NCBI RefSeq assembly: GCF_918797525.1
Contig: NZ_OU963893.1
Coordinates: forward strand, 868,001 to 932,000
Source of the DNA: an unidentified bacterial endosymbiont
GTDB lineage: Bacteria; Pseudomonadota; Gammaproteobacteria; Enterobacterales; Enterobacteriaceae
Direction of reading: 5' to 3'
Length of the DNA stretch: 64,000 nucleotides
The position numbers and the translations under genes are program-made. Below, one piece after another: positions 1 to 64,000 of this stretch; the first letter of the stretch is position 1, and the number at the start of each line of letters is the position of its first letter. The notes under the pieces were generated by a model that saw only the letters and a program-made list of their open reading frames with translations, was not told the DNA's origin and ran no database searches.

Positions 1-585
1 AATACCAATCGGCGCAAAGCGAATCACCAGCGTGACGATAAAGGTCACGGCATTGGATACATCGTTAATAAGCTGTTTAGTGGTGTCATTACTGTGGCGC
101 AGGGCATAGCCCAGCCCCACGGCCCACACCAGAATGCCGATGTAGTTGGCGTTAATCAGCGCGTGAATAGGGTTAGCAACAATGCTCATCAGCAGATCAT
201 GCATCACCTGCACAATACCCGCAGGCGGTGTAATGTCGGTTGCGCCTGTGGTCAGTTGCAGCGTGGAAGGGAAGATAAAGCTCACCACAACGGCGGTCAG
301 GGCGGCAGAGAAGGTCCCCAGCAGGTACATCCACAGGATTGGGCGGATATTGGTCTTTTGCCCTTGCTGGTGGTTGGCGACAGAGGCCATTACCAGGGTC
401 AGCACCAGTATTGGCGCCACGGCTTTCAGGGCGCCCACGAACAGTGTGCCCAGCAGGCCGGTGGCCTCTGCGGCAGGTTTTGAGAGCAGCGCCAGCACGA
501 CGCCGAGCACCAGGCCAACCAGTATTTGCTTAACAAGGCTGCCGCGCGACAAACGCGCAAACAGACTCGAGGATGATGTAGTCAT
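1..585 (-). CDS. sstT: Na+/serine-threonine symporter SstT (3' part cut off by window edge)
   Basis: Reading leftward from ATG 585, the frame stays open to base 1 and gives the first 195 residues. The translation ([15 protein letters not shown], then [31 protein letters not shown] and [17 protein letters not shown]) matches the N-terminal half of E. coli SstT as I remember it. SstT is an inner-membrane DAACS-family symporter that imports serine and threonine with Na+. Hydrophobic transmembrane stretches and the GQKTNIRP loop are visible. AAGGA precedes the start codon. The next conserved gene is alx, as in E. coli. The C-terminal half lies outside the window. Confidence 0.95.
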
Positions 586-620
586 GGTATTCCTTAAGTG
601 AAATTGCGTTCCAGCCTGGA

Positions 621-636
621 TGTGCTCTAAGTCACA
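621..636. promoter_or_regulatory. candidate CRP site upstream of sstT
   Basis: TGTGC-N6-TCACA matches the CRP consensus TGTGA-N6-TCACA at 9 of 10 core positions. It lies 35-50 bases upstream of the sstT start. Catabolite control of an amino-acid symporter is plausible. The match is by eye and no good -10 element was found next to it. Confidence 0.45.
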
Positions 637-940
637 TTTATGTCCGGATGTAAGTCAATGTTTGCCTGGTCGAGTATAGGGAAAGCGCGTGCGGAGGGAA
701 GTGTAAAATACTGGTTTTTACGTATTGCATCATGGTTTTTAACTGCGGAGCAACAAAACTGTGTTCATCCTCTCCCTGTAGGCTGAGGGTTCCCCAGTAA
801 TGTTTAAACAGAAGCAATAACATTGTTTCAGAAAGATTGAAGGGATCTGAGCCACCCTGCACCTTTACCGGTCATGTCGTTACAGAGTAGCAAGGAACAT
901 AAAGTGAACGGAATGACCGCCTGAGTGGTATGTTTCCCTT
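637..940. other. intergenic region between sstT and the alx 3' end, no gene seen
   Basis: About 300 bases without a convincing coding region. A 74-codon frame on the minus strand (638-862) has no recognisable motif and no family resemblance. The segment presumably carries the sstT promoter and leader. An imperfect repeat (AATGTT ... AACATT, about 808-838) is visible, but no known RNA was recognised. Confidence 0.4.
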
Positions 941-969
941 ACCCCAGCCCTCCGGGTGAGGGCTGGGGT
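941..969. repeat. 12-bp perfect hairpin downstream of alx
   Basis: ACCCCAGCCCTC and GAGGGCTGGGGT form a perfect 12-bp stem around a 5-nt loop, 26 bases past the alx stop codon. No T-tract follows on either strand, so it looks more like an intergenic palindromic repeat or a 3'-end stabiliser than a classical terminator. Similar CCCTC-rich palindromes occur after tolC and parE in this window. Confidence 0.6.
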
Positions 970-994
970 GCGGGTAATTAGTCTGCACCGTACA

Positions 995-1963
995 TTACTG
1001 CGCCTGCTGTTTCTTATCGTTCTGGCGATTAACCCAGGTATTGATCAGCAGCGTGACGATCAGAATGCCGAATACCACGCCGAGCGAAATGGCGATCGGA
1101 ATATGGTAGAAGTCGACAATCAGCATCTTGATACCGATAAACACCAGGATCACCGACAGACCGTATTTCAGCATCGAGAAGCGCTCTGCGGCACCCGCCA
1201 GCAGGAAGTACATCGCACGCAGGCCGAGGATGGCGAACAGGTTAGACGTCAACACGATGAACGGATCGGTGGTCACGGCGAAGATGGCGGGAATACTGTC
1301 GACCGCAAAAATCACGTCGCTCAGCTCCACCAGAATCAGCACCAGCAAGAGCGGAGTCGCAAACAGCAAACCGTTCTTACGTACGAAGAAGTGCTCGCTC
1401 TCAATCTTGTCCGTCATGCGCAGATGCCCACGGATCCACTTCACCAGCGGTTTCTCGCCAATACCGGTTTCATCTTCTTTCGCCAGCGCCATCTTAACAC
1501 CGGTGAACAGCAGGAACGCGCCGAAAACGTACAGTAGCCATTCGAACTGGGTGATAAGCCAACTGCCCGCAAAGATCATAATTGTACGCAGGATAATCGC
1601 TCCCAGCACACCATAGACCAGCACGCGGCGCTGCAGCGCCGCAGGGACGGCAAAGTAGCTGAACAGCATCAGCCAGACGAAGACGTTATCCACCGCGAGG
1701 GCTTTTTCAATCAGATAGCCGGTGAGGAAGGCAAGCGCCTGAGGGTCGGCAACCGCGCGACCTTCGGTTGATGCAAGATACCACCAGAAGGCGGCGCAGA
1801 AGAGCAGGGAGAGCGTGACCCACACCAGAGACCAGGCGGCGGCCTGTTTCATGGACATACCGTGCGCGCCGCGACGACCCTGTAATAACAGGTCCACCGC
1901 CAGCATGATAATCACGACAACCGCGAATCCGCCCCACAACATTGGAGTGCCGACAGAATGCAT
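995..1963 (-). CDS. alx: TerC-family membrane protein Alx (Mn2+ homeostasis, alkaline-induced)
   Basis: 322 residues, close to full-length E. coli Alx. ATG 1963 ([13 protein letters not shown]) is preceded by TAAGGA at proper spacing; an upstream in-frame start would lie too close to the leader terminator. About nine hydrophobic segments are visible, with the TerC acidic motifs AVDNVFVW and [20 protein letters not shown]. Alx is an inner-membrane protein linked to manganese export or homeostasis. Expression is controlled by the PRE riboswitch immediately upstream, whose terminator lies just before the start codon. Confidence 0.95.
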
Positions 1964-1981
1964 ACTATTTTCCTTACACAT

Positions 1982-2022
1982 AAAAAAACAAAAACGGCTA
2001 GGGTCAGAAGACGATAGCCGTT
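1982..2022 (-). terminator. leader terminator of the alx riboswitch
   Basis: On the minus strand the stem AACGGCTA/TAGCCGTT is followed by a T-rich tract (1982-1992), ending about 20 bases before the alx start. It is the conditional terminator of the expression platform belonging to the upstream aptamer. Confidence 0.85.
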
Positions 2023-2023
2023 A

Positions 2024-2168
2024 GCTTTTTATGCATAGACCTCGCCTTCCGGCAAGGTCTCACTTACAACCGAAAACAGACACCTTTTCGATTGCCCGGC
2101 GACCGGATGCGGTATTACACGCATCGTAATGACGATCCACCGGCAAGGAAGTTACTCCCCTTTGCAGG
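2024..2168 (-). promoter_or_regulatory. sraF: PRE / yybP-ykoY Mn2+ riboswitch (SraF) of alx
   Basis: The minus-strand leader contains AAAGGGGAGTAACTTCC near its 5' end, a hallmark of the yybP-ykoY aptamer. A long paired region and the GCCGGGCAATCG segment follow, then a terminator hairpin before alx. This matches the E. coli PRE leader (SraF RNA), which responds to Mn2+ and alkaline pH. The boundaries are approximate: the 5' end is set by the promoter at 2173-2201 and the 3' end by the terminator. Confidence 0.85.
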
Positions 2169-2172
2169 TAAC

Positions 2173-2201
2173 AAAATATGTCAGACCACGGGTTTCGTCA
2201 A
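2173..2201 (-). promoter_or_regulatory. sigma-70 promoter of the alx leader
   Basis: TTGACG (2201-2196) and TATTTT (2178-2173) are separated by 17 bases on the minus strand. Transcription would start near 2166, just at the 5' edge of the aptamer. Confidence 0.7.
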
Positions 2202-2228
2202 TAGTCTGCATCTTTTCATTACACAGCT

Positions 2229-3227
2229 TTACGCGATAACGTGCGCGCCTACGCCGTCTGCCGGGAAGATCACGCCGGTCTGGCGGCGGATCTCCGTTTG
2301 CAGCTTCGCCGTGGTGCGGCTTACCGCGAGCCCAGGGTGATTCACTTCGTTGTCTTCTACCAGACGCGCAAAAACCTCTGCCTCATAGAGCATAGTGTTA
2401 ATATGCTGAGGCTGCGTCAGCTCCTGCGCTTTTCCGCCGCGCGGCACGATGCTCACTTTCTGGCATTCAGAAATCTTCTCGACCACCAGCGAAGCGGATT
2501 CACCCTGAATTTCGCTTGGCAGCACAGAGTCACTTACTTTTGAGTGCTGCAGCGTGACGCTAAAATCACCGTAGTCGAGGACCACTACACCGTGCGCATC
2601 CACGCCGCTTTCCAGCAGGCTGGCGGTGGCTGTCACGCCGTGCGGCTCGCCCCACAGCGCCACGGCAGAGGCCAGGCAGTAAAAACCGATGTCCATAATC
2701 GAGCCGTTAGAAAACGCCGGATTGAAGGTGTTCGGATTCTCGCCGTCAAGATAACGCTGATAGCGCGAAGAGTACTGGCAGTAGTTGATAAAGGCTTTAC
2801 GTACTTTGCCAATTTTCGGCAGAGATTGCTGCAACAGCAGGAAGTTGGGCAGGCTGGCGGTTTTGAACGCTTCAAACAGCACGACCTGGTTTTCCCGGGC
2901 CAGCGCGATTGCGGCTTCCACTTCCTGACTATTCGATGCCAGCGGCTTCTCGCAAATCACATGTTTTTTGTGCCTGAGAAACAGCGTTGTTTGCGGGAAG
3001 TGCAGGGCGTTCGGGCTGGCAATATAGACCGCGTCAATGGCGTCGCTTTGCGCCATCTCGTCGAGCGAGGTGAACAGATGTTCAACCAGATAATCGTTCG
3101 CGAAGCTCTGCGCTTGCTCAAGGCTGCGGGAAAAGACTGCGGTAAGCTTATATTTGCCGGTTTCGTGGGCGGCGTCGACGAACTGGCGCGTGATCCAGTT
3201 CGTACCAATGACTGCGAAACGTATCAT
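2229..3227 (-). CDS. ygjR: Gfo/Idh/MocA-family oxidoreductase YgjR
   Basis: 332 residues. The N-terminal Rossmann fold carries FAVIGTNWITRQF, IASPNALH and the CEKPLASN segment typical of NAD(P)-binding Gfo/Idh/MocA proteins. A C-terminal alpha/beta substrate domain follows (from about residue 120). The substrate of this family member is not known to me. It sits between the alx leader and ygjP; E. coli has ygjQ between ygjR and ygjP, and there is no room for it here (70 bases). Confidence 0.9.
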   Translation of the reverse strand: MIRFAVIGTNWITRQFVDAAHETGKYKLTAVFSRSLEQAQSFANDYLVEHLFTSLDEMAQSDAIDAVYIASPNALHFPQTTLFLRHKKHVICEKPLASNSQEVEAAIALARENQVVLFEAFKTASLPNFLLLQQSLPKIGKVRKAFINYCQYSSRYQRYLDGENPNTFNPAFSNGSIMDIGFYCLASAVALWGEPHGVTATASLLESGVDAHGVVVLDYGDFSVTLQHSKVSDSVLPSEIQGESASLVVEKISECQKVSIVPRGGKAQELTQPQHINTMLYEAEVFARLVEDNEVNHPGLAVSRTTAKLQTEIRRQTGVIFPADGVGAHVIA

Positions 3228-3297
3228 AAACGTTTACGTACTCCGTAGCTGGGAACCTTTAGCCACTGTAGCACGGGATTATTGCAAAACCAGTGCG

Positions 3298-3804
3298 CTA
3301 CTGCGCATTCCCTTTTAACGATAGATGCGTAAGCCACAGACGGGTATCAAACTCCAGTTGATGGTACTGCGGCTCCATGTGGCAGCACAGGGAGTAGAAC
3401 GCTTTATCGTGCTCTTTCTCTTTCAGGTGCGCCAGCTCATGAACCACGATCATCCGCAGAAAGGCTTCCGGTGCGTGGCGAAAAACAGTGGCTACGCGGA
3501 TTTCGGCTTTCGCTTTCAGCTTACCGCCCTGCACGCGGGAGATGGCGGTATGCAGGCCAGGCGCATTTTTCAGCACGTGGATTTTGTTGTCGTACATCAC
3601 CTTGTTGATCGGCGGTGCGCTTCTCAGATACCGGTTTTTCAGATCCTGCGTATACTGCCAGAGCGCTTTATCGGTGGCGAAGTCGTGGGTGCCCGGATAG
3701 CGTTTTTCCAGCACGGCGCCCAGCTTTTGTTCAGCAATTAAGCCGCGCACCTGAGACAATAGGTTCTCCGGGTAACCCTGGAGATAAGTTAGTTGGTTCA
3801 TCAA
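3298..3804 (-). CDS. ygjP: YgjP-like metal-dependent hydrolase
   Basis: 168 residues. The zinc-binding HELAH motif ([13 protein letters not shown]) and the downstream [19 protein letters not shown] segment are diagnostic of the YgjP/WLM metallopeptidase-like family. The family motif suggests a hydrolase; a UTP-pyrophosphatase activity has been proposed for the E. coli protein, which I cannot confirm from sequence. The start could be the first or second Met. It is divergent from rlmG, sharing an 80-bp promoter region. Confidence 0.9.
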
Positions 3805-3884
3805 AAGCCCAAATTAATGCGAAAACGGGTATACTCACGCACCCTTTTCAGGGATACGCCAAATTTTACCATTCAGGAGGGCCG

Positions 3885-7083
<3,199 letters not shown>

Positions 7084-7126
7084 ACTAATTTAGCCAGCGG
7101 AGAGTAAAAGGGAAAAGGGGATTGCG

Positions 7127-7357
7127 TTGAATGTGATGGGATTCAAATATTATCACAGCATAGCGGTGATGACCGGGGAAAGAATTCGCGCGCTTCGTGC
7201 TCGCGGGAAATTACCTCAAAGCCAACTGGCAAGGCGCATGTATATTTCATCGAACAGTGTGCAAAAGTGGGCGCGAGGCAATACCCAGCCAAAAGTCGCA
7301 GCGCTTACGATGCTGGAGTTAAACGAGAAAAAAGGTTTAGCTGTTCTTGAATCTTGA
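7127..7357 (+). CDS. small XRE/HigA-type helix-turn-helix protein, orphan
   Basis: Up to 76 residues. The segment MTGERIRALRARGKLPQSQLARRMYISSNSVQKWARG is a typical XRE helix-turn-helix, and the tail (QPKVAALTMLELNEKKGLAVL) resembles the C-terminal end of HigA/NadS-type antitoxins. The start is uncertain: TTG 7127 has AGGGG at good spacing, while ATG 7136 and ATG 7169 are alternatives. No toxin gene is adjacent, since fadH and patA flank it. It may be a solitary regulator or the remnant of a toxin-antitoxin locus. Confidence 0.6.
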   Translation: MNVMGFKYYHSIAVMTGERIRALRARGKLPQSQLARRMYISSNSVQKWARGNTQPKVAALTMLELNEKKGLAVLES

Positions 7358-7358
7358 T

Positions 7359-7394
7359 AGCGTAAATGAGCCCCTGATTGAGCTCATTTACGCT
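7359..7394. terminator. 13-bp hairpin between convergent XRE gene and patA
   Basis: AGCGTAAATGAGC and GCTCATTTACGCT form a perfect 13-bp stem with a 10-nt loop, exactly in the 44-bp gap between the two convergent genes. There is no clear T-tract. It probably works as a bidirectional terminator or 3'-end barrier. Confidence 0.6.
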
Positions 7395-7401
7395 GAGGAT
7401 A

Positions 7402-9134
<1,733 letters not shown>

Positions 9135-9161
9135 TAAAGATAAATTGTTTGCCGCCGAAAA
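9135..9161 (+). promoter_or_regulatory. sigma-28 (FliA) promoter of aer
   Basis: TAAA (9135-9138), 15 bases, then GCCGAAAA (9154-9161) fits the flagellar sigma-28 consensus TAAA-N15-GCCGATAA at all but one position. Transcription would begin near 9170. This rules out a start codon at 9149 and supports ATG 9212 for aer. It implies co-regulation of aer with chemotaxis genes. Confidence 0.88.
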
Positions 9162-9211
9162 ACACTAAACCACAAAATGACTATTCGAATAACCTGCAAG
9201 GAATGCCCGCT

Positions 9212-10732
9212 ATGTCCTCTCCTTCATATGTCACCCGGAATGAATACCCGCTGGACAATGACACCACCCTAATGTCGACCACCGACCTCAATAGCTATAT
9301 CACCCACGCCAACGACACCTTTGTACAGGTAAGTGGGTATTCACTCCAGGAGCTGCTGGGGAAGCCGCATAATCTGGTTCGCCATCCTGATATGCCAAAA
9401 GCCGCCTTTGCCGATATGTGGTATACGCTGCAAAAGGGCGAACCCTGGAGCGGAATAGTTAAAAATCGCCGTAAAAATGGCGACCACTACTGGGTGCGGG
9501 CGAACGCCGTGCCGATGGTGCGTAACGGGCAGGTGACGGGTTATATGTCGATTCGCGCGAAAGCGACGGCAGAGGACATTGCGGCCGTAGAACCGCTGTA
9601 TAACGCCCTCAACGAGGGGCGTTGTAAAAAACGCATCCATAAGGGGCTGGTGGTAAGGAAAGGCTGGTCCGGAAAGTTACCCGCAATGGCGCTGCGCTGG
9701 CGTGTGCGTAGCGTGATGGCGATACTGTTTACAGTAATGGTCGCCGCGCTGGCGGCGACGCAGGCTGGCTGGGTATCGTTCGCCGTCGCGGCGGTGGTGA
9801 TGCTTGCAGGCACGCTGTTGTTTGAGCAGCAGATTGTTCGCCCGGTCGAAAACGTCGCGCGTCAGGCGCTAAAGGTGGCTACCGGAGAGCGCAATAGCGT
9901 GCAGCATCTGAACCGCAGTGACGAGCTGGGCCTCACGCTGCGTGCGGTAGGTCAACTGGGGTTAATGTGCCGCTGGCTCATTCATGACGTCTCAAGCCAG
10001 GTGGTGAGCGTGCGCGACGGCAGCGACAGGCTGGCGCAGGGTAACGACGAGCTTAACGATCGCACGCGGCAGACCGTTAGCAATGTACAGCAAACGGTCG
10101 CGACCATGAATCAAATGGCGGCATCGGTGCAAAGTAACTCTGAGACCGCCGCCGAAGTGGACAAGTTGTCAGTCGCCGCCAGCAGCGCGGCGACAAAGGG
10201 CGGGAATGCGATGCAGACGGTGGTGAAAACCATGAATGATATCGCTGACAGCACTCAGCGGATTGGCTCAATCACCTCGCTTATCAATGATATCGCCTTC
10301 CAGACGAATATTCTGGCGCTGAACGCGGCGGTTGAGGCGGCCAGGGCCGGTGAGCAGGGTAAAGGTTTTGCGGTGGTAGCAGGCGAAGTTCGTCATCTTG
10401 CCAGCCGGAGCGCCAGTGCGGCGAACGAAATTCGTAAACTGATTGATGCCAGCGCCAGCAAGGTGCAGTCTGGTTCCGATCAGGTTCACGCGGCGGGCCG
10501 TACGATGGATGATATCGTCGAGCAGGTGAAAAATGTGACGCAGCTTATCGCCCAGATTAGCCACTCGACGTCCGGGCAGGCAACCGGGCTGGCGGAATTA
10601 ACTCGCGCGGTGGCGAAGCTGGACGGCATCGCGCAGAAAAACGCCGACCTGGTAGAAGAGAGCGCACGGATTTCCGCGATGGTGAAACACCGTGCCGGAC
10701 GGCTTGAGGATGCCGTCACTGTGCTCCATTAA
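9212..10732 (+). CDS. aer: aerotaxis receptor Aer
   Basis: 506 residues, as in E. coli. It has an N-terminal FAD-binding PAS domain (about 10-120, with [23 protein letters not shown]), a membrane anchor near 165-215, a HAMP-like segment and the MCP signalling hairpin with the conserved tip ([37 protein letters not shown]). Aer senses redox state through FAD and signals to CheA/CheW. ATG 9212 has AAGGA upstream and lies after the sigma-28 promoter. The stop overlaps the end of convergent yqjI by 4 bases. Confidence 0.96.
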
Positions 10733-11223
10733 TCCAGCTGGGAGATCTCCAGCGCCGCGCGGTCGATCGCGCCGACGATCTGCTTAAGCTGCGCGTCGCT
10801 GAGCTCTCCCTGATTCACCTTCAGGTCTAACACCGCTTTGAAATTATCCAGCGCTCGTTTCATCTGCGGATTTTTGCGCAACTGGAACCCAACGGAACGA
10901 ACTTTGATACGCGCCTGGATCTGCTCCAGCTGTTGCTGGTTTTCACGTAGCCACTGTTGTCCGGCGGCGGTCAGCGCAATTTTTTTGCGCCCGCTCTCTT
11001 CCCCGGTAATGGAGATATACGTCTGGTCCTGGAGAAAATCGAGGGTGGGATAAATCACCCCCGGGCTTGGGGTGTAGTGACCTTGCGTCAAATTCTCAAT
11101 CTCTTTGATCAGCTCGTAACCGTGGCTGGCGTTACGGGTCAGGATATCCAGAATCACCAGCCGCAAATCGCCGTGACCAAAAAATCGTGGCCGACGACCA
11201 CCGCCATCGTGCTCATGTCGCAT
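10729..11223 (-). CDS. yqjI: PadR-family metal-responsive repressor YqjI (short N-terminus)
   Basis: 164 residues. A PadR winged helix ([41 protein letters not shown]) is followed by a C-terminal dimerisation helix. YqjI represses the divergent yqjH gene and is released by nickel or iron excess. The E. coli protein begins with a roughly 50-residue His/Cys-rich metal-binding tail; here only [12 protein letters not shown] precedes the winged helix. The start is firm because GAGGGG lies directly upstream of ATG 11223. Confidence 0.9.
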
Positions 11224-11240
11224 GTTATCCCCTCACAAAA

Positions 11241-11270
11241 GATATATCTAAACTATATCTTAGATAGTTT
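11241..11270. promoter_or_regulatory. candidate YqjI operator in the yqjI-yqjH intergenic region
   Basis: Overlapping palindromes lie 17-46 bases upstream of yqjI: GATATATC (11241-11248) and AACTAT-N7-ATAGTT (11251-11269). Inverted, AT-rich repeats between a PadR gene and its divergent target are the usual operator arrangement. Confidence 0.55.
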
Positions 11271-11306
11271 TCGATGCAATCTAAAAATTCTTGCATTCCT
11301 TTTTAT

Positions 11307-11325
11307 TAGCAATCATTATCATTTG
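11307..11325. promoter_or_regulatory. candidate Fur box upstream of yqjH
   Basis: Read on the minus strand, the segment contains TGATAATGATTGC, covering two of the three hexamers of the Fur consensus (GATAAT GATAAT CATTATC). It lies about 45 bases upstream of yqjH, an iron-regulated gene in E. coli. Confidence 0.6.
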
Positions 11326-11370
11326 AAATTAATTTCGATATATCGTATTAACCGAAAAGAAGGCAAAAAA

Positions 11371-12135
11371 ATGACATCAACTCGCTACCCACAACGTGTC
11401 CGCAACGAACTGCGTTTTCGCGAGCTAAACGTGCTCCGCGTTGAGCGTGTGAGCGCTGGTTTTCAGCGCATTGTATTAGGCGGTGATGCACTGGAGGGCT
11501 TCAGCTCTCACGGTTTCGACGATCACAGCAAACTTTTTTTCCCGGCGGCGGGTACAACCTTTGTGCCGCCAGTGGTTACCGATGAAGGCATCCACTGGGG
11601 AGAGGGCGTGCGCCCACAGTCGCGTGATTACACCCCGCTGTACGACCCGGTGAACCACGAACTGGCGCTTGATTTCTTCGTCCATGATGGCGGCGTCGCC
11701 AGCAACTGGGCGCTTGAGGCGAAGGTGGGCGACAGGCTAACTATCGGCGGGCCGCGTGGTTCGCTGGTGGTGCCGGAAGATTACGCCTGGCAGCTGTACG
11801 TTTGCGATGAGTCCGGCATGCCCGCGCTGCGCCGTCGGTTAGAGGCCATCGCAACGCTGCCGGTTCGCCCGGAAATTCACGCGGTGGTGACGGTAGGGGA
11901 CGCGTCTTACAAGGACTACCTGGCGCACCTGAGCGGGTTTACTCTCACCTGGGTTGTGGGTCACAGCGAGCAGGCGGTGGCTGACCATCTGGCCGCGCTG
12001 AGCGTACCGGCGCAAGATTACTTCATTTGGCTGACCGGAGAAGGGAAGGTGGTGAAAAATCTGAGCCGCCGGTTTGCTACCGACGCCATCGACCCACATC
12101 TGGTGCGTGCCAGCGCTTACTGGCACGCTAAATAA
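11371..12135 (+). CDS. yqjH: NADPH-dependent ferric-chelate reductase YqjH (siderophore-interacting protein)
   Basis: 254 residues from ATG 11371 (MTSTRYPQRVRNELRF) with GAAGG upstream, equal to the E. coli length. It belongs to the SIP/ViuB ferredoxin-reductase-like family. An N-terminal FAD-binding barrel carries SRDYTPLYDP (the RxYT flavin motif), and a C-terminal NADPH-binding domain contains WLTGEGKVVKNLSRRF. It releases iron from ferric siderophores in the cytosol. The upstream region carries Fur- and YqjI-type sites. It abuts the convergent J-domain gene with no gap. Confidence 0.94.
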   Translation: MTSTRYPQRVRNELRFRELNVLRVERVSAGFQRIVLGGDALEGFSSHGFDDHSKLFFPAAGTTFVPPVVTDEGIHWGEGVRPQSRDYTPLYDPVNHELALDFFVHDGGVASNWALEAKVGDRLTIGGPRGSLVVPEDYAWQLYVCDESGMPALRRRLEAIATLPVRPEIHAVVTVGDASYKDYLAHLSGFTLTWVVGHSEQAVADHLAALSVPAQDYFIWLTGEGKVVKNLSRRFATDAIDPHLVRASAYWHAK

Positions 12136-13302
12136 TCAGGCTGCCGACTTCAGCTGCGCTTCGCTCACCTGAAGTTCGAGCGAGGCGCGGACCTCATTCA
12201 GCGCTCTCTCCTGTTGAGCGAAGTAGGCTTCCATATTGTTCAGGGATGAGATCAGCAGCCAGGACTCTTGTTTCTCAAGCTCCGCGAGTTCGTGGACTAA
12301 AGCGTCGATTTGTTCGCGCACCTGCGCCATCTTTTTGCGAATGCGCTCCAGATCGTTTAGCCGGTCGCTGGCCATCATTGGCTCAAAGCCCTGCTGCAGG
12401 CGCGCCACCAAAGAGCGGATGGCTTTCACATCTCCGCGCTGTTTGGCCTGATTAAGCTGCACCATCATGGTAGTGGCGTCTTCTTTACGTTCGTCTGCCA
12501 CTAAATCCGGGTGGCAGAGTTTGCTCGCCTGACGCCAGAGGCGCTTCAGCTCGTTTTGATCCGCTTCGCAAAGCGCCTTACTTTTACGCAAACGTATCTC
12601 GGCATCGTGATGCTGTTCGCGGTACTTCTCATACTCCTGGTTGGCTTCGTCGCGCGCCTGGCGTGCAGGGTCTTCCGGCGTTAAGCCGCTTTCCAGCTCC
12701 AGCGCTTCGGCCAGCAGGTTTGCTATCAGTTGGCTTTGCTGCTGCAGATGCTTGCGCGCCTCGGCGGCGTGCAGGGAATCTGCAGGCAGGGCGCGCCAGC
12801 GCTGGGTGAGCGTGACCAGCACCTCGACCGCCTGCGCCATGTAGCGCTGGCAGCGACGGTAATTTACTTCGCGACGACGCGCCTCCGCCCGCTGGCGACG
12901 CAGGTTAAGCCCGGCAAGCGTTTTACGCAGGGCGAGGATCTGCTTCCTCAACGGCCCGAGACGGGAAAAATAGAGATCGTTAAACTCATCAAGCTGCTGT
13001 ACGCGTGCATTACGCCGGTCAATCAGATCCCGCAGACGCTCTTCCAGCGCCTTAAGCTCCAGCTTGCTGGCCGCCAGCTGGGGATCGCGCCACGGGGCGA
13101 CCGCTCGCTGGCTCTGCAGCCAGGCGGTAATGGCCCTGATGGCGCCGGTGTAATTCTTCTCCTCAAGCGCCACGACAATTGCCTGTAGCTCATCGTCAAA
13201 CGCTTCATTTTTCAGCCGGATAAGCTGGCTGTGGATGATATCGTCATCTTCCAGTTCGATGGCATTTTTAATGATTTCTAGCCGTTTGATCGGTGTGCTC
13301 AT
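12136..13302 (-). CDS. J-domain-containing coiled-coil protein
   Basis: 388 residues, strongly charged and helical throughout, with predicted coiled coils at about 75-160, 185-250 and 310-380. A J-domain-like segment lies internally (about 250-295: ELKRLWRQASKLCHPDLVADE), with the HPD tripeptide at 264-266 that J-proteins use to stimulate DnaK-type ATPases. An internal rather than N-terminal J-domain flanked by coiled coils suggests an adaptor that brings DnaK to an unknown client. There is no signal peptide or membrane segment. It is not part of the conserved E. coli order. The function is otherwise unknown. Confidence 0.85.
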   Translation of the reverse strand: MSTPIKRLEIIKNAIELEDDDIIHSQLIRLKNEAFDDELQAIVVALEEKNYTGAIRAITAWLQSQRAVAPWRDPQLAASKLELKALEERLRDLIDRRNARVQQLDEFNDLYFSRLGPLRKQILALRKTLAGLNLRRQRAEARRREVNYRRCQRYMAQAVEVLVTLTQRWRALPADSLHAAEARKHLQQQSQLIANLLAEALELESGLTPEDPARQARDEANQEYEKYREQHHDAEIRLRKSKALCEADQNELKRLWRQASKLCHPDLVADERKEDATTMMVQLNQAKQRGDVKAIRSLVARLQQGFEPMMASDRLNDLERIRKKMAQVREQIDALVHELAELEKQESWLLISSLNNMEAYFAQQERALNEVRASLELQVSEAQLKSAA

Positions 13303-13418
13303 GATGCCTTTCGCTTTGGCGCTTAAGTATTTGCGTTAAGGGTCGTGGTTGTTATAGCTACAGGAAATAATACACATGGATGATGATCGGCGCGATGGCG
13401 GATTTCTTTAACATCTTA

Positions 13419-14117
13419 TTATTCAGGCAGGCGATCGTTCCCGGTTACAACCGCGAGTGCAAAACCATCCCACCCTTTCGATCCAACCGTTTGTATTGCC
13501 GTTGCAGTGAGCCGCGGGTGTTTCGCCAGCACTGAAAGAAATGTGCGAACCCCGGTGACGCTGTCGTCTGTACTGTCGTTTTGCAGGATCTGGCCGCCGC
13601 GAACAATATTATCGGCGATGATAAGCGTTCCAGGGCGGGAGAGGCGTAAGGCCCACTCCAGGTAGGCGGGGTTATTTTTTTTATCGGCATCGATAAAAAT
13701 GAGATCGAACGGACCTTTCAGTAAAGGCAATACGTCGAGCGCCTGACCGGTACGAAGATCAACGCGATCGAGCAGGCCCGCAGCCCGCACATTGTGTAAT
13801 GCGACCTTCGCGTGCCGTTCGTTGGCTTCTATAGTGGTAATTCGCCCGTCTGGCTGGAGCGAACGAGCCATCCAGATAGTGCTAAATGCGCCCAGCGTGC
13901 CTATCTCCAGAATACGTTTGGCCTGCAACAAGGTAATAAAGAAGGCGAGCGTTTTCCCTTGCATCATGGAGACATCATGCTCGGGTAATCCTGCGTCGAA
14001 GTTAGCAGCCAGTACCGTGTTAAGCGTGTTATTCACAGGGGAAAAAAGCGTAGAAAGCCAGGCATCAACTGCCGACCATTTTTCTAACTCTGCTGCGGAA
14101 GGAGGCGTATTATTCAC
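13419..14117 (-). CDS. class I SAM-dependent O-methyltransferase (CCoAMT-like)
   Basis: 232 residues. It resembles the caffeoyl-CoA/catechol O-methyltransferase family: SAM motif LEIGTLGAFSTIWMA (about 72), acidic pair TTIEANERH, and the metal-binding FDLIFIDADKKN and IADNIVRGG segments. The substrate is unknown. It is transcribed away from a TetR regulator gene 165 bp away, an arrangement typical of a repressor controlling its neighbour. Whether it belongs with the natural-product cluster beyond the TetR gene is uncertain. Confidence 0.88.
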   Translation of the reverse strand: MNNTPPSAAELEKWSAVDAWLSTLFSPVNNTLNTVLAANFDAGLPEHDVSMMQGKTLAFFITLLQAKRILEIGTLGAFSTIWMARSLQPDGRITTIEANERHAKVALHNVRAAGLLDRVDLRTGQALDVLPLLKGPFDLIFIDADKKNNPAYLEWALRLSRPGTLIIADNIVRGGQILQNDSTDDSVTGVRTFLSVLAKHPRLTATAIQTVGSKGWDGFALAVVTGNDRLPE

Positions 14118-14170
14118 GTGATATCTTCCTTATCATCTGTTTAATCAGATGTCAGAAGGATAGTTGTGCT

Positions 14171-14190
14171 CAGGTGGCTTTGCAAACCTG
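14171..14190. promoter_or_regulatory. candidate TetR operator between methyltransferase and tetR genes
   Basis: CAGGT and ACCTG arms enclose 10 bases in the divergent intergenic region. Spacing and position suit a TetR-family site, but the arms are short and the central part is not symmetrical. Confidence 0.3.
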
Positions 14191-14282
14191 ACCGACATTT
14201 TGCTCATGCTATACTTCGTCATTATTTTTAAATATAATATATGCAAATGGTAATTCCTTTTTAAGGTTGTGGGTAAGTGGGT

Positions 14283-14861
14283 ATGAAATCAAAATATCAG
14301 GATATTATAAATTCATCCGCCCTTCTTTTTAATGTTGAAGGCTATGTCTTACCCAGTATTGACAAAATTTCTGAAGCTGCCGGAATATCAAAAATGACGT
14401 TTTATCGCTATTTCAGCGATAAAGAGTCGTTAATTCGCGCTATTCTTGAAGATAAACATCAGAAGTTTATTGCCGAGCTGCTGCTGATAACCGAAAAGGA
14501 AAAATCGCCGAAGGATAAGCTATTCGCTATATTCAATTTTTATCACCAGTGGTTTGCACGATCTTATTTTCATGGCTGTATATTTTCCCGTGCTGTTGTA
14601 GAATTGGGTAATAGCATGCCTGCGCTCAGTAATATCGTTTTTGATTTTAAAAGCGATCTCCTTGCGGTTGTGCGAAATATATTAAATGACTGCCTGAAGC
14701 CAGAGCCGGCTGAACGTGTTGCTTTCATCGTTATTATGCTCATTGATGGCGCCATTTCGGTGAGCCAGACGATGGATAAAGAGGTTCGCGAATACCCTGC
14801 GGCCATGACCGCCTGGTCGGCAGCTAAAGCCGTTATTTATTCTGAGGGCGGTGAGTTATAG
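14283..14861 (+). CDS. TetR/AcrR-family transcriptional regulator
   Basis: 192 residues from ATG 14283 (GTG 14277 is an alternative start). The N-terminal helix-turn-helix (IINSSALLFNVEGY, SIDKISEAAGISKMTFYRYFSDKESLIRAIL) is typical of TetR. The C-terminal half is a helical ligand-binding domain with YFHGCIFSRAVVELG. It is noticeably more AT-rich than the core genes. It could control the divergent methyltransferase, the downstream oxidase at 15052, or both. Confidence 0.9.
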   Translation: MKSKYQDIINSSALLFNVEGYVLPSIDKISEAAGISKMTFYRYFSDKESLIRAILEDKHQKFIAELLLITEKEKSPKDKLFAIFNFYHQWFARSYFHGCIFSRAVVELGNSMPALSNIVFDFKSDLLAVVRNILNDCLKPEPAERVAFIVIMLIDGAISVSQTMDKEVREYPAAMTAWSAAKAVIYSEGGEL

Positions 14862-14980
14862 TCAGCATTGCCGCCATCTTTCGCGCTAAATATCGACATT
14901 ATGCTAAAACTCAGTTTTTCCCTTCGACTTCATGGCGATCCTCACCGCAAAATACTCATTTTCACACTTTGATACATATA

Positions 14981-14998
14981 TGTAACATTTATGTTGCA
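14981..14998. promoter_or_regulatory. inverted repeat in front of the first HDO oxidase gene
   Basis: TGTAACAT-TT-ATGTTGCA has arms matching at 7 of 8 positions. It is placed 54 bases before ATG 15052 and just downstream of a TTGATA hexamer (14969-14974). CATGCATG follows directly. Its position suits an operator of a local regulator, such as the TetR protein. Confidence 0.4.
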
Positions 14999-15051
14999 TG
15001 CATGTTGTCGCCTGAGTAAAGTCGAAACCCTGGGACAGTGAGGGGTTAATC

Positions 15052-16116
15052 ATGATAAGCAAAAATGCGTCTTTATCGGTAATTGACAGAGAATTTGCCT
15101 TAAAGTCTGAAAATAAATTAGATACATTATTTCTTCAACTGATTGATAGTAATGATATTAACTCGATTCTTGAACTGCGGCCTCAGCTAACGCAGCAGTT
15201 AATGCGTCTGGCGTCACAAGCGAGTCTTGCTGCCTTTGAACATCACGATGACGAGGCGCTCCGCCAGGTCCATCAGACGCTTTTCTACGCTTACCACTCT
15301 CATCTTGCCGAGCCGCTCTCCTGTTCAAGCCGAAATCAGTACCATCCGGTATTGTTGCAGGTCCGTACTTTCCTGGAGTCGCAGTGGCTATATAGCGAAA
15401 AACGCCGCGCCAGAATGCACGCATTGTCGTTATCTGCCCAAAATATTATTGCCGAACTTCACCTGCTGTGGAAAAACCACGCAGTGTCATCGCATGCGTT
15501 GTTTGATTTTCTTGAGCATGAGGCCAATAGCCAGCAGCTTTACTATTTTTTCAAAAGCGACAGTGCGTTGAATTTATTGTTCTTCGATCTGGTGGCGATG
15601 ACCCTGGTGGGCTCTTTCCCTGAAACGCGGGGTGAAATAAGCCAGAATTTATGGGATGAGATTGGCCAGGGTAGTAATGAATTTACGCACGTAAATTTGT
15701 ATAAAGATTTACTCCATCGTCGCGGTATCGATCTGCCCGACGATCACTATACCCATCTGTATGACTGGCAGGGCCTGGCAGGCTATAACCTGTTTATGAT
15801 GGGAGGGGTCACACGCTGTCATTACTATAAACTGATTGGCATGATGGCGATGACGGAATTGCTCGACCCGTCGCAATATGAAAAGCTGGTTAACGGCAGC
15901 CGTCGTCTTGGCCTGTCGGCGCGAGATGTGCATTACTACAGCGAGCATATCTCTGTCGATGTCGATCACGCTGATGGCTGGCTTAACAACGTTATTGTTC
16001 CCGTCGCGCAGCGTTATCCTCAGGCGCTGGAGGAGATCTACTTTGGCGCCCGGTTACGTTTGCAAACCTGTCAGGACTATTACGACAATTTGCTCAAAAC
16101 GCTAAAGGCGTTGTAA
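15052..16116 (+). CDS. heme-oxygenase-fold di-iron oxidase (iron-containing redox enzyme family)
   Basis: 354 residues, with GAGGGG before ATG 15052. An N-terminal helical region (1-145) precedes a heme-oxygenase-like domain. Signature segments are DEIGQGSNEFTH (E203, H213) and HISVDVDH (H299, D303, H306), plus a candidate Glu at 269. This is the metal-ligand pattern of HDO enzymes such as UndA, BesC and SznF, which cleave or hydroxylate amino- and fatty-acid-type substrates with O2. The substrate is unknown. It is AT-rich compared with the genes after it and converges on the leftward enzyme operon. I infer it belongs to the cluster because the cluster encodes a second heme-oxygenase-fold protein. 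Confidence 0.85.
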   Translation: MISKNASLSVIDREFALKSENKLDTLFLQLIDSNDINSILELRPQLTQQLMRLASQASLAAFEHHDDEALRQVHQTLFYAYHSHLAEPLSCSSRNQYHPVLLQVRTFLESQWLYSEKRRARMHALSLSAQNIIAELHLLWKNHAVSSHALFDFLEHEANSQQLYYFFKSDSALNLLFFDLVAMTLVGSFPETRGEISQNLWDEIGQGSNEFTHVNLYKDLLHRRGIDLPDDHYTHLYDWQGLAGYNLFMMGGVTRCHYYKLIGMMAMTELLDPSQYEKLVNGSRRLGLSARDVHYYSEHISVDVDHADGWLNNVIVPVAQRYPQALEEIYFGARLRLQTCQDYYDNLLKTLKAL

Positions 16117-16122
16117 CACTCA

Positions 16123-16144
16123 TGCGCCGGGGTCGCCCGGCGCA
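16123..16144. terminator. bidirectional hairpin between HDO gene and nucleotidyltransferase gene
   Basis: TGCGCCGGG-GTCG-CCCGGCGCA is a perfect 9-bp GC-rich stem with a 4-nt loop, exactly in the 38-bp gap between the two convergent genes. It marks the 3' end of the leftward biosynthetic operon. Confidence 0.7.
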
Positions 16145-16154
16145 AGTGTATGTA

Positions 16155-17381
16155 TTATGGCTCCGGCTCGGGTGTCAAAGGGATAGGCGATGAGGCGAGA
16201 ACCGACTGTAAATACGCGATCTCTTCATCGCTGAAGACGCCCACGCCGCCCAGCAAGAAGGTGCCTGCTGGCGTCATTAGCAGCCTGTAACGCCCCTTTT
16301 TCACCTGCTGCAACGGCTGTGGATGGGGATTGATCAGAATGCCGTAAATCGGGATGGCGAACTGCATAGCCAGACCAATGGCCCAGGGTCTGTCGAAAAC
16401 ACCGAAGATCCGCAGCAAAACGTCGGCTTTCTGGCAGGCGCTATCGAGACCTTTTCGTAACCGATTACGCCAGCCAGCCGTGCCCGATGTCCCCCGCGTA
16501 CGGACCCTTTCCTCAAGCTGAACCAGCTCGTACGGAGGCGACTGGTCGAAGCGGACAAAGGCCGCAATCAGCTTTATGACCTGCTCGCCAAGGCCCGCAT
16601 TCGTCAGGGCCGTGGCCAGAGCGTTAAGTTGATCCTGGTCGGTGAGCGTCATGCACAGGCAGTAACCATCATAGAGATCCCGCAGCATGCACTCCGGGCG
16701 TGTAGCAAGCTCCATGAAAAATACGGTGAGCATCATCGGGGTATCTGGCACGCAGAGCGCAAGCTCCCCGAAGCGTTTTTCAGTGGCATGCGCGCGCAGC
16801 GCAAGCCAACTGAGCTGGAGGTTATCATCGACCGCAAACTGACCGATATGCAGCTCAACGCCGCCGTCTTCATTTCCCTCCCGATGGATAAAGCGGGCCA
16901 GCCCCTGCCAGCTTTTCAACTCCTTGCGCCATACCAACTGCGTCATAAAGGGCAAATGAAAGCCATTATTGAGCAACTGGGTGGCTATATGGCAGAAGGT
17001 AGTGAAATCAGCGACGACCACATCCAGGTCTTTTGCGAACCGATCCATTTTTTCAGGGTAGAGGATCTCATGACCAAAGCCCTTCATTAACATGGCGTTG
17101 GCGCTTTGGCTGAAAGGGGCGGCGAGCCGTAGCGCGGCAAGCCAGCTGGAACGCTCAAGCGCGTGGGTGTGCAACATCGTTTGATACTTTTCCGGCAGCG
17201 GCGAGGCCTGATACTGCTGGTAGAGCGCCGCGACGTGCGGCAGAATTTTATGCCTAACGGCGCGTTCAAGGCCGTGTTGCCACTGTTCCGCCGTCAAGGC
17301 TTGCGCCTGCTCGCCGGCATGCTGAGGATCAAACAAAAAACGGCATAACAGCCGATCGAGGGTAGCGTGCGTAGTTATCAT
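16155..17381 (-). CDS. PF14907-type nucleotidyltransferase family protein
   Basis: 408 residues. The segment LMKGFGHEILYPEKMDRFAKDLDVVV (about 97-122) matches the hallmark of the 'uncharacterised nucleotidyltransferase' family (K-G, YP, R..KDLD). Those acidic residues would bind metal-NTP. A histidine-rich strand (GGVELHIGQF) and C-terminal helices follow. Homologues occur beside RiPP genes, including some lasso-peptide clusters, and are thought to act on peptides or small products; the exact reaction is unknown. Its ATG overlaps the aminotransferase stop by 4 bases (ATGA), so it is translationally coupled as the last gene of the leftward operon. Confidence 0.8.
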   Translation of the reverse strand: MITTHATLDRLLCRFLFDPQHAGEQAQALTAEQWQHGLERAVRHKILPHVAALYQQYQASPLPEKYQTMLHTHALERSSWLAALRLAAPFSQSANAMLMKGFGHEILYPEKMDRFAKDLDVVVADFTTFCHIATQLLNNGFHLPFMTQLVWRKELKSWQGLARFIHREGNEDGGVELHIGQFAVDDNLQLSWLALRAHATEKRFGELALCVPDTPMMLTVFFMELATRPECMLRDLYDGYCLCMTLTDQDQLNALATALTNAGLGEQVIKLIAAFVRFDQSPPYELVQLEERVRTRGTSGTAGWRNRLRKGLDSACQKADVLLRIFGVFDRPWAIGLAMQFAIPIYGILINPHPQPLQQVKKGRYRLLMTPAGTFLLGGVGVFSDEEIAYLQSVLASSPIPLTPEPEP

Positions 17382-18451
17382 CGCGTGTGTTCCTTCAGGG
17401 CCTGTTCGAGGCGCTGCATTCTGCTGGCCTCCAGCGGGACGCTGAGGCGCAACAGGGTGGTAGAGGTATCGGCTTTCTGCCAGAAATGGTGCTGTTTTCC
17501 ACCAATCCCCAGTCTTCGCAGTGCGGGCTCTTCGCCTGAGGGGAGAAAAATATAGGGCATGGCTTCGCTGGAGGGGATCACCGGCCAGCCGGAAAATAGC
17601 CCGAGCGCGGCTTGTTTCTGCTCCTGGATTCGCGCTCGCAGCGCGAGGGTACTGTCTTTAGCCATCAGCAGAGCGTAGGTGATCCGCAGCGTTAATGACG
17701 GATTTAACAATGGCGGAATATGTTCCCGGAGTATGTTTCTGAGCGCCGGGGAGGAGAGACAAAATCCCATCCGCAGCCCGCCCAGCCCCCAGGCTTTTGA
17801 CATGCCGCGCAGTACGATGAGGTTTGGCAGACGGGCCAGCAGATGAACCGCGCTACAGGAGGGTGCAAGGTAGTTGGCATTGGATTCATCAATCAGCAGC
17901 CTGATGCCCGCGCTCGCCAGCGCGTCCCCCAGTTCATAAATGCTCTCAAGGGACGTGACTGCGCCCTGCATAAGCGCGGGGCGCTCCAGGAAATAGAGAT
18001 TGCTATCCAGGCTGCTGGCCTGCCGGACGCTTTCCGCCACCGTCGCGGATGAGATGCGTTCTGCGCGTCGCCCGGAGTGGGTTAACCACCAGGGAAAGTC
18101 CGGGTAAACCTCACTGGCGATGGCGACGTGCCGCCCGGCGCTCAGCGCGGGCAACGTGCTCAGCAGTTGAATGACTCCGGCTCCACAGGCCAGCGCAAAA
18201 TCCTTTTTCTGAATACCAAAATAGTGGGCGATGGCGGGCGCAAGGCGCTGTTCCCCCCAGGGGTCGTCAACGGCGTAATGCCAGGTCGCAGGTAGCAGAC
18301 CCTCAATTTCCTCCTGCAGGCTGCGCGTAATCAGGCCGTTCAGGGAGGGGGTAATAAAATCCCGCTCATCCTGCGTCCAGGCCAGATTTAACCGCTCGGG
18401 CGTATCATCAAGCTTAAGATGGCGGTAGGAATCAATCGCCCGGTTTAACAT
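17378..18451 (-). CDS. PLP-dependent class I/II aminotransferase (HisC/CobD-like)
   Basis: 357 residues from ATG 18451, which has GGAGG at 5 bases; ATG 18463 is a less likely alternative. Fold-type-I features are visible: ACGAGVIQLLS, LLIDESNANYLAP (the Asp that pairs with the PLP nitrogen) and GMSKAWGLGGLRMGF (Schiff-base Lys). Closest in feel to histidinol-phosphate aminotransferase or threonine-phosphate decarboxylase. It would transaminate or decarboxylate an amino-acid-like intermediate. It overlaps the phosphodiesterase stop by 7 bases and the next gene by 4. Confidence 0.85.
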   Translation of the reverse strand: MLNRAIDSYRHLKLDDTPERLNLAWTQDERDFITPSLNGLITRSLQEEIEGLLPATWHYAVDDPWGEQRLAPAIAHYFGIQKKDFALACGAGVIQLLSTLPALSAGRHVAIASEVYPDFPWWLTHSGRRAERISSATVAESVRQASSLDSNLYFLERPALMQGAVTSLESIYELGDALASAGIRLLIDESNANYLAPSCSAVHLLARLPNLIVLRGMSKAWGLGGLRMGFCLSSPALRNILREHIPPLLNPSLTLRITYALLMAKDSTLALRARIQEQKQAALGLFSGWPVIPSSEAMPYIFLPSGEEPALRRLGIGGKQHHFWQKADTSTTLLRLSVPLEASRMQRLEQALKEHTR

Positions 18452-19479
18452 TGCGCCTCCCATACGGCATAAAAGACGTCGAGTTCGTCCGGCTGGCGTG
18501 AGCCGTGTTCATACCGGTAGCCTGGCGGGGCGATAAACCGTTCACCACGCGCAATCAGGAACAGATTGCCCGCGCGGGCAGGCACATCATCCAGTTCTGC
18601 GGCGGGAATGACCTCGGCAAACTCTCCCAGGCGGTCGGTCAGGGCATGCTGGAATTCGGTGAGCCTGGTACCGGGAACATAGAACCAGCGCGTCAGCCCG
18701 GCCCCCCCCATGGTGGCATCGAACCTTTCGCACAGCAGGGCAATCTGTTGGGCTACCTGCTCGTCGTGAAGAACGGGCACCAGGCCATGATCGGAATGTG
18801 CGATGGTATCGTAGCCCCGCTGCGCCAGCCTGACGGCGAGCTCATCTATACCCTGCAGAAATGCCATAACGTAAGCGTCATAGCCCTGCGTATGGATGTA
18901 ATGATCGACATCGATAAATATCCAGACCAGGCTCGGGGTGGCTGCCCGCCGGAGCGCGCGCTCAATTGTGGTTTCCAGCGCGTTGAGAATGACCCAAACC
19001 GGCTGTGGCGGCGAAAGGGTAAAAAAAGCGGTTCGGTCGATAATTTCTGCGCCATCCAGTAATGCGCGCGTCCAGGCTCCTTCAATGGGGAGCAGATCGC
19101 CGATCGCGGCTTGCGGGAGATAACCGCAGCGGCGCGCGTCATGGAAAATGTTATCCGTAGGGATTGCCAGCGCTTCCCCCTGATACTGGCAGAGATTGAT
19201 AAGCGAATCCGGTTGGTGGTTGTGCCTGAACACGACGCCGGGAATACCGTGTTCTTTCACGCCGAGCCCGGTCAGGCTGCTGAGCCAGCCGGTGGTGGAG
19301 GTGGTGGGAAAAACCGCCTGCCAGCGTTCAATGACCGGCGTTTGCCACAGGGGGTCAACCCGTTTACCGGGGATGCCATCCAGGGCAAACACAATCTGGT
19401 GCGTGTTGCGCGACATGCGCGCCATTATGCGCTCACGAAATTGCCGCTGGCTTACGCGCGACGCTGCTTGTGCTGTCAT
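18445..19479 (-). CDS. type I phosphodiesterase / nucleotide pyrophosphatase-like (alkaline phosphatase superfamily)
   Basis: 344 residues, cytosolic by appearance (no signal peptide). Metal and nucleophile motifs of the NPP family are present: FALDGIPG, FPTTSTTGWLSSLTG (Thr nucleophile), IDVDHYIHTQG and HSDHGLVP. Such enzymes hydrolyse phosphodiester, phosphonate or pyrophosphate bonds. In this operon, next to a nucleotidyltransferase and a kinase-like protein, it could remove or rearrange a nucleotidyl or phosphoryl group on an intermediate. ATGA overlap with the upstream FAD gene. Confidence 0.85.
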   Translation of the reverse strand: MTAQAASRVSQRQFRERIMARMSRNTHQIVFALDGIPGKRVDPLWQTPVIERWQAVFPTTSTTGWLSSLTGLGVKEHGIPGVVFRHNHQPDSLINLCQYQGEALAIPTDNIFHDARRCGYLPQAAIGDLLPIEGAWTRALLDGAEIIDRTAFFTLSPPQPVWVILNALETTIERALRRAATPSLVWIFIDVDHYIHTQGYDAYVMAFLQGIDELAVRLAQRGYDTIAHSDHGLVPVLHDEQVAQQIALLCERFDATMGGAGLTRWFYVPGTRLTEFQHALTDRLGEFAEVIPAAELDDVPARAGNLFLIARGERFIAPPGYRYEHGSRQPDELDVFYAVWEAQC

Positions 19480-21602
19480 AGTCGCTCCGTTTCGGTTACC
19501 GGCTGCGTGCTTTCTGCCATCTGGGCCAGCAGATCGGTGGCCCAGTTATTGACGGCGCTGAGAATAGCGCTATTGGTGTCGGGACGTGCGGCTGCATTCT
19601 GGAAAAAACAGAGCCCTTCAGCCGGTGCCCCCAGAAACGTTAATCGCCTCTCAAAGTGGTTTTGGTCATCGACAGGATGAAAGTCGCGCGTGAGATCCAG
19701 GGCGCCGGGGATAAAGCGCGTCCCGTCTGCGCCACGATTTTCCCACAGGCGCGCCAGCCCGGCGGCGAGCAGGGAAGGGTAGAGAGGATTACGTTGCCGA
19801 CGCGCATCGAAGGGGTGTAAACGGGCGCAGCACAGGTGGTCTACCCGTTGCTGATAGTGCCGACCCGCGAGCCGGTAACCGCGAAGCGGGCCGCAAGCGC
19901 GGACGCGGGTTCCGCCAGGGGCGATCGTTACCCGTCCACAGGCAATCAGGCAGCCCAGCTTCTCCATGGCTTCTGTACCTGCGCCATTGGACAGGCGGTT
20001 ATAGTGGGAGAGCCAGTGGCGGATAAAATCCTGCTGCGAGGCGGGCGTCAGGCCGCCAAAATCGGTGGCTGCCGAGAAGACGGGGCGTAAATCGCGCCAG
20101 ACACCGTCGCAGGCGGCCTTCAGGGGGTTAGAGAGATTGCCCTGTGCGGCAAAGGCCAGATCGCGCGCCAGTGCGTCGAGTTGTTCCGCTTTGCCAGGCC
20201 GTTGCCTGCGCGCGCTGGGGTAAAAAATAGCCTGCCAGTCGAATTGATGGTGATAGATATTTTGGGCGTGACGCCATTTGATCTCCTCCCGGGTGAGCGC
20301 GCGCAGGCGCTCAATGGCCTGCTCCGGCGTGACAGATTCATCCGTCAGCGTGCAAACATACGCGGCTGCCGCCTCCTGAACGGCCTGGCCCGAGTGGACG
20401 GTGCCCTGACGGGCCAGGCTCAGCGCGTGTGCCATCTGACGAAAATGGTCGCCCCAGAGTGCCATCAGCGTGTCAACATCGTACCGGACGTCCGGGCCCG
20501 TATGCGTCAAAAACGCCTGATAATGTGGCGCCAGCGCCGCGCTGACGTTCTGCGCGAACCGCTCGCCGAACAGGGTCCGGTAATAGATCCACGCCATTTC
20601 CAGTACGATTAAGGGAAAAACATCCTGCCTGAAATCGAGCTGCCGACAGACGTTACCATCGCGCAGCACGGTCGACCGACCCCGGTGACGCCGCAGGGAA
20701 GCGATGGCCTGTTCACTAAAAAAGTGCGGGCGGTGCAGATCGTCGGCGGTTTTTTGATTGCGCGCCCGGGCGGTATAAAGCTGGCCGCTTCGGCTCAGGG
20801 CGATAATTTGCACCGGCTCATGGCCGCTGGCTTGATAACGCAAAGGACCCCGCGCCGTGCGAACAAAACGACCTCCCCGTCCCTCCGTCAAATGCAGGCA
20901 GATGTCGATGGCGGTGAGGCCCATACCGCTGAGGGCGATGCGGCTACCGGCGTCCACGCTGTCCAGTTGATCCAGCGGATAAGCGTATGACGTATAGGTT
21001 AAGCCGCGTTGATAACGCGCTTCAGCCGTTTGCCAGTGGGCGCGGCAAGGGGTATGTCCGGTCACAAAGAGCGCATAGTCGGCGCGCAAACCTGCCGGTA
21101 ACCCTGGGGTATGCAGCAGAAAAGCAGGGGGATCGCGCGTGACGCGCGTGACCTCTTCTGCATGCGTCGTTACCGTTATGCCGGGCAGGGCTCGCAGGGC
21201 GTCGGCGTAAGTATCGAAATAGTCGCGCAGCGCCAGGCCGTGTAAATAGCGATGCGGCATGTCATGGGGCTGTAAATCAAAACGGGCGTCGCCCGTCGCG
21301 TAAAAACGCTGACGACACCAGTGATAAAAGTTAAGGCGCAGCGACGCGGGAAGCAGGGCGTTTGCCATGCTGACGGACTCATCGGCGGCAAAGGCGATTT
21401 GATCGACCGGGCGGTTCAGATAGCAGCTTTTGCTCTGGCGATCGCTGTGCGCCATCCCTGCGCCAAAACGTCCTGTGTTATCAAAGATGTGAATCGAGAG
21501 CTGACGTACGGGCGGGCAGTTAGTCAAGAGCGCCAGCAGACGCTCCAGGGCGTACACTGCGCGCGGACCGCCGCCGACGATTGCCACCACCACGTTATCC
21601 AT
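19476..21602 (-). CDS. large FAD/NAD(P)-binding protein (PF13454-like)
   Basis: 708 residues. The N-terminus carries a Rossmann dinucleotide motif (VAIVGGGPRAVYALERLL) and FDNTGRFGAGMAHS. A second nucleotide-binding element (RIALSGMGLTAIDICLHLTEG) lies near residue 245. The rest is a long helical region. This pattern fits the FAD-NAD(P)-binding family (PF13454) of poorly known oxidoreductases related to flavin N-monooxygenases. It is the largest and most GC-rich gene of the cluster. GGAAGG precedes ATG 21602, and only 14 bases separate it from the gene upstream. Substrate unknown. Confidence 0.8.
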   Translation of the reverse strand: MDNVVVAIVGGGPRAVYALERLLALLTNCPPVRQLSIHIFDNTGRFGAGMAHSDRQSKSCYLNRPVDQIAFAADESVSMANALLPASLRLNFYHWCRQRFYATGDARFDLQPHDMPHRYLHGLALRDYFDTYADALRALPGITVTTHAEEVTRVTRDPPAFLLHTPGLPAGLRADYALFVTGHTPCRAHWQTAEARYQRGLTYTSYAYPLDQLDSVDAGSRIALSGMGLTAIDICLHLTEGRGGRFVRTARGPLRYQASGHEPVQIIALSRSGQLYTARARNQKTADDLHRPHFFSEQAIASLRRHRGRSTVLRDGNVCRQLDFRQDVFPLIVLEMAWIYYRTLFGERFAQNVSAALAPHYQAFLTHTGPDVRYDVDTLMALWGDHFRQMAHALSLARQGTVHSGQAVQEAAAAYVCTLTDESVTPEQAIERLRALTREEIKWRHAQNIYHHQFDWQAIFYPSARRQRPGKAEQLDALARDLAFAAQGNLSNPLKAACDGVWRDLRPVFSAATDFGGLTPASQQDFIRHWLSHYNRLSNGAGTEAMEKLGCLIACGRVTIAPGGTRVRACGPLRGYRLAGRHYQQRVDHLCCARLHPFDARRQRNPLYPSLLAAGLARLWENRGADGTRFIPGALDLTRDFHPVDDQNHFERRLTFLGAPAEGLCFFQNAAARPDTNSAILSAVNNWATDLLAQMAESTQPVTETERL

Positions 21603-21616
21603 ACGCTTACCTTCCG

Positions 21617-22549
21617 TTACGATTTGGCTTTTTGGTGCCAGTGCAGGCCCTGAATCGTCATTGAATTGGTGTCATTGGCGACATCCAGCAGAGACTGCGC
21701 CCACAATCTTAGGCGTTTGCTGTTATCCTGCTTTTTGAAGTTCAGCATAAAGTCCATATCCTGATACCCGGAAAAACGGTCGCCAAAAAAGGCCGGGAAG
21801 GAGGAGTAATGCACGGTAATGGCATCCATCCCGGTTTGTCTGGCAATATCCAGGAATTCGGGCTTCATGTAGCCGGCAATGCTCAGGCGTCCGTTGCTTA
21901 GCGTCTGGCGCAGGGTTTTAAGCATGCCGATAATCGCCGGATGGTTATGGCGATCGAAACCGCTTCCGCGGCTGGCGCCTACTACCAGGCTACTGAGATC
22001 GTTCATGCCGACGAGGAAGTTTTCCAGACCGAGCCGCTGGATATCTTTGGCGTGCCACAGGGCGGCCGGCGTTTCCAGCATGCATGACACTTTATTGGGG
22101 AAACTGAAGCGGCGAACATAATCCATGCCAAATTCGATCTCTGACATTTCGCAGATGTAGGGAAACATGATGTGCAGATTTTTATGCTTCCTGGCGAGGG
22201 TGGTAACCACGTCAAATTCCAGATCGAAGGTGCGTGGCAATGCCATCGCACGACGCATTCCGCGTAAGCCGATAGTCGGAAACTCTTCTAAAACGTACTC
22301 GTCATAGCCTTCCAGCATATTAATTTCATTCGCTGGCGCATCGATAAAGCGGTACCAGACATCTTTATCCGGGAAGGTTCGCAGAATGTTTTCGATATAC
22401 GTTTCCATGATCTGACGCCCGTCGGCAGCCGTCAGGTATTTTCCGGCGCGGCGAAAAATATACTCACCCCGGAGCAGACCCACGGCCGAGACTTCCTCAT
22501 AAATACGCGCGTCGGGGAGTTCGCCGCTCAAAGAGACTTCTATTTCCAT
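21617..22549 (-). CDS. stand-alone PEP-utilising-enzyme TIM-barrel domain protein
   Basis: 310 residues, AGGAG before ATG 22549. The sequence follows the C-terminal substrate barrel of PEP synthase, PPDK and PTS enzyme I: AVGLLRGEYIFRRAG (equivalent of GVGLLRTEF), WYRFIDAPANEINML, LRGMRRAM and KVSCMLETPAALWHA (equivalent of GxMIExPxA). The phosphohistidine swivel and ATP-grasp domains of those enzymes are absent. An isolated barrel could bind PEP or pyruvate and act as an aldolase, lyase or phosphotransferase partner. HpcH/HpaI aldolases share this fold, so that alternative remains open. Confidence 0.75.
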   Translation of the reverse strand: MEIEVSLSGELPDARIYEEVSAVGLLRGEYIFRRAGKYLTAADGRQIMETYIENILRTFPDKDVWYRFIDAPANEINMLEGYDEYVLEEFPTIGLRGMRRAMALPRTFDLEFDVVTTLARKHKNLHIMFPYICEMSEIEFGMDYVRRFSFPNKVSCMLETPAALWHAKDIQRLGLENFLVGMNDLSSLVVGASRGSGFDRHNHPAIIGMLKTLRQTLSNGRLSIAGYMKPEFLDIARQTGMDAITVHYSSFPAFFGDRFSGYQDMDFMLNFKKQDNSKRLRLWAQSLLDVANDTNSMTIQGLHWHQKAKS

Positions 22550-22577
22550 AACTGGCTCCTGATAAAATACTATTCTG

Positions 22578-23228
22578 TCAACGTGTGGGCTTGAAGGTGG
22601 CGGCGATAGCCTGGGTGATCGCCTGGAAAACCTCCGTCACGGGCTTCTTACCGTCGATTCGCGTCCAGTTTTGTTCCTGGCTCTGTCTGCGCAAAATACG
22701 GTGTACTTTGTTCATCTGCTCCAGGAAAAGGGCGTCGCTACAGTCGTGCTGGTTACCGCACTCGTAGGGGGCATGGGTTTCATCGTTTTGCCTGCGCCAG
22801 GTGAGGGTGGTGTCCGGATCGACGTCGAGGAATATCGTCAGGTCGGGTTTGGGGAAAATGCTGGTCAGGTTAGTCAACCATTGCTCATCAAGGCCCAGCG
22901 CCGTCTCGGTAGCGACATGTTTTTGCCAGCCGCCGTCCAGGATCACAATCTCATTGTCCTGAACCGGCTGGTGGCAAAGCGGGATGGCAAGCAGGTTAAA
23001 AATAAACAGCGCCCGGCTGGCTCCGCGCATATCCGGCACGATCTCGTACATCAGGGTGTGGTAGTCGCAGCCAAAATAGCGCGCTTCAGGGATGGCGGCG
23101 ATGTTGAGCGCATCCCTTTTTGAAAGGGATCGGACGGGCAGAGAATAGTGGGCTTCCAGCCAGGGGATGACCTGACGCAACTGGGTTGATTTACCGCTGC
23201 CGTCGCATCCCAACACATTAATTAACAT
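22578..23228 (-). CDS. thymidylate-kinase-like P-loop protein
   Basis: 216 residues. The P-loop GCDGSGKST (8-16), the central VILDGGWQKHVATET segment and the LDVDPDTTLTWRR motif follow dTMP kinases. The core gene tmk is not expected at this locus, so this is a specialised relative. Such tmk-like proteins accompany nucleotidyltransferases in some RiPP clusters. It may phosphorylate an intermediate rather than dTMP. GAGG lies 5 bases before ATG. Confidence 0.8.
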   Translation of the reverse strand: MLINVLGCDGSGKSTQLRQVIPWLEAHYSLPVRSLSKRDALNIAAIPEARYFGCDYHTLMYEIVPDMRGASRALFIFNLLAIPLCHQPVQDNEIVILDGGWQKHVATETALGLDEQWLTNLTSIFPKPDLTIFLDVDPDTTLTWRRQNDETHAPYECGNQHDCSDALFLEQMNKVHRILRRQSQEQNWTRIDGKKPVTEVFQAITQAIAATFKPTR

Positions 23229-23276
23229 AAAAACCTCAGGCTGATGTTGTCCCGGCGCGGTGCGCCGGGGCCGGGA

Positions 23277-24545
23277 TTAGTGCTGCGTGCGCAGAATGTC
23301 CTCTGCCTGCTCGTCCAGGCTGACGCCCTGGGCATCGTTGAGCATTTTTTTGAACTGATGCCGTAACGCCAGCGGGACCAGGCGCTCTACGTAAAAACCG
23401 AGCTGTTCATCCAGGTGGTACTCCACCGGGTCCTGTTCTGCCAGCAGGGAGAGCCCGCGAGCCATCTGCTCCGGAAAGCCCGGGTAGCCCGACTGCAGGG
23501 TATAAATGACGCTGTAGTACAGGTTGCGTCCCAGTGAGAAGCAGGGATAACGCGCTTCGTAGTTGTCGAGGGAGTATTTAGGGAAACAGCCGTCGATTAT
23601 CCGTTTTGGACACATCCACAGGGGCATGACCAGCGTCATATCGCCAATTTTGCGTGCGGGACTGGAGGCTGGTTTCAGGCCGGTCGTTACGCGATAGAGA
23701 TTTTCACACAGCACATCTTCGAGATTCAGGCCGGTGCTGATGTAGGTGGTATTTAACTCGCGCGCATAGCGGGTCAGAGAGAGGCGAATCAGCAACGTGC
23801 CGAGAAACTCAAAATCGTCGCCGACAAAATGCCGCTCAAAGCGGTCGATAAGGCTTTCTCCGTCTGACGGGATACCCAGCAGAGATTTCACTTCCGTTTC
23901 GTCAAAGACCTTAAGGTCAAGCTGGTATTTTTCACACAACGCTTTGGCGCGCGGCACGCCTTTATCCCAGTCCGGGATCCCCATAATGATGACGGGATGA
24001 ACGTGCACATAGTCGCGGATCAGGCTCAGACCGTGCAGCATAGCGTTACTGTCACCGCCGCCGCTGACGCCCACCACAAGGTGCGCCCCTTTCGGCAAAT
24101 TCTCTTTAATGGTATCTGCAACCCGCTGGGCAATAATCGACTGGCACTCTTCCGGCGTCAGTTTTTTCAGATAACTTTGGGCGCTGGCGTCGCTGTTTTG
24201 TAAATCCTGATAGATGTATTCCGTTGACTGTTGCTCGTCCTCTGACGCCGGGACGATGCGAAAATTTTCAGGCGAGAATTTAAAAGGATTAACGTTGCGA
24301 TTGAAGTAAAGCAACAGTTCATCAGCGTTAAACTCAGACATTCTCTTTTCCAGGCCGGAGCAGAGGTGCAGCGTTTCGTCATCTTCATTACGCTGATAAA
24401 TAGAGACCGCCGACCATGGAACGTTATTGCGGTTGAGGACGTCAATTAAGCGTTCATCTTTATTACTGATAAGCTGCTGGCGTCCGTGTGCCGTGACAAC
24501 AGAGATGGCAGGTCCCTCTGTATTTAAAGATAACTTTGCTGACAT
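23277..24545 (-). CDS. PP-loop ATP pyrophosphatase (TilS/AsnB-like adenylating enzyme)
   Basis: 422 residues from ATG 24545 (MSAKLSLN; GAGG upstream); ATG 24560 is an alternative. The PP-loop SGGGDSN at about 161-167 (VVGVSGGGDSNAMLHGL) marks an N-type ATP pyrophosphatase, a fold that activates a carboxyl or carbonyl as adenylate before amidation, lysidination or thiolation. A 95-residue N-terminal domain of short strands (AISVVTAHGRQQLIS) precedes it; it could be ubiquitin-like, but I cannot assign it. It is the first enzyme gene after the 69-residue peptide gene and so the best candidate for the first modification of that peptide. Confidence 0.82.
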   Translation of the reverse strand: MSAKLSLNTEGPAISVVTAHGRQQLISNKDERLIDVLNRNNVPWSAVSIYQRNEDDETLHLCSGLEKRMSEFNADELLLYFNRNVNPFKFSPENFRIVPASEDEQQSTEYIYQDLQNSDASAQSYLKKLTPEECQSIIAQRVADTIKENLPKGAHLVVGVSGGGDSNAMLHGLSLIRDYVHVHPVIIMGIPDWDKGVPRAKALCEKYQLDLKVFDETEVKSLLGIPSDGESLIDRFERHFVGDDFEFLGTLLIRLSLTRYARELNTTYISTGLNLEDVLCENLYRVTTGLKPASSPARKIGDMTLVMPLWMCPKRIIDGCFPKYSLDNYEARYPCFSLGRNLYYSVIYTLQSGYPGFPEQMARGLSLLAEQDPVEYHLDEQLGFYVERLVPLALRHQFKKMLNDAQGVSLDEQAEDILRTQH

Positions 24546-24625
24546 TGCATCACCTCGCATTACCCTGAAGAGTAAGTCGTTATAGGATTATTAGATTATT
24601 GGTTAAAGATGTGTGGTTAAAGTAA

Positions 24626-24645
24626 GGCCACACGGGAATGTGGCC
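24626..24645 (-). terminator. hairpin between the 69-residue peptide gene and the first enzyme gene
   Basis: GGCCACA and TGTGGCC pair around a 6-nt loop, 9 bases past the peptide stop codon on the leftward transcript. No long T-tract follows, so it would act as a partial terminator or mRNA stabiliser, letting the peptide gene be made in excess over the enzymes. Confidence 0.65.
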
Positions 24646-24654
24646 CTGGTTTTT

Positions 24655-24864
24655 TTACTGTGCGCCGGTTTCGCAGCTGGCACCGCAAATAGTTTCAATT
24701 CCGTGTCGGGAAGCCGGAATAAATGCGCGGTTAGCACGCATTGATTCCAGCTCGCTGACGGACAGGTCTGCATACTGCTGGTGCGCGCCGTGTACGATCA
24801 GATTTACAGCTTCATTTTTCAGGTTGAAATTATTGCTTGGATTCTGTTTTAAAGCAGTTTTCAT
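24655..24864 (-). CDS. 69-residue candidate precursor peptide
   Basis: The reading frame from ATG 24864 (GAGG 8 bases upstream) encodes 69 residues beginning MKTALKQNPSNNFNLKNEAV. It is rich in N, Q, A and E and has no hydrophobic membrane segment. The last 20 residues hold two cysteines in ICGASCETGAQ, preceded by IPASRHGIET. A leader-like N-terminus, a distinct Cys/Gly/Ser/Thr C-terminus, first position in an operon of enzymes and a hairpin directly after the gene are features of RiPP precursors. I know no homologue. It could also be a small regulatory or carrier protein. Confidence 0.6.
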   Translation of the reverse strand: MKTALKQNPSNNFNLKNEAVNLIVHGAHQQYADLSVSELESMRANRAFIPASRHGIETICGASCETGAQ

Positions 24865-24945
24865 TCTCACATCCTCATTTGAAAGTGGAATACCCGTTAA
24901 GCTACATATGAGAAACAATCATTAAACATTTACGTAGCAAGGATA

Positions 24946-24973
24946 GTTATATCCCTGTCGAATACTTTGTCAA
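24946..24973 (-). promoter_or_regulatory. sigma-70 promoter of the leftward enzyme operon
   Basis: On the minus strand TTGACA (24973-24968) and TATAAC (24951-24946) are separated by 16 bases, a near-consensus promoter. Transcription would begin about 24939, giving a 75-base leader before the 69-residue peptide gene. Confidence 0.75.
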
Positions 24974-24985
24974 GCAGGAATGTTA

Positions 24986-25060
24986 CTGATGGGTATCGCT
25001 GTTTTGTCTTTGGTGGTGGCGCGAGAATGGCGGTGTGTTGCCTTTTCTGATGCTGTATCG
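24986..25060. repeat. pair of direct repeats in the divergent control region
   Basis: CTGATGGGTATCG (24986-24998) and CTGATGCTGTATCG (25047-25060) share CTGATG and TATCG with 2- or 3-base spacers, and each is followed by a T-rich stretch. They lie between the two promoters and could bind one regulator. Confidence 0.35.
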
Positions 25061-25102
25061 TTTTTTCAGGTATTTGTGGTGATACTAGTTGGTAACTTTT
25101 GT

Positions 25103-25131
25103 TTGACAATTGTTATCGGTGTGATAAGACT
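25103..25131 (+). promoter_or_regulatory. promoter of the rightward operon with overlapping inverted repeat
   Basis: A perfect TTGACA at 25103-25108 is followed by candidate -10 hexamers (TAAGAC at 25125 with 16-base spacing is the best). TTATC-GGTGT-GATAA, an inverted repeat at 25113-25127, covers the spacer and could be an operator. The -10 is weak, which suggests dependence on an activator or tight control. Confidence 0.55.
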
Positions 25132-25139
25132 AAACTCCT

Positions 25140-25165
25140 GTTCATTCTCAAAACCGCGAATGAAC
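25140..25165 (+). other. 5'-UTR hairpin of the rightward operon
   Basis: GTTCATTC and GAATGAAC form a perfect 8-bp stem with a 10-nt loop at the expected 5' end of the transcript, 45 bases before the 16-codon gene. A terminal stem-loop of this kind can protect an mRNA from decay; a role in attenuation is also possible. Confidence 0.55.
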
Positions 25166-25209
25166 GGAACGTAATGCATAAACCTGAATATCTTTTAAGG
25201 AGAGTCGTT

Positions 25210-25260
25210 ATGAATACGAAGAAACTGAAAAAAGTACGTCGTGGTAGTGCAGCGTTGTAA
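25210..25260 (+). CDS. 16-residue candidate precursor or leader peptide
   Basis: ATG 25210 opens a 17-codon frame encoding MNTKKLKKVRRGSAAL, with an excellent AAGGAGAG ribosome-binding site 5 bases upstream. It is strongly basic (KK, KK, RR) and ends in GSAAL. It is followed 15 bases later by a 12-bp hairpin and then by the oxidase gene. This is the layout of mccA (microcin C) and of pqqA: a tiny substrate gene made in excess. A leader peptide for transcription attenuation is the main alternative, since repeated Lys and Arg codons precede a terminator-like hairpin. It is far below usual gene-calling limits. Confidence 0.6.
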   Translation: MNTKKLKKVRRGSAAL

Positions 25261-25275
25261 TCGTTAATAACGCGG

Positions 25276-25305
25276 ATTAGTGGCACAGGGATTTGTGCCA
25301 TTAAT
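25276..25305 (+). terminator. attenuating hairpin after the 16-residue peptide gene
   Basis: ATTAGTGGCACA and TGTGCCATTAAT form a 12-bp stem (one G-T pair) with a 6-nt loop, followed by a U-rich but interrupted tract. It lies between the peptide gene and the oxidase gene. It is expected to reduce read-through without abolishing it. Confidence 0.7.
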
Positions 25306-25349
25306 TATTACTAAATCTTATCGTTGTTGCCTTTCATTAGGGGCTGCTG

Positions 25350-26303
25350 ATGATCTATTTACCCTCCGATGTAAAAATACAAGTCCGTGGTCATACATTT
25401 TTATTCTGTGTTTTCGAGCAGGTATTCGAAATAAGTTTCGATGATGAAATACAATATATCGCGGCACGACAGTTAGCAGATGCGTTAGTCAATAATGGGC
25501 GAGCCGAGCGTGATGAAACCCCTTTTTGTGAATATCTCCTGGAAAACAACCTTGTTTTTGAACATACCGGTGATTTTGCTCCCGTCAGTGAACTGGGGAG
25601 CACCGGAAATGCGTTTTATAACCGTTTGTTTAATATCGTCAATAATCAGTGGTTGTTGGAACGAGGTGAAACCCCGCTGGCGCTGGCGCTGCTGGAGCCT
25701 GAAAAGCACCGAGTTCTGCTGCTGGGCTGGACGCTGGAATATTTCCACGTTACCCGGCTGGCCATTACCTCGCTGATTGGGATATTGGGGCACAATTTCT
25801 CGCCGGCGCTCGCCGCGCTGGCCCGGGATTTTGTCAAAGAAGAGCTGTTCCATGAACGTATCATGGCTAAAGCTTTCCTTGATACGCCCTGGGATGAAGC
25901 CCAGGTGTTTGCCTCGCGCCCGCTTCCTTCAACGCAAGCCTATATGGATTTTCTTAAGGACATTGCCTTTCGTCGTCCTCACTCGTTTTTTGCCAGCCTG
26001 TTTTTCTATGAAGGTGATGACGAAGATATGCTGATGTTCTCCGAGCGCATTCCCGATATTCCCGGTTTTCGCCGGATACGTGACAGCCATCTGGCGCATG
26101 CGCGTATTAATGTTCAGGGCGATCATGCCGATTTTTCACGCCACTACTTCTCGCAAATCTCGTTGCTAACCGACGAACAACAAAACGAAATTCTGGATGA
26201 TATGGCGTATCTCAATTTCCTGTTTTACGACATGCAGGATGAAATTTATACGTTTTATCGTGATGAACAGGCGGTGGAGGAGCGGCTATGTATCAATCAA
26301 TGA
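25350..26303 (+). CDS. heme-oxygenase/PqqC-fold oxidase with RRE-like N-terminal domain
   Basis: 317 residues; AGGGG lies 6 bases before ATG 25350. Residues 1-75 (VKIQVRGHTFLFCVFEQVFEIS, then IAARQLADALVNNG and CEYLLENNLVFEH) have the strand-strand-strand-helix-helix pattern of PqqD-like RiPP recognition elements, an inference from pattern only. Residues 110-310 are a TenA/PqqC/heme-oxygenase-like helical domain with LEYFHVT (E130, H133), KEELFHER (E164/E165, H168) and HARINVQGDH (H250, D258, H259). The domain would bind metal or cofactor and oxidise a substrate held by the N-terminal domain, possibly the 16-residue peptide encoded just upstream. Confidence 0.78.
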   Translation: MIYLPSDVKIQVRGHTFLFCVFEQVFEISFDDEIQYIAARQLADALVNNGRAERDETPFCEYLLENNLVFEHTGDFAPVSELGSTGNAFYNRLFNIVNNQWLLERGETPLALALLEPEKHRVLLLGWTLEYFHVTRLAITSLIGILGHNFSPALAALARDFVKEELFHERIMAKAFLDTPWDEAQVFASRPLPSTQAYMDFLKDIAFRRPHSFFASLFFYEGDDEDMLMFSERIPDIPGFRRIRDSHLAHARINVQGDHADFSRHYFSQISLLTDEQQNEILDDMAYLNFLFYDMQDEIYTFYRDEQAVEERLCINQ

Positions 26304-26626
26304 TGTTTCAGATGATAAGCCTTGGCATTGCAATAAACGCCGAGCCACTGGTCGATTTGCGCGGCGTGTGGAAAAGAATGACGCTGCAGGATGGCATCGA
26401 AACGCCGCTGAATTTTCAGCAGCGGGCGATTGTCACCCGCGGGCGGATCGCCATGCTCGACGGCGAGGGACGCTTTTTTGCCTTTTTGCACACGGTCTGC
26501 CAGTCACTCCCCGACTCGCCCTGGCGGCATGAGGTGAGCGAATTACTCGGACAGGCGGATTTACCGGTGTTTATGGAAGATCGCGCGTTTGTTGCGCACT
26601 TTATGAAGGATAGCACCGCGTCATGA
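26288..26626 (+). CDS. 112-residue protein of unknown function
   Basis: GGAGG sits 7 bases before ATG 26288. The frame overlaps the oxidase gene by 16 bases and the MFS gene by 4, so it is a genuine, translationally coupled operon member. Visible text: LNFQQRAIVTRGRIAMLDGEGRFFAFLHTVCQSLPDSPW and ELLGQADLPVFMEDRAFVAHFM. No transmembrane segment or signal peptide is seen, and I recognise no family. Its size and position would suit a small partner of the oxidase or an immunity or binding protein. Confidence 0.75.
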   Translation: MYQSMMFQMISLGIAINAEPLVDLRGVWKRMTLQDGIETPLNFQQRAIVTRGRIAMLDGEGRFFAFLHTVCQSLPDSPWRHEVSELLGQADLPVFMEDRAFVAHFMKDSTAS

Positions 26627-27795
26627 CCCTGTTGATAATCATTGCCATGCTGAAAGCAGTTGCCGAGAAAATCAGTAACTTTATTTTGCCGTTATGGGCC
26701 TTTCAGCAGACTCAGTCCAACGATTTGATGAGCTATGTACGCATGTTTGAATACCTGCCTTTTATGGTATTAGGGTTCATTATTGGCGCGCTGGTGGACA
26801 GAGTGGGCAGTCGACGTGGTTTTACGCTAGGAACGCTGGGGCAGACGGCGGTGCTGGTGGTGCTGGCCTGGCACGGCGCGCCATCACCGCACCTGCTTTT
26901 CCTGCTGGTGTTCGTCCTGATGGGAATGACCTATTTCGCAAATAACGCGCTCATTGTACAGTCCCGCGCTGCTTTGCCTGATAACCGACTGATCGCTTAC
27001 AACCGCTATACCAACATGGTGACCAACATCATGGAAAGCGCAGGGCCTGCCATAATCGGCGCCCTGCTGCTGCTGTTGAGTTATACCCAGGCGCTGCATT
27101 TTTCCTGGGTGCTGCTGTCTGTCGCCCTGTTGCTAGGGGTTATGACCTTCAGACGTCCACCAGTAAGCGAGAAAAAACCGTTTATCCCCGATGTGATTTA
27201 CGGCTTTCGTGCCCTCTACCGCCTGCGCAATCTTTGGGTTTTATCGTGGTGGACGGCCTTTGCCAATGCCGTGATTGTCGTCTCTGAAGTGGTGGTGATG
27301 TATTGTGCAAAATCGACATTTGCCTTCAGCGATTTTCAGGTTGGAGTACTTTTTGCGATCGGTGGGCTGGGCGCAATCAGCGGCTCATGGTTGTCGGAGT
27401 ATATCGAGCAACGCGTGGGTGTGATGCGGGTGCTGGCCTACAGTATTCCCCTGATTGGGCTTGCCTATCTTTTCACCAGTCTTCATGTCACCCCTGTTAC
27501 GCTAGGCGCAATGCTGTTTTGTGAATCTTTCCTTTTCTCACTCTACATCGTCTGCGTTCGAACCTACAGGCTGGTGGTGGCCCCGGCGGGCGATCTCGGC
27601 AAAATTAACGGCATCACCGGCAGCATCTTCAAAATGTTTATCCCCATTTCGCTGACGCTGTATGCCCTGTGGGGCAATCAGGTCCCGACAGGCGCGGTGT
27701 TGGGGATAATGGGGGCGCTGTTCGTCTCGGGTTCGATAGCATTAGTGGCTTCCAGCGTGCTCAGGATGCAGGAAAAATTGTCGGATAATTACTGA
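26623..27795 (+). CDS. MFS efflux transporter (MFS_3 / EntS-like)
   Basis: 390 residues with 10-12 hydrophobic segments. The loop after TM2 (GALVDRVGSRRGFTLG) is the MFS signature D-R-x-G-R-R, and YNRYTNMVTNIMESAGPAIIGALLL fits the MFS_3 exporter family that includes EntS. It is the only transporter in the cluster and most likely exports the product, giving self-protection if the product is toxic. ATGA overlap with the upstream gene. Confidence 0.88.
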   Translation: MTLLIIIAMLKAVAEKISNFILPLWAFQQTQSNDLMSYVRMFEYLPFMVLGFIIGALVDRVGSRRGFTLGTLGQTAVLVVLAWHGAPSPHLLFLLVFVLMGMTYFANNALIVQSRAALPDNRLIAYNRYTNMVTNIMESAGPAIIGALLLLLSYTQALHFSWVLLSVALLLGVMTFRRPPVSEKKPFIPDVIYGFRALYRLRNLWVLSWWTAFANAVIVVSEVVVMYCAKSTFAFSDFQVGVLFAIGGLGAISGSWLSEYIEQRVGVMRVLAYSIPLIGLAYLFTSLHVTPVTLGAMLFCESFLFSLYIVCVRTYRLVVAPAGDLGKINGITGSIFKMFIPISLTLYALWGNQVPTGAVLGIMGALFVSGSIALVASSVLRMQEKLSDNY

Positions 27796-27809
27796 CCACG
27801 AGGCGAAGC

Positions 27810-29447
27810 ATGACGCAGAAATGGCTTGAGTGGGCGTTGAGTGCAAGTAATGAAACAGAGATGCTCGACGTTATTTATAAGCTTGGCGAGTTCGACCGGT
27901 ATCAGGCTTCTCAGGGCATTCTGGCCGCGGCGAGGTTTGTCTCCCGGGCAGCAAAAGAGGGCGGGATGGGCGATGTCGTTATTCATCCTTTCACGGCCGA
28001 TGGCTCCCGCTGCTGGTGGGATTTCCAGGCGCCGATAGCCTGGACGCCGGTAAAGGCGACGCTGTCTCTGCTTCATCCGCCCTGCGTGCTGAACCACCAG
28101 AGCGAACCCTATACGTTAGCCACCTATTCCGCAGCGGCGTGCGGACTGTATCCCTTGGTCTTTCTTGATGAGGTTAATGACCTCAGCGGGAAAATTGTCC
28201 TTATCCCTGCGGCGCAGTATCAGCCTGCTGGTCTGCTGGCGCGCCTCAAGCAGCGCGGCGCTGTGGGGTTTGTTACCGATGCGTTTGCCCGTTTTGACCC
28301 TGACAGCGGCCGTTTTTGGCGTGGGCGTCTGGAGTTGCCGCCCGGCTGCGAACTCTTTGCCTTTAGCGTGCTTCCTCAGGAGCTGCGAAACCTGGCTGAC
28401 GGCGAAACAGAGGCGCACGTTGAGATCGTGATTGATGATAAGGCGACCATGCCCGTGGTGAGCGCGTCGATCCCCGGTATGCCAGAGGAACGGGAGATCT
28501 GGGTAACGGCCCACCTGTGCCATTCGCGCGCCGGCGCGAACGATAATGCATCCGGGGTGAGCGCCTCGCTTGAGGTGGCGAAACTGGCGCAGCGTTGGGT
28601 GAAAATGTCCGGGACGCTGCGTTATCCCCTTCGCTTTATCTGGGGGCCTGAATTTCTGGGCGTGGCAGCGATGCAGCATAAAAGACGTCATCTGCCCGGA
28701 CCGATTGCGGTCATTAACCTGGACATGGTGGGCGAAGATCCAGAACGTTGCGGATCGCCAATGTGCGTTGAGCTTCCCCCGGCCCGGCTAGCCTCTCCGC
28801 TGGGGGAGATGGCTAAAACGCTTATGCAGACGGTTTTTGCCCTGACAGCCGGGTATCCCGGCTCCTGGCTGTGCATGCCTTTCCACGGGTTTTCCGATCA
28901 CGCGCTGTTTATGAACCACAGCGATGCGCAGCGCAACTGCCCGGCGGTACAGCTTTGCCACATCAACGACCGGTTCAACCATACGGCGGCAGATTTGCCG
29001 GATAAAGTCTCTGCGACAGAGATGAAGCGCACGGTCGCCGTGACGCTGGCGCTGATTATGCAACTACAGGCGTTGGAACCAGAGCAAATTATGCCTCCCC
29101 GCCAGGCGCTTGCTCCTGAGCACGGCGGCGTGACGGGGCGCTGGGCGGGGCCGCTAAATCTCAGGGGGCTTATCCAGCAGTTGCACAACCCACTGCGACA
29201 GTCGATTGAGACGTTGATTGCACGGGACAAACGCTACCTGGCGCTTTTGCACCTTTGTGCGATTGGCGCAGACGGACGCCAGCGGGAAGCGCTGGTACGG
29301 GAATCAGCTAATACGATAGGGCTGACGCTCTCTGACGAGGCGGCGGTAGCGCTCTTCGCTCTCTTTGAGGCGTCTGCGTATTTTCAGGTCTGCACAGCAG
29401 GTCATATTCCGGGGGACGAACCATATGGATCCACAACAGCTCTTTGA
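27810..29447 (+). CDS. M28-type zinc aminopeptidase (DUF4910-like)
   Basis: 545 residues. A PA-like insert (about 95-195) is followed by a metallopeptidase core with putative di-zinc ligands H235/H238 (TAHLCHSRAGANDNASG), D245, E281 (GPEFLG), D305 (NLDMVGED) and H391 (DRFNHT). A C-terminal helical domain completes it. There is no signal peptide, so it acts in the cytosol. In this setting it may trim the leader from a modified peptide before export. GAGGCG precedes ATG 27810, 14 bases after the MFS gene. Confidence 0.82.
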   Translation: MTQKWLEWALSASNETEMLDVIYKLGEFDRYQASQGILAAARFVSRAAKEGGMGDVVIHPFTADGSRCWWDFQAPIAWTPVKATLSLLHPPCVLNHQSEPYTLATYSAAACGLYPLVFLDEVNDLSGKIVLIPAAQYQPAGLLARLKQRGAVGFVTDAFARFDPDSGRFWRGRLELPPGCELFAFSVLPQELRNLADGETEAHVEIVIDDKATMPVVSASIPGMPEEREIWVTAHLCHSRAGANDNASGVSASLEVAKLAQRWVKMSGTLRYPLRFIWGPEFLGVAAMQHKRRHLPGPIAVINLDMVGEDPERCGSPMCVELPPARLASPLGEMAKTLMQTVFALTAGYPGSWLCMPFHGFSDHALFMNHSDAQRNCPAVQLCHINDRFNHTAADLPDKVSATEMKRTVAVTLALIMQLQALEPEQIMPPRQALAPEHGGVTGRWAGPLNLRGLIQQLHNPLRQSIETLIARDKRYLALLHLCAIGADGRQREALVRESANTIGLTLSDEAAVALFALFEASAYFQVCTAGHIPGDEPYGSTTAL

Positions 29448-29631
29448 ATGGTGTATCGCGAAAGAGAATATCGACGTGCCGCCAGCCTGGCGTGCGGGTA
29501 CGTTACAGTGCGTTATCGACCTTCGTCATGCCGTGGCGCAGATTAGCGCCTGCCGTTTTGATCAGACTGAACCTGCAAACGGCTTTTTCCCTGAGAATAT
29601 CGTCCACCATTATGAGGCAATCCGTGAGTAA
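29425..29631 (+). CDS. AtzG/GatC-like small amidase partner (DUF4089-like)
   Basis: 68 residues from ATG 29425 with GGGGGA upstream. It overlaps the peptidase gene by 23 bases and the amidase gene by 8. The sequence (DPQQLFEWCIAKENIDVPPAWRAGTLQCVIDL, then ENIVHHYEAIRE) resembles the small helical AtzG/GatC-like subunits that wrap around amidase-signature enzymes such as AtzE. Likely obligate partner of the next protein. Confidence 0.75.
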   Translation: MDPQQLFEWCIAKENIDVPPAWRAGTLQCVIDLRHAVAQISACRFDQTEPANGFFPENIVHHYEAIRE

Positions 29632-31060
29632 GGCCCTTCATCTTCTTCCCCTGGCCGAGTTGGCGCGGCTGTTGCAGCAGAAGTTACTCACTTCGGTGGC
29701 GTTGACGGAGCATTTTCTGCAACGCATTGATCGCTTCAACCCAACCCTGAACGCATTTATACAGGTAGACAGAGACCGGGCTTATCGCGACGCACGCCGC
29801 GCCGATGACATACTGGCTAAGGGAACACACGGCAGTCCATTAACAGGCATACCTTACGCGCTAAAGGATATTTTTGACGTTGAAAGCGAGCCAACGACCT
29901 GCCATTCGCATTTGATGTTGCAGCATCGTGCCGCGCGAAGCAGTACCGTGGCATCCCGTCTGGCGGCCTCCGGCGCAGTCTATTTGGGCAAACTGGCGAC
30001 GCATGAGTTTGCGCTGGGGGGCCCCAGTGACGAGCTGCCTTTTCCTCCGGCACGTAACCCCTGGAATACGGCGCATTTTACCGGAGCATCTTCCTCGGGG
30101 GCGGGGGCTGCAGTCGCCGCTGGGCTGGTGCCCATCGCCCTCGGTTCAGATACCAGCGGATCCATTCGCGGTCCGGCCTGTTTATGCGGCGTGGTTGGGT
30201 TTAAGCCCACCTATGGGGTTGTCTCCCGGGCGGGGGTGTTTCCCCTTTCGTGGACGCTGGATCATTGTGGGCCGTTAACGCGCTTCAGCGATGATACCCG
30301 CCGGGTTTTACAGGCGATTGCCGGATATGATCCGGCCGATCCGACGACGGTCACCCGTAAACTGGATTTGTCTCCCCGCGCTGTAACATGGCCCAGCCAC
30401 CGCATAGCCTGGCCACGGCATCTGTTAACGGATAACCCCCATACCGACCCGGCGTTGATTGCCGCAATGGATCGGGCTGTCGGTTTTCTGACTGAGGCGG
30501 GAGCACGGGTCGAAGAGGTGAGATTTAGGGACTTTTCGCTGTTTAACGCGTGTGGTCGCATTATCATGGCTGCAGAGTCTTTTGCTGTCCATCAGCACAA
30601 CCTGCGCGAACGAGGGGCTGAATATGGTCGCTTCACCTTTCAGCGGATCCTCCCCGGCGCGACAATTTCGGCGGCAGAGTTGCTGGATGCGTTACGCTTA
30701 CGTACAGCGCTGACGGGCTGGCTGAACGCTGAGTTATTTCCGCGTTACTCCCTGCTGCTCTTTCCCGGCACGCTGCGGGCCGCGCCGCACTTCAATGAAT
30801 TCTCGCAGGACTGGCCCCCGGCCAGCCATGTGGTGCCGACGCAGACCATCCCCTTTAACGTGACGGGGAATCCTGCTCTGAGCTTGCCGTTGGGGCTGAC
30901 GGAGGCAGGATTACCCTTGGGTCTGCAGCTTGTTGGCAGACTGTTTGATGACAGCCTCGTGCTGGACGCGGGCGAGGCGATGGAGAAGTGGCTCGCCATG
31001 CCCGCGCTGAGCGACGACGTTATGCTGCGCCCGCACAGGGTGGTGCCCGTCACCGGATGA
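29624..31060 (+). CDS. amidase-signature hydrolase (AtzE/GatA-like)
   Basis: 478 residues from GTG 29624 (GAGG 6 bases upstream); ATG 29612 is an alternative. The amidase-signature triad is visible: Lys in IPYALKDIFDV, the Ser-rich GASSSGAGAAVAAGLVP and the nucleophile region GSDTSGSIRGPACLCGVVGFKP. Substrate-side residues diverge from GatA. With its AtzG-like partner it would hydrolyse an amide or carbamoyl-type bond, perhaps in the final tailoring of the cluster product. It ends the rightward operon; no clear terminator follows. Confidence 0.85.
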   Translation: MSKALHLLPLAELARLLQQKLLTSVALTEHFLQRIDRFNPTLNAFIQVDRDRAYRDARRADDILAKGTHGSPLTGIPYALKDIFDVESEPTTCHSHLMLQHRAARSSTVASRLAASGAVYLGKLATHEFALGGPSDELPFPPARNPWNTAHFTGASSSGAGAAVAAGLVPIALGSDTSGSIRGPACLCGVVGFKPTYGVVSRAGVFPLSWTLDHCGPLTRFSDDTRRVLQAIAGYDPADPTTVTRKLDLSPRAVTWPSHRIAWPRHLLTDNPHTDPALIAAMDRAVGFLTEAGARVEEVRFRDFSLFNACGRIIMAAESFAVHQHNLRERGAEYGRFTFQRILPGATISAAELLDALRLRTALTGWLNAELFPRYSLLLFPGTLRAAPHFNEFSQDWPPASHVVPTQTIPFNVTGNPALSLPLGLTEAGLPLGLQLVGRLFDDSLVLDAGEAMEKWLAMPALSDDVMLRPHRVVPVTG

Positions 31061-31319
31061 GCAGGTGGTGGTATTAAGCATGGGCGACAATCTGGAAACT
31101 GCTTTTGCATTGCCTGCTATTTACTCCAACCAATACGGCTTTACTCATAAGCTTGATGTATCCCTCTGATTGTCTGGGTACAGGGTAAGCCTTTTGCAAG
31201 TGACGGGCAAATGCAGTTCGGAACCGGGAAAAACTCCAGCGGTGAGGTTAAAAATCGTTATAAAACAGAAGTTTAATGTATGGTTGATGTCGTAATTTAT
31301 TGTTTTGAAGGGAATAAAT
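31061..31319. other. junction between the cluster and mobile-element remnants, no gene seen
   Basis: About 260 AT-rich bases follow the amidase gene. No coding frame with a ribosome-binding site or family resemblance was found, and no terminator is obvious. The composition shifts from the GC-rich enzyme genes to AT-rich DNA here. Confidence 0.4.
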
Positions 31320-31686
31320 ATGAAGACATTATGTTTTTCGCTGTACACAGTACCGGGGCGCATCAGCATTGCAAGATACGCGCTGCGCAATACCCCTCAG
31401 GGTACCGGATGTATAAAGTGCTCGCGCCCGGGTCGTGGATTAACTCGGTGAGCAAATCCTGGTTAACGAACTGTACGAACAGGAGATCATGGGCAAACTG
31501 GATGCCCGGCAGGTATGGAACGAACTGCACACGCTGGCAAGCGGTCAGGAGCCGGTACTACTGTGTTGGGAGAAACCCGGAGTCTTTTGTCATCGCCAGC
31601 GCGTCGTCCGGTGGTTCAGGCGCGAACTCAACATTCTGGTGGAGGAATATGATCCTCGCGCGACCGGGCAGATTGAGTTGCTGTAA
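31320..31686 (+). pseudogene. frameshifted DUF488 family gene
   Basis: Three reading frames together spell a DUF488 protein. Frame 1 from ATG 31320 gives MKTLCFSLYTVPGRISIARYALRN. A second frame gives MYKVLAPGSWINSV (about 31409-31450). The third frame (from about 31450) gives QILVNELYEQEIMGKLDARQVW and PVLLCWEKPGVFCHRQRVVRWF, ending at TAA 31686. The 'LLC.EKPG.FCHR' motif is typical of DUF488. Two frameshifts, near 31400 and 31450, make a functional product unlikely. Confidence 0.75.
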
Positions 31687-31699
31687 TGGTAAAATAGAA

Positions 31700-31725
31700 A
31701 ACCCGACAAACGGCGGGTTGTTGTT
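31700..31725 (+). terminator. hairpin after the DUF488 pseudogene
   Basis: AACCCG and CGGGTT pair around an 8-nt loop and are followed by GTTGTTATT, 14 bases after the pseudogene stop. The stem is short and the T-tract is interrupted. Confidence 0.5.
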
Positions 31726-31927
31726 ATTCTGCCGGCGGCTGCGGTAGCGGCATCCAGTGTGTTACATCGTATGACGAGTATTGTGTGTTACCACTGATTC
31801 TGAGATTTCTGAAACCTTCCATCGGCCAGTATTCAGCAACGCCAACTCCTTTATCGGTTGCCACTAAAAACAGGGCAAATTGGATTTTTGGAGTCGGTTT
31901 TTGTTCTTCCATCGCGATCCATTTCAT
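31724..31927 (-). CDS. phage-type DUF551 protein
   Basis: 67 residues from ATG 31927, chosen because AGAGG lies 8 bases upstream (an ATG 9 bases earlier abuts the site). The ending DVTHWMPLPQPPAE is the hallmark C-terminus of DUF551 proteins, which occur in enterobacterial prophages; the first part (MKWIAMEEQKPTPK) is also compatible. It is a stray phage cargo gene, with no other phage gene nearby. Function unknown. Confidence 0.65.
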   Translation of the reverse strand: MKWIAMEEQKPTPKIQFALFLVATDKGVGVAEYWPMEGFRNLRISGNTQYSSYDVTHWMPLPQPPAE

Positions 31928-32060
31928 TCTATGCATCCTCTGAGTAAGTAGTTCCGCCAGTTTCTCACAACAGAGATGAAGAAAATTTGATTTGTATGGC
32001 TATTGATTAACCACAAAATCCTATGAAACCCGTTTGAAAGTATCCCCGAGGTATCCCCAG

Positions 32061-32097
32061 AAAAAGAAAAGGGCCAACGCATTTAGCGCCAGCCCTT
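32061..32097 (-). terminator. rho-independent terminator of ileX
   Basis: On the minus strand AAGGGCTGGCGC-TAAAT-GCGTTGGCCCTT forms a 12-bp stem (three G-T pairs) followed by TTCTTTTTC, 9 bases past the tRNA 3' end. Confidence 0.85.
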
Positions 32098-32105
32098 ACG
32101 GTGTC

Positions 32106-32181
32106 TGGTGGCCCCTGCTGGACTTGAACCAGCGACCAAGCGATTATGAGTCGCCTGCTCTAACCACTGAGCTAAGGGGCC
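32106..32181 (-). tRNA. ileX: tRNA-Ile2 (anticodon CAT, decodes AUA)
   Basis: 76 nt ending in encoded CCA. Acceptor arm GGCCCCT pairs with AGGGGCC. The D arm GCTC/GAGC, anticodon loop CTCATAA and T arm TTCAAGTCC can be drawn. A CAT anticodon in this context is the tRNA-Ile2 whose C34 is converted to lysidine by TilS. The sequence matches E. coli ileX as remembered, in its usual place next to mug. tRNA 3' ends are common integration sites, and phage remnants lie directly downstream. Confidence 0.95.
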
Positions 32182-32305
32182 GTGACGATGGATTATAAAG
32201 TAACTCACCTCAGCAATCCAGCCATTCACAACTGCTTGCTGTTTTTATAAACAACGCATTATCAATCCTTTATACTTCAATAACGAAGTATTGATGGGAG
32301 TAAAG

Positions 32306-32812
32306 ATGATCAACGATATTCTAGCCCCGGGCCTGCGGGTGGTGTTTTGCGGTATCAATCCGGGTAAATCCTCGGCGCACACCGGTTTTCATTTCGCTCA
32401 TCCGGGTAATCGATTCTGGAAGGTGATCCACCAGGCGGGGTTTACCGACAGGTTGCTAAAACCGGAAGAGGAGCAGCATCTGCTGGATACCCGCTGCGGG
32501 ATCACCATGCTTGTCGAGCGGCCAACGGTCCAGGCAACCGAAGTGAATCTGCATGAACTGCGTACCGGCGGACGGGAGCTGATTAAGAAGATTGAAGACT
32601 ATCAGCCTGACGCGCTGGCAATCCTCGGTAAACAAGCCTATGAGCAGGCGTTTAGCCAGCGTGGGACGCAGTGGGGCAAGCAGAACATCATGATTGGAAC
32701 CACGCAGGTGTGGGTGCTGCCAAACCCGAGCGGGTTGAACCGGGCGACGCTGGATAAGCTGGTAGAGGCGTATCGTGAACTCGATGAAGCGCTGATCGTG
32801 CGCGGGCTGTAG
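32306..32812 (+). CDS. mug: G/U mismatch-specific DNA glycosylase Mug
   Basis: 168 residues from ATG 32306 (GGGAG upstream), the same as E. coli. The active-site [12 protein letters not shown] and the intercalating LPNPSGLNR motif of the Mug/TDG family are present. It excises uracil and ethenocytosine from mispairs with G. It converges on rpoD. Confidence 0.95.
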
Positions 32813-32893
32813 CTGCCTCCGGCGTCGTTATCAGAATGTAAAATGTGCGCCTGAATCGACCAGCGCATTAGCCTTCTTAAATGTCGATTTGCT

Positions 32894-32922
32894 AAAAAAA
32901 AAAGCTCCACGAAGGGAGCTTT
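32894..32922 (-). terminator. terminator of the rpsU-dnaG-rpoD operon
   Basis: Leftward AAAGCTCC/GGAGCTTT stem with a 6-nt loop and a run of ten T residues, 17 bases after the rpoD stop codon. Confidence 0.9.
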
Positions 32923-32938
32923 TCATCTGCAGGAGCGA

Positions 32939-34783
32939 TTAGTCGTCCAGGAAGCTACGCAGCACTTCAGAGCGGCTTGGATGGCGCAGCTTACGCAGCG
33001 CCTTCGCTTCGATCTGACGGATACGTTCGCGGGTAACATCGAACTGTTTACCCACTTCTTCCAGCGTGTGGTCGGTGTTCATATCGATACCGAAACGCAT
33101 ACGCAGTACTTTAGCTTCACGCGCGGTCAGGCCAGCCAGAACATCGTGCGTTGCGGCACGCAGGCTCTCGGTAGTCGCAGAGTCCAGCGGCAACTCGAGA
33201 GTGGTATCCTCGATGAAATCACCCAGATGCGAATCTTCATCATCGCCGATGGGGGTTTCCATGGAGATTGGCTCTTTGGCAATCTTCAGCACTTTACGGA
33301 TCTTGTCTTCCGGCATCAGCATACGTTCAGCAAGTTCTTCCGGCGTCGGCTCGCGGCCCATCTCCTGCAGCATCTGGCGGGAGATACGGTTGAGCTTGTT
33401 GATGGTCTCAATCATATGCACCGGAATACGGATGGTACGCGCCTGGTCTGCGATAGAGCGGGTAATCGCCTGACGGATCCACCAGGTTGCATAGGTGGAG
33501 AACTTGTAACCACGACGGTATTCAAACTTATCTACCGCTTTCATCAGACCAATGTTGCCTTCCTGAATCAGATCCAGGAACTGCAGACCACGGTTGGTGT
33601 ACTTCTTGGCGATAGAGATAACCAGACGTAAGTTCGCTTCAACCATCTCTTTCTTCGCACGGCGGGCTTTCGCTTCACCAATGGACATACGACGGTTGAT
33701 ATCTTTTACCTGCTCGATGGTCAGGCCGGTCTCTTCTTCAATCTGCTGCAGTTTCATCAAACCGCGCTGAACGTCTTCTTTCACGTCATGCAGTTTTTCG
33801 GACCATGGCTTGTTCATGGCGATAGCCGCATTGAACCAGGTTTCGCTGGTTTCATTGCCGGTGAAGAGAGTGATGAAGTTCTTCTTCGGCATTTTGCACT
33901 GCTCAACGCACAGCTTCATGATGATGCGTTCCTGGGTACGCACGCGGTCCATCATCACGCGCATGCTGTTAACCAGGTAATCGAACTGTTTTGGCACCAG
34001 ACGGAACTGTTTGAAGACTTCAGACAGTTTCAGGATCTCTTCCTGAGCGGCTGCATGGCTGCGGCCTTTCGCTTTGATGGTGTCGCGTGCCAGTTCGTAC
34101 TGGATACGCAGTTCGCTAAACTTCTCACGCGCCAGTTCAGGGTCGATGCTGTTGTCATCATCGCTGCTGTCGTCGTCTTCTTCTTCATCTTCGTCTTCGT
34201 CGTCATCCATCTCTTCCTGAGACAGCTCAGAACCGACGTGAGTGGCGGTTGGCGCCATATCTTCTTCAGCGTTCGGGTCGACGAAACCGGTGATTAAATC
34301 GGACAGGCGAGCTTCTTCAGCCTCAACGCGATCGTACTGCTCCAGCAGATAGGTGATCGCTTCCGGATATTCTGCAACAGAGCACTGAACCTGATTGATC
34401 CCGTCTTCGATGCGCTTCGCGATGTCGATTTCGCCTTCGCGGGTCAACAGTTCAACGGTACCCATTTCGCGCATGTACATACGGACCGGGTCAGTGGTAC
34501 GCCCGATTTCCGATTCCACGCTGGACAGAACCTGTGCAGCGGCTTCTTCTGCATCTTCGTCAGTGTTGTTGGAGTTTTCAGCCAGCAACAGATCATCGGC
34601 ATCCGGTGCTTCTTCCATCACCTGAATGCCCATGTCATTGATCATTTGGATGATGTCTTCGATTTGATCTGAATCGACGATATCTTCCGGCAGATGGTCA
34701 TTGACCTCGGCATAGGTCAGATAGCCTTGCTCCTTACCGCGTTGGACAAGAAGTTTCAGCTGTGACTGCGGGTTTTGCTCCAT
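32939..34783 (-). CDS. rpoD: RNA polymerase sigma-70 factor RpoD
   Basis: 614 residues from ATG 34783 ([12 protein letters not shown]). Region 1.1, an acidic non-conserved loop ([15 protein letters not shown]), region 2 ([37 protein letters not shown] in part), region 3 and region 4 ([22 protein letters not shown]) are all present. It is the housekeeping sigma factor and the last gene of the macromolecular-synthesis operon. The 164-base gap to dnaG may hold an internal promoter. Confidence 0.98.
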
Positions 34784-34947
34784 AAGACGGTATCCACACT
34801 TAATTCGTTTGATTGGTGTCGACGATGGGGCTGCCAACATTTAAAGCGAGGGCATACTTATATTTTTGCCGCTGCCTCTCAGTGCGGCTGCCGGGGGCTT
34901 CCCGATCGTTATTCGGCACTTAAGCCGTTAAATTTTTGTCTTTCTTT

Positions 34948-36693
34948 TTATTTTTTAGCCAGTTCCTGGTTTAACATCCACAGTTCCCGGCGTTCTTCGC
35001 TGCTTAAGCCATGTGTGCGCTCGCGAGCTATCAACTCTTCCTGGCGCAACTCAAGCATCGAATCAAACATATGGTTGAGTGAGTCGGTGAAGGTTTGTTC
35101 TGCGATATCCTTATCTGCTATATCGTCCCACATCGACAGTTTTTCAAGGGTCGCGGCCTCTTTTGTGCCACGGTAATGTTCTAAAAGTTGCCCGGTGGTC
35201 AGACCTGGTTGTGACAGACACGTGTTGACCAATTCCGAAAATAAGCCAAGTCCGGGCAGCTTGTCGTGGTTCAAACCCGCCAACGACGGCACTTGCGGAG
35301 CAAGTTCGGGGTTTTGTACCAGTAACCCTATCAGTATACGCATGGTTGTGCGTTTTAGCAGCGGCGCGGGGCGAACCGCACCGTTTTCAGCCAGTTTTGG
35401 CATTAAACGTTCAAGCTGGCTGTCATCCAGAATGCCGAGCTTGTTGCCTAACTCCTGACGCAGATAGATGCGCAGCGTCTCGCCGGGCACCTGGCTGATT
35501 AACGGTAGCGCCAGCGTGCTGAGCTGCGCGCGCCCGTCAGGGGTACTCAAATCAACCTGCGGCATCAGGCTGTTAAACAAAAACGTGGAGAGCGGCTGAG
35601 CCTGCTCCATCCGCGCTTCGAACGCCGCTTTGCCCTCTTTACGTACCAGCGTATCCGGATCTTCGCCGTCAGGCAGGAACATAAAGCGTAACTGACGCCC
35701 GTCAGTCATATACGGCAGTGCGGTTTCCAGCGCCCGCCAGGCGGCATCGCGTCCTGCACGGTCACCGTCGTAACAGCAGATGACGGTATTGGTCACCCTG
35801 AACAGCAGCTGAATATGATCGGCGGTGGTGGACGTTCCTAACGACGCAACCGCGTAGTTAATGTCGTATTGCGCCAGCGCAACCACGTCCATATAACCTT
35901 CGACGACCAGAAGGCGCGGAGGTTCCGCATTATCTTTCTGCGCCTCAAAAAGACCGTAAAGCTGACGGCCCTTATGGAAAATATCGGTTTCCGGGGAGTT
36001 AAGGTACTTCGGTATGGCGTCACCCAGCACGCGGCCACCAAAACCTATTACCCGGCCACGCTTGTCGCGGATCGGGAACATAACCCGTTCGCGGAAGCGG
36101 TCGTAGCTTCGTCCCTGGTCATTGGTGACCAGCATGCCTGCATCGATGAGGGATTTACGATCTTCGCTATTGCCGCCAAAACGCTTTAACACGTTGTCCC
36201 AGCCGGGCGGGGCGTAACCAATAGCGAAACGCGCAATGACATCATCGCTCAGTCCGCGCGTGTTCAGGTACTGACGCGCAGGCTCAGCCGCAGAGTGCTT
36301 AAGAGACTGTTGATAAAACGAATTCAGGCCATCCAGCAGTTGATACAGCGTTTGTCGTTGATGACGCTCTATCAGGCTTGGCCCACTGCCAGCTTCATAC
36401 GGCACTTCAAGGTTGTGCATCGCGGCCAGCTCTTCGACGGTTTCAACGAACTCGAGCTTGTCGTAGTTCATTAAAAAATCGACGGCATTACCGTGTGCGC
36501 CACAGCCGAAGCAATGGTAGAACTGTTTTTCACCATTAACGGTGAAAGAGGGGGTTTTTTCATTATGGAACGGACAGCACGCATGGTAGTTCTTGCCCTG
36601 CTTTTTCAGCTTTACCCGCGCGTCGATGAGATCGACGATGTCGGTTCTGGCAAGCAGATCATTGATGAATACGCGTGGGATTCTTCCGGCCAT
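34948..36693 (-). CDS. dnaG: DNA primase DnaG
   Basis: 581 residues from ATG 36693 (MAGRIPRVFINDLL), equal to E. coli. The zinc ribbon (ACCPFHNEKTPSF ... FYHCFGCGAHGN), TOPRIM catalytic motifs (VVEGYMDVVAL and DGDRAGRDAA) and the C-terminal DnaB-binding domain are visible. It synthesises RNA primers for replication. Translated from the rpsU-dnaG-rpoD transcript after a partial terminator. Confidence 0.98.
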   Translation of the reverse strand: MAGRIPRVFINDLLARTDIVDLIDARVKLKKQGKNYHACCPFHNEKTPSFTVNGEKQFYHCFGCGAHGNAVDFLMNYDKLEFVETVEELAAMHNLEVPYEAGSGPSLIERHQRQTLYQLLDGLNSFYQQSLKHSAAEPARQYLNTRGLSDDVIARFAIGYAPPGWDNVLKRFGGNSEDRKSLIDAGMLVTNDQGRSYDRFRERVMFPIRDKRGRVIGFGGRVLGDAIPKYLNSPETDIFHKGRQLYGLFEAQKDNAEPPRLLVVEGYMDVVALAQYDINYAVASLGTSTTADHIQLLFRVTNTVICCYDGDRAGRDAAWRALETALPYMTDGRQLRFMFLPDGEDPDTLVRKEGKAAFEARMEQAQPLSTFLFNSLMPQVDLSTPDGRAQLSTLALPLISQVPGETLRIYLRQELGNKLGILDDSQLERLMPKLAENGAVRPAPLLKRTTMRILIGLLVQNPELAPQVPSLAGLNHDKLPGLGLFSELVNTCLSQPGLTTGQLLEHYRGTKEAATLEKLSMWDDIADKDIAEQTFTDSLNHMFDSMLELRQEELIARERTHGLSSEERRELWMLNQELAKK

Positions 36694-36721
36694 ATGCCCC
36701 AAAAATTTAAGCGACTTATAA

Positions 36722-36758
36722 ACGAAAACAAGCCGCGCATTCCTTTCGGAAGCACGGC
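36722..36758 (-). terminator. partial terminator between rpsU and dnaG
   Basis: Leftward GCCGTGCTTCC-GAAA-GGAATGCGCGGC stem followed by TTGTTTTCG. It corresponds to the known internal terminator that lowers dnaG expression relative to rpsU in E. coli. Confidence 0.8.
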
Positions 36759-36808
36759 CTTACGACTATTACTCTGTCTGTCAATTGAGAGCGTGCGCCC
36801 TCAACAGA

Positions 36809-37063
<255 letters not shown>

Positions 37064-37094
37064 TCAACGCCAGCTTATTTCAAAATGGTGCGGA

Positions 37095-37124
37095 ATTTTA
37101 CTGCAAATGCTGCTGCTTTGTAAA
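37095..37124 (-). promoter_or_regulatory. proximal promoter of rpsU-dnaG-rpoD
   Basis: TTTACA (37124-37119) and TAAAAT (37100-37095) with an 18-base spacer on the minus strand, 70 bases before the rpsU start. Confidence 0.6.
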
Positions 37125-37165
37125 GCACCGATGCGATTTTGAAAGGGACTTTAATAAGGGTGAGG

Positions 37166-37195
37166 AGTATACACGAGCCTTCTTCCTGGGGCGAA
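37166..37195 (-). promoter_or_regulatory. distal promoter of rpsU-dnaG-rpoD
   Basis: TTCGCC (37195-37190), 18 bases, then TATACT (37171-37166). The -10 is excellent and the -35 poor. It matches the tandem promoter layout of the E. coli operon. Confidence 0.55.
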
Positions 37196-37260
37196 CAAAG
37201 TTTTACATCAACCCGCCCAGGCTCTACACTGCGCGGTATTGAAACGAGGTAAATCAAGTC

Positions 37261-38274
37261 ATGCATGTACTGGGTATTGAAACATCCTGCGATGAAACCG
37301 GCATCGCCATTTACGACGATAAAAAAGGGCTTCTGGCCAACCAACTGTATAGTCAGGTGAAATTGCATGCTGACTACGGCGGCGTGGTGCCTGAACTGGC
37401 CTCTCGTGACCACGTACGTAAAACGGTTCCCCTGATTCAGGCGGCGTTGAAAGAGGCCGGGTTGAGCGCAACCGATATTGACGCAGTAGCCTATACCGCA
37501 GGCCCGGGACTGGTCGGCGCGCTGCTGGTTGGCGCGACCGTTGGCCGTTCACTGGCCTTCGCATGGGATGTTCCGGCGATTCCGGTTCACCATATGGAAG
37601 GGCATCTTCTGGCACCGATGCTGGAAGATAACCCGCCTGCATTCCCGTTTGTGGCGCTGCTGGTCTCCGGCGGTCATACGCAGCTGATTAGCGTAACGGG
37701 CATTGGCAAATATGCGCTGCTGGGCGAGTCGATCGACGACGCCGCCGGTGAAGCCTTCGACAAAACCGCCAAGCTGTTGGGGCTGGATTACCCGGGTGGC
37801 CCGATGCTGTCAAAAATGGCGTCGCAGGGTACGGAAGGGCGCTTTGTCTTCCCGCGCCCAATGACCGACCGCCCAGGGCTGGATTTCAGTTTCTCTGGCC
37901 TGAAAACCTTCGCGGCCAACACGATCCGCAACAACGACAACGACGAGCAGACCCGGGCCGATATCGCCCGTGCGTTCGAAGATGCGGTGGTGGATACGCT
38001 GATGATCAAGTGCAAACGCGCGCTGGAAAAGACCGGTTTTGAGCGTCTGGTCATGGCGGGCGGCGTAAGCGCTAACTGCACGCTGCGCGCGAAGCTCGCC
38101 GGGATGATGCAAAAGCGTCGTGGGGAGGTGTTCTATGCCCGTCCGGAATTCTGTACCGATAACGGGGCGATGATCGCTTACGCCGGGATGGTGCGCCTGA
38201 ACGCCGGAGCAACGTCTGACCTGAGCGTGTCCGTGCGTCCTCGCTGGCCACTGGCGGAGTTGCCTGAGGCGTAA
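37261..38274 (+). CDS. tsaD: tRNA N6-threonylcarbamoyladenosine synthase subunit TsaD
   Basis: 337 residues. It has the ASKHA-fold signature [15 protein letters not shown], the metal-binding histidines of [13 protein letters not shown], and [10 protein letters not shown]. TsaD transfers threonylcarbamoyl to A37 of ANN-decoding tRNAs together with TsaB and TsaE. Divergent from rpsU. No ttd genes separate it from plsY, unlike in E. coli. Confidence 0.97.
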
Positions 38275-38442
38275 CCCCGCACCCTAACCCTAACTCACAT
38301 AGAGGGTCAGATCCGGGCTAAAGGTTTCGCCTATTACCACACGTCTCAGGCAGTACAGCTTCCCGGCTGGCAGCGTCGGTGGATCCCTTTTCGCGATAAA
38401 AGTGCTGATTAAGGCTGGCCCGTGCAAGTAGAGGGCCACGCG

Positions 38443-39057
38443 TTATTCCAGCTCTTTTTTCTTTCTCTTGAGCTTCTTCCAGATCTTGGTTTCCTGGCGG
38501 CGCCACAGGCGCTGGATATTATCGTGGTGACGCAGCAGGATCAGGCAGGAGAGCATCGAGACCGGGAAGGTGAACTGAGGTTTGAACCACCAGACGTAAA
38601 ATGGCGCAATCAAGGCGCTGACGATGGCGCCAAGCGACGAATAGCCGCTCAGAAGAATGGTTAGCAGCCAGGTGCCAGCCATCACGCCGGTTAAATCCCA
38701 GCCGATGGGCGCGATAGCCCCAAAGGCCGTCGCCACGCCTTTGCCGCCTTTAAAACCGAAGAATACAGGCCAGATATGACCCACGCAGGCCGCGATGGCG
38801 ATAAGGCCCAGCCAGAATGGCGTAACGCCGAGCGCATAAGCGCCCCAGACGGGGAGCATCCCTTTCAGAACATCAAAAATCAAAACCGCTACGGCTGCTC
38901 CCTTGCCGCCAATTCGTAGTACATTGGTCGCCCCGGGATTGCCGGACCCGCTTACGCGTGGGTCCGGCAGCCCGGCAATGCGGCAGACCAGAATGGCGCT
39001 GGAGATTGAGCCGCAAAGGTAGGCGAGGAGAATCATTCCAGGCGCGATTGCACTCAT
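38443..39057 (-). CDS. plsY: glycerol-3-phosphate acyltransferase PlsY
   Basis: 204 residues from ATG 39057 ([17 protein letters not shown]). Five hydrophobic segments and the conserved loops [27 protein letters not shown] and [10 protein letters not shown] identify PlsY, which acylates glycerol-3-phosphate from acyl-phosphate at the inner membrane. The C-terminus is very basic ([11 protein letters not shown]). Divergent from folB. Confidence 0.96.
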
Positions 39058-39164
39058 AACGCTGTTCCGTTTTGAAAATGTATCTGTAGTCTCAACATCT
39101 GTGGATAATACGCATAATTCGCCGGAAGTGGTATCCGGTTTAGCCAAAAAGCAGGCAGGTCGTG

Positions 39165-39527
39165 ATGGATATTGTATTTATAGAGCAACTTTCGGTCATC
39201 ACCACCATTGGTGTTTATGACTGGGAGCAGACCATTGAGCAGAAACTGGTGTTCGATATCGAAATGGGCTGGGATAACCGTCAGTCAGCAAAAAGTGATG
39301 ATGTGAAGGACTGTCTGAGCTATGCCGACATCAGTGAAACGGTAGTGGGCCACGTAGAAGGGCAACGTTTTGCGCTGGTGGAACGCGTGGCGGAAGAGGT
39401 CGCGGAACTGCTGCTCAGCAAATTTAATTCACCGTGGGTGCGTATCAAACTCAGCAAGCCGGGCGCCGTGGCGCGTGCCGCCAACGTGGGCGTCATCATT
39501 GAGCGTGGCACAAATCTGAAAGGATAG
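39165..39527 (+). CDS. folB: dihydroneopterin aldolase FolB
   Basis: 120 residues from ATG 39165 ([21 protein letters not shown]); GTG 39162 directly before it is an alternative. Glu of GVYDWEQ and Lys of IKLSKPGA are the family residues for substrate binding and catalysis. It makes 6-hydroxymethyl-dihydropterin in folate synthesis. Confidence 0.96.
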
Positions 39528-39638
39528 ATTTAAGGTCATCATCGCTAAACCATTTTAGGTTATATCGGTCTTAACGCTGTATCTTGCTCGGTGGTTCGTG
39601 TTGGACACCGTTTTTTATATCTTTTTAGGGGTTTATAG

Positions 39639-40460
39639 ATGAGCGATATGCACTCGCTGCTGGTGGCGGCAATACTGGGTGTGGTCGAAGGATTGACGGA
39701 GTTTTTACCGGTTTCCAGTACCGGCCATATGATTATCGTCGGCCATCTGCTGGGCTTTGAGGGCGATACCGCAAAGACGTTCGAGGTTGTCATTCAGTTG
39801 GGTTCTATTCTGGCGGTCGTCGTGATGTTCTGGCGTCGTCTGTTTGGCCTGATTGGCATTCACTTTGGCCGTTTGCCGCAGCGTGAAGGAGAGGGCAAAG
39901 GCCGTTTGACGCTTATCCACATCCTGCTTGGGATGATCCCGGCGGTCGTGCTGGGGCTGGTTTTCCATGACACCATCAAGTCGCTGTTTAACCCCATTAA
40001 CGTAATGTATGCCCTGGTGGTCGGCGGTTTCCTGCTGATTGCGGCAGAAATGCTGAAACCAAACGTCCCGCGTGCCGAAGGCCTGGACGACATGACCTAT
40101 CGGCAGGCGTTTATCATCGGCTGCTTCCAGTGTCTGGCGCTGTGGCCGGGTTTCTCGCGGTCGGGGGCGACGATTTCAGGCGGGATGCTGATGGGCGTGA
40201 GCCGTTATGCGGCCTCAGAGTTCTCGTTCCTGCTGGCGGTGCCGATGATGATGGGCGCAACCGTTCTCGACGTCTACAAGAGCTATCATTTCCTCACTGC
40301 GGGGGATATTCCGATGTTCGCCGTGGGCTTTGTCACCGCCTTTATTGTGGCGCTGATTGCGATTAAAACCTTTCTGCAGTTGATTAAACGTATCTCGTTT
40401 ATTCCGTTCGCAATCTATCGCTTTATCGTCGCGGCGGCGGTGTACGTGGTCTTCTTCTGA
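39639..40460 (+). CDS. uppP: undecaprenyl-diphosphatase UppP (BacA)
   Basis: 273 residues, AGGGG before ATG. Multiple transmembrane helices. The catalytic motifs [15 protein letters not shown] and [17 protein letters not shown] are intact. It regenerates undecaprenyl phosphate for peptidoglycan and confers bacitracin tolerance. Converges on cca. Confidence 0.97.
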
Positions 40461-40469
40461 TAACCGCCT

Positions 40470-40493
40470 GCCCTCAGACTTTTGGCTGAGGGC
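40470..40493. terminator. hairpin between uppP and cca
   Basis: GCCCTCAG-N8-CTGAGGGC, a perfect 8-bp stem located at the convergent 3' ends; it overlaps the last codons of cca. Confidence 0.6.
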
Positions 40494-41715
40494 AACGCTG
40501 TTCCTTCCACGTCGCGACCGCATCGACCCGCCGCTTCGTCAGCTCTTCGCGGATCTCAGGTCCCTTAAAGCCCGCCTCGACCACGTCTTTAGTCGGGACC
40601 GCTTTTGCGATGTCCCATGCTTCGCGCAGCAAACGTCCCTGCGGGTAATCACAGGCTTCAAACCCGGTGCGTCCGCGCACGTCGGCCTCGCTGGTGAGGG
40701 CGATTTGCTCCACGCGCTGCGGCTTGCGCCAGGCGTCGATATTATCGAACAGCTTAACAATGGTAGCGGGCTTAAGAATGGGGAAGGTATGGATCAGATC
40801 GTGGAACTCGGCCACCAGTTTCGCCAGGTCACGGATCTCGTTCGGAACGCGCAGGCGCTGGCAAAGCCCTTCAACCAGCTTCACGCCAGCCGGACCGTGC
40901 CCGTGATGGCGCGGCCACAACGCTTTTGGCGTTAACCCTTTACCCAGGTCGTGGCACAGGGTGGAAAAACGCACGTCTACTTCAGGGCTGAGCATGGCGG
41001 CCATACTCAGCGTCATTAGCGTGTGAACGCCGGTGTCAATTTCAGGATGCCACTTCGCTGGCGCCGGAACGCCAAACAGATTATCCACTTCCGGGAACAG
41101 GACCTTCAGCGCGCCACAGTCGCGCAACGCCTGGAAAAAAACCTGTGGGTTGCGGGTGGTCAGCGCATTTTCCGTCTCTTTCCAGACGCGCTCGGGCGTC
41201 AGATGTTTCAGCTCGCCAGCGGCTGTCATCGCCGCCATCAGCGCCATAGTTTCATCGGCAACGCGAAAGCTCAGATGGGCGTAGCGGGCGGCGAAACGCG
41301 CCACGCGCAACACGCGAAGCGGATCTTCAGAAAAGGCAGGAGAGACGTGACGTAAAATGCGGTTGCGTAAATCGTCCTGGCCCCCGTATGCGTCGATAAT
41401 CTGGCCGTTTTCATCTTGCGCCAGAGCGTTGATGGTGAGATCTCGGCGCAGAAGATCTTGCTCAAGCGTCACATTCGGCGCGGCGTAGCAGGTGAAGCCG
41501 GTATAGCCGGAGCCGGATTTTCGCTCGGTACGCGCCAGGGCATACTCTTCCCGGCTTTTAGGGTGGAGAAACACGGGGAAATCGCGGCCTACCTGCTGGT
41601 AGCCCGCATCAAGCATCTCTTCGGGCGTTGCACCCACCACAACCCAGTCTTTATCTTTAACCGGCAGACCTAACAAGGCATCACGTACCGCACCACCGAC
41701 CAGATAACTCTTCAC
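40474..41715 (-). CDS. cca: multifunctional CCA-adding enzyme Cca
   Basis: 413 residues from GTG 41715, as in E. coli, with GGAGAG upstream. The nucleotidyltransferase head has [13 protein letters not shown] and the catalytic acidic pair in [19 protein letters not shown] follows. A C-terminal HD domain ([12 protein letters not shown]) gives phosphohydrolase activity. It adds and repairs tRNA 3' CCA. Downstream of ygiM on the same strand. Confidence 0.96.
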
Positions 41716-41775
41716 GCCCAACTCTCCCGTTTTCTCTATTCGAGGATAATACGTAAGTCTGGCAGAGAAGACGAA

Positions 41776-42396
41776 TTAGTTCATCCAGCGATCTTTCCGC
41801 TTGCGGCTTGGGATCAGCATCGGCAGTACCAGACCGAGCACCAGACCCACACCCAGCACGCCGCCGCCATACATGAACCACTGCATGATGATGGTGCGCT
41901 GTTTGTCATCAAGCTGCAGATTAGCGGCGCTGACTTTCTTCTGCGCCACAATCAGCTCGTTTTTCAGCTTCTGGTTCTCTTCTTTCAGGCCGTTAATCAC
42001 ACCGTCGCTCTGGGCCACTTTCTGCTGCATTTCGGCGGTGCGCTGGTTCCAGGTATTATCGATGTTGGTCAGTTTGTCGGTCAGGGTTTTCACCTGGTTT
42101 TCCAGATCCGGTACGCGGGTGCGCAGGCTTGGCACATTGCTCAGCTCTTTCAAGGGGATCCAGGAGGTACGGCCGGTGCTGTCGCGAACCTGTCCGTAGT
42201 TAGTCTCGGCGTTGGTCTGTAACAGAGCCACTTCCTCGCCGGCATTAACCGTGCCCACGAGGCGATAATTGTCACCAGGGCCACTGCGTACCCAGGTATT
42301 GAGTTCATCAGAAACGTAACGCTTCTCTTCAGCGTGGACCGCGGTTGCGGCGCTAAAAGCGAGTAAAGTAAGTCCAATCAGGCGTAATTTAAGCAT
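41776..42396 (-). CDS. ygiM: SH3-domain membrane protein YgiM
   Basis: 206 residues from ATG 42396 (MLKLRLIGLTLLAFSA); upstream in-frame ATGs would add 25 residues without homology. A signal peptide, a bacterial SH3 domain (YVSDELNTWVRSGPGDNYRLVGTV), a coiled coil (about 90-165) and a C-terminal membrane helix followed by PSRKRKDRWMN are visible. An envelope protein of unclear role that precedes cca. Confidence 0.92.
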   Translation of the reverse strand: MLKLRLIGLTLLAFSAATAVHAEEKRYVSDELNTWVRSGPGDNYRLVGTVNAGEEVALLQTNAETNYGQVRDSTGRTSWIPLKELSNVPSLRTRVPDLENQVKTLTDKLTNIDNTWNQRTAEMQQKVAQSDGVINGLKEENQKLKNELIVAQKKVSAANLQLDDKQRTIIMQWFMYGGGVLGVGLVLGLVLPMLIPSRKRKDRWMN

Positions 42397-42632
42397 ATCA
42401 GTCGTTATTTTCATAAAGAGAGGAACGATAGTAGTGGCAACAGTGTCTCTACGCAAAGGATTCATCATCAATCGGAATCATCTGTGTCCTGCTTCCACAC
42501 CTTAAAACTTTTACGCCCGTCAAATTGCTCATTGCGTGGCAATTTGGCGCAAAATACTATGTACTGACAAACAAATGGCGAGGAAGTTCGCCTTCATCGA
42601 CGCGTCTGTGACGCACGCAAAAGTACAAGGTT

Positions 42633-43931
42633 ATGGCACAAGAAATCGAACTAAAGTTTATCGTCGAAAAAGCGAGCGTTGACGCGCTCCGTGACCATCT
42701 GCACACGCTATCCGGCGAACATTATGAACCGGTACAACTGCTCAATATCTACTACGAAACGCCAGAGAACTGGCTGCGTCGTCATGATATGGGCTTGCGC
42801 ATTCGTGGCGCGAACGGGCGTTACGAGATGACGATGAAAATCGCCGGTCATGTGGTGGGGGGGTTACATCAGCGCCCGGAATATAATATCGATATCAGCA
42901 AGCCAGAACTTGAGCTGGAACGTTTCCCGGCGGAAATCTGGCCGCAGGGCACGCTGCCGGAAACCCTGTCTGCGCAGGTTAAGCCGCTGTTCAGCACCGA
43001 TTTCTGGCGTGAAAAATGGCTGGTCACGGAAGGCACAAGCCGCATTGAAATCGCCCTCGATCTGGGTGAGATAAAAGCCGGTGAGTTCCAGGAGCCGATT
43101 TGCGAACTGGAGCTTGAACTGCTGGAAGGCGATGCGAACGACGTGCTGAAGCTGGCGCGCCATCTGGTAAGCCAGTCCGGCCTGCGCCAGGGCAGCCTGA
43201 GCAAAGCGGCACGCGGCTACTATCTGGCCGCCGGGAATGCGCCTCGCACGCTGAAAGAGACAACCATTCTGCGCGTTGCGCCGAAAGCCAGCGTTGAACA
43301 AGGCCTGGAGGCGGCCCTGGAGCTGGCGCTCTCGCAATGGCTGTATCACGAAGAACTCTGGGCGCGCAAAGTGAAGAACGCGAAAGCGCAGGTTCTGGCA
43401 GCCATCGGCCTGGTGCGCCACACCCTGACGCTGTTCGGCGGAATTGTACCTCGCAAAGCAAGTGCTCACTTACGTGATCTGTTGACGCAAACCGAAGCGC
43501 TGATGGTCTCTGATGTCTCGGCAGAGACGGCGCTCTACAGCCCGCAAAGCGCAACGGCAAAGCTGGCGTTGACCGAACTGTTGGTGACGCGCGGCTGGCG
43601 TAGCTTCCTGGATGCGAAGGCGCAGGCCAACATTGCGCAAAACTTCAAACGTTTCGCCGATATCCATCTTTCCCGTCATGCCGCCGAGCTTAAGACCACC
43701 TTTGCTTACCCGCTGGGTAACCAGTATGGCGATCAGCTTCCCCGTCTTGCGCGCAATATCGACAGCATGTTACTGCTCTCAGGCGCTTATGAGGGCAAAG
43801 CGCAGGCCTGGCTGGCAGAATGGCAGGGGCTGAAACATGCCATCGAAACCCGCCAGCATGTGGAGATTGAGCATTTCCGTAACGAGGCCATTTCGCAGGA
43901 GCCGTTCTGGCTGCACAGCGGAAAACGTTAA
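42633..43931 (+). CDS. ygiF: inorganic triphosphatase YgiF (CYTH-CHAD protein)
   Basis: 432 residues. The N-terminal CYTH domain starts with the diagnostic EIELKFIV and contains [14 protein letters not shown]. The C-terminal CHAD domain is helical and His/Arg-rich (about 215-430). E. coli YgiF hydrolyses inorganic triphosphate. It is immediately followed by glnE. Confidence 0.95.
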
Positions 43932-43951
43932 CACTGGCAAGGAACCCGACA

Positions 43952-46807
43952 ATGCCGCTTTCTTCGCAGTTACAGCAGCAATGGCAGACCGTTTGCGAAC
44001 GTCTGCCTGAGTCATTACCGGCGTCATCATTAAGCGAGCAGGCGCAGAGCGTGCTCACCTTCAGTGATTTTGTGCAGGAAAGTATCACCGCTAATCCGGG
44101 CTGGCTAACGGAGCTTGAGCATTCACCGCCGCAGGCCGGGGAGTGGCGTCATTATGCGGGCTGGCTGCAAACCGCGCTGGAAGGCGTGGCGGATGAAGCG
44201 GCGCTAATGCGCGTGCTGCGCCAGTTCCGCCGCCGGATAATGGTGCGTATCGCCTGGGCGCAGTCGCTGGAATTAGTCAGCGAAGAGAGCACGTTGCTGC
44301 AACTGAGCGAGCTGGCGCAGACGCTGATTGTCGCCGCGCGGAACTGGCTCTACGACGCCTGCTGTAAAGAATGGGGCATGCCGTGCAGCGAAGCGGGGGG
44401 TCCTCAGCCGCTGTTGATTCTGGGGATGGGCAAGCTCGGCGGCTGCGAGCTGAATTTCTCTTCTGATATCGACCTGATTTTCGCCTGGCCGGAGAACGGA
44501 TCAACCCGCGGCGGACGCCGTGAGCTGGATAACGCCCAGTTCTTTACCCGCCTCGGTCAGCGCCTGATAAAGGCGCTGGACCAGCCAACGCAGGATGGTT
44601 TTGTCTACCGCGTGGACATGCGTCTGCGTCCGTTCGGCGACAGCGGTCCGCTGGTGATGAGCTTTGCGGCGCTGGAGGATTATTACCAGGAGCAGGGGCG
44701 CGACTGGGAGCGCTACGCGATGGTGAAAGCGCGGATCATGGGCGACAGCGACGATGCCTACGCCAACGAGCTGCGCGCCATGCTGCGCCCGTTCGTGTTC
44801 CGTCGTTATATCGACTTCAGTGTGATCCAGTCCCTGCGTAACATGAAGGGAATGATTGCCCGTGAAGTGCGCCGCCGTGGGCTGAAAGACAACATCAAGC
44901 TCGGTGCGGGCGGCATTCGCGAAATTGAATTTATCGTGCAGGTCTTCCAGCTGATCCGCGGCGGCCGTGAACCCTCGCTGCAATCCCGTTCGTTGCTCCC
45001 GACGCTGGCTGCGATTGCGCAACTGCATCTGCTGCCGGAAGACGACGCCACAATGCTGCACGAGGCCTATCTTTTCCTGCGCCGTCTGGAAAACCTGCTG
45101 CAAAGCATCAATGACGAGCAGACTCAGACCCTGCCGGGCGATGACCTTAACCGGGCGCGTCTGGCCTGGGGGATGCGCATGGACGACTGGTCAACGTTGA
45201 CCGAGCGCCTGGACGCCCATATGGCGGCCGTGCGCCGCATTTTTAACGATCTTATCGGCGACGAGGAAAGTGAATCCCAGGACGACGCGCTCTCTGAACA
45301 CTGGCGCGAGCTATGGCAGGATGCGCTTCAGGAAGATGACACCACGCCGGTGCTGGCGCATCTGAGCGACGACGATCGTCATCGGGTGGTGGCGTTAATC
45401 GCTGATTTTCGGCTCGAACTGCACAAGCGCGCCATTGGTCCGCGCGGTCGTCAGGTACTGGATCACCTGATGCCGCATCTGCTGAGCGACGTCTGCTCGC
45501 GGGCGGATGCTCCAATTCCCCTTTCGCGCATGATGCCGCTGCTGAGCGGGATTATCACGCGCACTACCTATCTTGAACTGTTGAGTGAGTTCCCGGGTGC
45601 GCTCAAGCATGTGATCTCACTTTGTGCCGCCTCGCCGATGGTGGCCAACAAGCTGGCACGTTATCCGTTGCTGCTGGACGAACTGCTCGACCCCAATACG
45701 CTGTATCAGCCGACGGCGACCGATGCCTATCGCGACGAGCTGCGCCAGTATCTGCTGCGCGTGCCGGAAGAGGACGAAGAGCAACAGTTAGAGGCGCTGC
45801 GCCAGTTTAAGCAGGCGCAGATGCTGCGCGTGGCGGCGGCGGATATCGCCGGTACGCTGCCGGTAATGAAAGTGAGCGATCACTTAACCTGGCTGGCGGA
45901 AGCGATCATTGATGCGGTCGTGCACCAGGCGTGGGGGCAGATGGTGGCGCGCTACGGCCAGCCAAAACATCTCACCGACCGTGAAGGTCGCGGTTTCGCG
46001 GTGGTAGGTTATGGCAAGCTCGGCGGGTGGGAACTGGGATATAGCTCCGATCTTGATCTGATATTCCTCCATGATTGCCCGGTTGACGTGATGACCGACG
46101 GCGAACGTGAAATTGACGGGCGTCAGTTCTACCTGCGTCTGGCTCAGCGCATTATGCACCTGTTCAGCACCCGCACGTCGTCAGGCGTTTTGTATGAAGT
46201 GGATGCGCGTCTGCGCCCGTCCGGCGCGGCGGGTATGTTGGTCACCTCAACCGAGGCCTTCGCGGAATATCAGAAAAGTGAAGCCTGGACGTGGGAACAT
46301 CAGGCGCTGGTGCGCGCCCGCGTGGTGTATGGCGATCCGCAGTTACAAACCCAGTTTGATACGATCCGCACGGCCGTGATGACGACCACGCGTGAGGGCT
46401 GCACCCTGCAAACTGAAGTGCGCGAAATGCGCGAGAAAATGCGCGCGCATTTGGGCAACAAACATCGCGATCGCTTTGATATCAAAGCCGATGAGGGCGG
46501 TATTACCGATATTGAGTTCATCACCCAGTATCTGGTGCTGCTGCACGCGCACGACAAGCCAAAGCTAACGCGCTGGTCGGATAACGTGCGTATTCTGGAA
46601 CTGCTGGCGCAAAACGACATTATGGATGAGCAAGAAGCGCAGGCCTTGACGTGCGCCTACACGACGCTTCGCGATGAGCTGCACCATCTGGCGTTGCAGG
46701 AACAACCGGGCCATGTCGCGCAGGACTGTTTCGCCAGTGAGCGCGCGCAGGTCATCGCCAGCTGGCGGAAGTGGCTGGTGGAACCGTGCATAACAAATCA
46801 AGTGTGA
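43952..46807 (+). CDS. glnE: bifunctional glutamine synthetase adenylyltransferase/deadenylase GlnE
   Basis: 951 residues. Two nucleotidyltransferase domains are clear: the first with [21 protein letters not shown] (deadenylase half) and the second with [20 protein letters not shown] (adenylylase half), joined by a helical PII-sensing linker. It covalently controls glutamine synthetase according to nitrogen status. GGAACC precedes the start, and it lies 20 bases after ygiF. Confidence 0.97.
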
Positions 46808-46847
46808 TATTATCGCGCGCAAATTGTGAATCTTTCTGGAGTCAGGA

Positions 46848-48278
46848 ATGAAAGTAACACTGCCAGAGTTCGAACGTGCTGGGGTTATGGTTGTCGGTGA
46901 TGTGATGCTGGATCGCTACTGGTATGGGCCGACCAGCCGTATCTCCCCGGAAGCACCGGTGCCGGTGGTTAAGGTCGACACCATTGAAGAGCGTCCTGGC
47001 GGCGCGGCAAACGTGGCGATGAACATTGCTTCTCTGGGCGCACAATCGCGTCTGGTGGGCTTGACCGGTATCGACGATGCGGCGCGTGCGCTGAGCAAGT
47101 CGCTGGCGGACGTGAACGTGAAGTGCGACTTCGTTTCTGTTCCGACACACCCGACGATTACCAAACTGCGCGTACTGTCGCGTAACCAGCAGTTGATCCG
47201 TCTCGACTTTGAAGAAGGGTTTGAAGGCGTTGATCCTGAACCGCTGCACGAGCGTATTAATCAGGCGCTGGGCCATATCGGTGCGCTGGTGCTGTCCGAC
47301 TACGCCAAAGGCGCGCTGACGAGCGTGCAAACGATGATTCAACTGGCGCGTAAAGCCAACGTTCCGGTGCTGATCGACCCGAAAGGCACCGACTTCGAAC
47401 GTTATCGCGGCGCGACGCTGCTGACGCCAAACCTCTCTGAGTTTGAAGCGGTGGCAGGTAAGAGCAAGACCGAGCAAGAGCTGGTTGAGCACGGCATGAA
47501 AATCATCGCTGACTTTGAACTGTCTGCTCTGCTGGTAACCCGTTCAGAGCAGGGGATGACGCTGCTACAGCCGGGTAAAGCCCCACTGCATATGCCCACA
47601 CAGGCGCAGGAAGTGTACGATGTGACCGGTGCCGGTGATACGGTTATCGGCGTGCTGGCGGCAACGCTGGCGGCAGGGAATACCCTTGAGGAAGCCTGCT
47701 ACTTTGCTAACGCCGCGGCGGGCGTGGTGGTCGGTAAACTGGGTACCTCAACCGTTTCGCCAATTGAGCTGGAGAACGCGGTTCGCGGTCGCGCCGATAC
47801 CGGTTTTGGCGTGATGAGTGAAGAGGAACTGAAAGCCGCCGTTGCCGCAGCGCGTAAGCGCGGCGAGAAGGTAGTGATGACCAACGGCGTGTTCGACATT
47901 CTGCACGCCGGCCACGTCTCTTATCTGGCAAACGCGCGCAAGCTCGGGGATCGCCTGGTTGTAGCGGTCAACAGCGATGCCTCAACGAAACGCCTGAAAG
48001 GTGAAACGCGTCCCGTGAATCCGCTGGAGCAGCGCATGATTGTACTGGGCGCGCTGGAAGCGGTTGACTGGGTGGTGTCGTTTGAAGAAGACACGCCGCA
48101 GCGTCTTATTGCCGGCATTCTGCCGGACCTGCTGGTAAAAGGTGGCGATTATACACCCGAGCAAATCGCCGGGAGCGAAGAGGTCTGGGCCAACGGCGGC
48201 GAAGTGATGGTGCTCAACTTTGAGGATGGGTGCTCAACCACCAACATCATCAAGAAGATCCAGAAAGACAGTCAGTAA
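46848..48278 (+). CDS. hldE: bifunctional heptose kinase/adenylyltransferase HldE
   Basis: 476 residues. The N-terminal PfkB-type kinase ([27 protein letters not shown]) and the C-terminal nucleotidyltransferase ([17 protein letters not shown]) together make ADP-heptose for LPS inner core. GGAG precedes ATG. A strong terminator follows at once. Confidence 0.97.
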
Positions 48279-48280
48279 AA

Positions 48281-48308
48281 AACGGGCCAGCCAGGCCCGT
48301 TCGCTTTT
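48281..48308 (+). terminator. terminator of ygiF-glnE-hldE
   Basis: AACGGGCC-N5-GGCCCGTT stem, followed by CGCTTTT, starting 2 bases after the hldE stop. Confidence 0.85.
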
Positions 48309-48355
48309 CGCCCTCAGCCCCGTGGGGGAGGGCATCAGGCCGCAAAGCCCCTGTA

Positions 48356-48652
48356 TTATTCTGCTTCGTCGACCGGTGGGATAGCCGGTGCCGGCTTGAC
48401 TTCATCCGGCGCGTTGCGATTTTCCAGCTCGTTCAGACGTTGTTCCAGCAGCGCCAGCTTTTCGCGGGTGCGCAGCAGCACCTGCGTCTGCACGTCAAAC
48501 TCTTCACGGCTGACTAAATCAAGGCGAACCAACTGCGCCTGCAGCGTCTGGCGGATTTTCTTCTCAACATCATCCCCAAACTCACGAATGCCTTTCGGCA
48601 TGGATTCATGAACCTGACGTGCAATCTGCTCAATTTTCTTTGGGTCAATCAT
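48356..48652 (-). CDS. ubiK: ubiquinone biosynthesis accessory factor UbiK
   Basis: 98 residues from ATG 48652 ([19 protein letters not shown]), AAGGA upstream. It is a small helical protein with a C-terminal coiled coil ([19 protein letters not shown]). UbiK partners UbiJ in the aerobic ubiquinone synthesis complex. Convergent with hldE. Confidence 0.94.
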
Positions 48653-48776
48653 AGCGGCTTTCCTTGATAATACGGTGTTAATGAACATTGTAGCGCGTCA
48701 TGCTCCAGGATAAAGCAGATTTGTTTGAAGCTTATACATTGCCCCGGATAATCAATAGCGTTATAGTGATGTCGCT

Positions 48777-48920
48777 TATTCTCAGGGCGGGGCGAAATTC
48801 CCCACCGGCGGTAAATCAGCTTGCGCTGAAAGCCCGCGAGCGCTTTGGGTGAATACTCAAAGGTCAGCAGATCCGGTGTAATTCCGGGGCCGACGGTTAG
48901 AGTCCGGATGGGAGAGAGTA
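48777..48920 (+). promoter_or_regulatory. FMN riboswitch (RFN element) of ribB
   Basis: The leader carries the RFN hallmarks in order: TTCTCAGGGCGGGGCGAAATTCC, CCGGCGGTAAAT, AGCCCGCGAGCG, AGGTCAGCAGATCCGGTG and TCCGGATGGGAGAGAGTA. It lies 110 bases upstream of ribB. The FMN-bound form is expected to block ribB expression; a CGGGCAGAGTCCCG stem in the platform region follows. Confidence 0.95.
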
Positions 48921-49029
48921 ACGATCCAGTCGGGCAGAGTCCCGCTCACGTTATCTTTTTGCCGCTTATACGGCGCTCCTAAGACTGCCCTGATTCTGGT
49001 AACCATAATGTTAATGAGGTTTTTTTACC

Positions 49030-49683
49030 ATGAATCAGACGCTACTTTCCTCTTTTGGCACTTCAACTCAACGTGTTGAACATGCACTGGATGCTCTGCG
49101 CGAAGGCCGTGGGGTGATGGTGCTTGACGATGAAAACCGTGAAAATGAAGGCGATATGATTTTCGCCGCCGAGAACATGACCGTTGAACAAATGGCGCTC
49201 TCCATTCGTCACGGTAGCGGCATCGTCTGCCTGTGTATTAATGAAGACCGCCGTAAGCAGCTCGAACTGCCCATGATGGTCGAAAACAACACCAGCGCCT
49301 TTGGTACGGGTTTTACCGTCACCATTGAAGCGGCGCATGGCGTCACGACCGGCGTATCTGCGGCTGACCGTCTGACGACCGTCCGCGCCGCCATTGCCGA
49401 TGATGCGAAACCTTCCGATCTGCACCGTCCTGGCCACGTTTTCCCACTACGCGCGCAGGCGGGTGGCGTGCTGACCCGTGGCGGCCATACCGAAGCAACC
49501 ATCGACCTGGTGACCCTGGCAGGCTTCAGGCCAGCCGGTGTGCTGTGTGAACTGACCAATGATGATGGCACCATGGCCCGCGCGCCAGAGTGCATCACGT
49601 TTGCGCGCCTGCATAACATGCCGGTCGTGACGATTGAAGATTTGGTCGAATACCGCCAGGCGCACGAGCGTAAAGCCAGCTGA
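49030..49683 (+). CDS. ribB: 3,4-dihydroxy-2-butanone-4-phosphate synthase RibB
   Basis: 217 residues. The acidic motif [16 protein letters not shown] and the [24 protein letters not shown] segment bind Mg2+ and ribulose-5-phosphate. It supplies the four-carbon unit for riboflavin. Monofunctional, without a fused GTP cyclohydrolase. Controlled by the FMN riboswitch upstream. Confidence 0.97.
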
Positions 49684-49690
49684 TTGCCGC

Positions 49691-49716
49691 AAAACGCCGG
49701 GATATCCCGGCGTTTT
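49691..49716. terminator. bidirectional terminator between ribB and zupT
   Basis: AAAACGCCGGG-ATAT-CCCGGCGTTTT, an 11-bp perfect stem with A and T ends that serve both directions. Confidence 0.9.
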
Positions 49717-50490
49717 CTATCCTATCCCCGCCGCTTGCAGCAGAACCAGACTTAACCCCATCACCGACATTCCGCACAAAACGCCGTAGCTTGGGTTGTT
49801 GTTTGGATCGATCTCTTTCGCCAGAGGCATTAGTTCATCCACGGATAGCGCAATCATTATTCCCGCTACCGCTGCCATAATGGCGGCCATCACCACCGGT
49901 GAAATCAGGCTCCCCAAAATTAGCCAGGCCAGTACGCCGCCCAGAATTTCGGCCAGCCCGGAAATACCGGCCCATAACACAGCGGTACGTTTTGAGCCCG
50001 TCGCTGCATACACCGGTCCGGCAACGGCCAGTCCTTCAGGAATATTGTGCAAGGCGACCGCAAGGGCGATACCGATGCCCATCTCCAGGTTACTGCTGGC
50101 GGTGACGTAGGTGGCGACGCCTTCCGGGAAATTATGCAGGCTGATGCCCAGGGTGAGCAAAATAGCGGTACGCTTGATGTTATGCGGCATGGGCGCGCCA
50201 TCTTTTTGCATCAAGTCCTGCGGGTGCGCGTGAGGTAACAGGCGGTCAAGGGCAAAGTATCCCAGCAGGCCCAGCACAAACATGCCATATCCCAGCACCG
50301 GCGACATACCTTCCGTGTCCAGCGCGGCGGGCAGCATCTCCATCAGGGAGATAAGCAGCATGATCCCGGCAGCAAAGCCTAATGAAAAAGCCAGCACGCG
50401 GTTAGACGGCTTCTGGCCGATAACGCCGAGGATGGCACCGATAAAGGTGGCAGCGCCTGCAAGTAGTGTCAGAATCAAAGGGACTGACAT
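49717..50490 (-). CDS. zupT: ZIP-family zinc/iron importer ZupT
   Basis: 257 residues, eight transmembrane segments. The paired metal-site motifs of TM4 and TM5 ([13 protein letters not shown] and [14 protein letters not shown]) are diagnostic of ZIP transporters. It imports Zn2+ and other divalent metals across the inner membrane. Divergent from ygiD. Confidence 0.96.
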
Positions 50491-50620
50491 TTATCTCTCC
50501 TTAAACTGTTCCTGATATTCAAATTTCCTGATGATGATCGTCATGCTTATCAGCGTTCATCCTGACCAGATTGCGCGTAAGGTAGCACCATCAATTGACA
50601 CCGTCTGCAAGGATATCATC

Positions 50621-51409
50621 ATGACTTCTTCCCGTATGCCAGCACTGTTTTTGGGACATGGTAGCCCTATTAACGTTCTGGAGGATAATGTCTATACCCG
50701 CGCCTGGCGTCATCTTGGCGAGACGTTACCGCGTCCGAAAGCCATTGTGGTGGTCTCTGCCCACTGGTTCACTCGGGGTACCGGCGTTACCGCCATGGAA
50801 GCGCCAAAAACCATTCATGATTTTGGCGGTTTTCCGCAGGCGCTGTATGACACGCATTATCCGGCGCCAGGCTCACCTGAACTGGCGCAGCAACTGGTGG
50901 ACCTTCTTGCGCCGGTTTCGGTCACCCTGGATAAAGAAGCATGGGGTTTTGACCACGGTTCGTGGGGCGTGTTGATTAAAATGTACCCGGAAGCCGATGT
51001 GCCGCTGGTACAGTTGAGCATCGACAGCACTAAGCCTCCCGCCTGGCACATGGAGATAGGCCGCAAGCTGGCGACGTTACGCGACCAGGGCATCATGCTG
51101 GTGGCCAGCGGCAACGTGGTGCACAACCTGCGTACGGCGCGCTGGCACGGTGAAAACACGCCATACCCGTGGGCGACCGCGTTTAATGAGTACGTCAAAG
51201 AGAACCTGACCTGGCAAGGCCCGGTTGAGCAACACCCGCTGGTCAACTACAGGGATAGCGAAGGCGCTTCACTCTCTAACCCGACGCCGGAGCATTATCT
51301 ACCGCTGCTGTATGTTTTAGGGGCATGGGACGGCCATGAACCAGTGACGATACCTGCTGATGGCATTGAGATGGGCAGTTTGAGTATGTTGTCGGTGCAG
51401 GTGGGGTAA
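50621..51409 (+). CDS. ygiD: LigB-family extradiol dioxygenase YgiD (4,5-DOPA dioxygenase)
   Basis: 262 residues from ATG 50621 (AAGGA upstream); a frame extending to 50531 is an extension. Metal-binding histidines lie in LFLGHGSPINVLE, VVVSAHWFTRG and ASGNVVHNLR. The E. coli homologue cleaves L-DOPA, but the natural substrate is uncertain. Confidence 0.94.
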   Translation: MTSSRMPALFLGHGSPINVLEDNVYTRAWRHLGETLPRPKAIVVVSAHWFTRGTGVTAMEAPKTIHDFGGFPQALYDTHYPAPGSPELAQQLVDLLAPVSVTLDKEAWGFDHGSWGVLIKMYPEADVPLVQLSIDSTKPPAWHMEIGRKLATLRDQGIMLVASGNVVHNLRTARWHGENTPYPWATAFNEYVKENLTWQGPVEQHPLVNYRDSEGASLSNPTPEHYLPLLYVLGAWDGHEPVTIPADGIEMGSLSMLSVQVG

Positions 51410-51414
51410 TTAAA

Positions 51415-51443
51415 GCAAAACGGCAACCGGGCTGCCGTTTTGC
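51415..51443. terminator. bidirectional terminator between ygiD and ygiC
   Basis: GCAAAACGGCA and TGCCGTTTTGC form an 11-bp stem with a 7-nt loop in the 37-bp convergent gap. Confidence 0.85.
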
Positions 51444-51446
51444 GTA

Positions 51447-52607
51447 TTACTCCACAAAAATATGCGGATAGAAGCGAGACAAATCCTGAGTGATCAGCGC
51501 GCGATCTTCGCGGATGCCAATCCCGGCGGGCTGATCGTTAATCAGCCAACTGCCAATCAGCGTATAGCTGTCACCAAATTTAGGCAGTTGATAAAACGCC
51601 TGGACGATCATCCCTTCTTCACCGTATGGCCCTTCGACCGCTTCCAGCGTTTGGCCGTTTTCGATAATCGACACATTCGCCCCTTCGCGGGAGAAGATCG
51701 GCTTAACGACGTATTTCTCCATCTGCGGATGATCGTCTTCAGCAAAATACGCTGCCAGCAGATTGGGGTGATTGGGGAACATCTCCCACAGCATCGGTAA
51801 CAGCGCTTTGTTGGAGATAATGCTCTTCCAGGCCGGTTCCAGCCAGCGAACGCCAGCATCTTCGAGCTTGGTGGAGAACATCTCACGCAGCATGTATTCC
51901 CACGGGTAGAGCTTGAACAGGTTACTTATCACCTGATCCTGCGTGTCAGTAAACTGGCCTTTTTCCCCCAGACCGATGTCTTCGATATAGAGGAATTCAG
52001 TCGCCACTTCTGCTTCGGCCGCACAATCCTGCAAGTACTGAACCGTACCGCGATCTTCTTCCGTATCGCGGCAGCAGGCAAGGTGCAGCAGGTTGAAGCC
52101 GTGCTGTTCGCGCAGTTCAGCGAAGCGCTCAATAAGCTTTTCCTGCATGCTGTTGAACTGATCGCTGTCTGCAGGCAGATTCCCGGCGCTGGCCTGATCT
52201 TCCAGCCAGATCCACTGGAAAAACGCGGCTTCGTACAGCGAGGTTGGCGTGTCTGCGTTGTTCTCTAAAAGCTTAGGCTCACCCACGCCGTCCCACGCCA
52301 GATCGAGGCGAGAGTAAAGCGATGGCTGACGTGTTTTCCACGACTGACGGACAAAGTTCCAGGTGTGCTTAGGGATACGGAATTTGGTCAGCAGCTCATC
52401 GCTGTCGATAACCTTGTCCACCACCTTCAGGCACATCTGGTGAAGCTCTGCGGTCACCTCTTCCAGTTTATCCACCTGGGCGAGCGTGAGTTTGTAATAA
52501 GCATCTTCACACCAGTACGGTTCGCCGTAAAGGGTGTGGAAGTTAAAGCCGTATTCGGTCGCTTTTTCGCGCCAGTCCGGGCGCTCAACAATACTGACTC
52601 GTTCCAT
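51447..52607 (-). CDS. ygiC: glutathionylspermidine-synthase-like ATP-grasp protein YgiC
   Basis: 386 residues, matching the C-terminal synthetase domain of Gsp: [41 protein letters not shown] and a C-terminal [12 protein letters not shown]. It lacks the amidase domain, so it may ligate a different peptide and amine. Separated from ygiB by 2 bases; part of the tolC-ygiB-ygiC group. Confidence 0.94.
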
Positions 52608-52609
52608 GT

Positions 52610-53275
52610 TCAGCCGCCCATTGAGCGGGTTGAGGAACCGGTCGCGCTGCGCTGCATTGTGTTTTGTTTCGCGACAGATTCACCGAAACCACCGCGGGTC
52701 ACGGTGCTGGTGGTCGCCGGTTTTGGCGCCATCGCCGTTTTGGGTACGGTCGCAGTACGGCCTGGCGTCGCGGCACCGTAGTTTTTGCCGCTGGCATCGG
52801 TGTATTTACCGTACGCCGGGCTATTTGGGTTTTTAGAGCTGAACAGCGGCTGCTGCTGATAGCCTGCGCCACCGCTCATCATCCGGCCCATCATGTAACC
52901 CGCCATCAGCGGCATCCAGAAGCTGCCGCTGGACTGCGCCTGGGCCTGATTTTCCGGCGCCATACCCGCCTGAGCAGGCGTCTGCTGGCACTGGCCTTCG
53001 CCAAATTCCGCTACGCAGTCTTCGCGTGAGGCGTATTTCGGCGCGGTACGTTCCGCTTCCTTGAGGGCGTTGTTATACGCCGTGGTACATTCTGCGCTTT
53101 TACCGGTTGCGGCCGAACAATCGTCCGCGTTTTGATACATCGAGACCGTTTCGTCGCTTTGCTCACAGCCCGCCAGCATAAAAACAGCGGTGATCGCCAG
53201 CGCGACAGGGGTGAGATGACGCGCGTTCCAGCTTTTGCGGAACGAAGCGTGATTGATTGTTTTTGTCCGTTTCAT
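52610..53275 (-). CDS. ygiB: DUF1190 lipoprotein YgiB
   Basis: 221 residues. An N-terminal lipobox ([10 protein letters not shown]) suggests a lipoprotein; a DCxxxxG/ECxxxY repeat pattern and a Gly/Met-rich segment ([18 protein letters not shown]) follow, ending RSMGG. Envelope role unknown; linked with ygiC downstream of tolC. Confidence 0.92.
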
Positions 53276-53396
53276 CGTTGTCTTCCAGGACCCAGTGGTA
53301 ATAACGCTCAGGATAGAGGATGAGTGGTTGAAAATGAAGCGAAGAGGGGGATTCAGAGGGATCTTTACGTAGGCTTACGTTTGGATGTGATAGGGA

Positions 53397-53420
53397 TTCC
53401 CTCTCCCGCAGGAGAGGGAG
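53397..53420. repeat. 10-bp hairpin downstream of tolC
   Basis: TTCCCTCTCC-CGCA-GGAGAGGGAG lies 11 bases past the tolC stop codon. It probably terminates part of tolC transcription or stabilises its 3' end, with read-through to ygiBC. It resembles the palindromes after alx and parE. Confidence 0.6.
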
Positions 53421-53430
53421 GAAGACAAGC

Positions 53431-54915
53431 TTACTGGCGGAATGGATTATTGCCGCTGCTGGCCGGTGCGCTGGTACGAGCCGTGGCTGGCTGTGCAGCG
53501 GGAGAAGGGCTATTGCCGTTGAAATTATCGACGGCGGCAGCCTGCTGCGGGTTCTCCGGAGCAACGTTCTCTGGCGAAGTCGAAACCGCTTTACCCAGGG
53601 CGTTATTCAGTGACAGCAGGTCCTGCTCGTTTAACGTCCCCAGCGCCTGCTTGATATTCAACTGGTTGATCAGGTACTGGTAACGTGCGCTGGAGAGCTG
53701 TTGCTTCGCGTTGTAAAGCGTGGTGGTCGCGTCTAACACGTCAACGATAGTACGGGTACCGACGGAGTAGCCCGCTTCCATCGCGTCCAGTGAACTTTGT
53801 GCAGAGACAACGGCCTGTTTATAAGCGTTGATGCTGCTGATAGAGGCGTTCACGTTGTTGAAGGATGAACGAACGGTCTGCACTACGTTGCGGTGCGCGC
53901 TTTCTAGTTGCTCGCTGGCACCAACAAAGTTGTACTGCGCCTGTTTCACCTGGGAGTTAACCATTCCGCCCTGGTACAGCGGCAGAGAGAAATTCAGGCC
54001 GACTTTATTCTGGCCCTGGTTGCTGTCGTCGAACTGTGAGTTGGCGCCGCTCGTTTTAGACCCGCTGTAAGTGGTGTCAGACACGCCGGTAGAGGCGCTG
54101 AGGCTCAGGGTTGGCAGGTGGCCATCCTGTGCCTGACGGATCTGCTCGCGAGCCAGATCCTGCGTCAGACGCGCCTGCAGCAAGGCCAGGTTACGGTTTT
54201 CCGCCTCTTTCAACAGGGCATTTACTGCCTGAGGTTTGTCGGTTTTGAAATTGTCGACGTTCAGGGAAGCCAGCTCAGGGTAGTAGTTACCGGTGACCTG
54301 ACGCAGTGATTCCACGGCGTTGTCGAGGGTGTTACGCGCGCTGACTTCGTTGGCCAGTACGCTATCGTACTGTGAGCGGGCGTTCTGCACGTCGGTGATC
54401 GCGACCAGACCGACGTTGAAACGCTGGGTCGTTTGATCTAACTGACGGTAAATGGCCTGTTTCTGCGCTTCGGTATAGGAAAGCGCATCAATTGCGCTCA
54501 GGACATTGAAGTAAGCGGTCGCGGTGTTCAGAATAAGTGATTGCTGGTCTGTTTGATATGTCACATCCTGGATGCCTGCACTCTTTTCCTGTAGGGTCAG
54601 AGTACGCCATTTAGACATATCGAACAGGGTCTGTGTGAGCTGCAATGATGCGCTGGTGACATTCGAGTTAACACCGTTTGAGTCGCGAAAACCGTTGCTG
54701 TAGGTGTAATCTGCACCTAAACCCAACTGTGGAAGCAGTGGGCTACGCGCTTCGTTAATCTTTTCAAACGCAGCATCACGATCGGCCGCTGATTTACGTA
54801 AATCAGGGTTGCCCAGACGTGCCTGCTGGTAGACCTGTAACAGGTTCTCTGCCTGGCTCATTGCACTGAAGCCCGTCAGGCTCAGGCCGATAAGGATGGG
54901 GAGCAATTTCTTCAT
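53431..54915 (-). CDS. tolC: outer-membrane efflux channel TolC
   Basis: 494 residues from ATG 54915; AAGGA sits 6 bases upstream of this ATG and directly abuts the alternative ATG 54921. A signal peptide ends near AMSQA-EN. The duplicated structural repeat, the SSFNNVNASISSINAYKQAVVSAQSSLDAMEAGYSVGTRTIVDVLDATTTLYNAK helical segment (in parts) and the periplasmic tail are conserved. It exports drugs and toxins with AcrAB and others, and could serve the natural-product exporter of this genome. Promoter region carries a marbox. Confidence 0.98.
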   Translation of the reverse strand: MKKLLPILIGLSLTGFSAMSQAENLLQVYQQARLGNPDLRKSAADRDAAFEKINEARSPLLPQLGLGADYTYSNGFRDSNGVNSNVTSASLQLTQTLFDMSKWRTLTLQEKSAGIQDVTYQTDQQSLILNTATAYFNVLSAIDALSYTEAQKQAIYRQLDQTTQRFNVGLVAITDVQNARSQYDSVLANEVSARNTLDNAVESLRQVTGNYYPELASLNVDNFKTDKPQAVNALLKEAENRNLALLQARLTQDLAREQIRQAQDGHLPTLSLSASTGVSDTTYSGSKTSGANSQFDDSNQGQNKVGLNFSLPLYQGGMVNSQVKQAQYNFVGASEQLESAHRNVVQTVRSSFNNVNASISSINAYKQAVVSAQSSLDAMEAGYSVGTRTIVDVLDATTTLYNAKQQLSSARYQYLINQLNIKQALGTLNEQDLLSLNNALGKAVSTSPENVAPENPQQAAAVDNFNGNSPSPAAQPATARTSAPASSGNNPFRQ

Positions 54916-54997
54916 TTGCATTCCTTGTTGTGAAGCAGTATTAGCGCTGATCTAATTAAAAATAATTGCCGATTCTAACAGAATCATCCACACCAAA

Positions 54998-55017
54998 AGG
55001 TTGGCGTTACGTGCCAT
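54998..55017 (-). promoter_or_regulatory. mar/sox/rob box of tolC
   Basis: Read leftward, ATGGCACGTAACGCCAACCT fits the marbox consensus AYnGCACnnWnnRYYAAAYn at nearly every defined position. It precedes TAGAAT (54977-54972), a likely -10. MarA, SoxS and Rob activate tolC through this site in E. coli. Confidence 0.75.
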
Positions 55018-55118
55018 CTGGCGGTAATTTGCACCAATCTACCATATAGCCTTGCAAACGGCAGCCAAACAGCCTTGAAAATGACAACTTCATCACCATT
55101 GCTACCAGGATTCGATTC

Positions 55119-55751
55119 ATGAATAAAACAGACAAGTTGCCAGTGACTTTCACCAAAAACGATGTAGAAATTATTGCACGAGAAACGCTATATAGCGGAT
55201 TTTTTTCAATGGATCTTTACCGTTTCAGGCATCGCTTGTTTAACGGCGAGATGAGCGGTGAAGTCAGACGCGAAATTTTTGAGCGCGGGCATGCGGCAGT
55301 CTTGCTACCCTTTGACCCAGTGCGCGATGAAGTCGTGCTGGTGGAGCAGATCCGCATTGCCGCTTATGACGTAAGCGTTAGCCCGTGGTTACTGGAGATG
55401 GTCGCCGGGATTATCGAAGAGGGTGAGTCGGTCGAAGACGTTGCCCGCCGCGAGGCGCTGGAAGAGGCGGGTCTTGTGGTTGGCCGTACGAAGCCGGTGC
55501 TGAGTTATCTGGCAAGCCCGGGCGGCACCAGCGAGCGCTTGTCTGTAATGGTGGGTGAAGTGGACGCCACGACGGCGGAAGGGATCCACGGTCTGGCAGA
55601 TGAAAACGAAGATATTCGGGTTCATGTGGTGAGTCGGGAGCAGGCTTACCAGTGGGTAGAAGAGGGGTTAATCGACAACGCAGCGTCCGTCATCGCCCTG
55701 CAATGGCTGCAACTGCATCATCAGACATTACGACATGAGTGGAAAAAATGA
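55119..55751 (+). CDS. nudF: ADP-ribose pyrophosphatase NudF
   Basis: 210 residues. The Nudix box reads [23 protein letters not shown], with the RREAxEEAG core intact. Hydrolyses ADP-ribose to AMP and ribose-5-phosphate. First of the nudF-yqiB-cpdA-yqiA-parE series; divergent from tolC. Confidence 0.96.
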
Positions 55752-56170
55752 AGCGTTATACACCTGACTTCCCAGAAATGATGCGCCTGTGCGAAACCAA
55801 TTTCGCGCAGTTGCGCCGCCTGTTGCCGCGAAACGACGCACCCGGCGAAACGGTGAGCTATCAGGTGAGCAACGCGCAGTACCGGATAACCATCACTGAA
55901 TCAACACGATACACCACGCTTGTGGAGATTGAGCAAACGGCGCCCAGCATTAGCTACTGGAGCCTGCCGTCAATGACGGTACGCCTCTATCACGACGCGA
56001 TGGTCGCTGAAGTGTGTTCGAGCCAGCAGATCTTTCGCTTCAAAGCACGGTATGATTACCCGAATAAAAAGTTGCATCAACGCGACGAAAAGCATCAAAT
56101 TAACCAGTTTTTAGCCGACTGGCTAAGGTATTGTTTAGCACATGGAGCAATGGCGATTCCGGTTTGTTAG
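55748..56170 (+). CDS. yqiB: DUF1249 protein YqiB
   Basis: 140 residues from ATG 55748, whose ATGA overlaps the nudF stop. [24 protein letters not shown] and the end [17 protein letters not shown] match E. coli YqiB. Function unknown; always with nudF and cpdA. Confidence 0.94.
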
Positions 56171-56197
56171 CGTCATAAACCTACCTAAGGACACCAT

Positions 56198-57025
56198 TTG
56201 GAAAGCCTGTTGAACCTGACTGTTGCTGGTGGGGCGCCAGTCAGGATATTGCAAATCACCGATACTCACCTTTTTGCCGAAAAGCATGAGACTTTGCTGG
56301 GTGTGAACACCTGGGAGAGCTATCAGGCTGTACTGAATGCGATCCACGCCGAAGGTCGCCGCTGCGATCTGATTGTCGCCACGGGCGATCTGGCGCAGGA
56401 TCAGTCCGGGGCGGCTTATCAGCATTTTGCTGAAGGTATCGCGAGCTTTAGCGCGCCTTGCGTCTGGTTGCCGGGCAATCACGACTTTCAGCCAGCCATG
56501 TACAGCTCGCTCCATGACGCGGGGATCTCGCCGGCGAAGTGTGTATTGGCCGGTGAACAGTGGCAGCTCCTGTTACTCGACAGCCAGGTATTTGGCGTTC
56601 CACACGGTGAGCTTAGCGAATTCCAGCTCGACTGGCTGGAGGCGAAACTGGCTGCAGAGCCGACGCGCAACACCCTGCTGTTGCTTCACCATCATCCGCT
56701 GCCCGCAGGCTGTAGCTGGCTCGATCAACATAGCCTGCGCAATTCTGCGGCGCTGGACAGAGTGCTGATCAGGTTCCCCCGGGTGAATAACCTGCTGTGC
56801 GGGCATATCCATCAGGAGCAAGATCTCGACTGGAATGGTCGCCGACTGCTGGCGACGCCGTCGACCTGCGTTCAGTTTAAGCCGCACTGTGCCAGCTTTA
56901 CGCTTGATACCATCTCGCCGGGCTGGCGCTGGCTGGAACTGCATGCCGATGGCACGCTGACCACGGAAGTGTGCCGGTTGTCTGGCACACAATTCCGCCC
57001 GGATACCGCTTCAGAAGGTTATTAA
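56198..57025 (+). CDS. cpdA: 3',5'-cyclic AMP phosphodiesterase CpdA
   Basis: 275 residues from TTG 56198, the same rare start as in E. coli. The metallophosphoesterase motifs [31 protein letters not shown] and LLCGHIHQE are all intact. It degrades cAMP. Its stop overlaps the yqiA start by one base. Confidence 0.96.
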
Positions 57026-57606
57026 TGTCCACGCTCCTTTATCTGCATGGGTTTAACAGCTCGCCGCGTTCCGCCAAAGCGACACAGTTTCGCCAGTGGC
57101 TAAGCGAGCAGCATCCCCATGTTGAAATGATTATACCGCAATTGCCCCCCTATCCGGCTGATGCCGCAGAGATGCTGGAGTCGCTGGTGCTGGAACACGG
57201 CGGCGGATCCTTCGGGGTGATTGGCTCTTCGCTGGGCGGCTATTACGCCACCTGGCTTTCGCAATGCTTTATGTTGCCTGCGGTTGTTGTTAATCCGGCG
57301 GTCCGGCCATTTGAGCTGTTGAGGGACTTTCTCGGGCAGAACGAGAACCCCTACACCGGGCAACAATATGTGCTAGAGTCACGCCATATTTACGATCTCA
57401 AAGTTATGCAGGTTGACCCGCTTGAAGCGCCGGATCTTATCTGGCTGCTGCAACAAACGGGTGATGAAGTGCTGGATTACCGCCAGGCAGCGGCGTACTA
57501 CGCATCCTGCCGTCAGACGCTAGAAGAGGGCGGAAACCATGCTTTCACGAACTTTGAGGATCATTTCACCCAGATTGTCGATTTCCTTGGACTGCACAGC
57601 CTCTGA
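57025..57606 (+). CDS. yqiA: esterase YqiA
   Basis: 193 residues from ATG 57025 ([19 protein letters not shown]). Alpha/beta hydrolase: oxyanion LHGFNSSP, nucleophile elbow GSSLGGYYA, acid D of [10 protein letters not shown], and His of [10 protein letters not shown]. Short-chain acyl esterase in E. coli. Confidence 0.94.
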
Positions 57607-57631
57607 CAATCAATGCGAATTGCTAGTTTAA

Positions 57632-59527
<1,896 letters not shown>

Positions 59528-59539
59528 TGATCTTCCCCC

Positions 59540-59564
59540 TCGCCTCTTCCCATCGGGGAGAGGC
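59540..59564. terminator. hairpin between parE and the AraC-family gene
   Basis: CGCCTCTTCCC and GGGGAGAGGCG pair with one G-T wobble around a 3-nt loop, in the 39-bp gap between convergent genes. Same general type as the palindromes after alx and tolC. Confidence 0.6.
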
Positions 59565-59566
59565 GT

Positions 59567-60406
59567 TCAGGCCGCACGGTGGTTTTTCCGGTACTGTAAC
59601 GGCGTCTCCCCAATGCCTTTTTTAAACGCGCTAATAAACCACGTTACGTCAGAAAACCCTGTCCGTGCGGCAATCTCTCGCACGCTAGCATCCGAGTGAA
59701 GCAAACACTCACACGCTTTGCGCAGGCGTAACGTATTCAGGTAGTCATGAATTTTCTCGCCCGTTTCCGCGCGAAATTTTCGCGATACATAGCTGCGGGA
59801 TTTGCCCAATTCTGCGGCCAGCGCGTCCAGGCGGAACTTCTTCTGAAAATGCTCGTCCAGCCAGAACATCACCTGGCTGGCGATCCCCTGGCTGCTGCCC
59901 GGCGCACCAGCGTTATCATCCGGCATCATAGAAAACAGGCTAATCAGCAGCCCGGCGATGCGCTCGCCGCTAAGGGGAGGGTGATAGCAGCTCAACAGAT
60001 GATCGATATGCTGATGGCAGTGCGCTAAATCTGCGACCCACGCTTCGCCGCCGTGGCGCGAAAGACGCTGCAACCGCTGCTGAGTGTGCGGAAAGTCGCG
60101 CAAATTTTTCAGCACGGCGTGGTGATCGAGATGAATAATCGTGCGCCGGTAAATGGCCTCTGCCTGCGCGTCCACCATTACCTTGTGCAGGGTAAACGGC
60201 GGGAAGAAAAACAGCCGTCCGGGACGCATGGTGTAGTGACGATTGTCTACAATCGCCACGCCAAAGCCCTCTTCCACATAGAGAATTTCCAGACACTGAT
60301 GCCAGTGGTGATAACGCACAGTATTGGCGAACAGGCGGCTGAACGACACCAGGGTATCGTTTAAGGTAATCAACTCCAGGCGATCGGATGTCGGTGCGTC
60401 ACGCAT
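59567..60406 (-). CDS. AraC-family regulator of the uronate-oligosaccharide locus
   Basis: 279 residues. An N-terminal cupin-like sensor (YHHWHQCLEILYVEEGFGVAIVDN, MRPGRLFFFPPFTLHKV) is followed by two AraC helix-turn-helix motifs (LDALAAELGKSRSYVSRKFR and VREIAARTGFSDVTWFISAFKKGIGETPLQYRK). It is divergent from the DUF2264 gene and probably activates it in response to an oligosaccharide breakdown product. Confidence 0.9.
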   Translation of the reverse strand: MRDAPTSDRLELITLNDTLVSFSRLFANTVRYHHWHQCLEILYVEEGFGVAIVDNRHYTMRPGRLFFFPPFTLHKVMVDAQAEAIYRRTIIHLDHHAVLKNLRDFPHTQQRLQRLSRHGGEAWVADLAHCHQHIDHLLSCYHPPLSGERIAGLLISLFSMMPDDNAGAPGSSQGIASQVMFWLDEHFQKKFRLDALAAELGKSRSYVSRKFRAETGEKIHDYLNTLRLRKACECLLHSDASVREIAARTGFSDVTWFISAFKKGIGETPLQYRKNHRAA

Positions 60407-60499
60407 AGTGCAATAAAACTCAACTTTTCCCCGTCTGAATGTCTTTATAAACCACCTTTTTAAATTTTCTAAACTGCAGGTTTATTCATCGTTCTTAGC

Positions 60500-60515
60500 T
60501 GTGACATGGCTAACA
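60500..60515. promoter_or_regulatory. candidate CRP site upstream of the DUF2264 gene
   Basis: TGTGA-CATGGC-TAACA matches the CRP consensus at 9 of 10 core positions, 58 bases before the chosen start. Catabolite control is expected for a sugar-utilisation operon. A small inverted repeat (TAAAC-TGCAG-GTTTA, 60471-60485) nearby may be the AraC-protein site. Confidence 0.5.
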
Positions 60516-60572
60516 TTTCTGCCCTGTAAGGATTCACTATGCTTTGCCGCAGTTGATTACGAGGGCAAACCG

Positions 60573-62387
60573 ATGTGGGCGGCAAACAAAGAAAAATCAA
60601 ATCCGTTGTCTTCACGCCAGGATGTGGTGGCGTATGTAAAAGCAATGCTGGGCGCGCTGGATAAGCAATTCCCGCCGGACAGCTCAGGTTTTTCGCTGGG
60701 CGACACATGCGCGCATTACGCGACAGAGATTGCCAGGATGGAAGGGCTCTCCCGCGCGTTATGGGGGCTGTTTCCGCTGATGGCATCCGGCGAGTCTGAG
60801 CCGTTCAGCGAGAAATACCTTGCGGCGATCAAGCTCGGTACCGATCCACAAAGCCCAGGCTACTGGGGGCAGACCGGGCCTTATGACCAGCGTCTGGTGG
60901 AGATGGCGGCCTTCGGTCTGGGACTTTCCCTGCTGCAGGATAAGCTCACCGCGCATTTTAGCGAACCTGAACTGAACAACCTGCACGCCTGGCTAAACCA
61001 AATTACCGACGCGCAGATGCCGGACAGTAACTGGAATTACTTTGCGATTATGGTCCAGCTTGGTTTCAGGCGCGCCGGAATGGCATATGATCAGGCGGCA
61101 ATTGACCGCCGTTTTGCGCTGATGGACGCCTACTACCTTGGCGACGGTTGGTATTCCGATGGCCCGGGTCGGCCAAAAGACTATTACATCTCCATGGCGT
61201 TCCACTTCTACGGCCTGATCTATGCGACTCTGAGCGGCGATGAGGCGAGGGCAAACATTCTGCGTGAACGTTCGCGCCTGTTCGCGGAAGACTTCATCTA
61301 CTGGTCAGCCGCCGATGGCGCATCGGTGCCGTTTGGCCGCAGCCTGACCTACCGTTTTGCGATGGTCGCCTTCTGGAGCGCGGTGGCCTATTCCGGGCTG
61401 GAGGTGTTCACGCCGGGGATCGTGAAGGGTATTGTTTTGCGCCATCTGCGCTGGTGGCAGCAGCAGCCGATGACCGATCGCGATGGCATTCTAACGCTCG
61501 GGTTTGCCTGTCCGAACCTCGCGATGTGCGAAGACTATAACTCTCCCGGCTCGCCGTACTGGGCGCTGAAAACCTATCTGATTTTGGCGTTGCCAGAAGC
61601 ACACCCGTTCTGGCAGGCACAAGAGCAGCCCCTGCCCGCCCTGAGTGAAAAACGCACGCTTCCCCATGCGCAGCAGATCCTGATGCATGCGCAGGGGTCG
61701 CGGCACGTCACAATGCTCACCGCCGGACAGCTTGAGCTGAATAACTATGTCAATACCGAGGCTAAATATACCAAATTTGCCTATTCCAGCCGCTTCGGTT
61801 TCACCATTGAACGCGGGCGCTTTGGCCTGCAGCATGCGGCCTGTGACTCGATGCTGTTGTTGGCGGATGGCGATGCGTATTTCCGCGGTCGCCGCGCGTG
61901 CGAGGAGGTACGGGTAGATGAAAATTACCTCTACTCACGCTGGTCGCCATGGCACGACGTGCATATTGAGAGCTGGCAAATTCCGTTCGGTGAGTGGCAC
62001 CTGCGCCTGCACCGTATCAACAGCGCGCGCCAGCTGCAAACGGCAGAAGGCGGGTTTGCGGTGATGAAAACAGAACATCAGATCCGCGAGAGAGGCTGCT
62101 ATCTTCAGGCAGAGAACGGTTTTAGCACGATTATTGACCTCTCACCCGCTATTTTGCGTAGACCGGGCAGCATCGTCACGCCGCCAAACAGCAGCATTAT
62201 GTTCCCGGAGTGTGCCTCTGTTCCGCTGCTAAAAACCGATATTACGCCAGGGGAGAGCTGGCTGTGTTGCGCAGTCCTGGCCGGCGAGAAACAGCCGGCA
62301 GGGGTTACGCCGCAACTGAATATTAGCCATAACCGGGTCGTTATCCGCGAACCTGGAGGCGAACGTCAACTGGCGTTCACTTTATAA
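60573..62387 (+). CDS. DUF2264 protein, probable GH154-type uronic-acid glycoside hydrolase
   Basis: 604 residues from ATG 60573 (MWAANKEKSNPLSSRQDV), chosen because GAGGG lies 7 bases upstream; GTG 60501 overlaps a CRP-like site. Alpha/alpha-barrel-type repeats and the segments MEGLSRALWGLFPLMASG, NWNYFAIMVQLGFRRAG and GDGWYSDGPGRPKDYY are typical of DUF2264. That family has been linked to beta-glucuronidase activity (GH154); I hold this from memory. There is no signal peptide, so it acts on imported oligosaccharides. Confidence 0.82.
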   Translation: MWAANKEKSNPLSSRQDVVAYVKAMLGALDKQFPPDSSGFSLGDTCAHYATEIARMEGLSRALWGLFPLMASGESEPFSEKYLAAIKLGTDPQSPGYWGQTGPYDQRLVEMAAFGLGLSLLQDKLTAHFSEPELNNLHAWLNQITDAQMPDSNWNYFAIMVQLGFRRAGMAYDQAAIDRRFALMDAYYLGDGWYSDGPGRPKDYYISMAFHFYGLIYATLSGDEARANILRERSRLFAEDFIYWSAADGASVPFGRSLTYRFAMVAFWSAVAYSGLEVFTPGIVKGIVLRHLRWWQQQPMTDRDGILTLGFACPNLAMCEDYNSPGSPYWALKTYLILALPEAHPFWQAQEQPLPALSEKRTLPHAQQILMHAQGSRHVTMLTAGQLELNNYVNTEAKYTKFAYSSRFGFTIERGRFGLQHAACDSMLLLADGDAYFRGRRACEEVRVDENYLYSRWSPWHDVHIESWQIPFGEWHLRLHRINSARQLQTAEGGFAVMKTEHQIRERGCYLQAENGFSTIIDLSPAILRRPGSIVTPPNSSIMFPECASVPLLKTDITPGESWLCCAVLAGEKQPAGVTPQLNISHNRVVIREPGGERQLAFTL

Positions 62388-62419
62388 AAAAACGGGCCCT
62401 ACACGTTGGCGAGGATGCG

Positions 62420-63685
62420 ATGAAAAGTACATCTACAACAAACAGAACTGAGTATTACAAAATAAGCAGTTTTATTTTTCTCTACTTTTTTACCTGGTCT
62501 GCCAGTATTGGGTTACTGGCGATTTGGCTCGGTCAAAAGGCGAATCTAAGCGGTTCGGTTATCGGTACCGTATTTGCCGTGAACGGCGTTTTCTCCGTTA
62601 TTCTTAAACCGATCTACGGCTATATTCTCGATAAGATCGGCATGAGTAAATACCTGCTCTACTTTGTGGTCGTGATGTCGGCCCTGATGGCGCCGTTCTT
62701 TATTTATGTTTATCAGCCGCTGTTAATGTCTAACACGATGCTGGGCATTATTGTCGGTGCGCTCTATTTAAGCTTTGCCTGGTATGCGGGCGTGGCGGCG
62801 TGTGAGTCCTACTCCGACCGCTTTAGTCGCTTAAACGGCATGGAGTTTGGGCAAATCCGCATGTGGGGATCGCTTGGCTGGGCGGTGGCATCATCGTTTT
62901 CCGGCCTGCTGTTTAATCTCTCTGCGGCATATAACTTTATTATGGGCAGCGTAGCCTCAGTGGTGATGCTGATTGTACTGCTTAGCCTGAAAGTAAACAC
63001 TAACTCCGCTACCGCTGGCGAAGTCCTTACCAAAGAAAAAATCGCGCCGTCAGACGTCTATGCCCTGCTGCGTAACCGTAAATTCTGGGCGTTCTGCCTG
63101 TACGTCGCGGGCGTGGCATGGATGATGTTTATCGCCGAACAGCAGTTCTCGCGCTATTTCGTCACCTTCTTTGATGATATCCACGAAGGCAACGCGGTAT
63201 TTGGTTATCTGGGCACGGTGCAGTCGGGAATGGAATTTGTCATGTATATGGTGATCCCACTGTTCGTAAACTTTATTGGTGCCAAGCGTGGGCTATTAAT
63301 TGTCGGCCTGGTGGTCGGTGCGCGTCTGATTATTTCCGGCATGAGCGATTCGCATCTGTTAATTTCCATTCTTAAGCCGCTGTACGGACTGGAAATTTGT
63401 TTGCTGCTAGTGTCGGTCTTTAAATATATCGCCGAGCATTTCGATAAGCGTGTCAACGCCACCATGTATCTGCTGGGCTATCAGGCCATGCTGTATATCG
63501 GCAATGTTGTGGTCTCTTCGCCTGCCGGATATATGTATGACCGCATTGGCTTTGAGCACACCTATATCATTATGGGCGCGACGGCGCTGACCTTTACGCT
63601 GATCTCTGCCTTTACGTTATCCGCCTGCCAGAGCAAATGGCGCGGATCCCGTACGCTGAACGTAGCAGAACCCACTTCACGATAA
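62420..63685 (+). CDS. oligosaccharide:H+ symporter-family MFS transporter
   Basis: 421 residues, 12 hydrophobic segments. The text YYKISSFIFLYFFTWSASIGLLAIWLGQ, FAVNGVFSVILKPIYGYILDKIG and GMEFGQIRMWGSLGWAVASSFSGLLF follows LacY/RafB-type (OHS family) permeases. It likely imports uronate-containing di- or oligosaccharides for the flanking hydrolases. GAGGATG lies before ATG 62420. Confidence 0.85.
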   Translation: MKSTSTTNRTEYYKISSFIFLYFFTWSASIGLLAIWLGQKANLSGSVIGTVFAVNGVFSVILKPIYGYILDKIGMSKYLLYFVVVMSALMAPFFIYVYQPLLMSNTMLGIIVGALYLSFAWYAGVAACESYSDRFSRLNGMEFGQIRMWGSLGWAVASSFSGLLFNLSAAYNFIMGSVASVVMLIVLLSLKVNTNSATAGEVLTKEKIAPSDVYALLRNRKFWAFCLYVAGVAWMMFIAEQQFSRYFVTFFDDIHEGNAVFGYLGTVQSGMEFVMYMVIPLFVNFIGAKRGLLIVGLVVGARLIISGMSDSHLLISILKPLYGLEICLLLVSVFKYIAEHFDKRVNATMYLLGYQAMLYIGNVVVSSPAGYMYDRIGFEHTYIIMGATALTFTLISAFTLSACQSKWRGSRTLNVAEPTSR

Positions 63686-63711
63686 TTACGCCGTCAAAGA
63701 AGGAACCGAAA

Positions 63712-64000
63712 ATGTTAAGTCGTATCAACGCCGAACTCCTGCCAGCGATGCCTGAACCCGTGGAACCACGCGTGTTTAGCGATGAAATGCATACTGCGCG
63801 CCGCCACGTCCTTGAATTAATCAGCCGTCATCTGACGGCGTTCGGTGAGCAATTTCCGGCAGAAACCTGCAAAGAGGGTTATTACCCGCTGACCGACAAC
63901 GTGGAGTGGACGACCAGCTTTTGGACCGGCCAACTGTGGCTGGCGTGGGAGATGAGCGGGGAGGCGAAATTTCGCACGATGGCCGAGAACAACGTGCGCT
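63712..64000 (+). CDS. GH88 unsaturated glucuronyl hydrolase (5' part, runs off window)
   Basis: 96 codons are present from ATG 63712, with AAGGA 9 bases upstream. The segment GYYPLTDNVEWTTSFWTGQLWLAWEMSGEAKFRTMAENNV is typical of GH88 (W...SFWTGQLWLA). These enzymes release 4,5-unsaturated uronate from lyase-generated oligosaccharides. The rest of the gene is outside the window. Confidence 0.8.
   Translation, partial: MLSRINAELLPAMPEPVEPRVFSDEMHTARRHVLELISRHLTAFGEQFPAETCKEGYYPLTDNVEWTTSFWTGQLWLAWEMSGEAKFRTMAENNVR

Follow-up and report, generated by a model that had tools for sequence, protein, structure and literature searches.

In the window, by which we mean the whole stretch of 64,000 nucleotides analysed here, an island next to a tRNA gene breaks up the order of the core genes. 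A reading made from the sequence alone had described a cluster here for a probable peptide-derived natural product, and all of the enzyme genes it named were found at or near the positions it gave, with Pfam matches for most families. We compared five loci, each with the peptide pepA and a PP-loop protein at no less than 56% identity to H: the window, Pantoea sp. Mb-10 (L002), a Lysobacteraceae assembly (L003), a Sulfitobacter assembly (L004) and a Pantoea agglomerans plasmid (L005). The features, with counts referring to these loci, are as follows:

13411..32105, no strand: the island, from a conserved gene to a tRNA(CAT) gene; missing from two same-genus genomes
15052..16116, plus strand: A, heme-oxygenase-fold oxidase, relative of the lysine N-oxygenase HrmI (Pfam Haem_oxygenas_2; 2/5 loci)
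16155..17381, minus strand: B, PF14907 nucleotidyltransferase (Pfam NTP_transf_5 in the window, L003 and L005; BLAST in L002)
17378..18463, minus strand: C, CobD/HisC-like PLP enzyme (Pfam aminotransferase I/II; 5/5 loci)
18445..19479, minus strand: D, type I phosphodiesterase/NPP family protein (Pfam; 5/5 loci)
19476..21602, minus strand: E, FAD protein, relative of the L-aspartate N-hydroxylase 8CP2 (Pfam NAD_binding_9; 5/5 loci)
21617..22549, minus strand: F, isolated PEP-synthase-type TIM barrel (Pfam PEP-utilizers_C; 3/5 loci)
22578..23228, minus strand: G, thymidylate-kinase-like P-loop kinase (Pfam; 3/5 loci)
23277..24560, minus strand: H, PP-loop ATPase with an extra N-terminal domain (TtuA/TilS-like predicted fold)
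24624..24647, minus strand: hairpin 3' of pepA; read on the plus strand, the terminator-like site 24626-24645
24655..24864, minus strand: pepA, 69-aa predicted precursor or scaffold peptide, leader with an NFNLK motif and tail GIETICGASCETGAQ
25210..25260, plus strand: pepB, 16-codon ORF MNTKKLKKVRRGSAAL, either a precursor or a leader peptide; ribosome site AAGGAG
25275..25306, plus strand: 14-bp hairpin 3' of pepB, with the same DNA in Pantoea sp. Mb-10
25350..26303, plus strand: I, fusion of an RRE-like N-domain and a heme-oxygenase-fold domain (AlphaFold2 model)
26288..26626, plus strand: J, 112-aa protein, no assigned function (2/5 loci)
26623..27795, plus strand: K, MFS exporter (Pfam MFS_1; 2/5 loci)
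27810..29447, plus strand: L, M28-type peptidase (Pfam; 5/5 loci, metal-binding stretches retained)
29425..29631, plus strand: 68-aa ORF, likely a small amidase partner (AtzG-like by position)
29444..31060, true start probably 29612, plus strand: M, amidase-signature amidase (Pfam; 5/5 loci)

The overlapping junctions noticed earlier were measured at five places (E/D -4, D/C -19, C/B -4, I/J -16 and J/K -4 bases), and gaps separate H/G (48 bases), G/F (28), F/E (14) and K/L (14). For the amidase proposed as AtzG/AtzE-type, Pfam supports the amidase family; its start at 29444 had to be corrected and probably lies near 29612; the 68-aa ORF likely encodes its small partner. Each operon had been said to begin with a promoter, a peptide gene and a hairpin. 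Both peptides were located, and the two hairpin stretches fold modestly better than shuffled sequences (z -1.99 and -2.20), but promoter-like sites were not above chance, with one found against a shuffle mean of 2.3. Terminator-like sites numbered three against a shuffle mean of 1.0. The control region also holds a perfect 8-base inverted repeat, GTTCATTC-N10-GAATGAAC, at 25140-25165, a possible operator with a partial echo at 24860-24883.

That core gene order is broken at the cluster was confirmed by comparison with same-genus genomes: window positions 13410 and 32106 lie ~110 and 200 bases apart in two of six sites, the left flank falling beyond the stretch covered in the remaining four. 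Judging by eye, we take the left flank genes to be aer, yqjI and yqjH and the right flank genes to be mug, rpoD and dnaG. The tRNA(CAT) gene that borders the island (32106-32181, minus strand) seems to be a frequent insertion place in relatives; genome G020 has a 47-base tRNA repeat, and a search of the rest of the window for a repeat of the tRNA end returned a 10-base match only. No near-identical DNA was matched in E. coli genomes and plasmids. This tRNA may be the minor isoleucine tRNA; if so, the gene at the island's border encodes a substrate of TilS, presumably a coincidence with the TilS-like H inside. Inside the island, left of the cluster, an O-methyltransferase and a TetR regulator occupy 13419-14861.

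The peptide pepA and its neighbour H are among the most conserved parts of the cluster. In all five loci pepA is kept directly before H; homologous loci with the enzymes but never the peptide genes would have counted against the earlier proposal. A profile search found 322 homologues of pepA in the database, from sources that include Serratia, Dickeya, Pectobacterium, Vibrio, Lysobacter, Burkholderia, Streptomyces and Nocardiopsis. Among the 120 matches listed of these 322, residues S-7, C-6, E-5, G-3 and A-2, counted from the C-terminus, are invariant (120/120), as are G-9, E-13, S-18 and A-19; among the same 120, position -10 is Cys in 111 and Thr in 9, and the last residue is Gln in 101, His in 14 and another in 5. 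Contig sizes also speak for the retention of pepA with H: among the 120 pepA homologues listed, 32 match one of 120 listed PP-loop homologues in the size of the longest contig, against a mean of 0.5 and a maximum of 4 in a jittered control.

Codon changes point to the protein sequence as what is conserved. Between the window and the Pantoea plasmid, the 69 codons of pepA show 26 synonymous and 19 non-synonymous changes, and the last 15 codons 9 and 0; against Pantoea sp. Mb-10 the whole gene has 13 synonymous and 5 non-synonymous changes, of which 3 and 0 fall within the last 15 codons. A conserved short precursor-like gene beside modifying enzymes, one general feature of RiPP pathways, is present in 5/5 loci with selection on its tail codons. 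The peptide might instead serve H as a small regulatory or chaperone subunit rather than as a substrate, and its fairly conserved full length (25 of 69 positions identical in five aligned sequences, including N12, F13, L15 and K16) would suit such a role. We consider this very unlikely, given a RiPP-like build in which the middle varies while Cys and Glu are conserved at the very C-terminal end, the presence of peptidase and amidase genes in all five loci, and a distant PP-loop locus where another short peptide occupies the same place.

Searches with pieces of the tail found none of the strings CETGAQ, SCETGA and CGASCET in the literature text searched; ICGASC had a single occurrence, in an article about a fungus. 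Pattern matches on viral contigs numbered 81, with 0 confirmed as pepA. To our eye the tail resembles a stretch of nisin; a lanthipeptide ancestry was rejected for want of enzyme support.

Matched weakly by Pfam (E 0.034), H is clearly a PP-loop enzyme by profile and fold, as the sequence-only reading had it. Its best profile and predicted-fold matches are the tRNA thiolases NcsA and TtuA, with TilS nearly as close in fold. It shares with these proteins the fold and the PP-loop, as expected of a TtuA/TtcA sulfurtransferase, and differs from them in its extra N-terminal domain, in the absence of a CxxC pair and in adjoining a peptide gene. The likeness raises an alternative to ligation, in which H would act as a TtuA/NcsA-like peptide thiolase that exchanges a backbone or carboxyl oxygen of the tail for sulfur, the product being a thio-amino acid or a metal-binding compound. 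Six cysteines of H kept in 118-121 of 121 sequences among the matches listed, and the invariant Cys of the pepA tail, would fit such chemistry; the missing CxxC pair, which we take to be the iron-sulfur cluster site of TtuA/TtcA, counts against it, as do the near-equal closeness of TilS and the fact that none of the cluster proteins scanned matched a sulfur carrier or a desulfurase. Overall we regard thiolation as unlikely.

Full-length H is rare among species representatives. Genome draws that overlap one another returned no full-length H beyond its own genome in 99 genomes (59 of them other same-genus genomes); its own and a single partial match, weak at E 4.6e-4 to 8.9e-4, in sets of 398, 394 and 392 genomes; its own only in 61 genomes of the genus of genome G790 and in 198 genomes; and, in 247 genomes, its own together with one distant relative (33%). 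Two plasmids carry more distant PP-loop proteins. On a Xenorhabdus plasmid (L006, 9768-12426) a protein with 31% identity stands behind a 56-aa peptide ending GDICGGSTRVVSG and is followed by an MFS gene; this locus, which lies among transposase genes, is a possible minimal version of the system. On a Geobacillus plasmid (L029, 3917-9205) a protein with 23% identity has a 47-aa ORF upstream, and a methyltransferase, a nucleoside-phosphorylase-family protein and an MFS gene are also present.

Beyond pepA and H, the enzymes E, D, C, L and M are present in all five loci, and the stretches that we take to hold their catalytic residues are retained. The remaining genes vary. A, pepB, J and K were found by BLAST in the window and L002; L005 has its own MFS gene, which shows no BLAST match to K. 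The B family (NTP_transf_5) gave no match among the ten neighbours scanned in L004. F and G occur in the window, L002 and L005 and gave no BLAST match in L003 or L004, and so play no constant role. The identity of F in L005 reaches 79%, above that of H and pepA (72% each). A luciferase-like flavoenzyme adjoins the set in L003 and L005. Downstream of the cluster, a Lysobacteraceae contig (L021, 9606-15437) carries what looks like a second peptide cluster: another NTP_transf_5 gene, genes for a C39-peptidase ABC exporter and an HlyD protein, and one for a heme-oxygenase-fold protein.

Key residues of E and F were compared with those of their relatives. E in the window keeps the equivalents of R13, N62, R266, R409, R412 and R577; the aspartate entry chamber has lost R276, N413 and R416 in the orthologues of 5/5 loci, that of L003 also lacks R13, and that of L004 has Lys for R577. 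With these three residues of the chamber gone, free aspartate may not be what E acts on, and another acidic substrate is likely. F retains its stretches for substrate and metal, YRF[IV]DAPANE, GLRGMRR, ETPAA and GMNDL, aligned with PEP synthase in 3/3 sequences. The SICGQ cysteine, the proton donor of the dikinases, is replaced by Ala in all three.

Where F and G are missing, in L003 and L004, enolase and NDK-like proteins stand in the neighbourhood, and in L003 the enolase is part of the run itself, flanked by C and L. Compared by eye with enolase motifs, both enolases keep what we take to be the catalytic stretches. This arrangement raises the possibility that the product is an N-oxygenated, phosphorus-bearing antimetabolite of the enolase PEP site, like SF2312 (reported to be a phosphonate enolase inhibitor), and that the relatives' cluster enolase is a resistant copy. 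The co-occurrence of N-oxygenase relatives with phosphate enzymes, and of an enolase near the cluster in 2/5 loci, would agree with this; each of these enolases is also the sole enolase found in its assembly, the completeness of both assemblies being unstated. Against it, no enolase was seen in the cluster of the window, L002 or L005, the single enolase of the window genome lies elsewhere, the cluster proteins scanned gave no match to a PEP mutase, and enolase may simply supply PEP. In genome G790 a second enolase lies in another operon away from the cluster, next to genes that we take to be CrcB-like and phosphoglycerate-mutase-like. We judge an enolase antimetabolite to be distinctly unlikely.

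Gene order in the relatives argues that the two window operons belong together. L005 carries the PP-loop, kinase, PEP barrel, FAD, phosphodiesterase, PLP, M28, small ORF and amidase genes in one same-strand run, and in L003 pepA, H, E, M, C and L all lie on one strand. As genes of both operons run together in these loci, separate catabolic pathways, an outcome that would have undone the earlier proposal, are unlikely; the cluster is real and most likely one pathway.

The second peptide gene fared less well than the first. Its part in the earlier proposal is weakly supported: pepB was found in 2/5 loci, the window and L002, which are also the two with a close homologue of I. Its DNA is identical in L002, and the identity runs through the ribosome site and the non-coding hairpin, which makes a leader or attenuator as likely as a precursor. 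Accordingly pepB may be an RNA leader, its Lys/Arg codons and hairpin forming an attenuator for the right operon, and we hold the odds of this to be about even: the extent of the DNA identity and the narrow distribution speak for it, while the hairpin has no long U run and I carries an RRE-like domain, of a kind that binds peptides in known pathways.

Protein I received no Pfam call, and the earlier description of it as an RRE-like fusion is supported by an AlphaFold2 model: residues 8-65 form an RRE-like arrangement of three strands and two helices, and a heme-oxygenase fold follows. Its fold matches include PqqC and a PqqCD fusion. Ten database homologues were found besides the window's own, six of which share their longest-contig size with a listed pepA homologue, and the source names of the Vibrio ruber H, pepA and I have tags that follow one another (19005, 19010 and 19015). 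In the L003 genome the oxidase part finds four distant matches at 23-28% identity, including one on the cluster contig ~15 kb from the end of H.

Together, pepA retention and the mixed operon runs support the earlier proposal of a peptide-derived natural product cluster. We infer the reactions and the product, and likewise its standing as a natural product. On our estimate, at a probability of roughly 55%, the island encodes a new peptide-scaffold (RiPP-like) pathway in which pepA carries a small amino-acid-derived molecule during its assembly. The molecule would be built on the conserved S-C-E-[T/I]-G-A tail. H would use ATP to adenylate a tail carbonyl, either of the invariant Glu or of the C-terminal carboxylate, and would then couple a building block to the tail, as TilS does lysine; because the C-terminal residue varies, C-terminal ligation fits less well than modification of Cys or Glu. 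E may N-oxidise an acidic amino acid, and A, in the window lineage, another amine. B, D, F and G could process a phosphate-, PEP- or nucleotide-linked part, and the PLP enzyme C might have as its substrate an amino acid that is phosphorylated or acidic. A further oxidation, guided by pepA or pepB, would be added by I in the versions from enterics and Vibrio. L and M would release the finished residue, and the MFS pump K would export it; the product is probably a small, exported, N-oxygenated molecule.

The homologous peptides number in the hundreds, and that Gram-negative and actinobacterial hosts alike keep one nearly fixed tail suggests a shared product or building block. If the scaffold reading is right, a PP-loop enzyme of tRNA-modification ancestry would be a new primer for peptide-scaffold biosynthesis, and the tail motif together with the PP-loop gene would provide a simple handle for genome mining. 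A bolder version, an unrecognised class of chemistry on ribosomal peptides in which a tRNA-thiolase-like PP-loop enzyme primes the SCETGA carrier tail across phyla and an N-oxygenated, phosphorus-bearing PEP antimetabolite directed at enolase is cut free, seems to us doubtful.

Parts of the proposed pathway recall known systems. In the PQQ pathway (PqqA, PqqC, PqqD) a ribosomal peptide serves as scaffold for a small molecule. The likeness extends to a heme-oxygenase-fold enzyme with an RRE-type domain (RRE-like in I) and to a conserved Glu in the peptide; the cluster differs in its peptide and its oxidases, in having a PP-loop enzyme and in giving no radical SAM match. As in the N-N cassettes reported for fosfazinomycin and kinamycin, a relative of an aspartate N-hydroxylase occurs with an amidase. 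Unlike in those cassettes, neither a glutamine-synthetase-like FzmN nor a CreD/FzmL-type nitrosuccinate lyase was matched among the cluster proteins scanned, and a ribosomal peptide would replace free glutamate. In pearlin biosynthesis (3-thiaglutamate, ammosamides) a small molecule is reported to be built at the C-terminus of an encoded peptide and released by proteolysis (PMC9303977; PMC9016710), much as we propose here. The cluster has a PP-loop enzyme beside the peptide and a tail nearly fixed across phyla, and we do not class it as a pearlin because a Pfam scan of its 13 main proteins matched no peptide aminoacyl-tRNA ligase (LanB-type). The same scan agreed with the earlier reading in finding none of the class-defining enzymes of lanthipeptide, YcaO, radical-SAM or lasso RiPPs. 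The literature covered includes passages of PMC10404684, PMC6133997, PMC13108848, PMC13302981 and PMC12406949. Consistent with the earlier view that the cluster matches no known pathway, no published account of such a pathway was found among the best-ranked matches in the literature searched, most subscription papers lying outside it. Elsewhere in the window, outside the cluster, an FMN riboswitch scores 119.7 bits at 48774-48923 on the plus strand.
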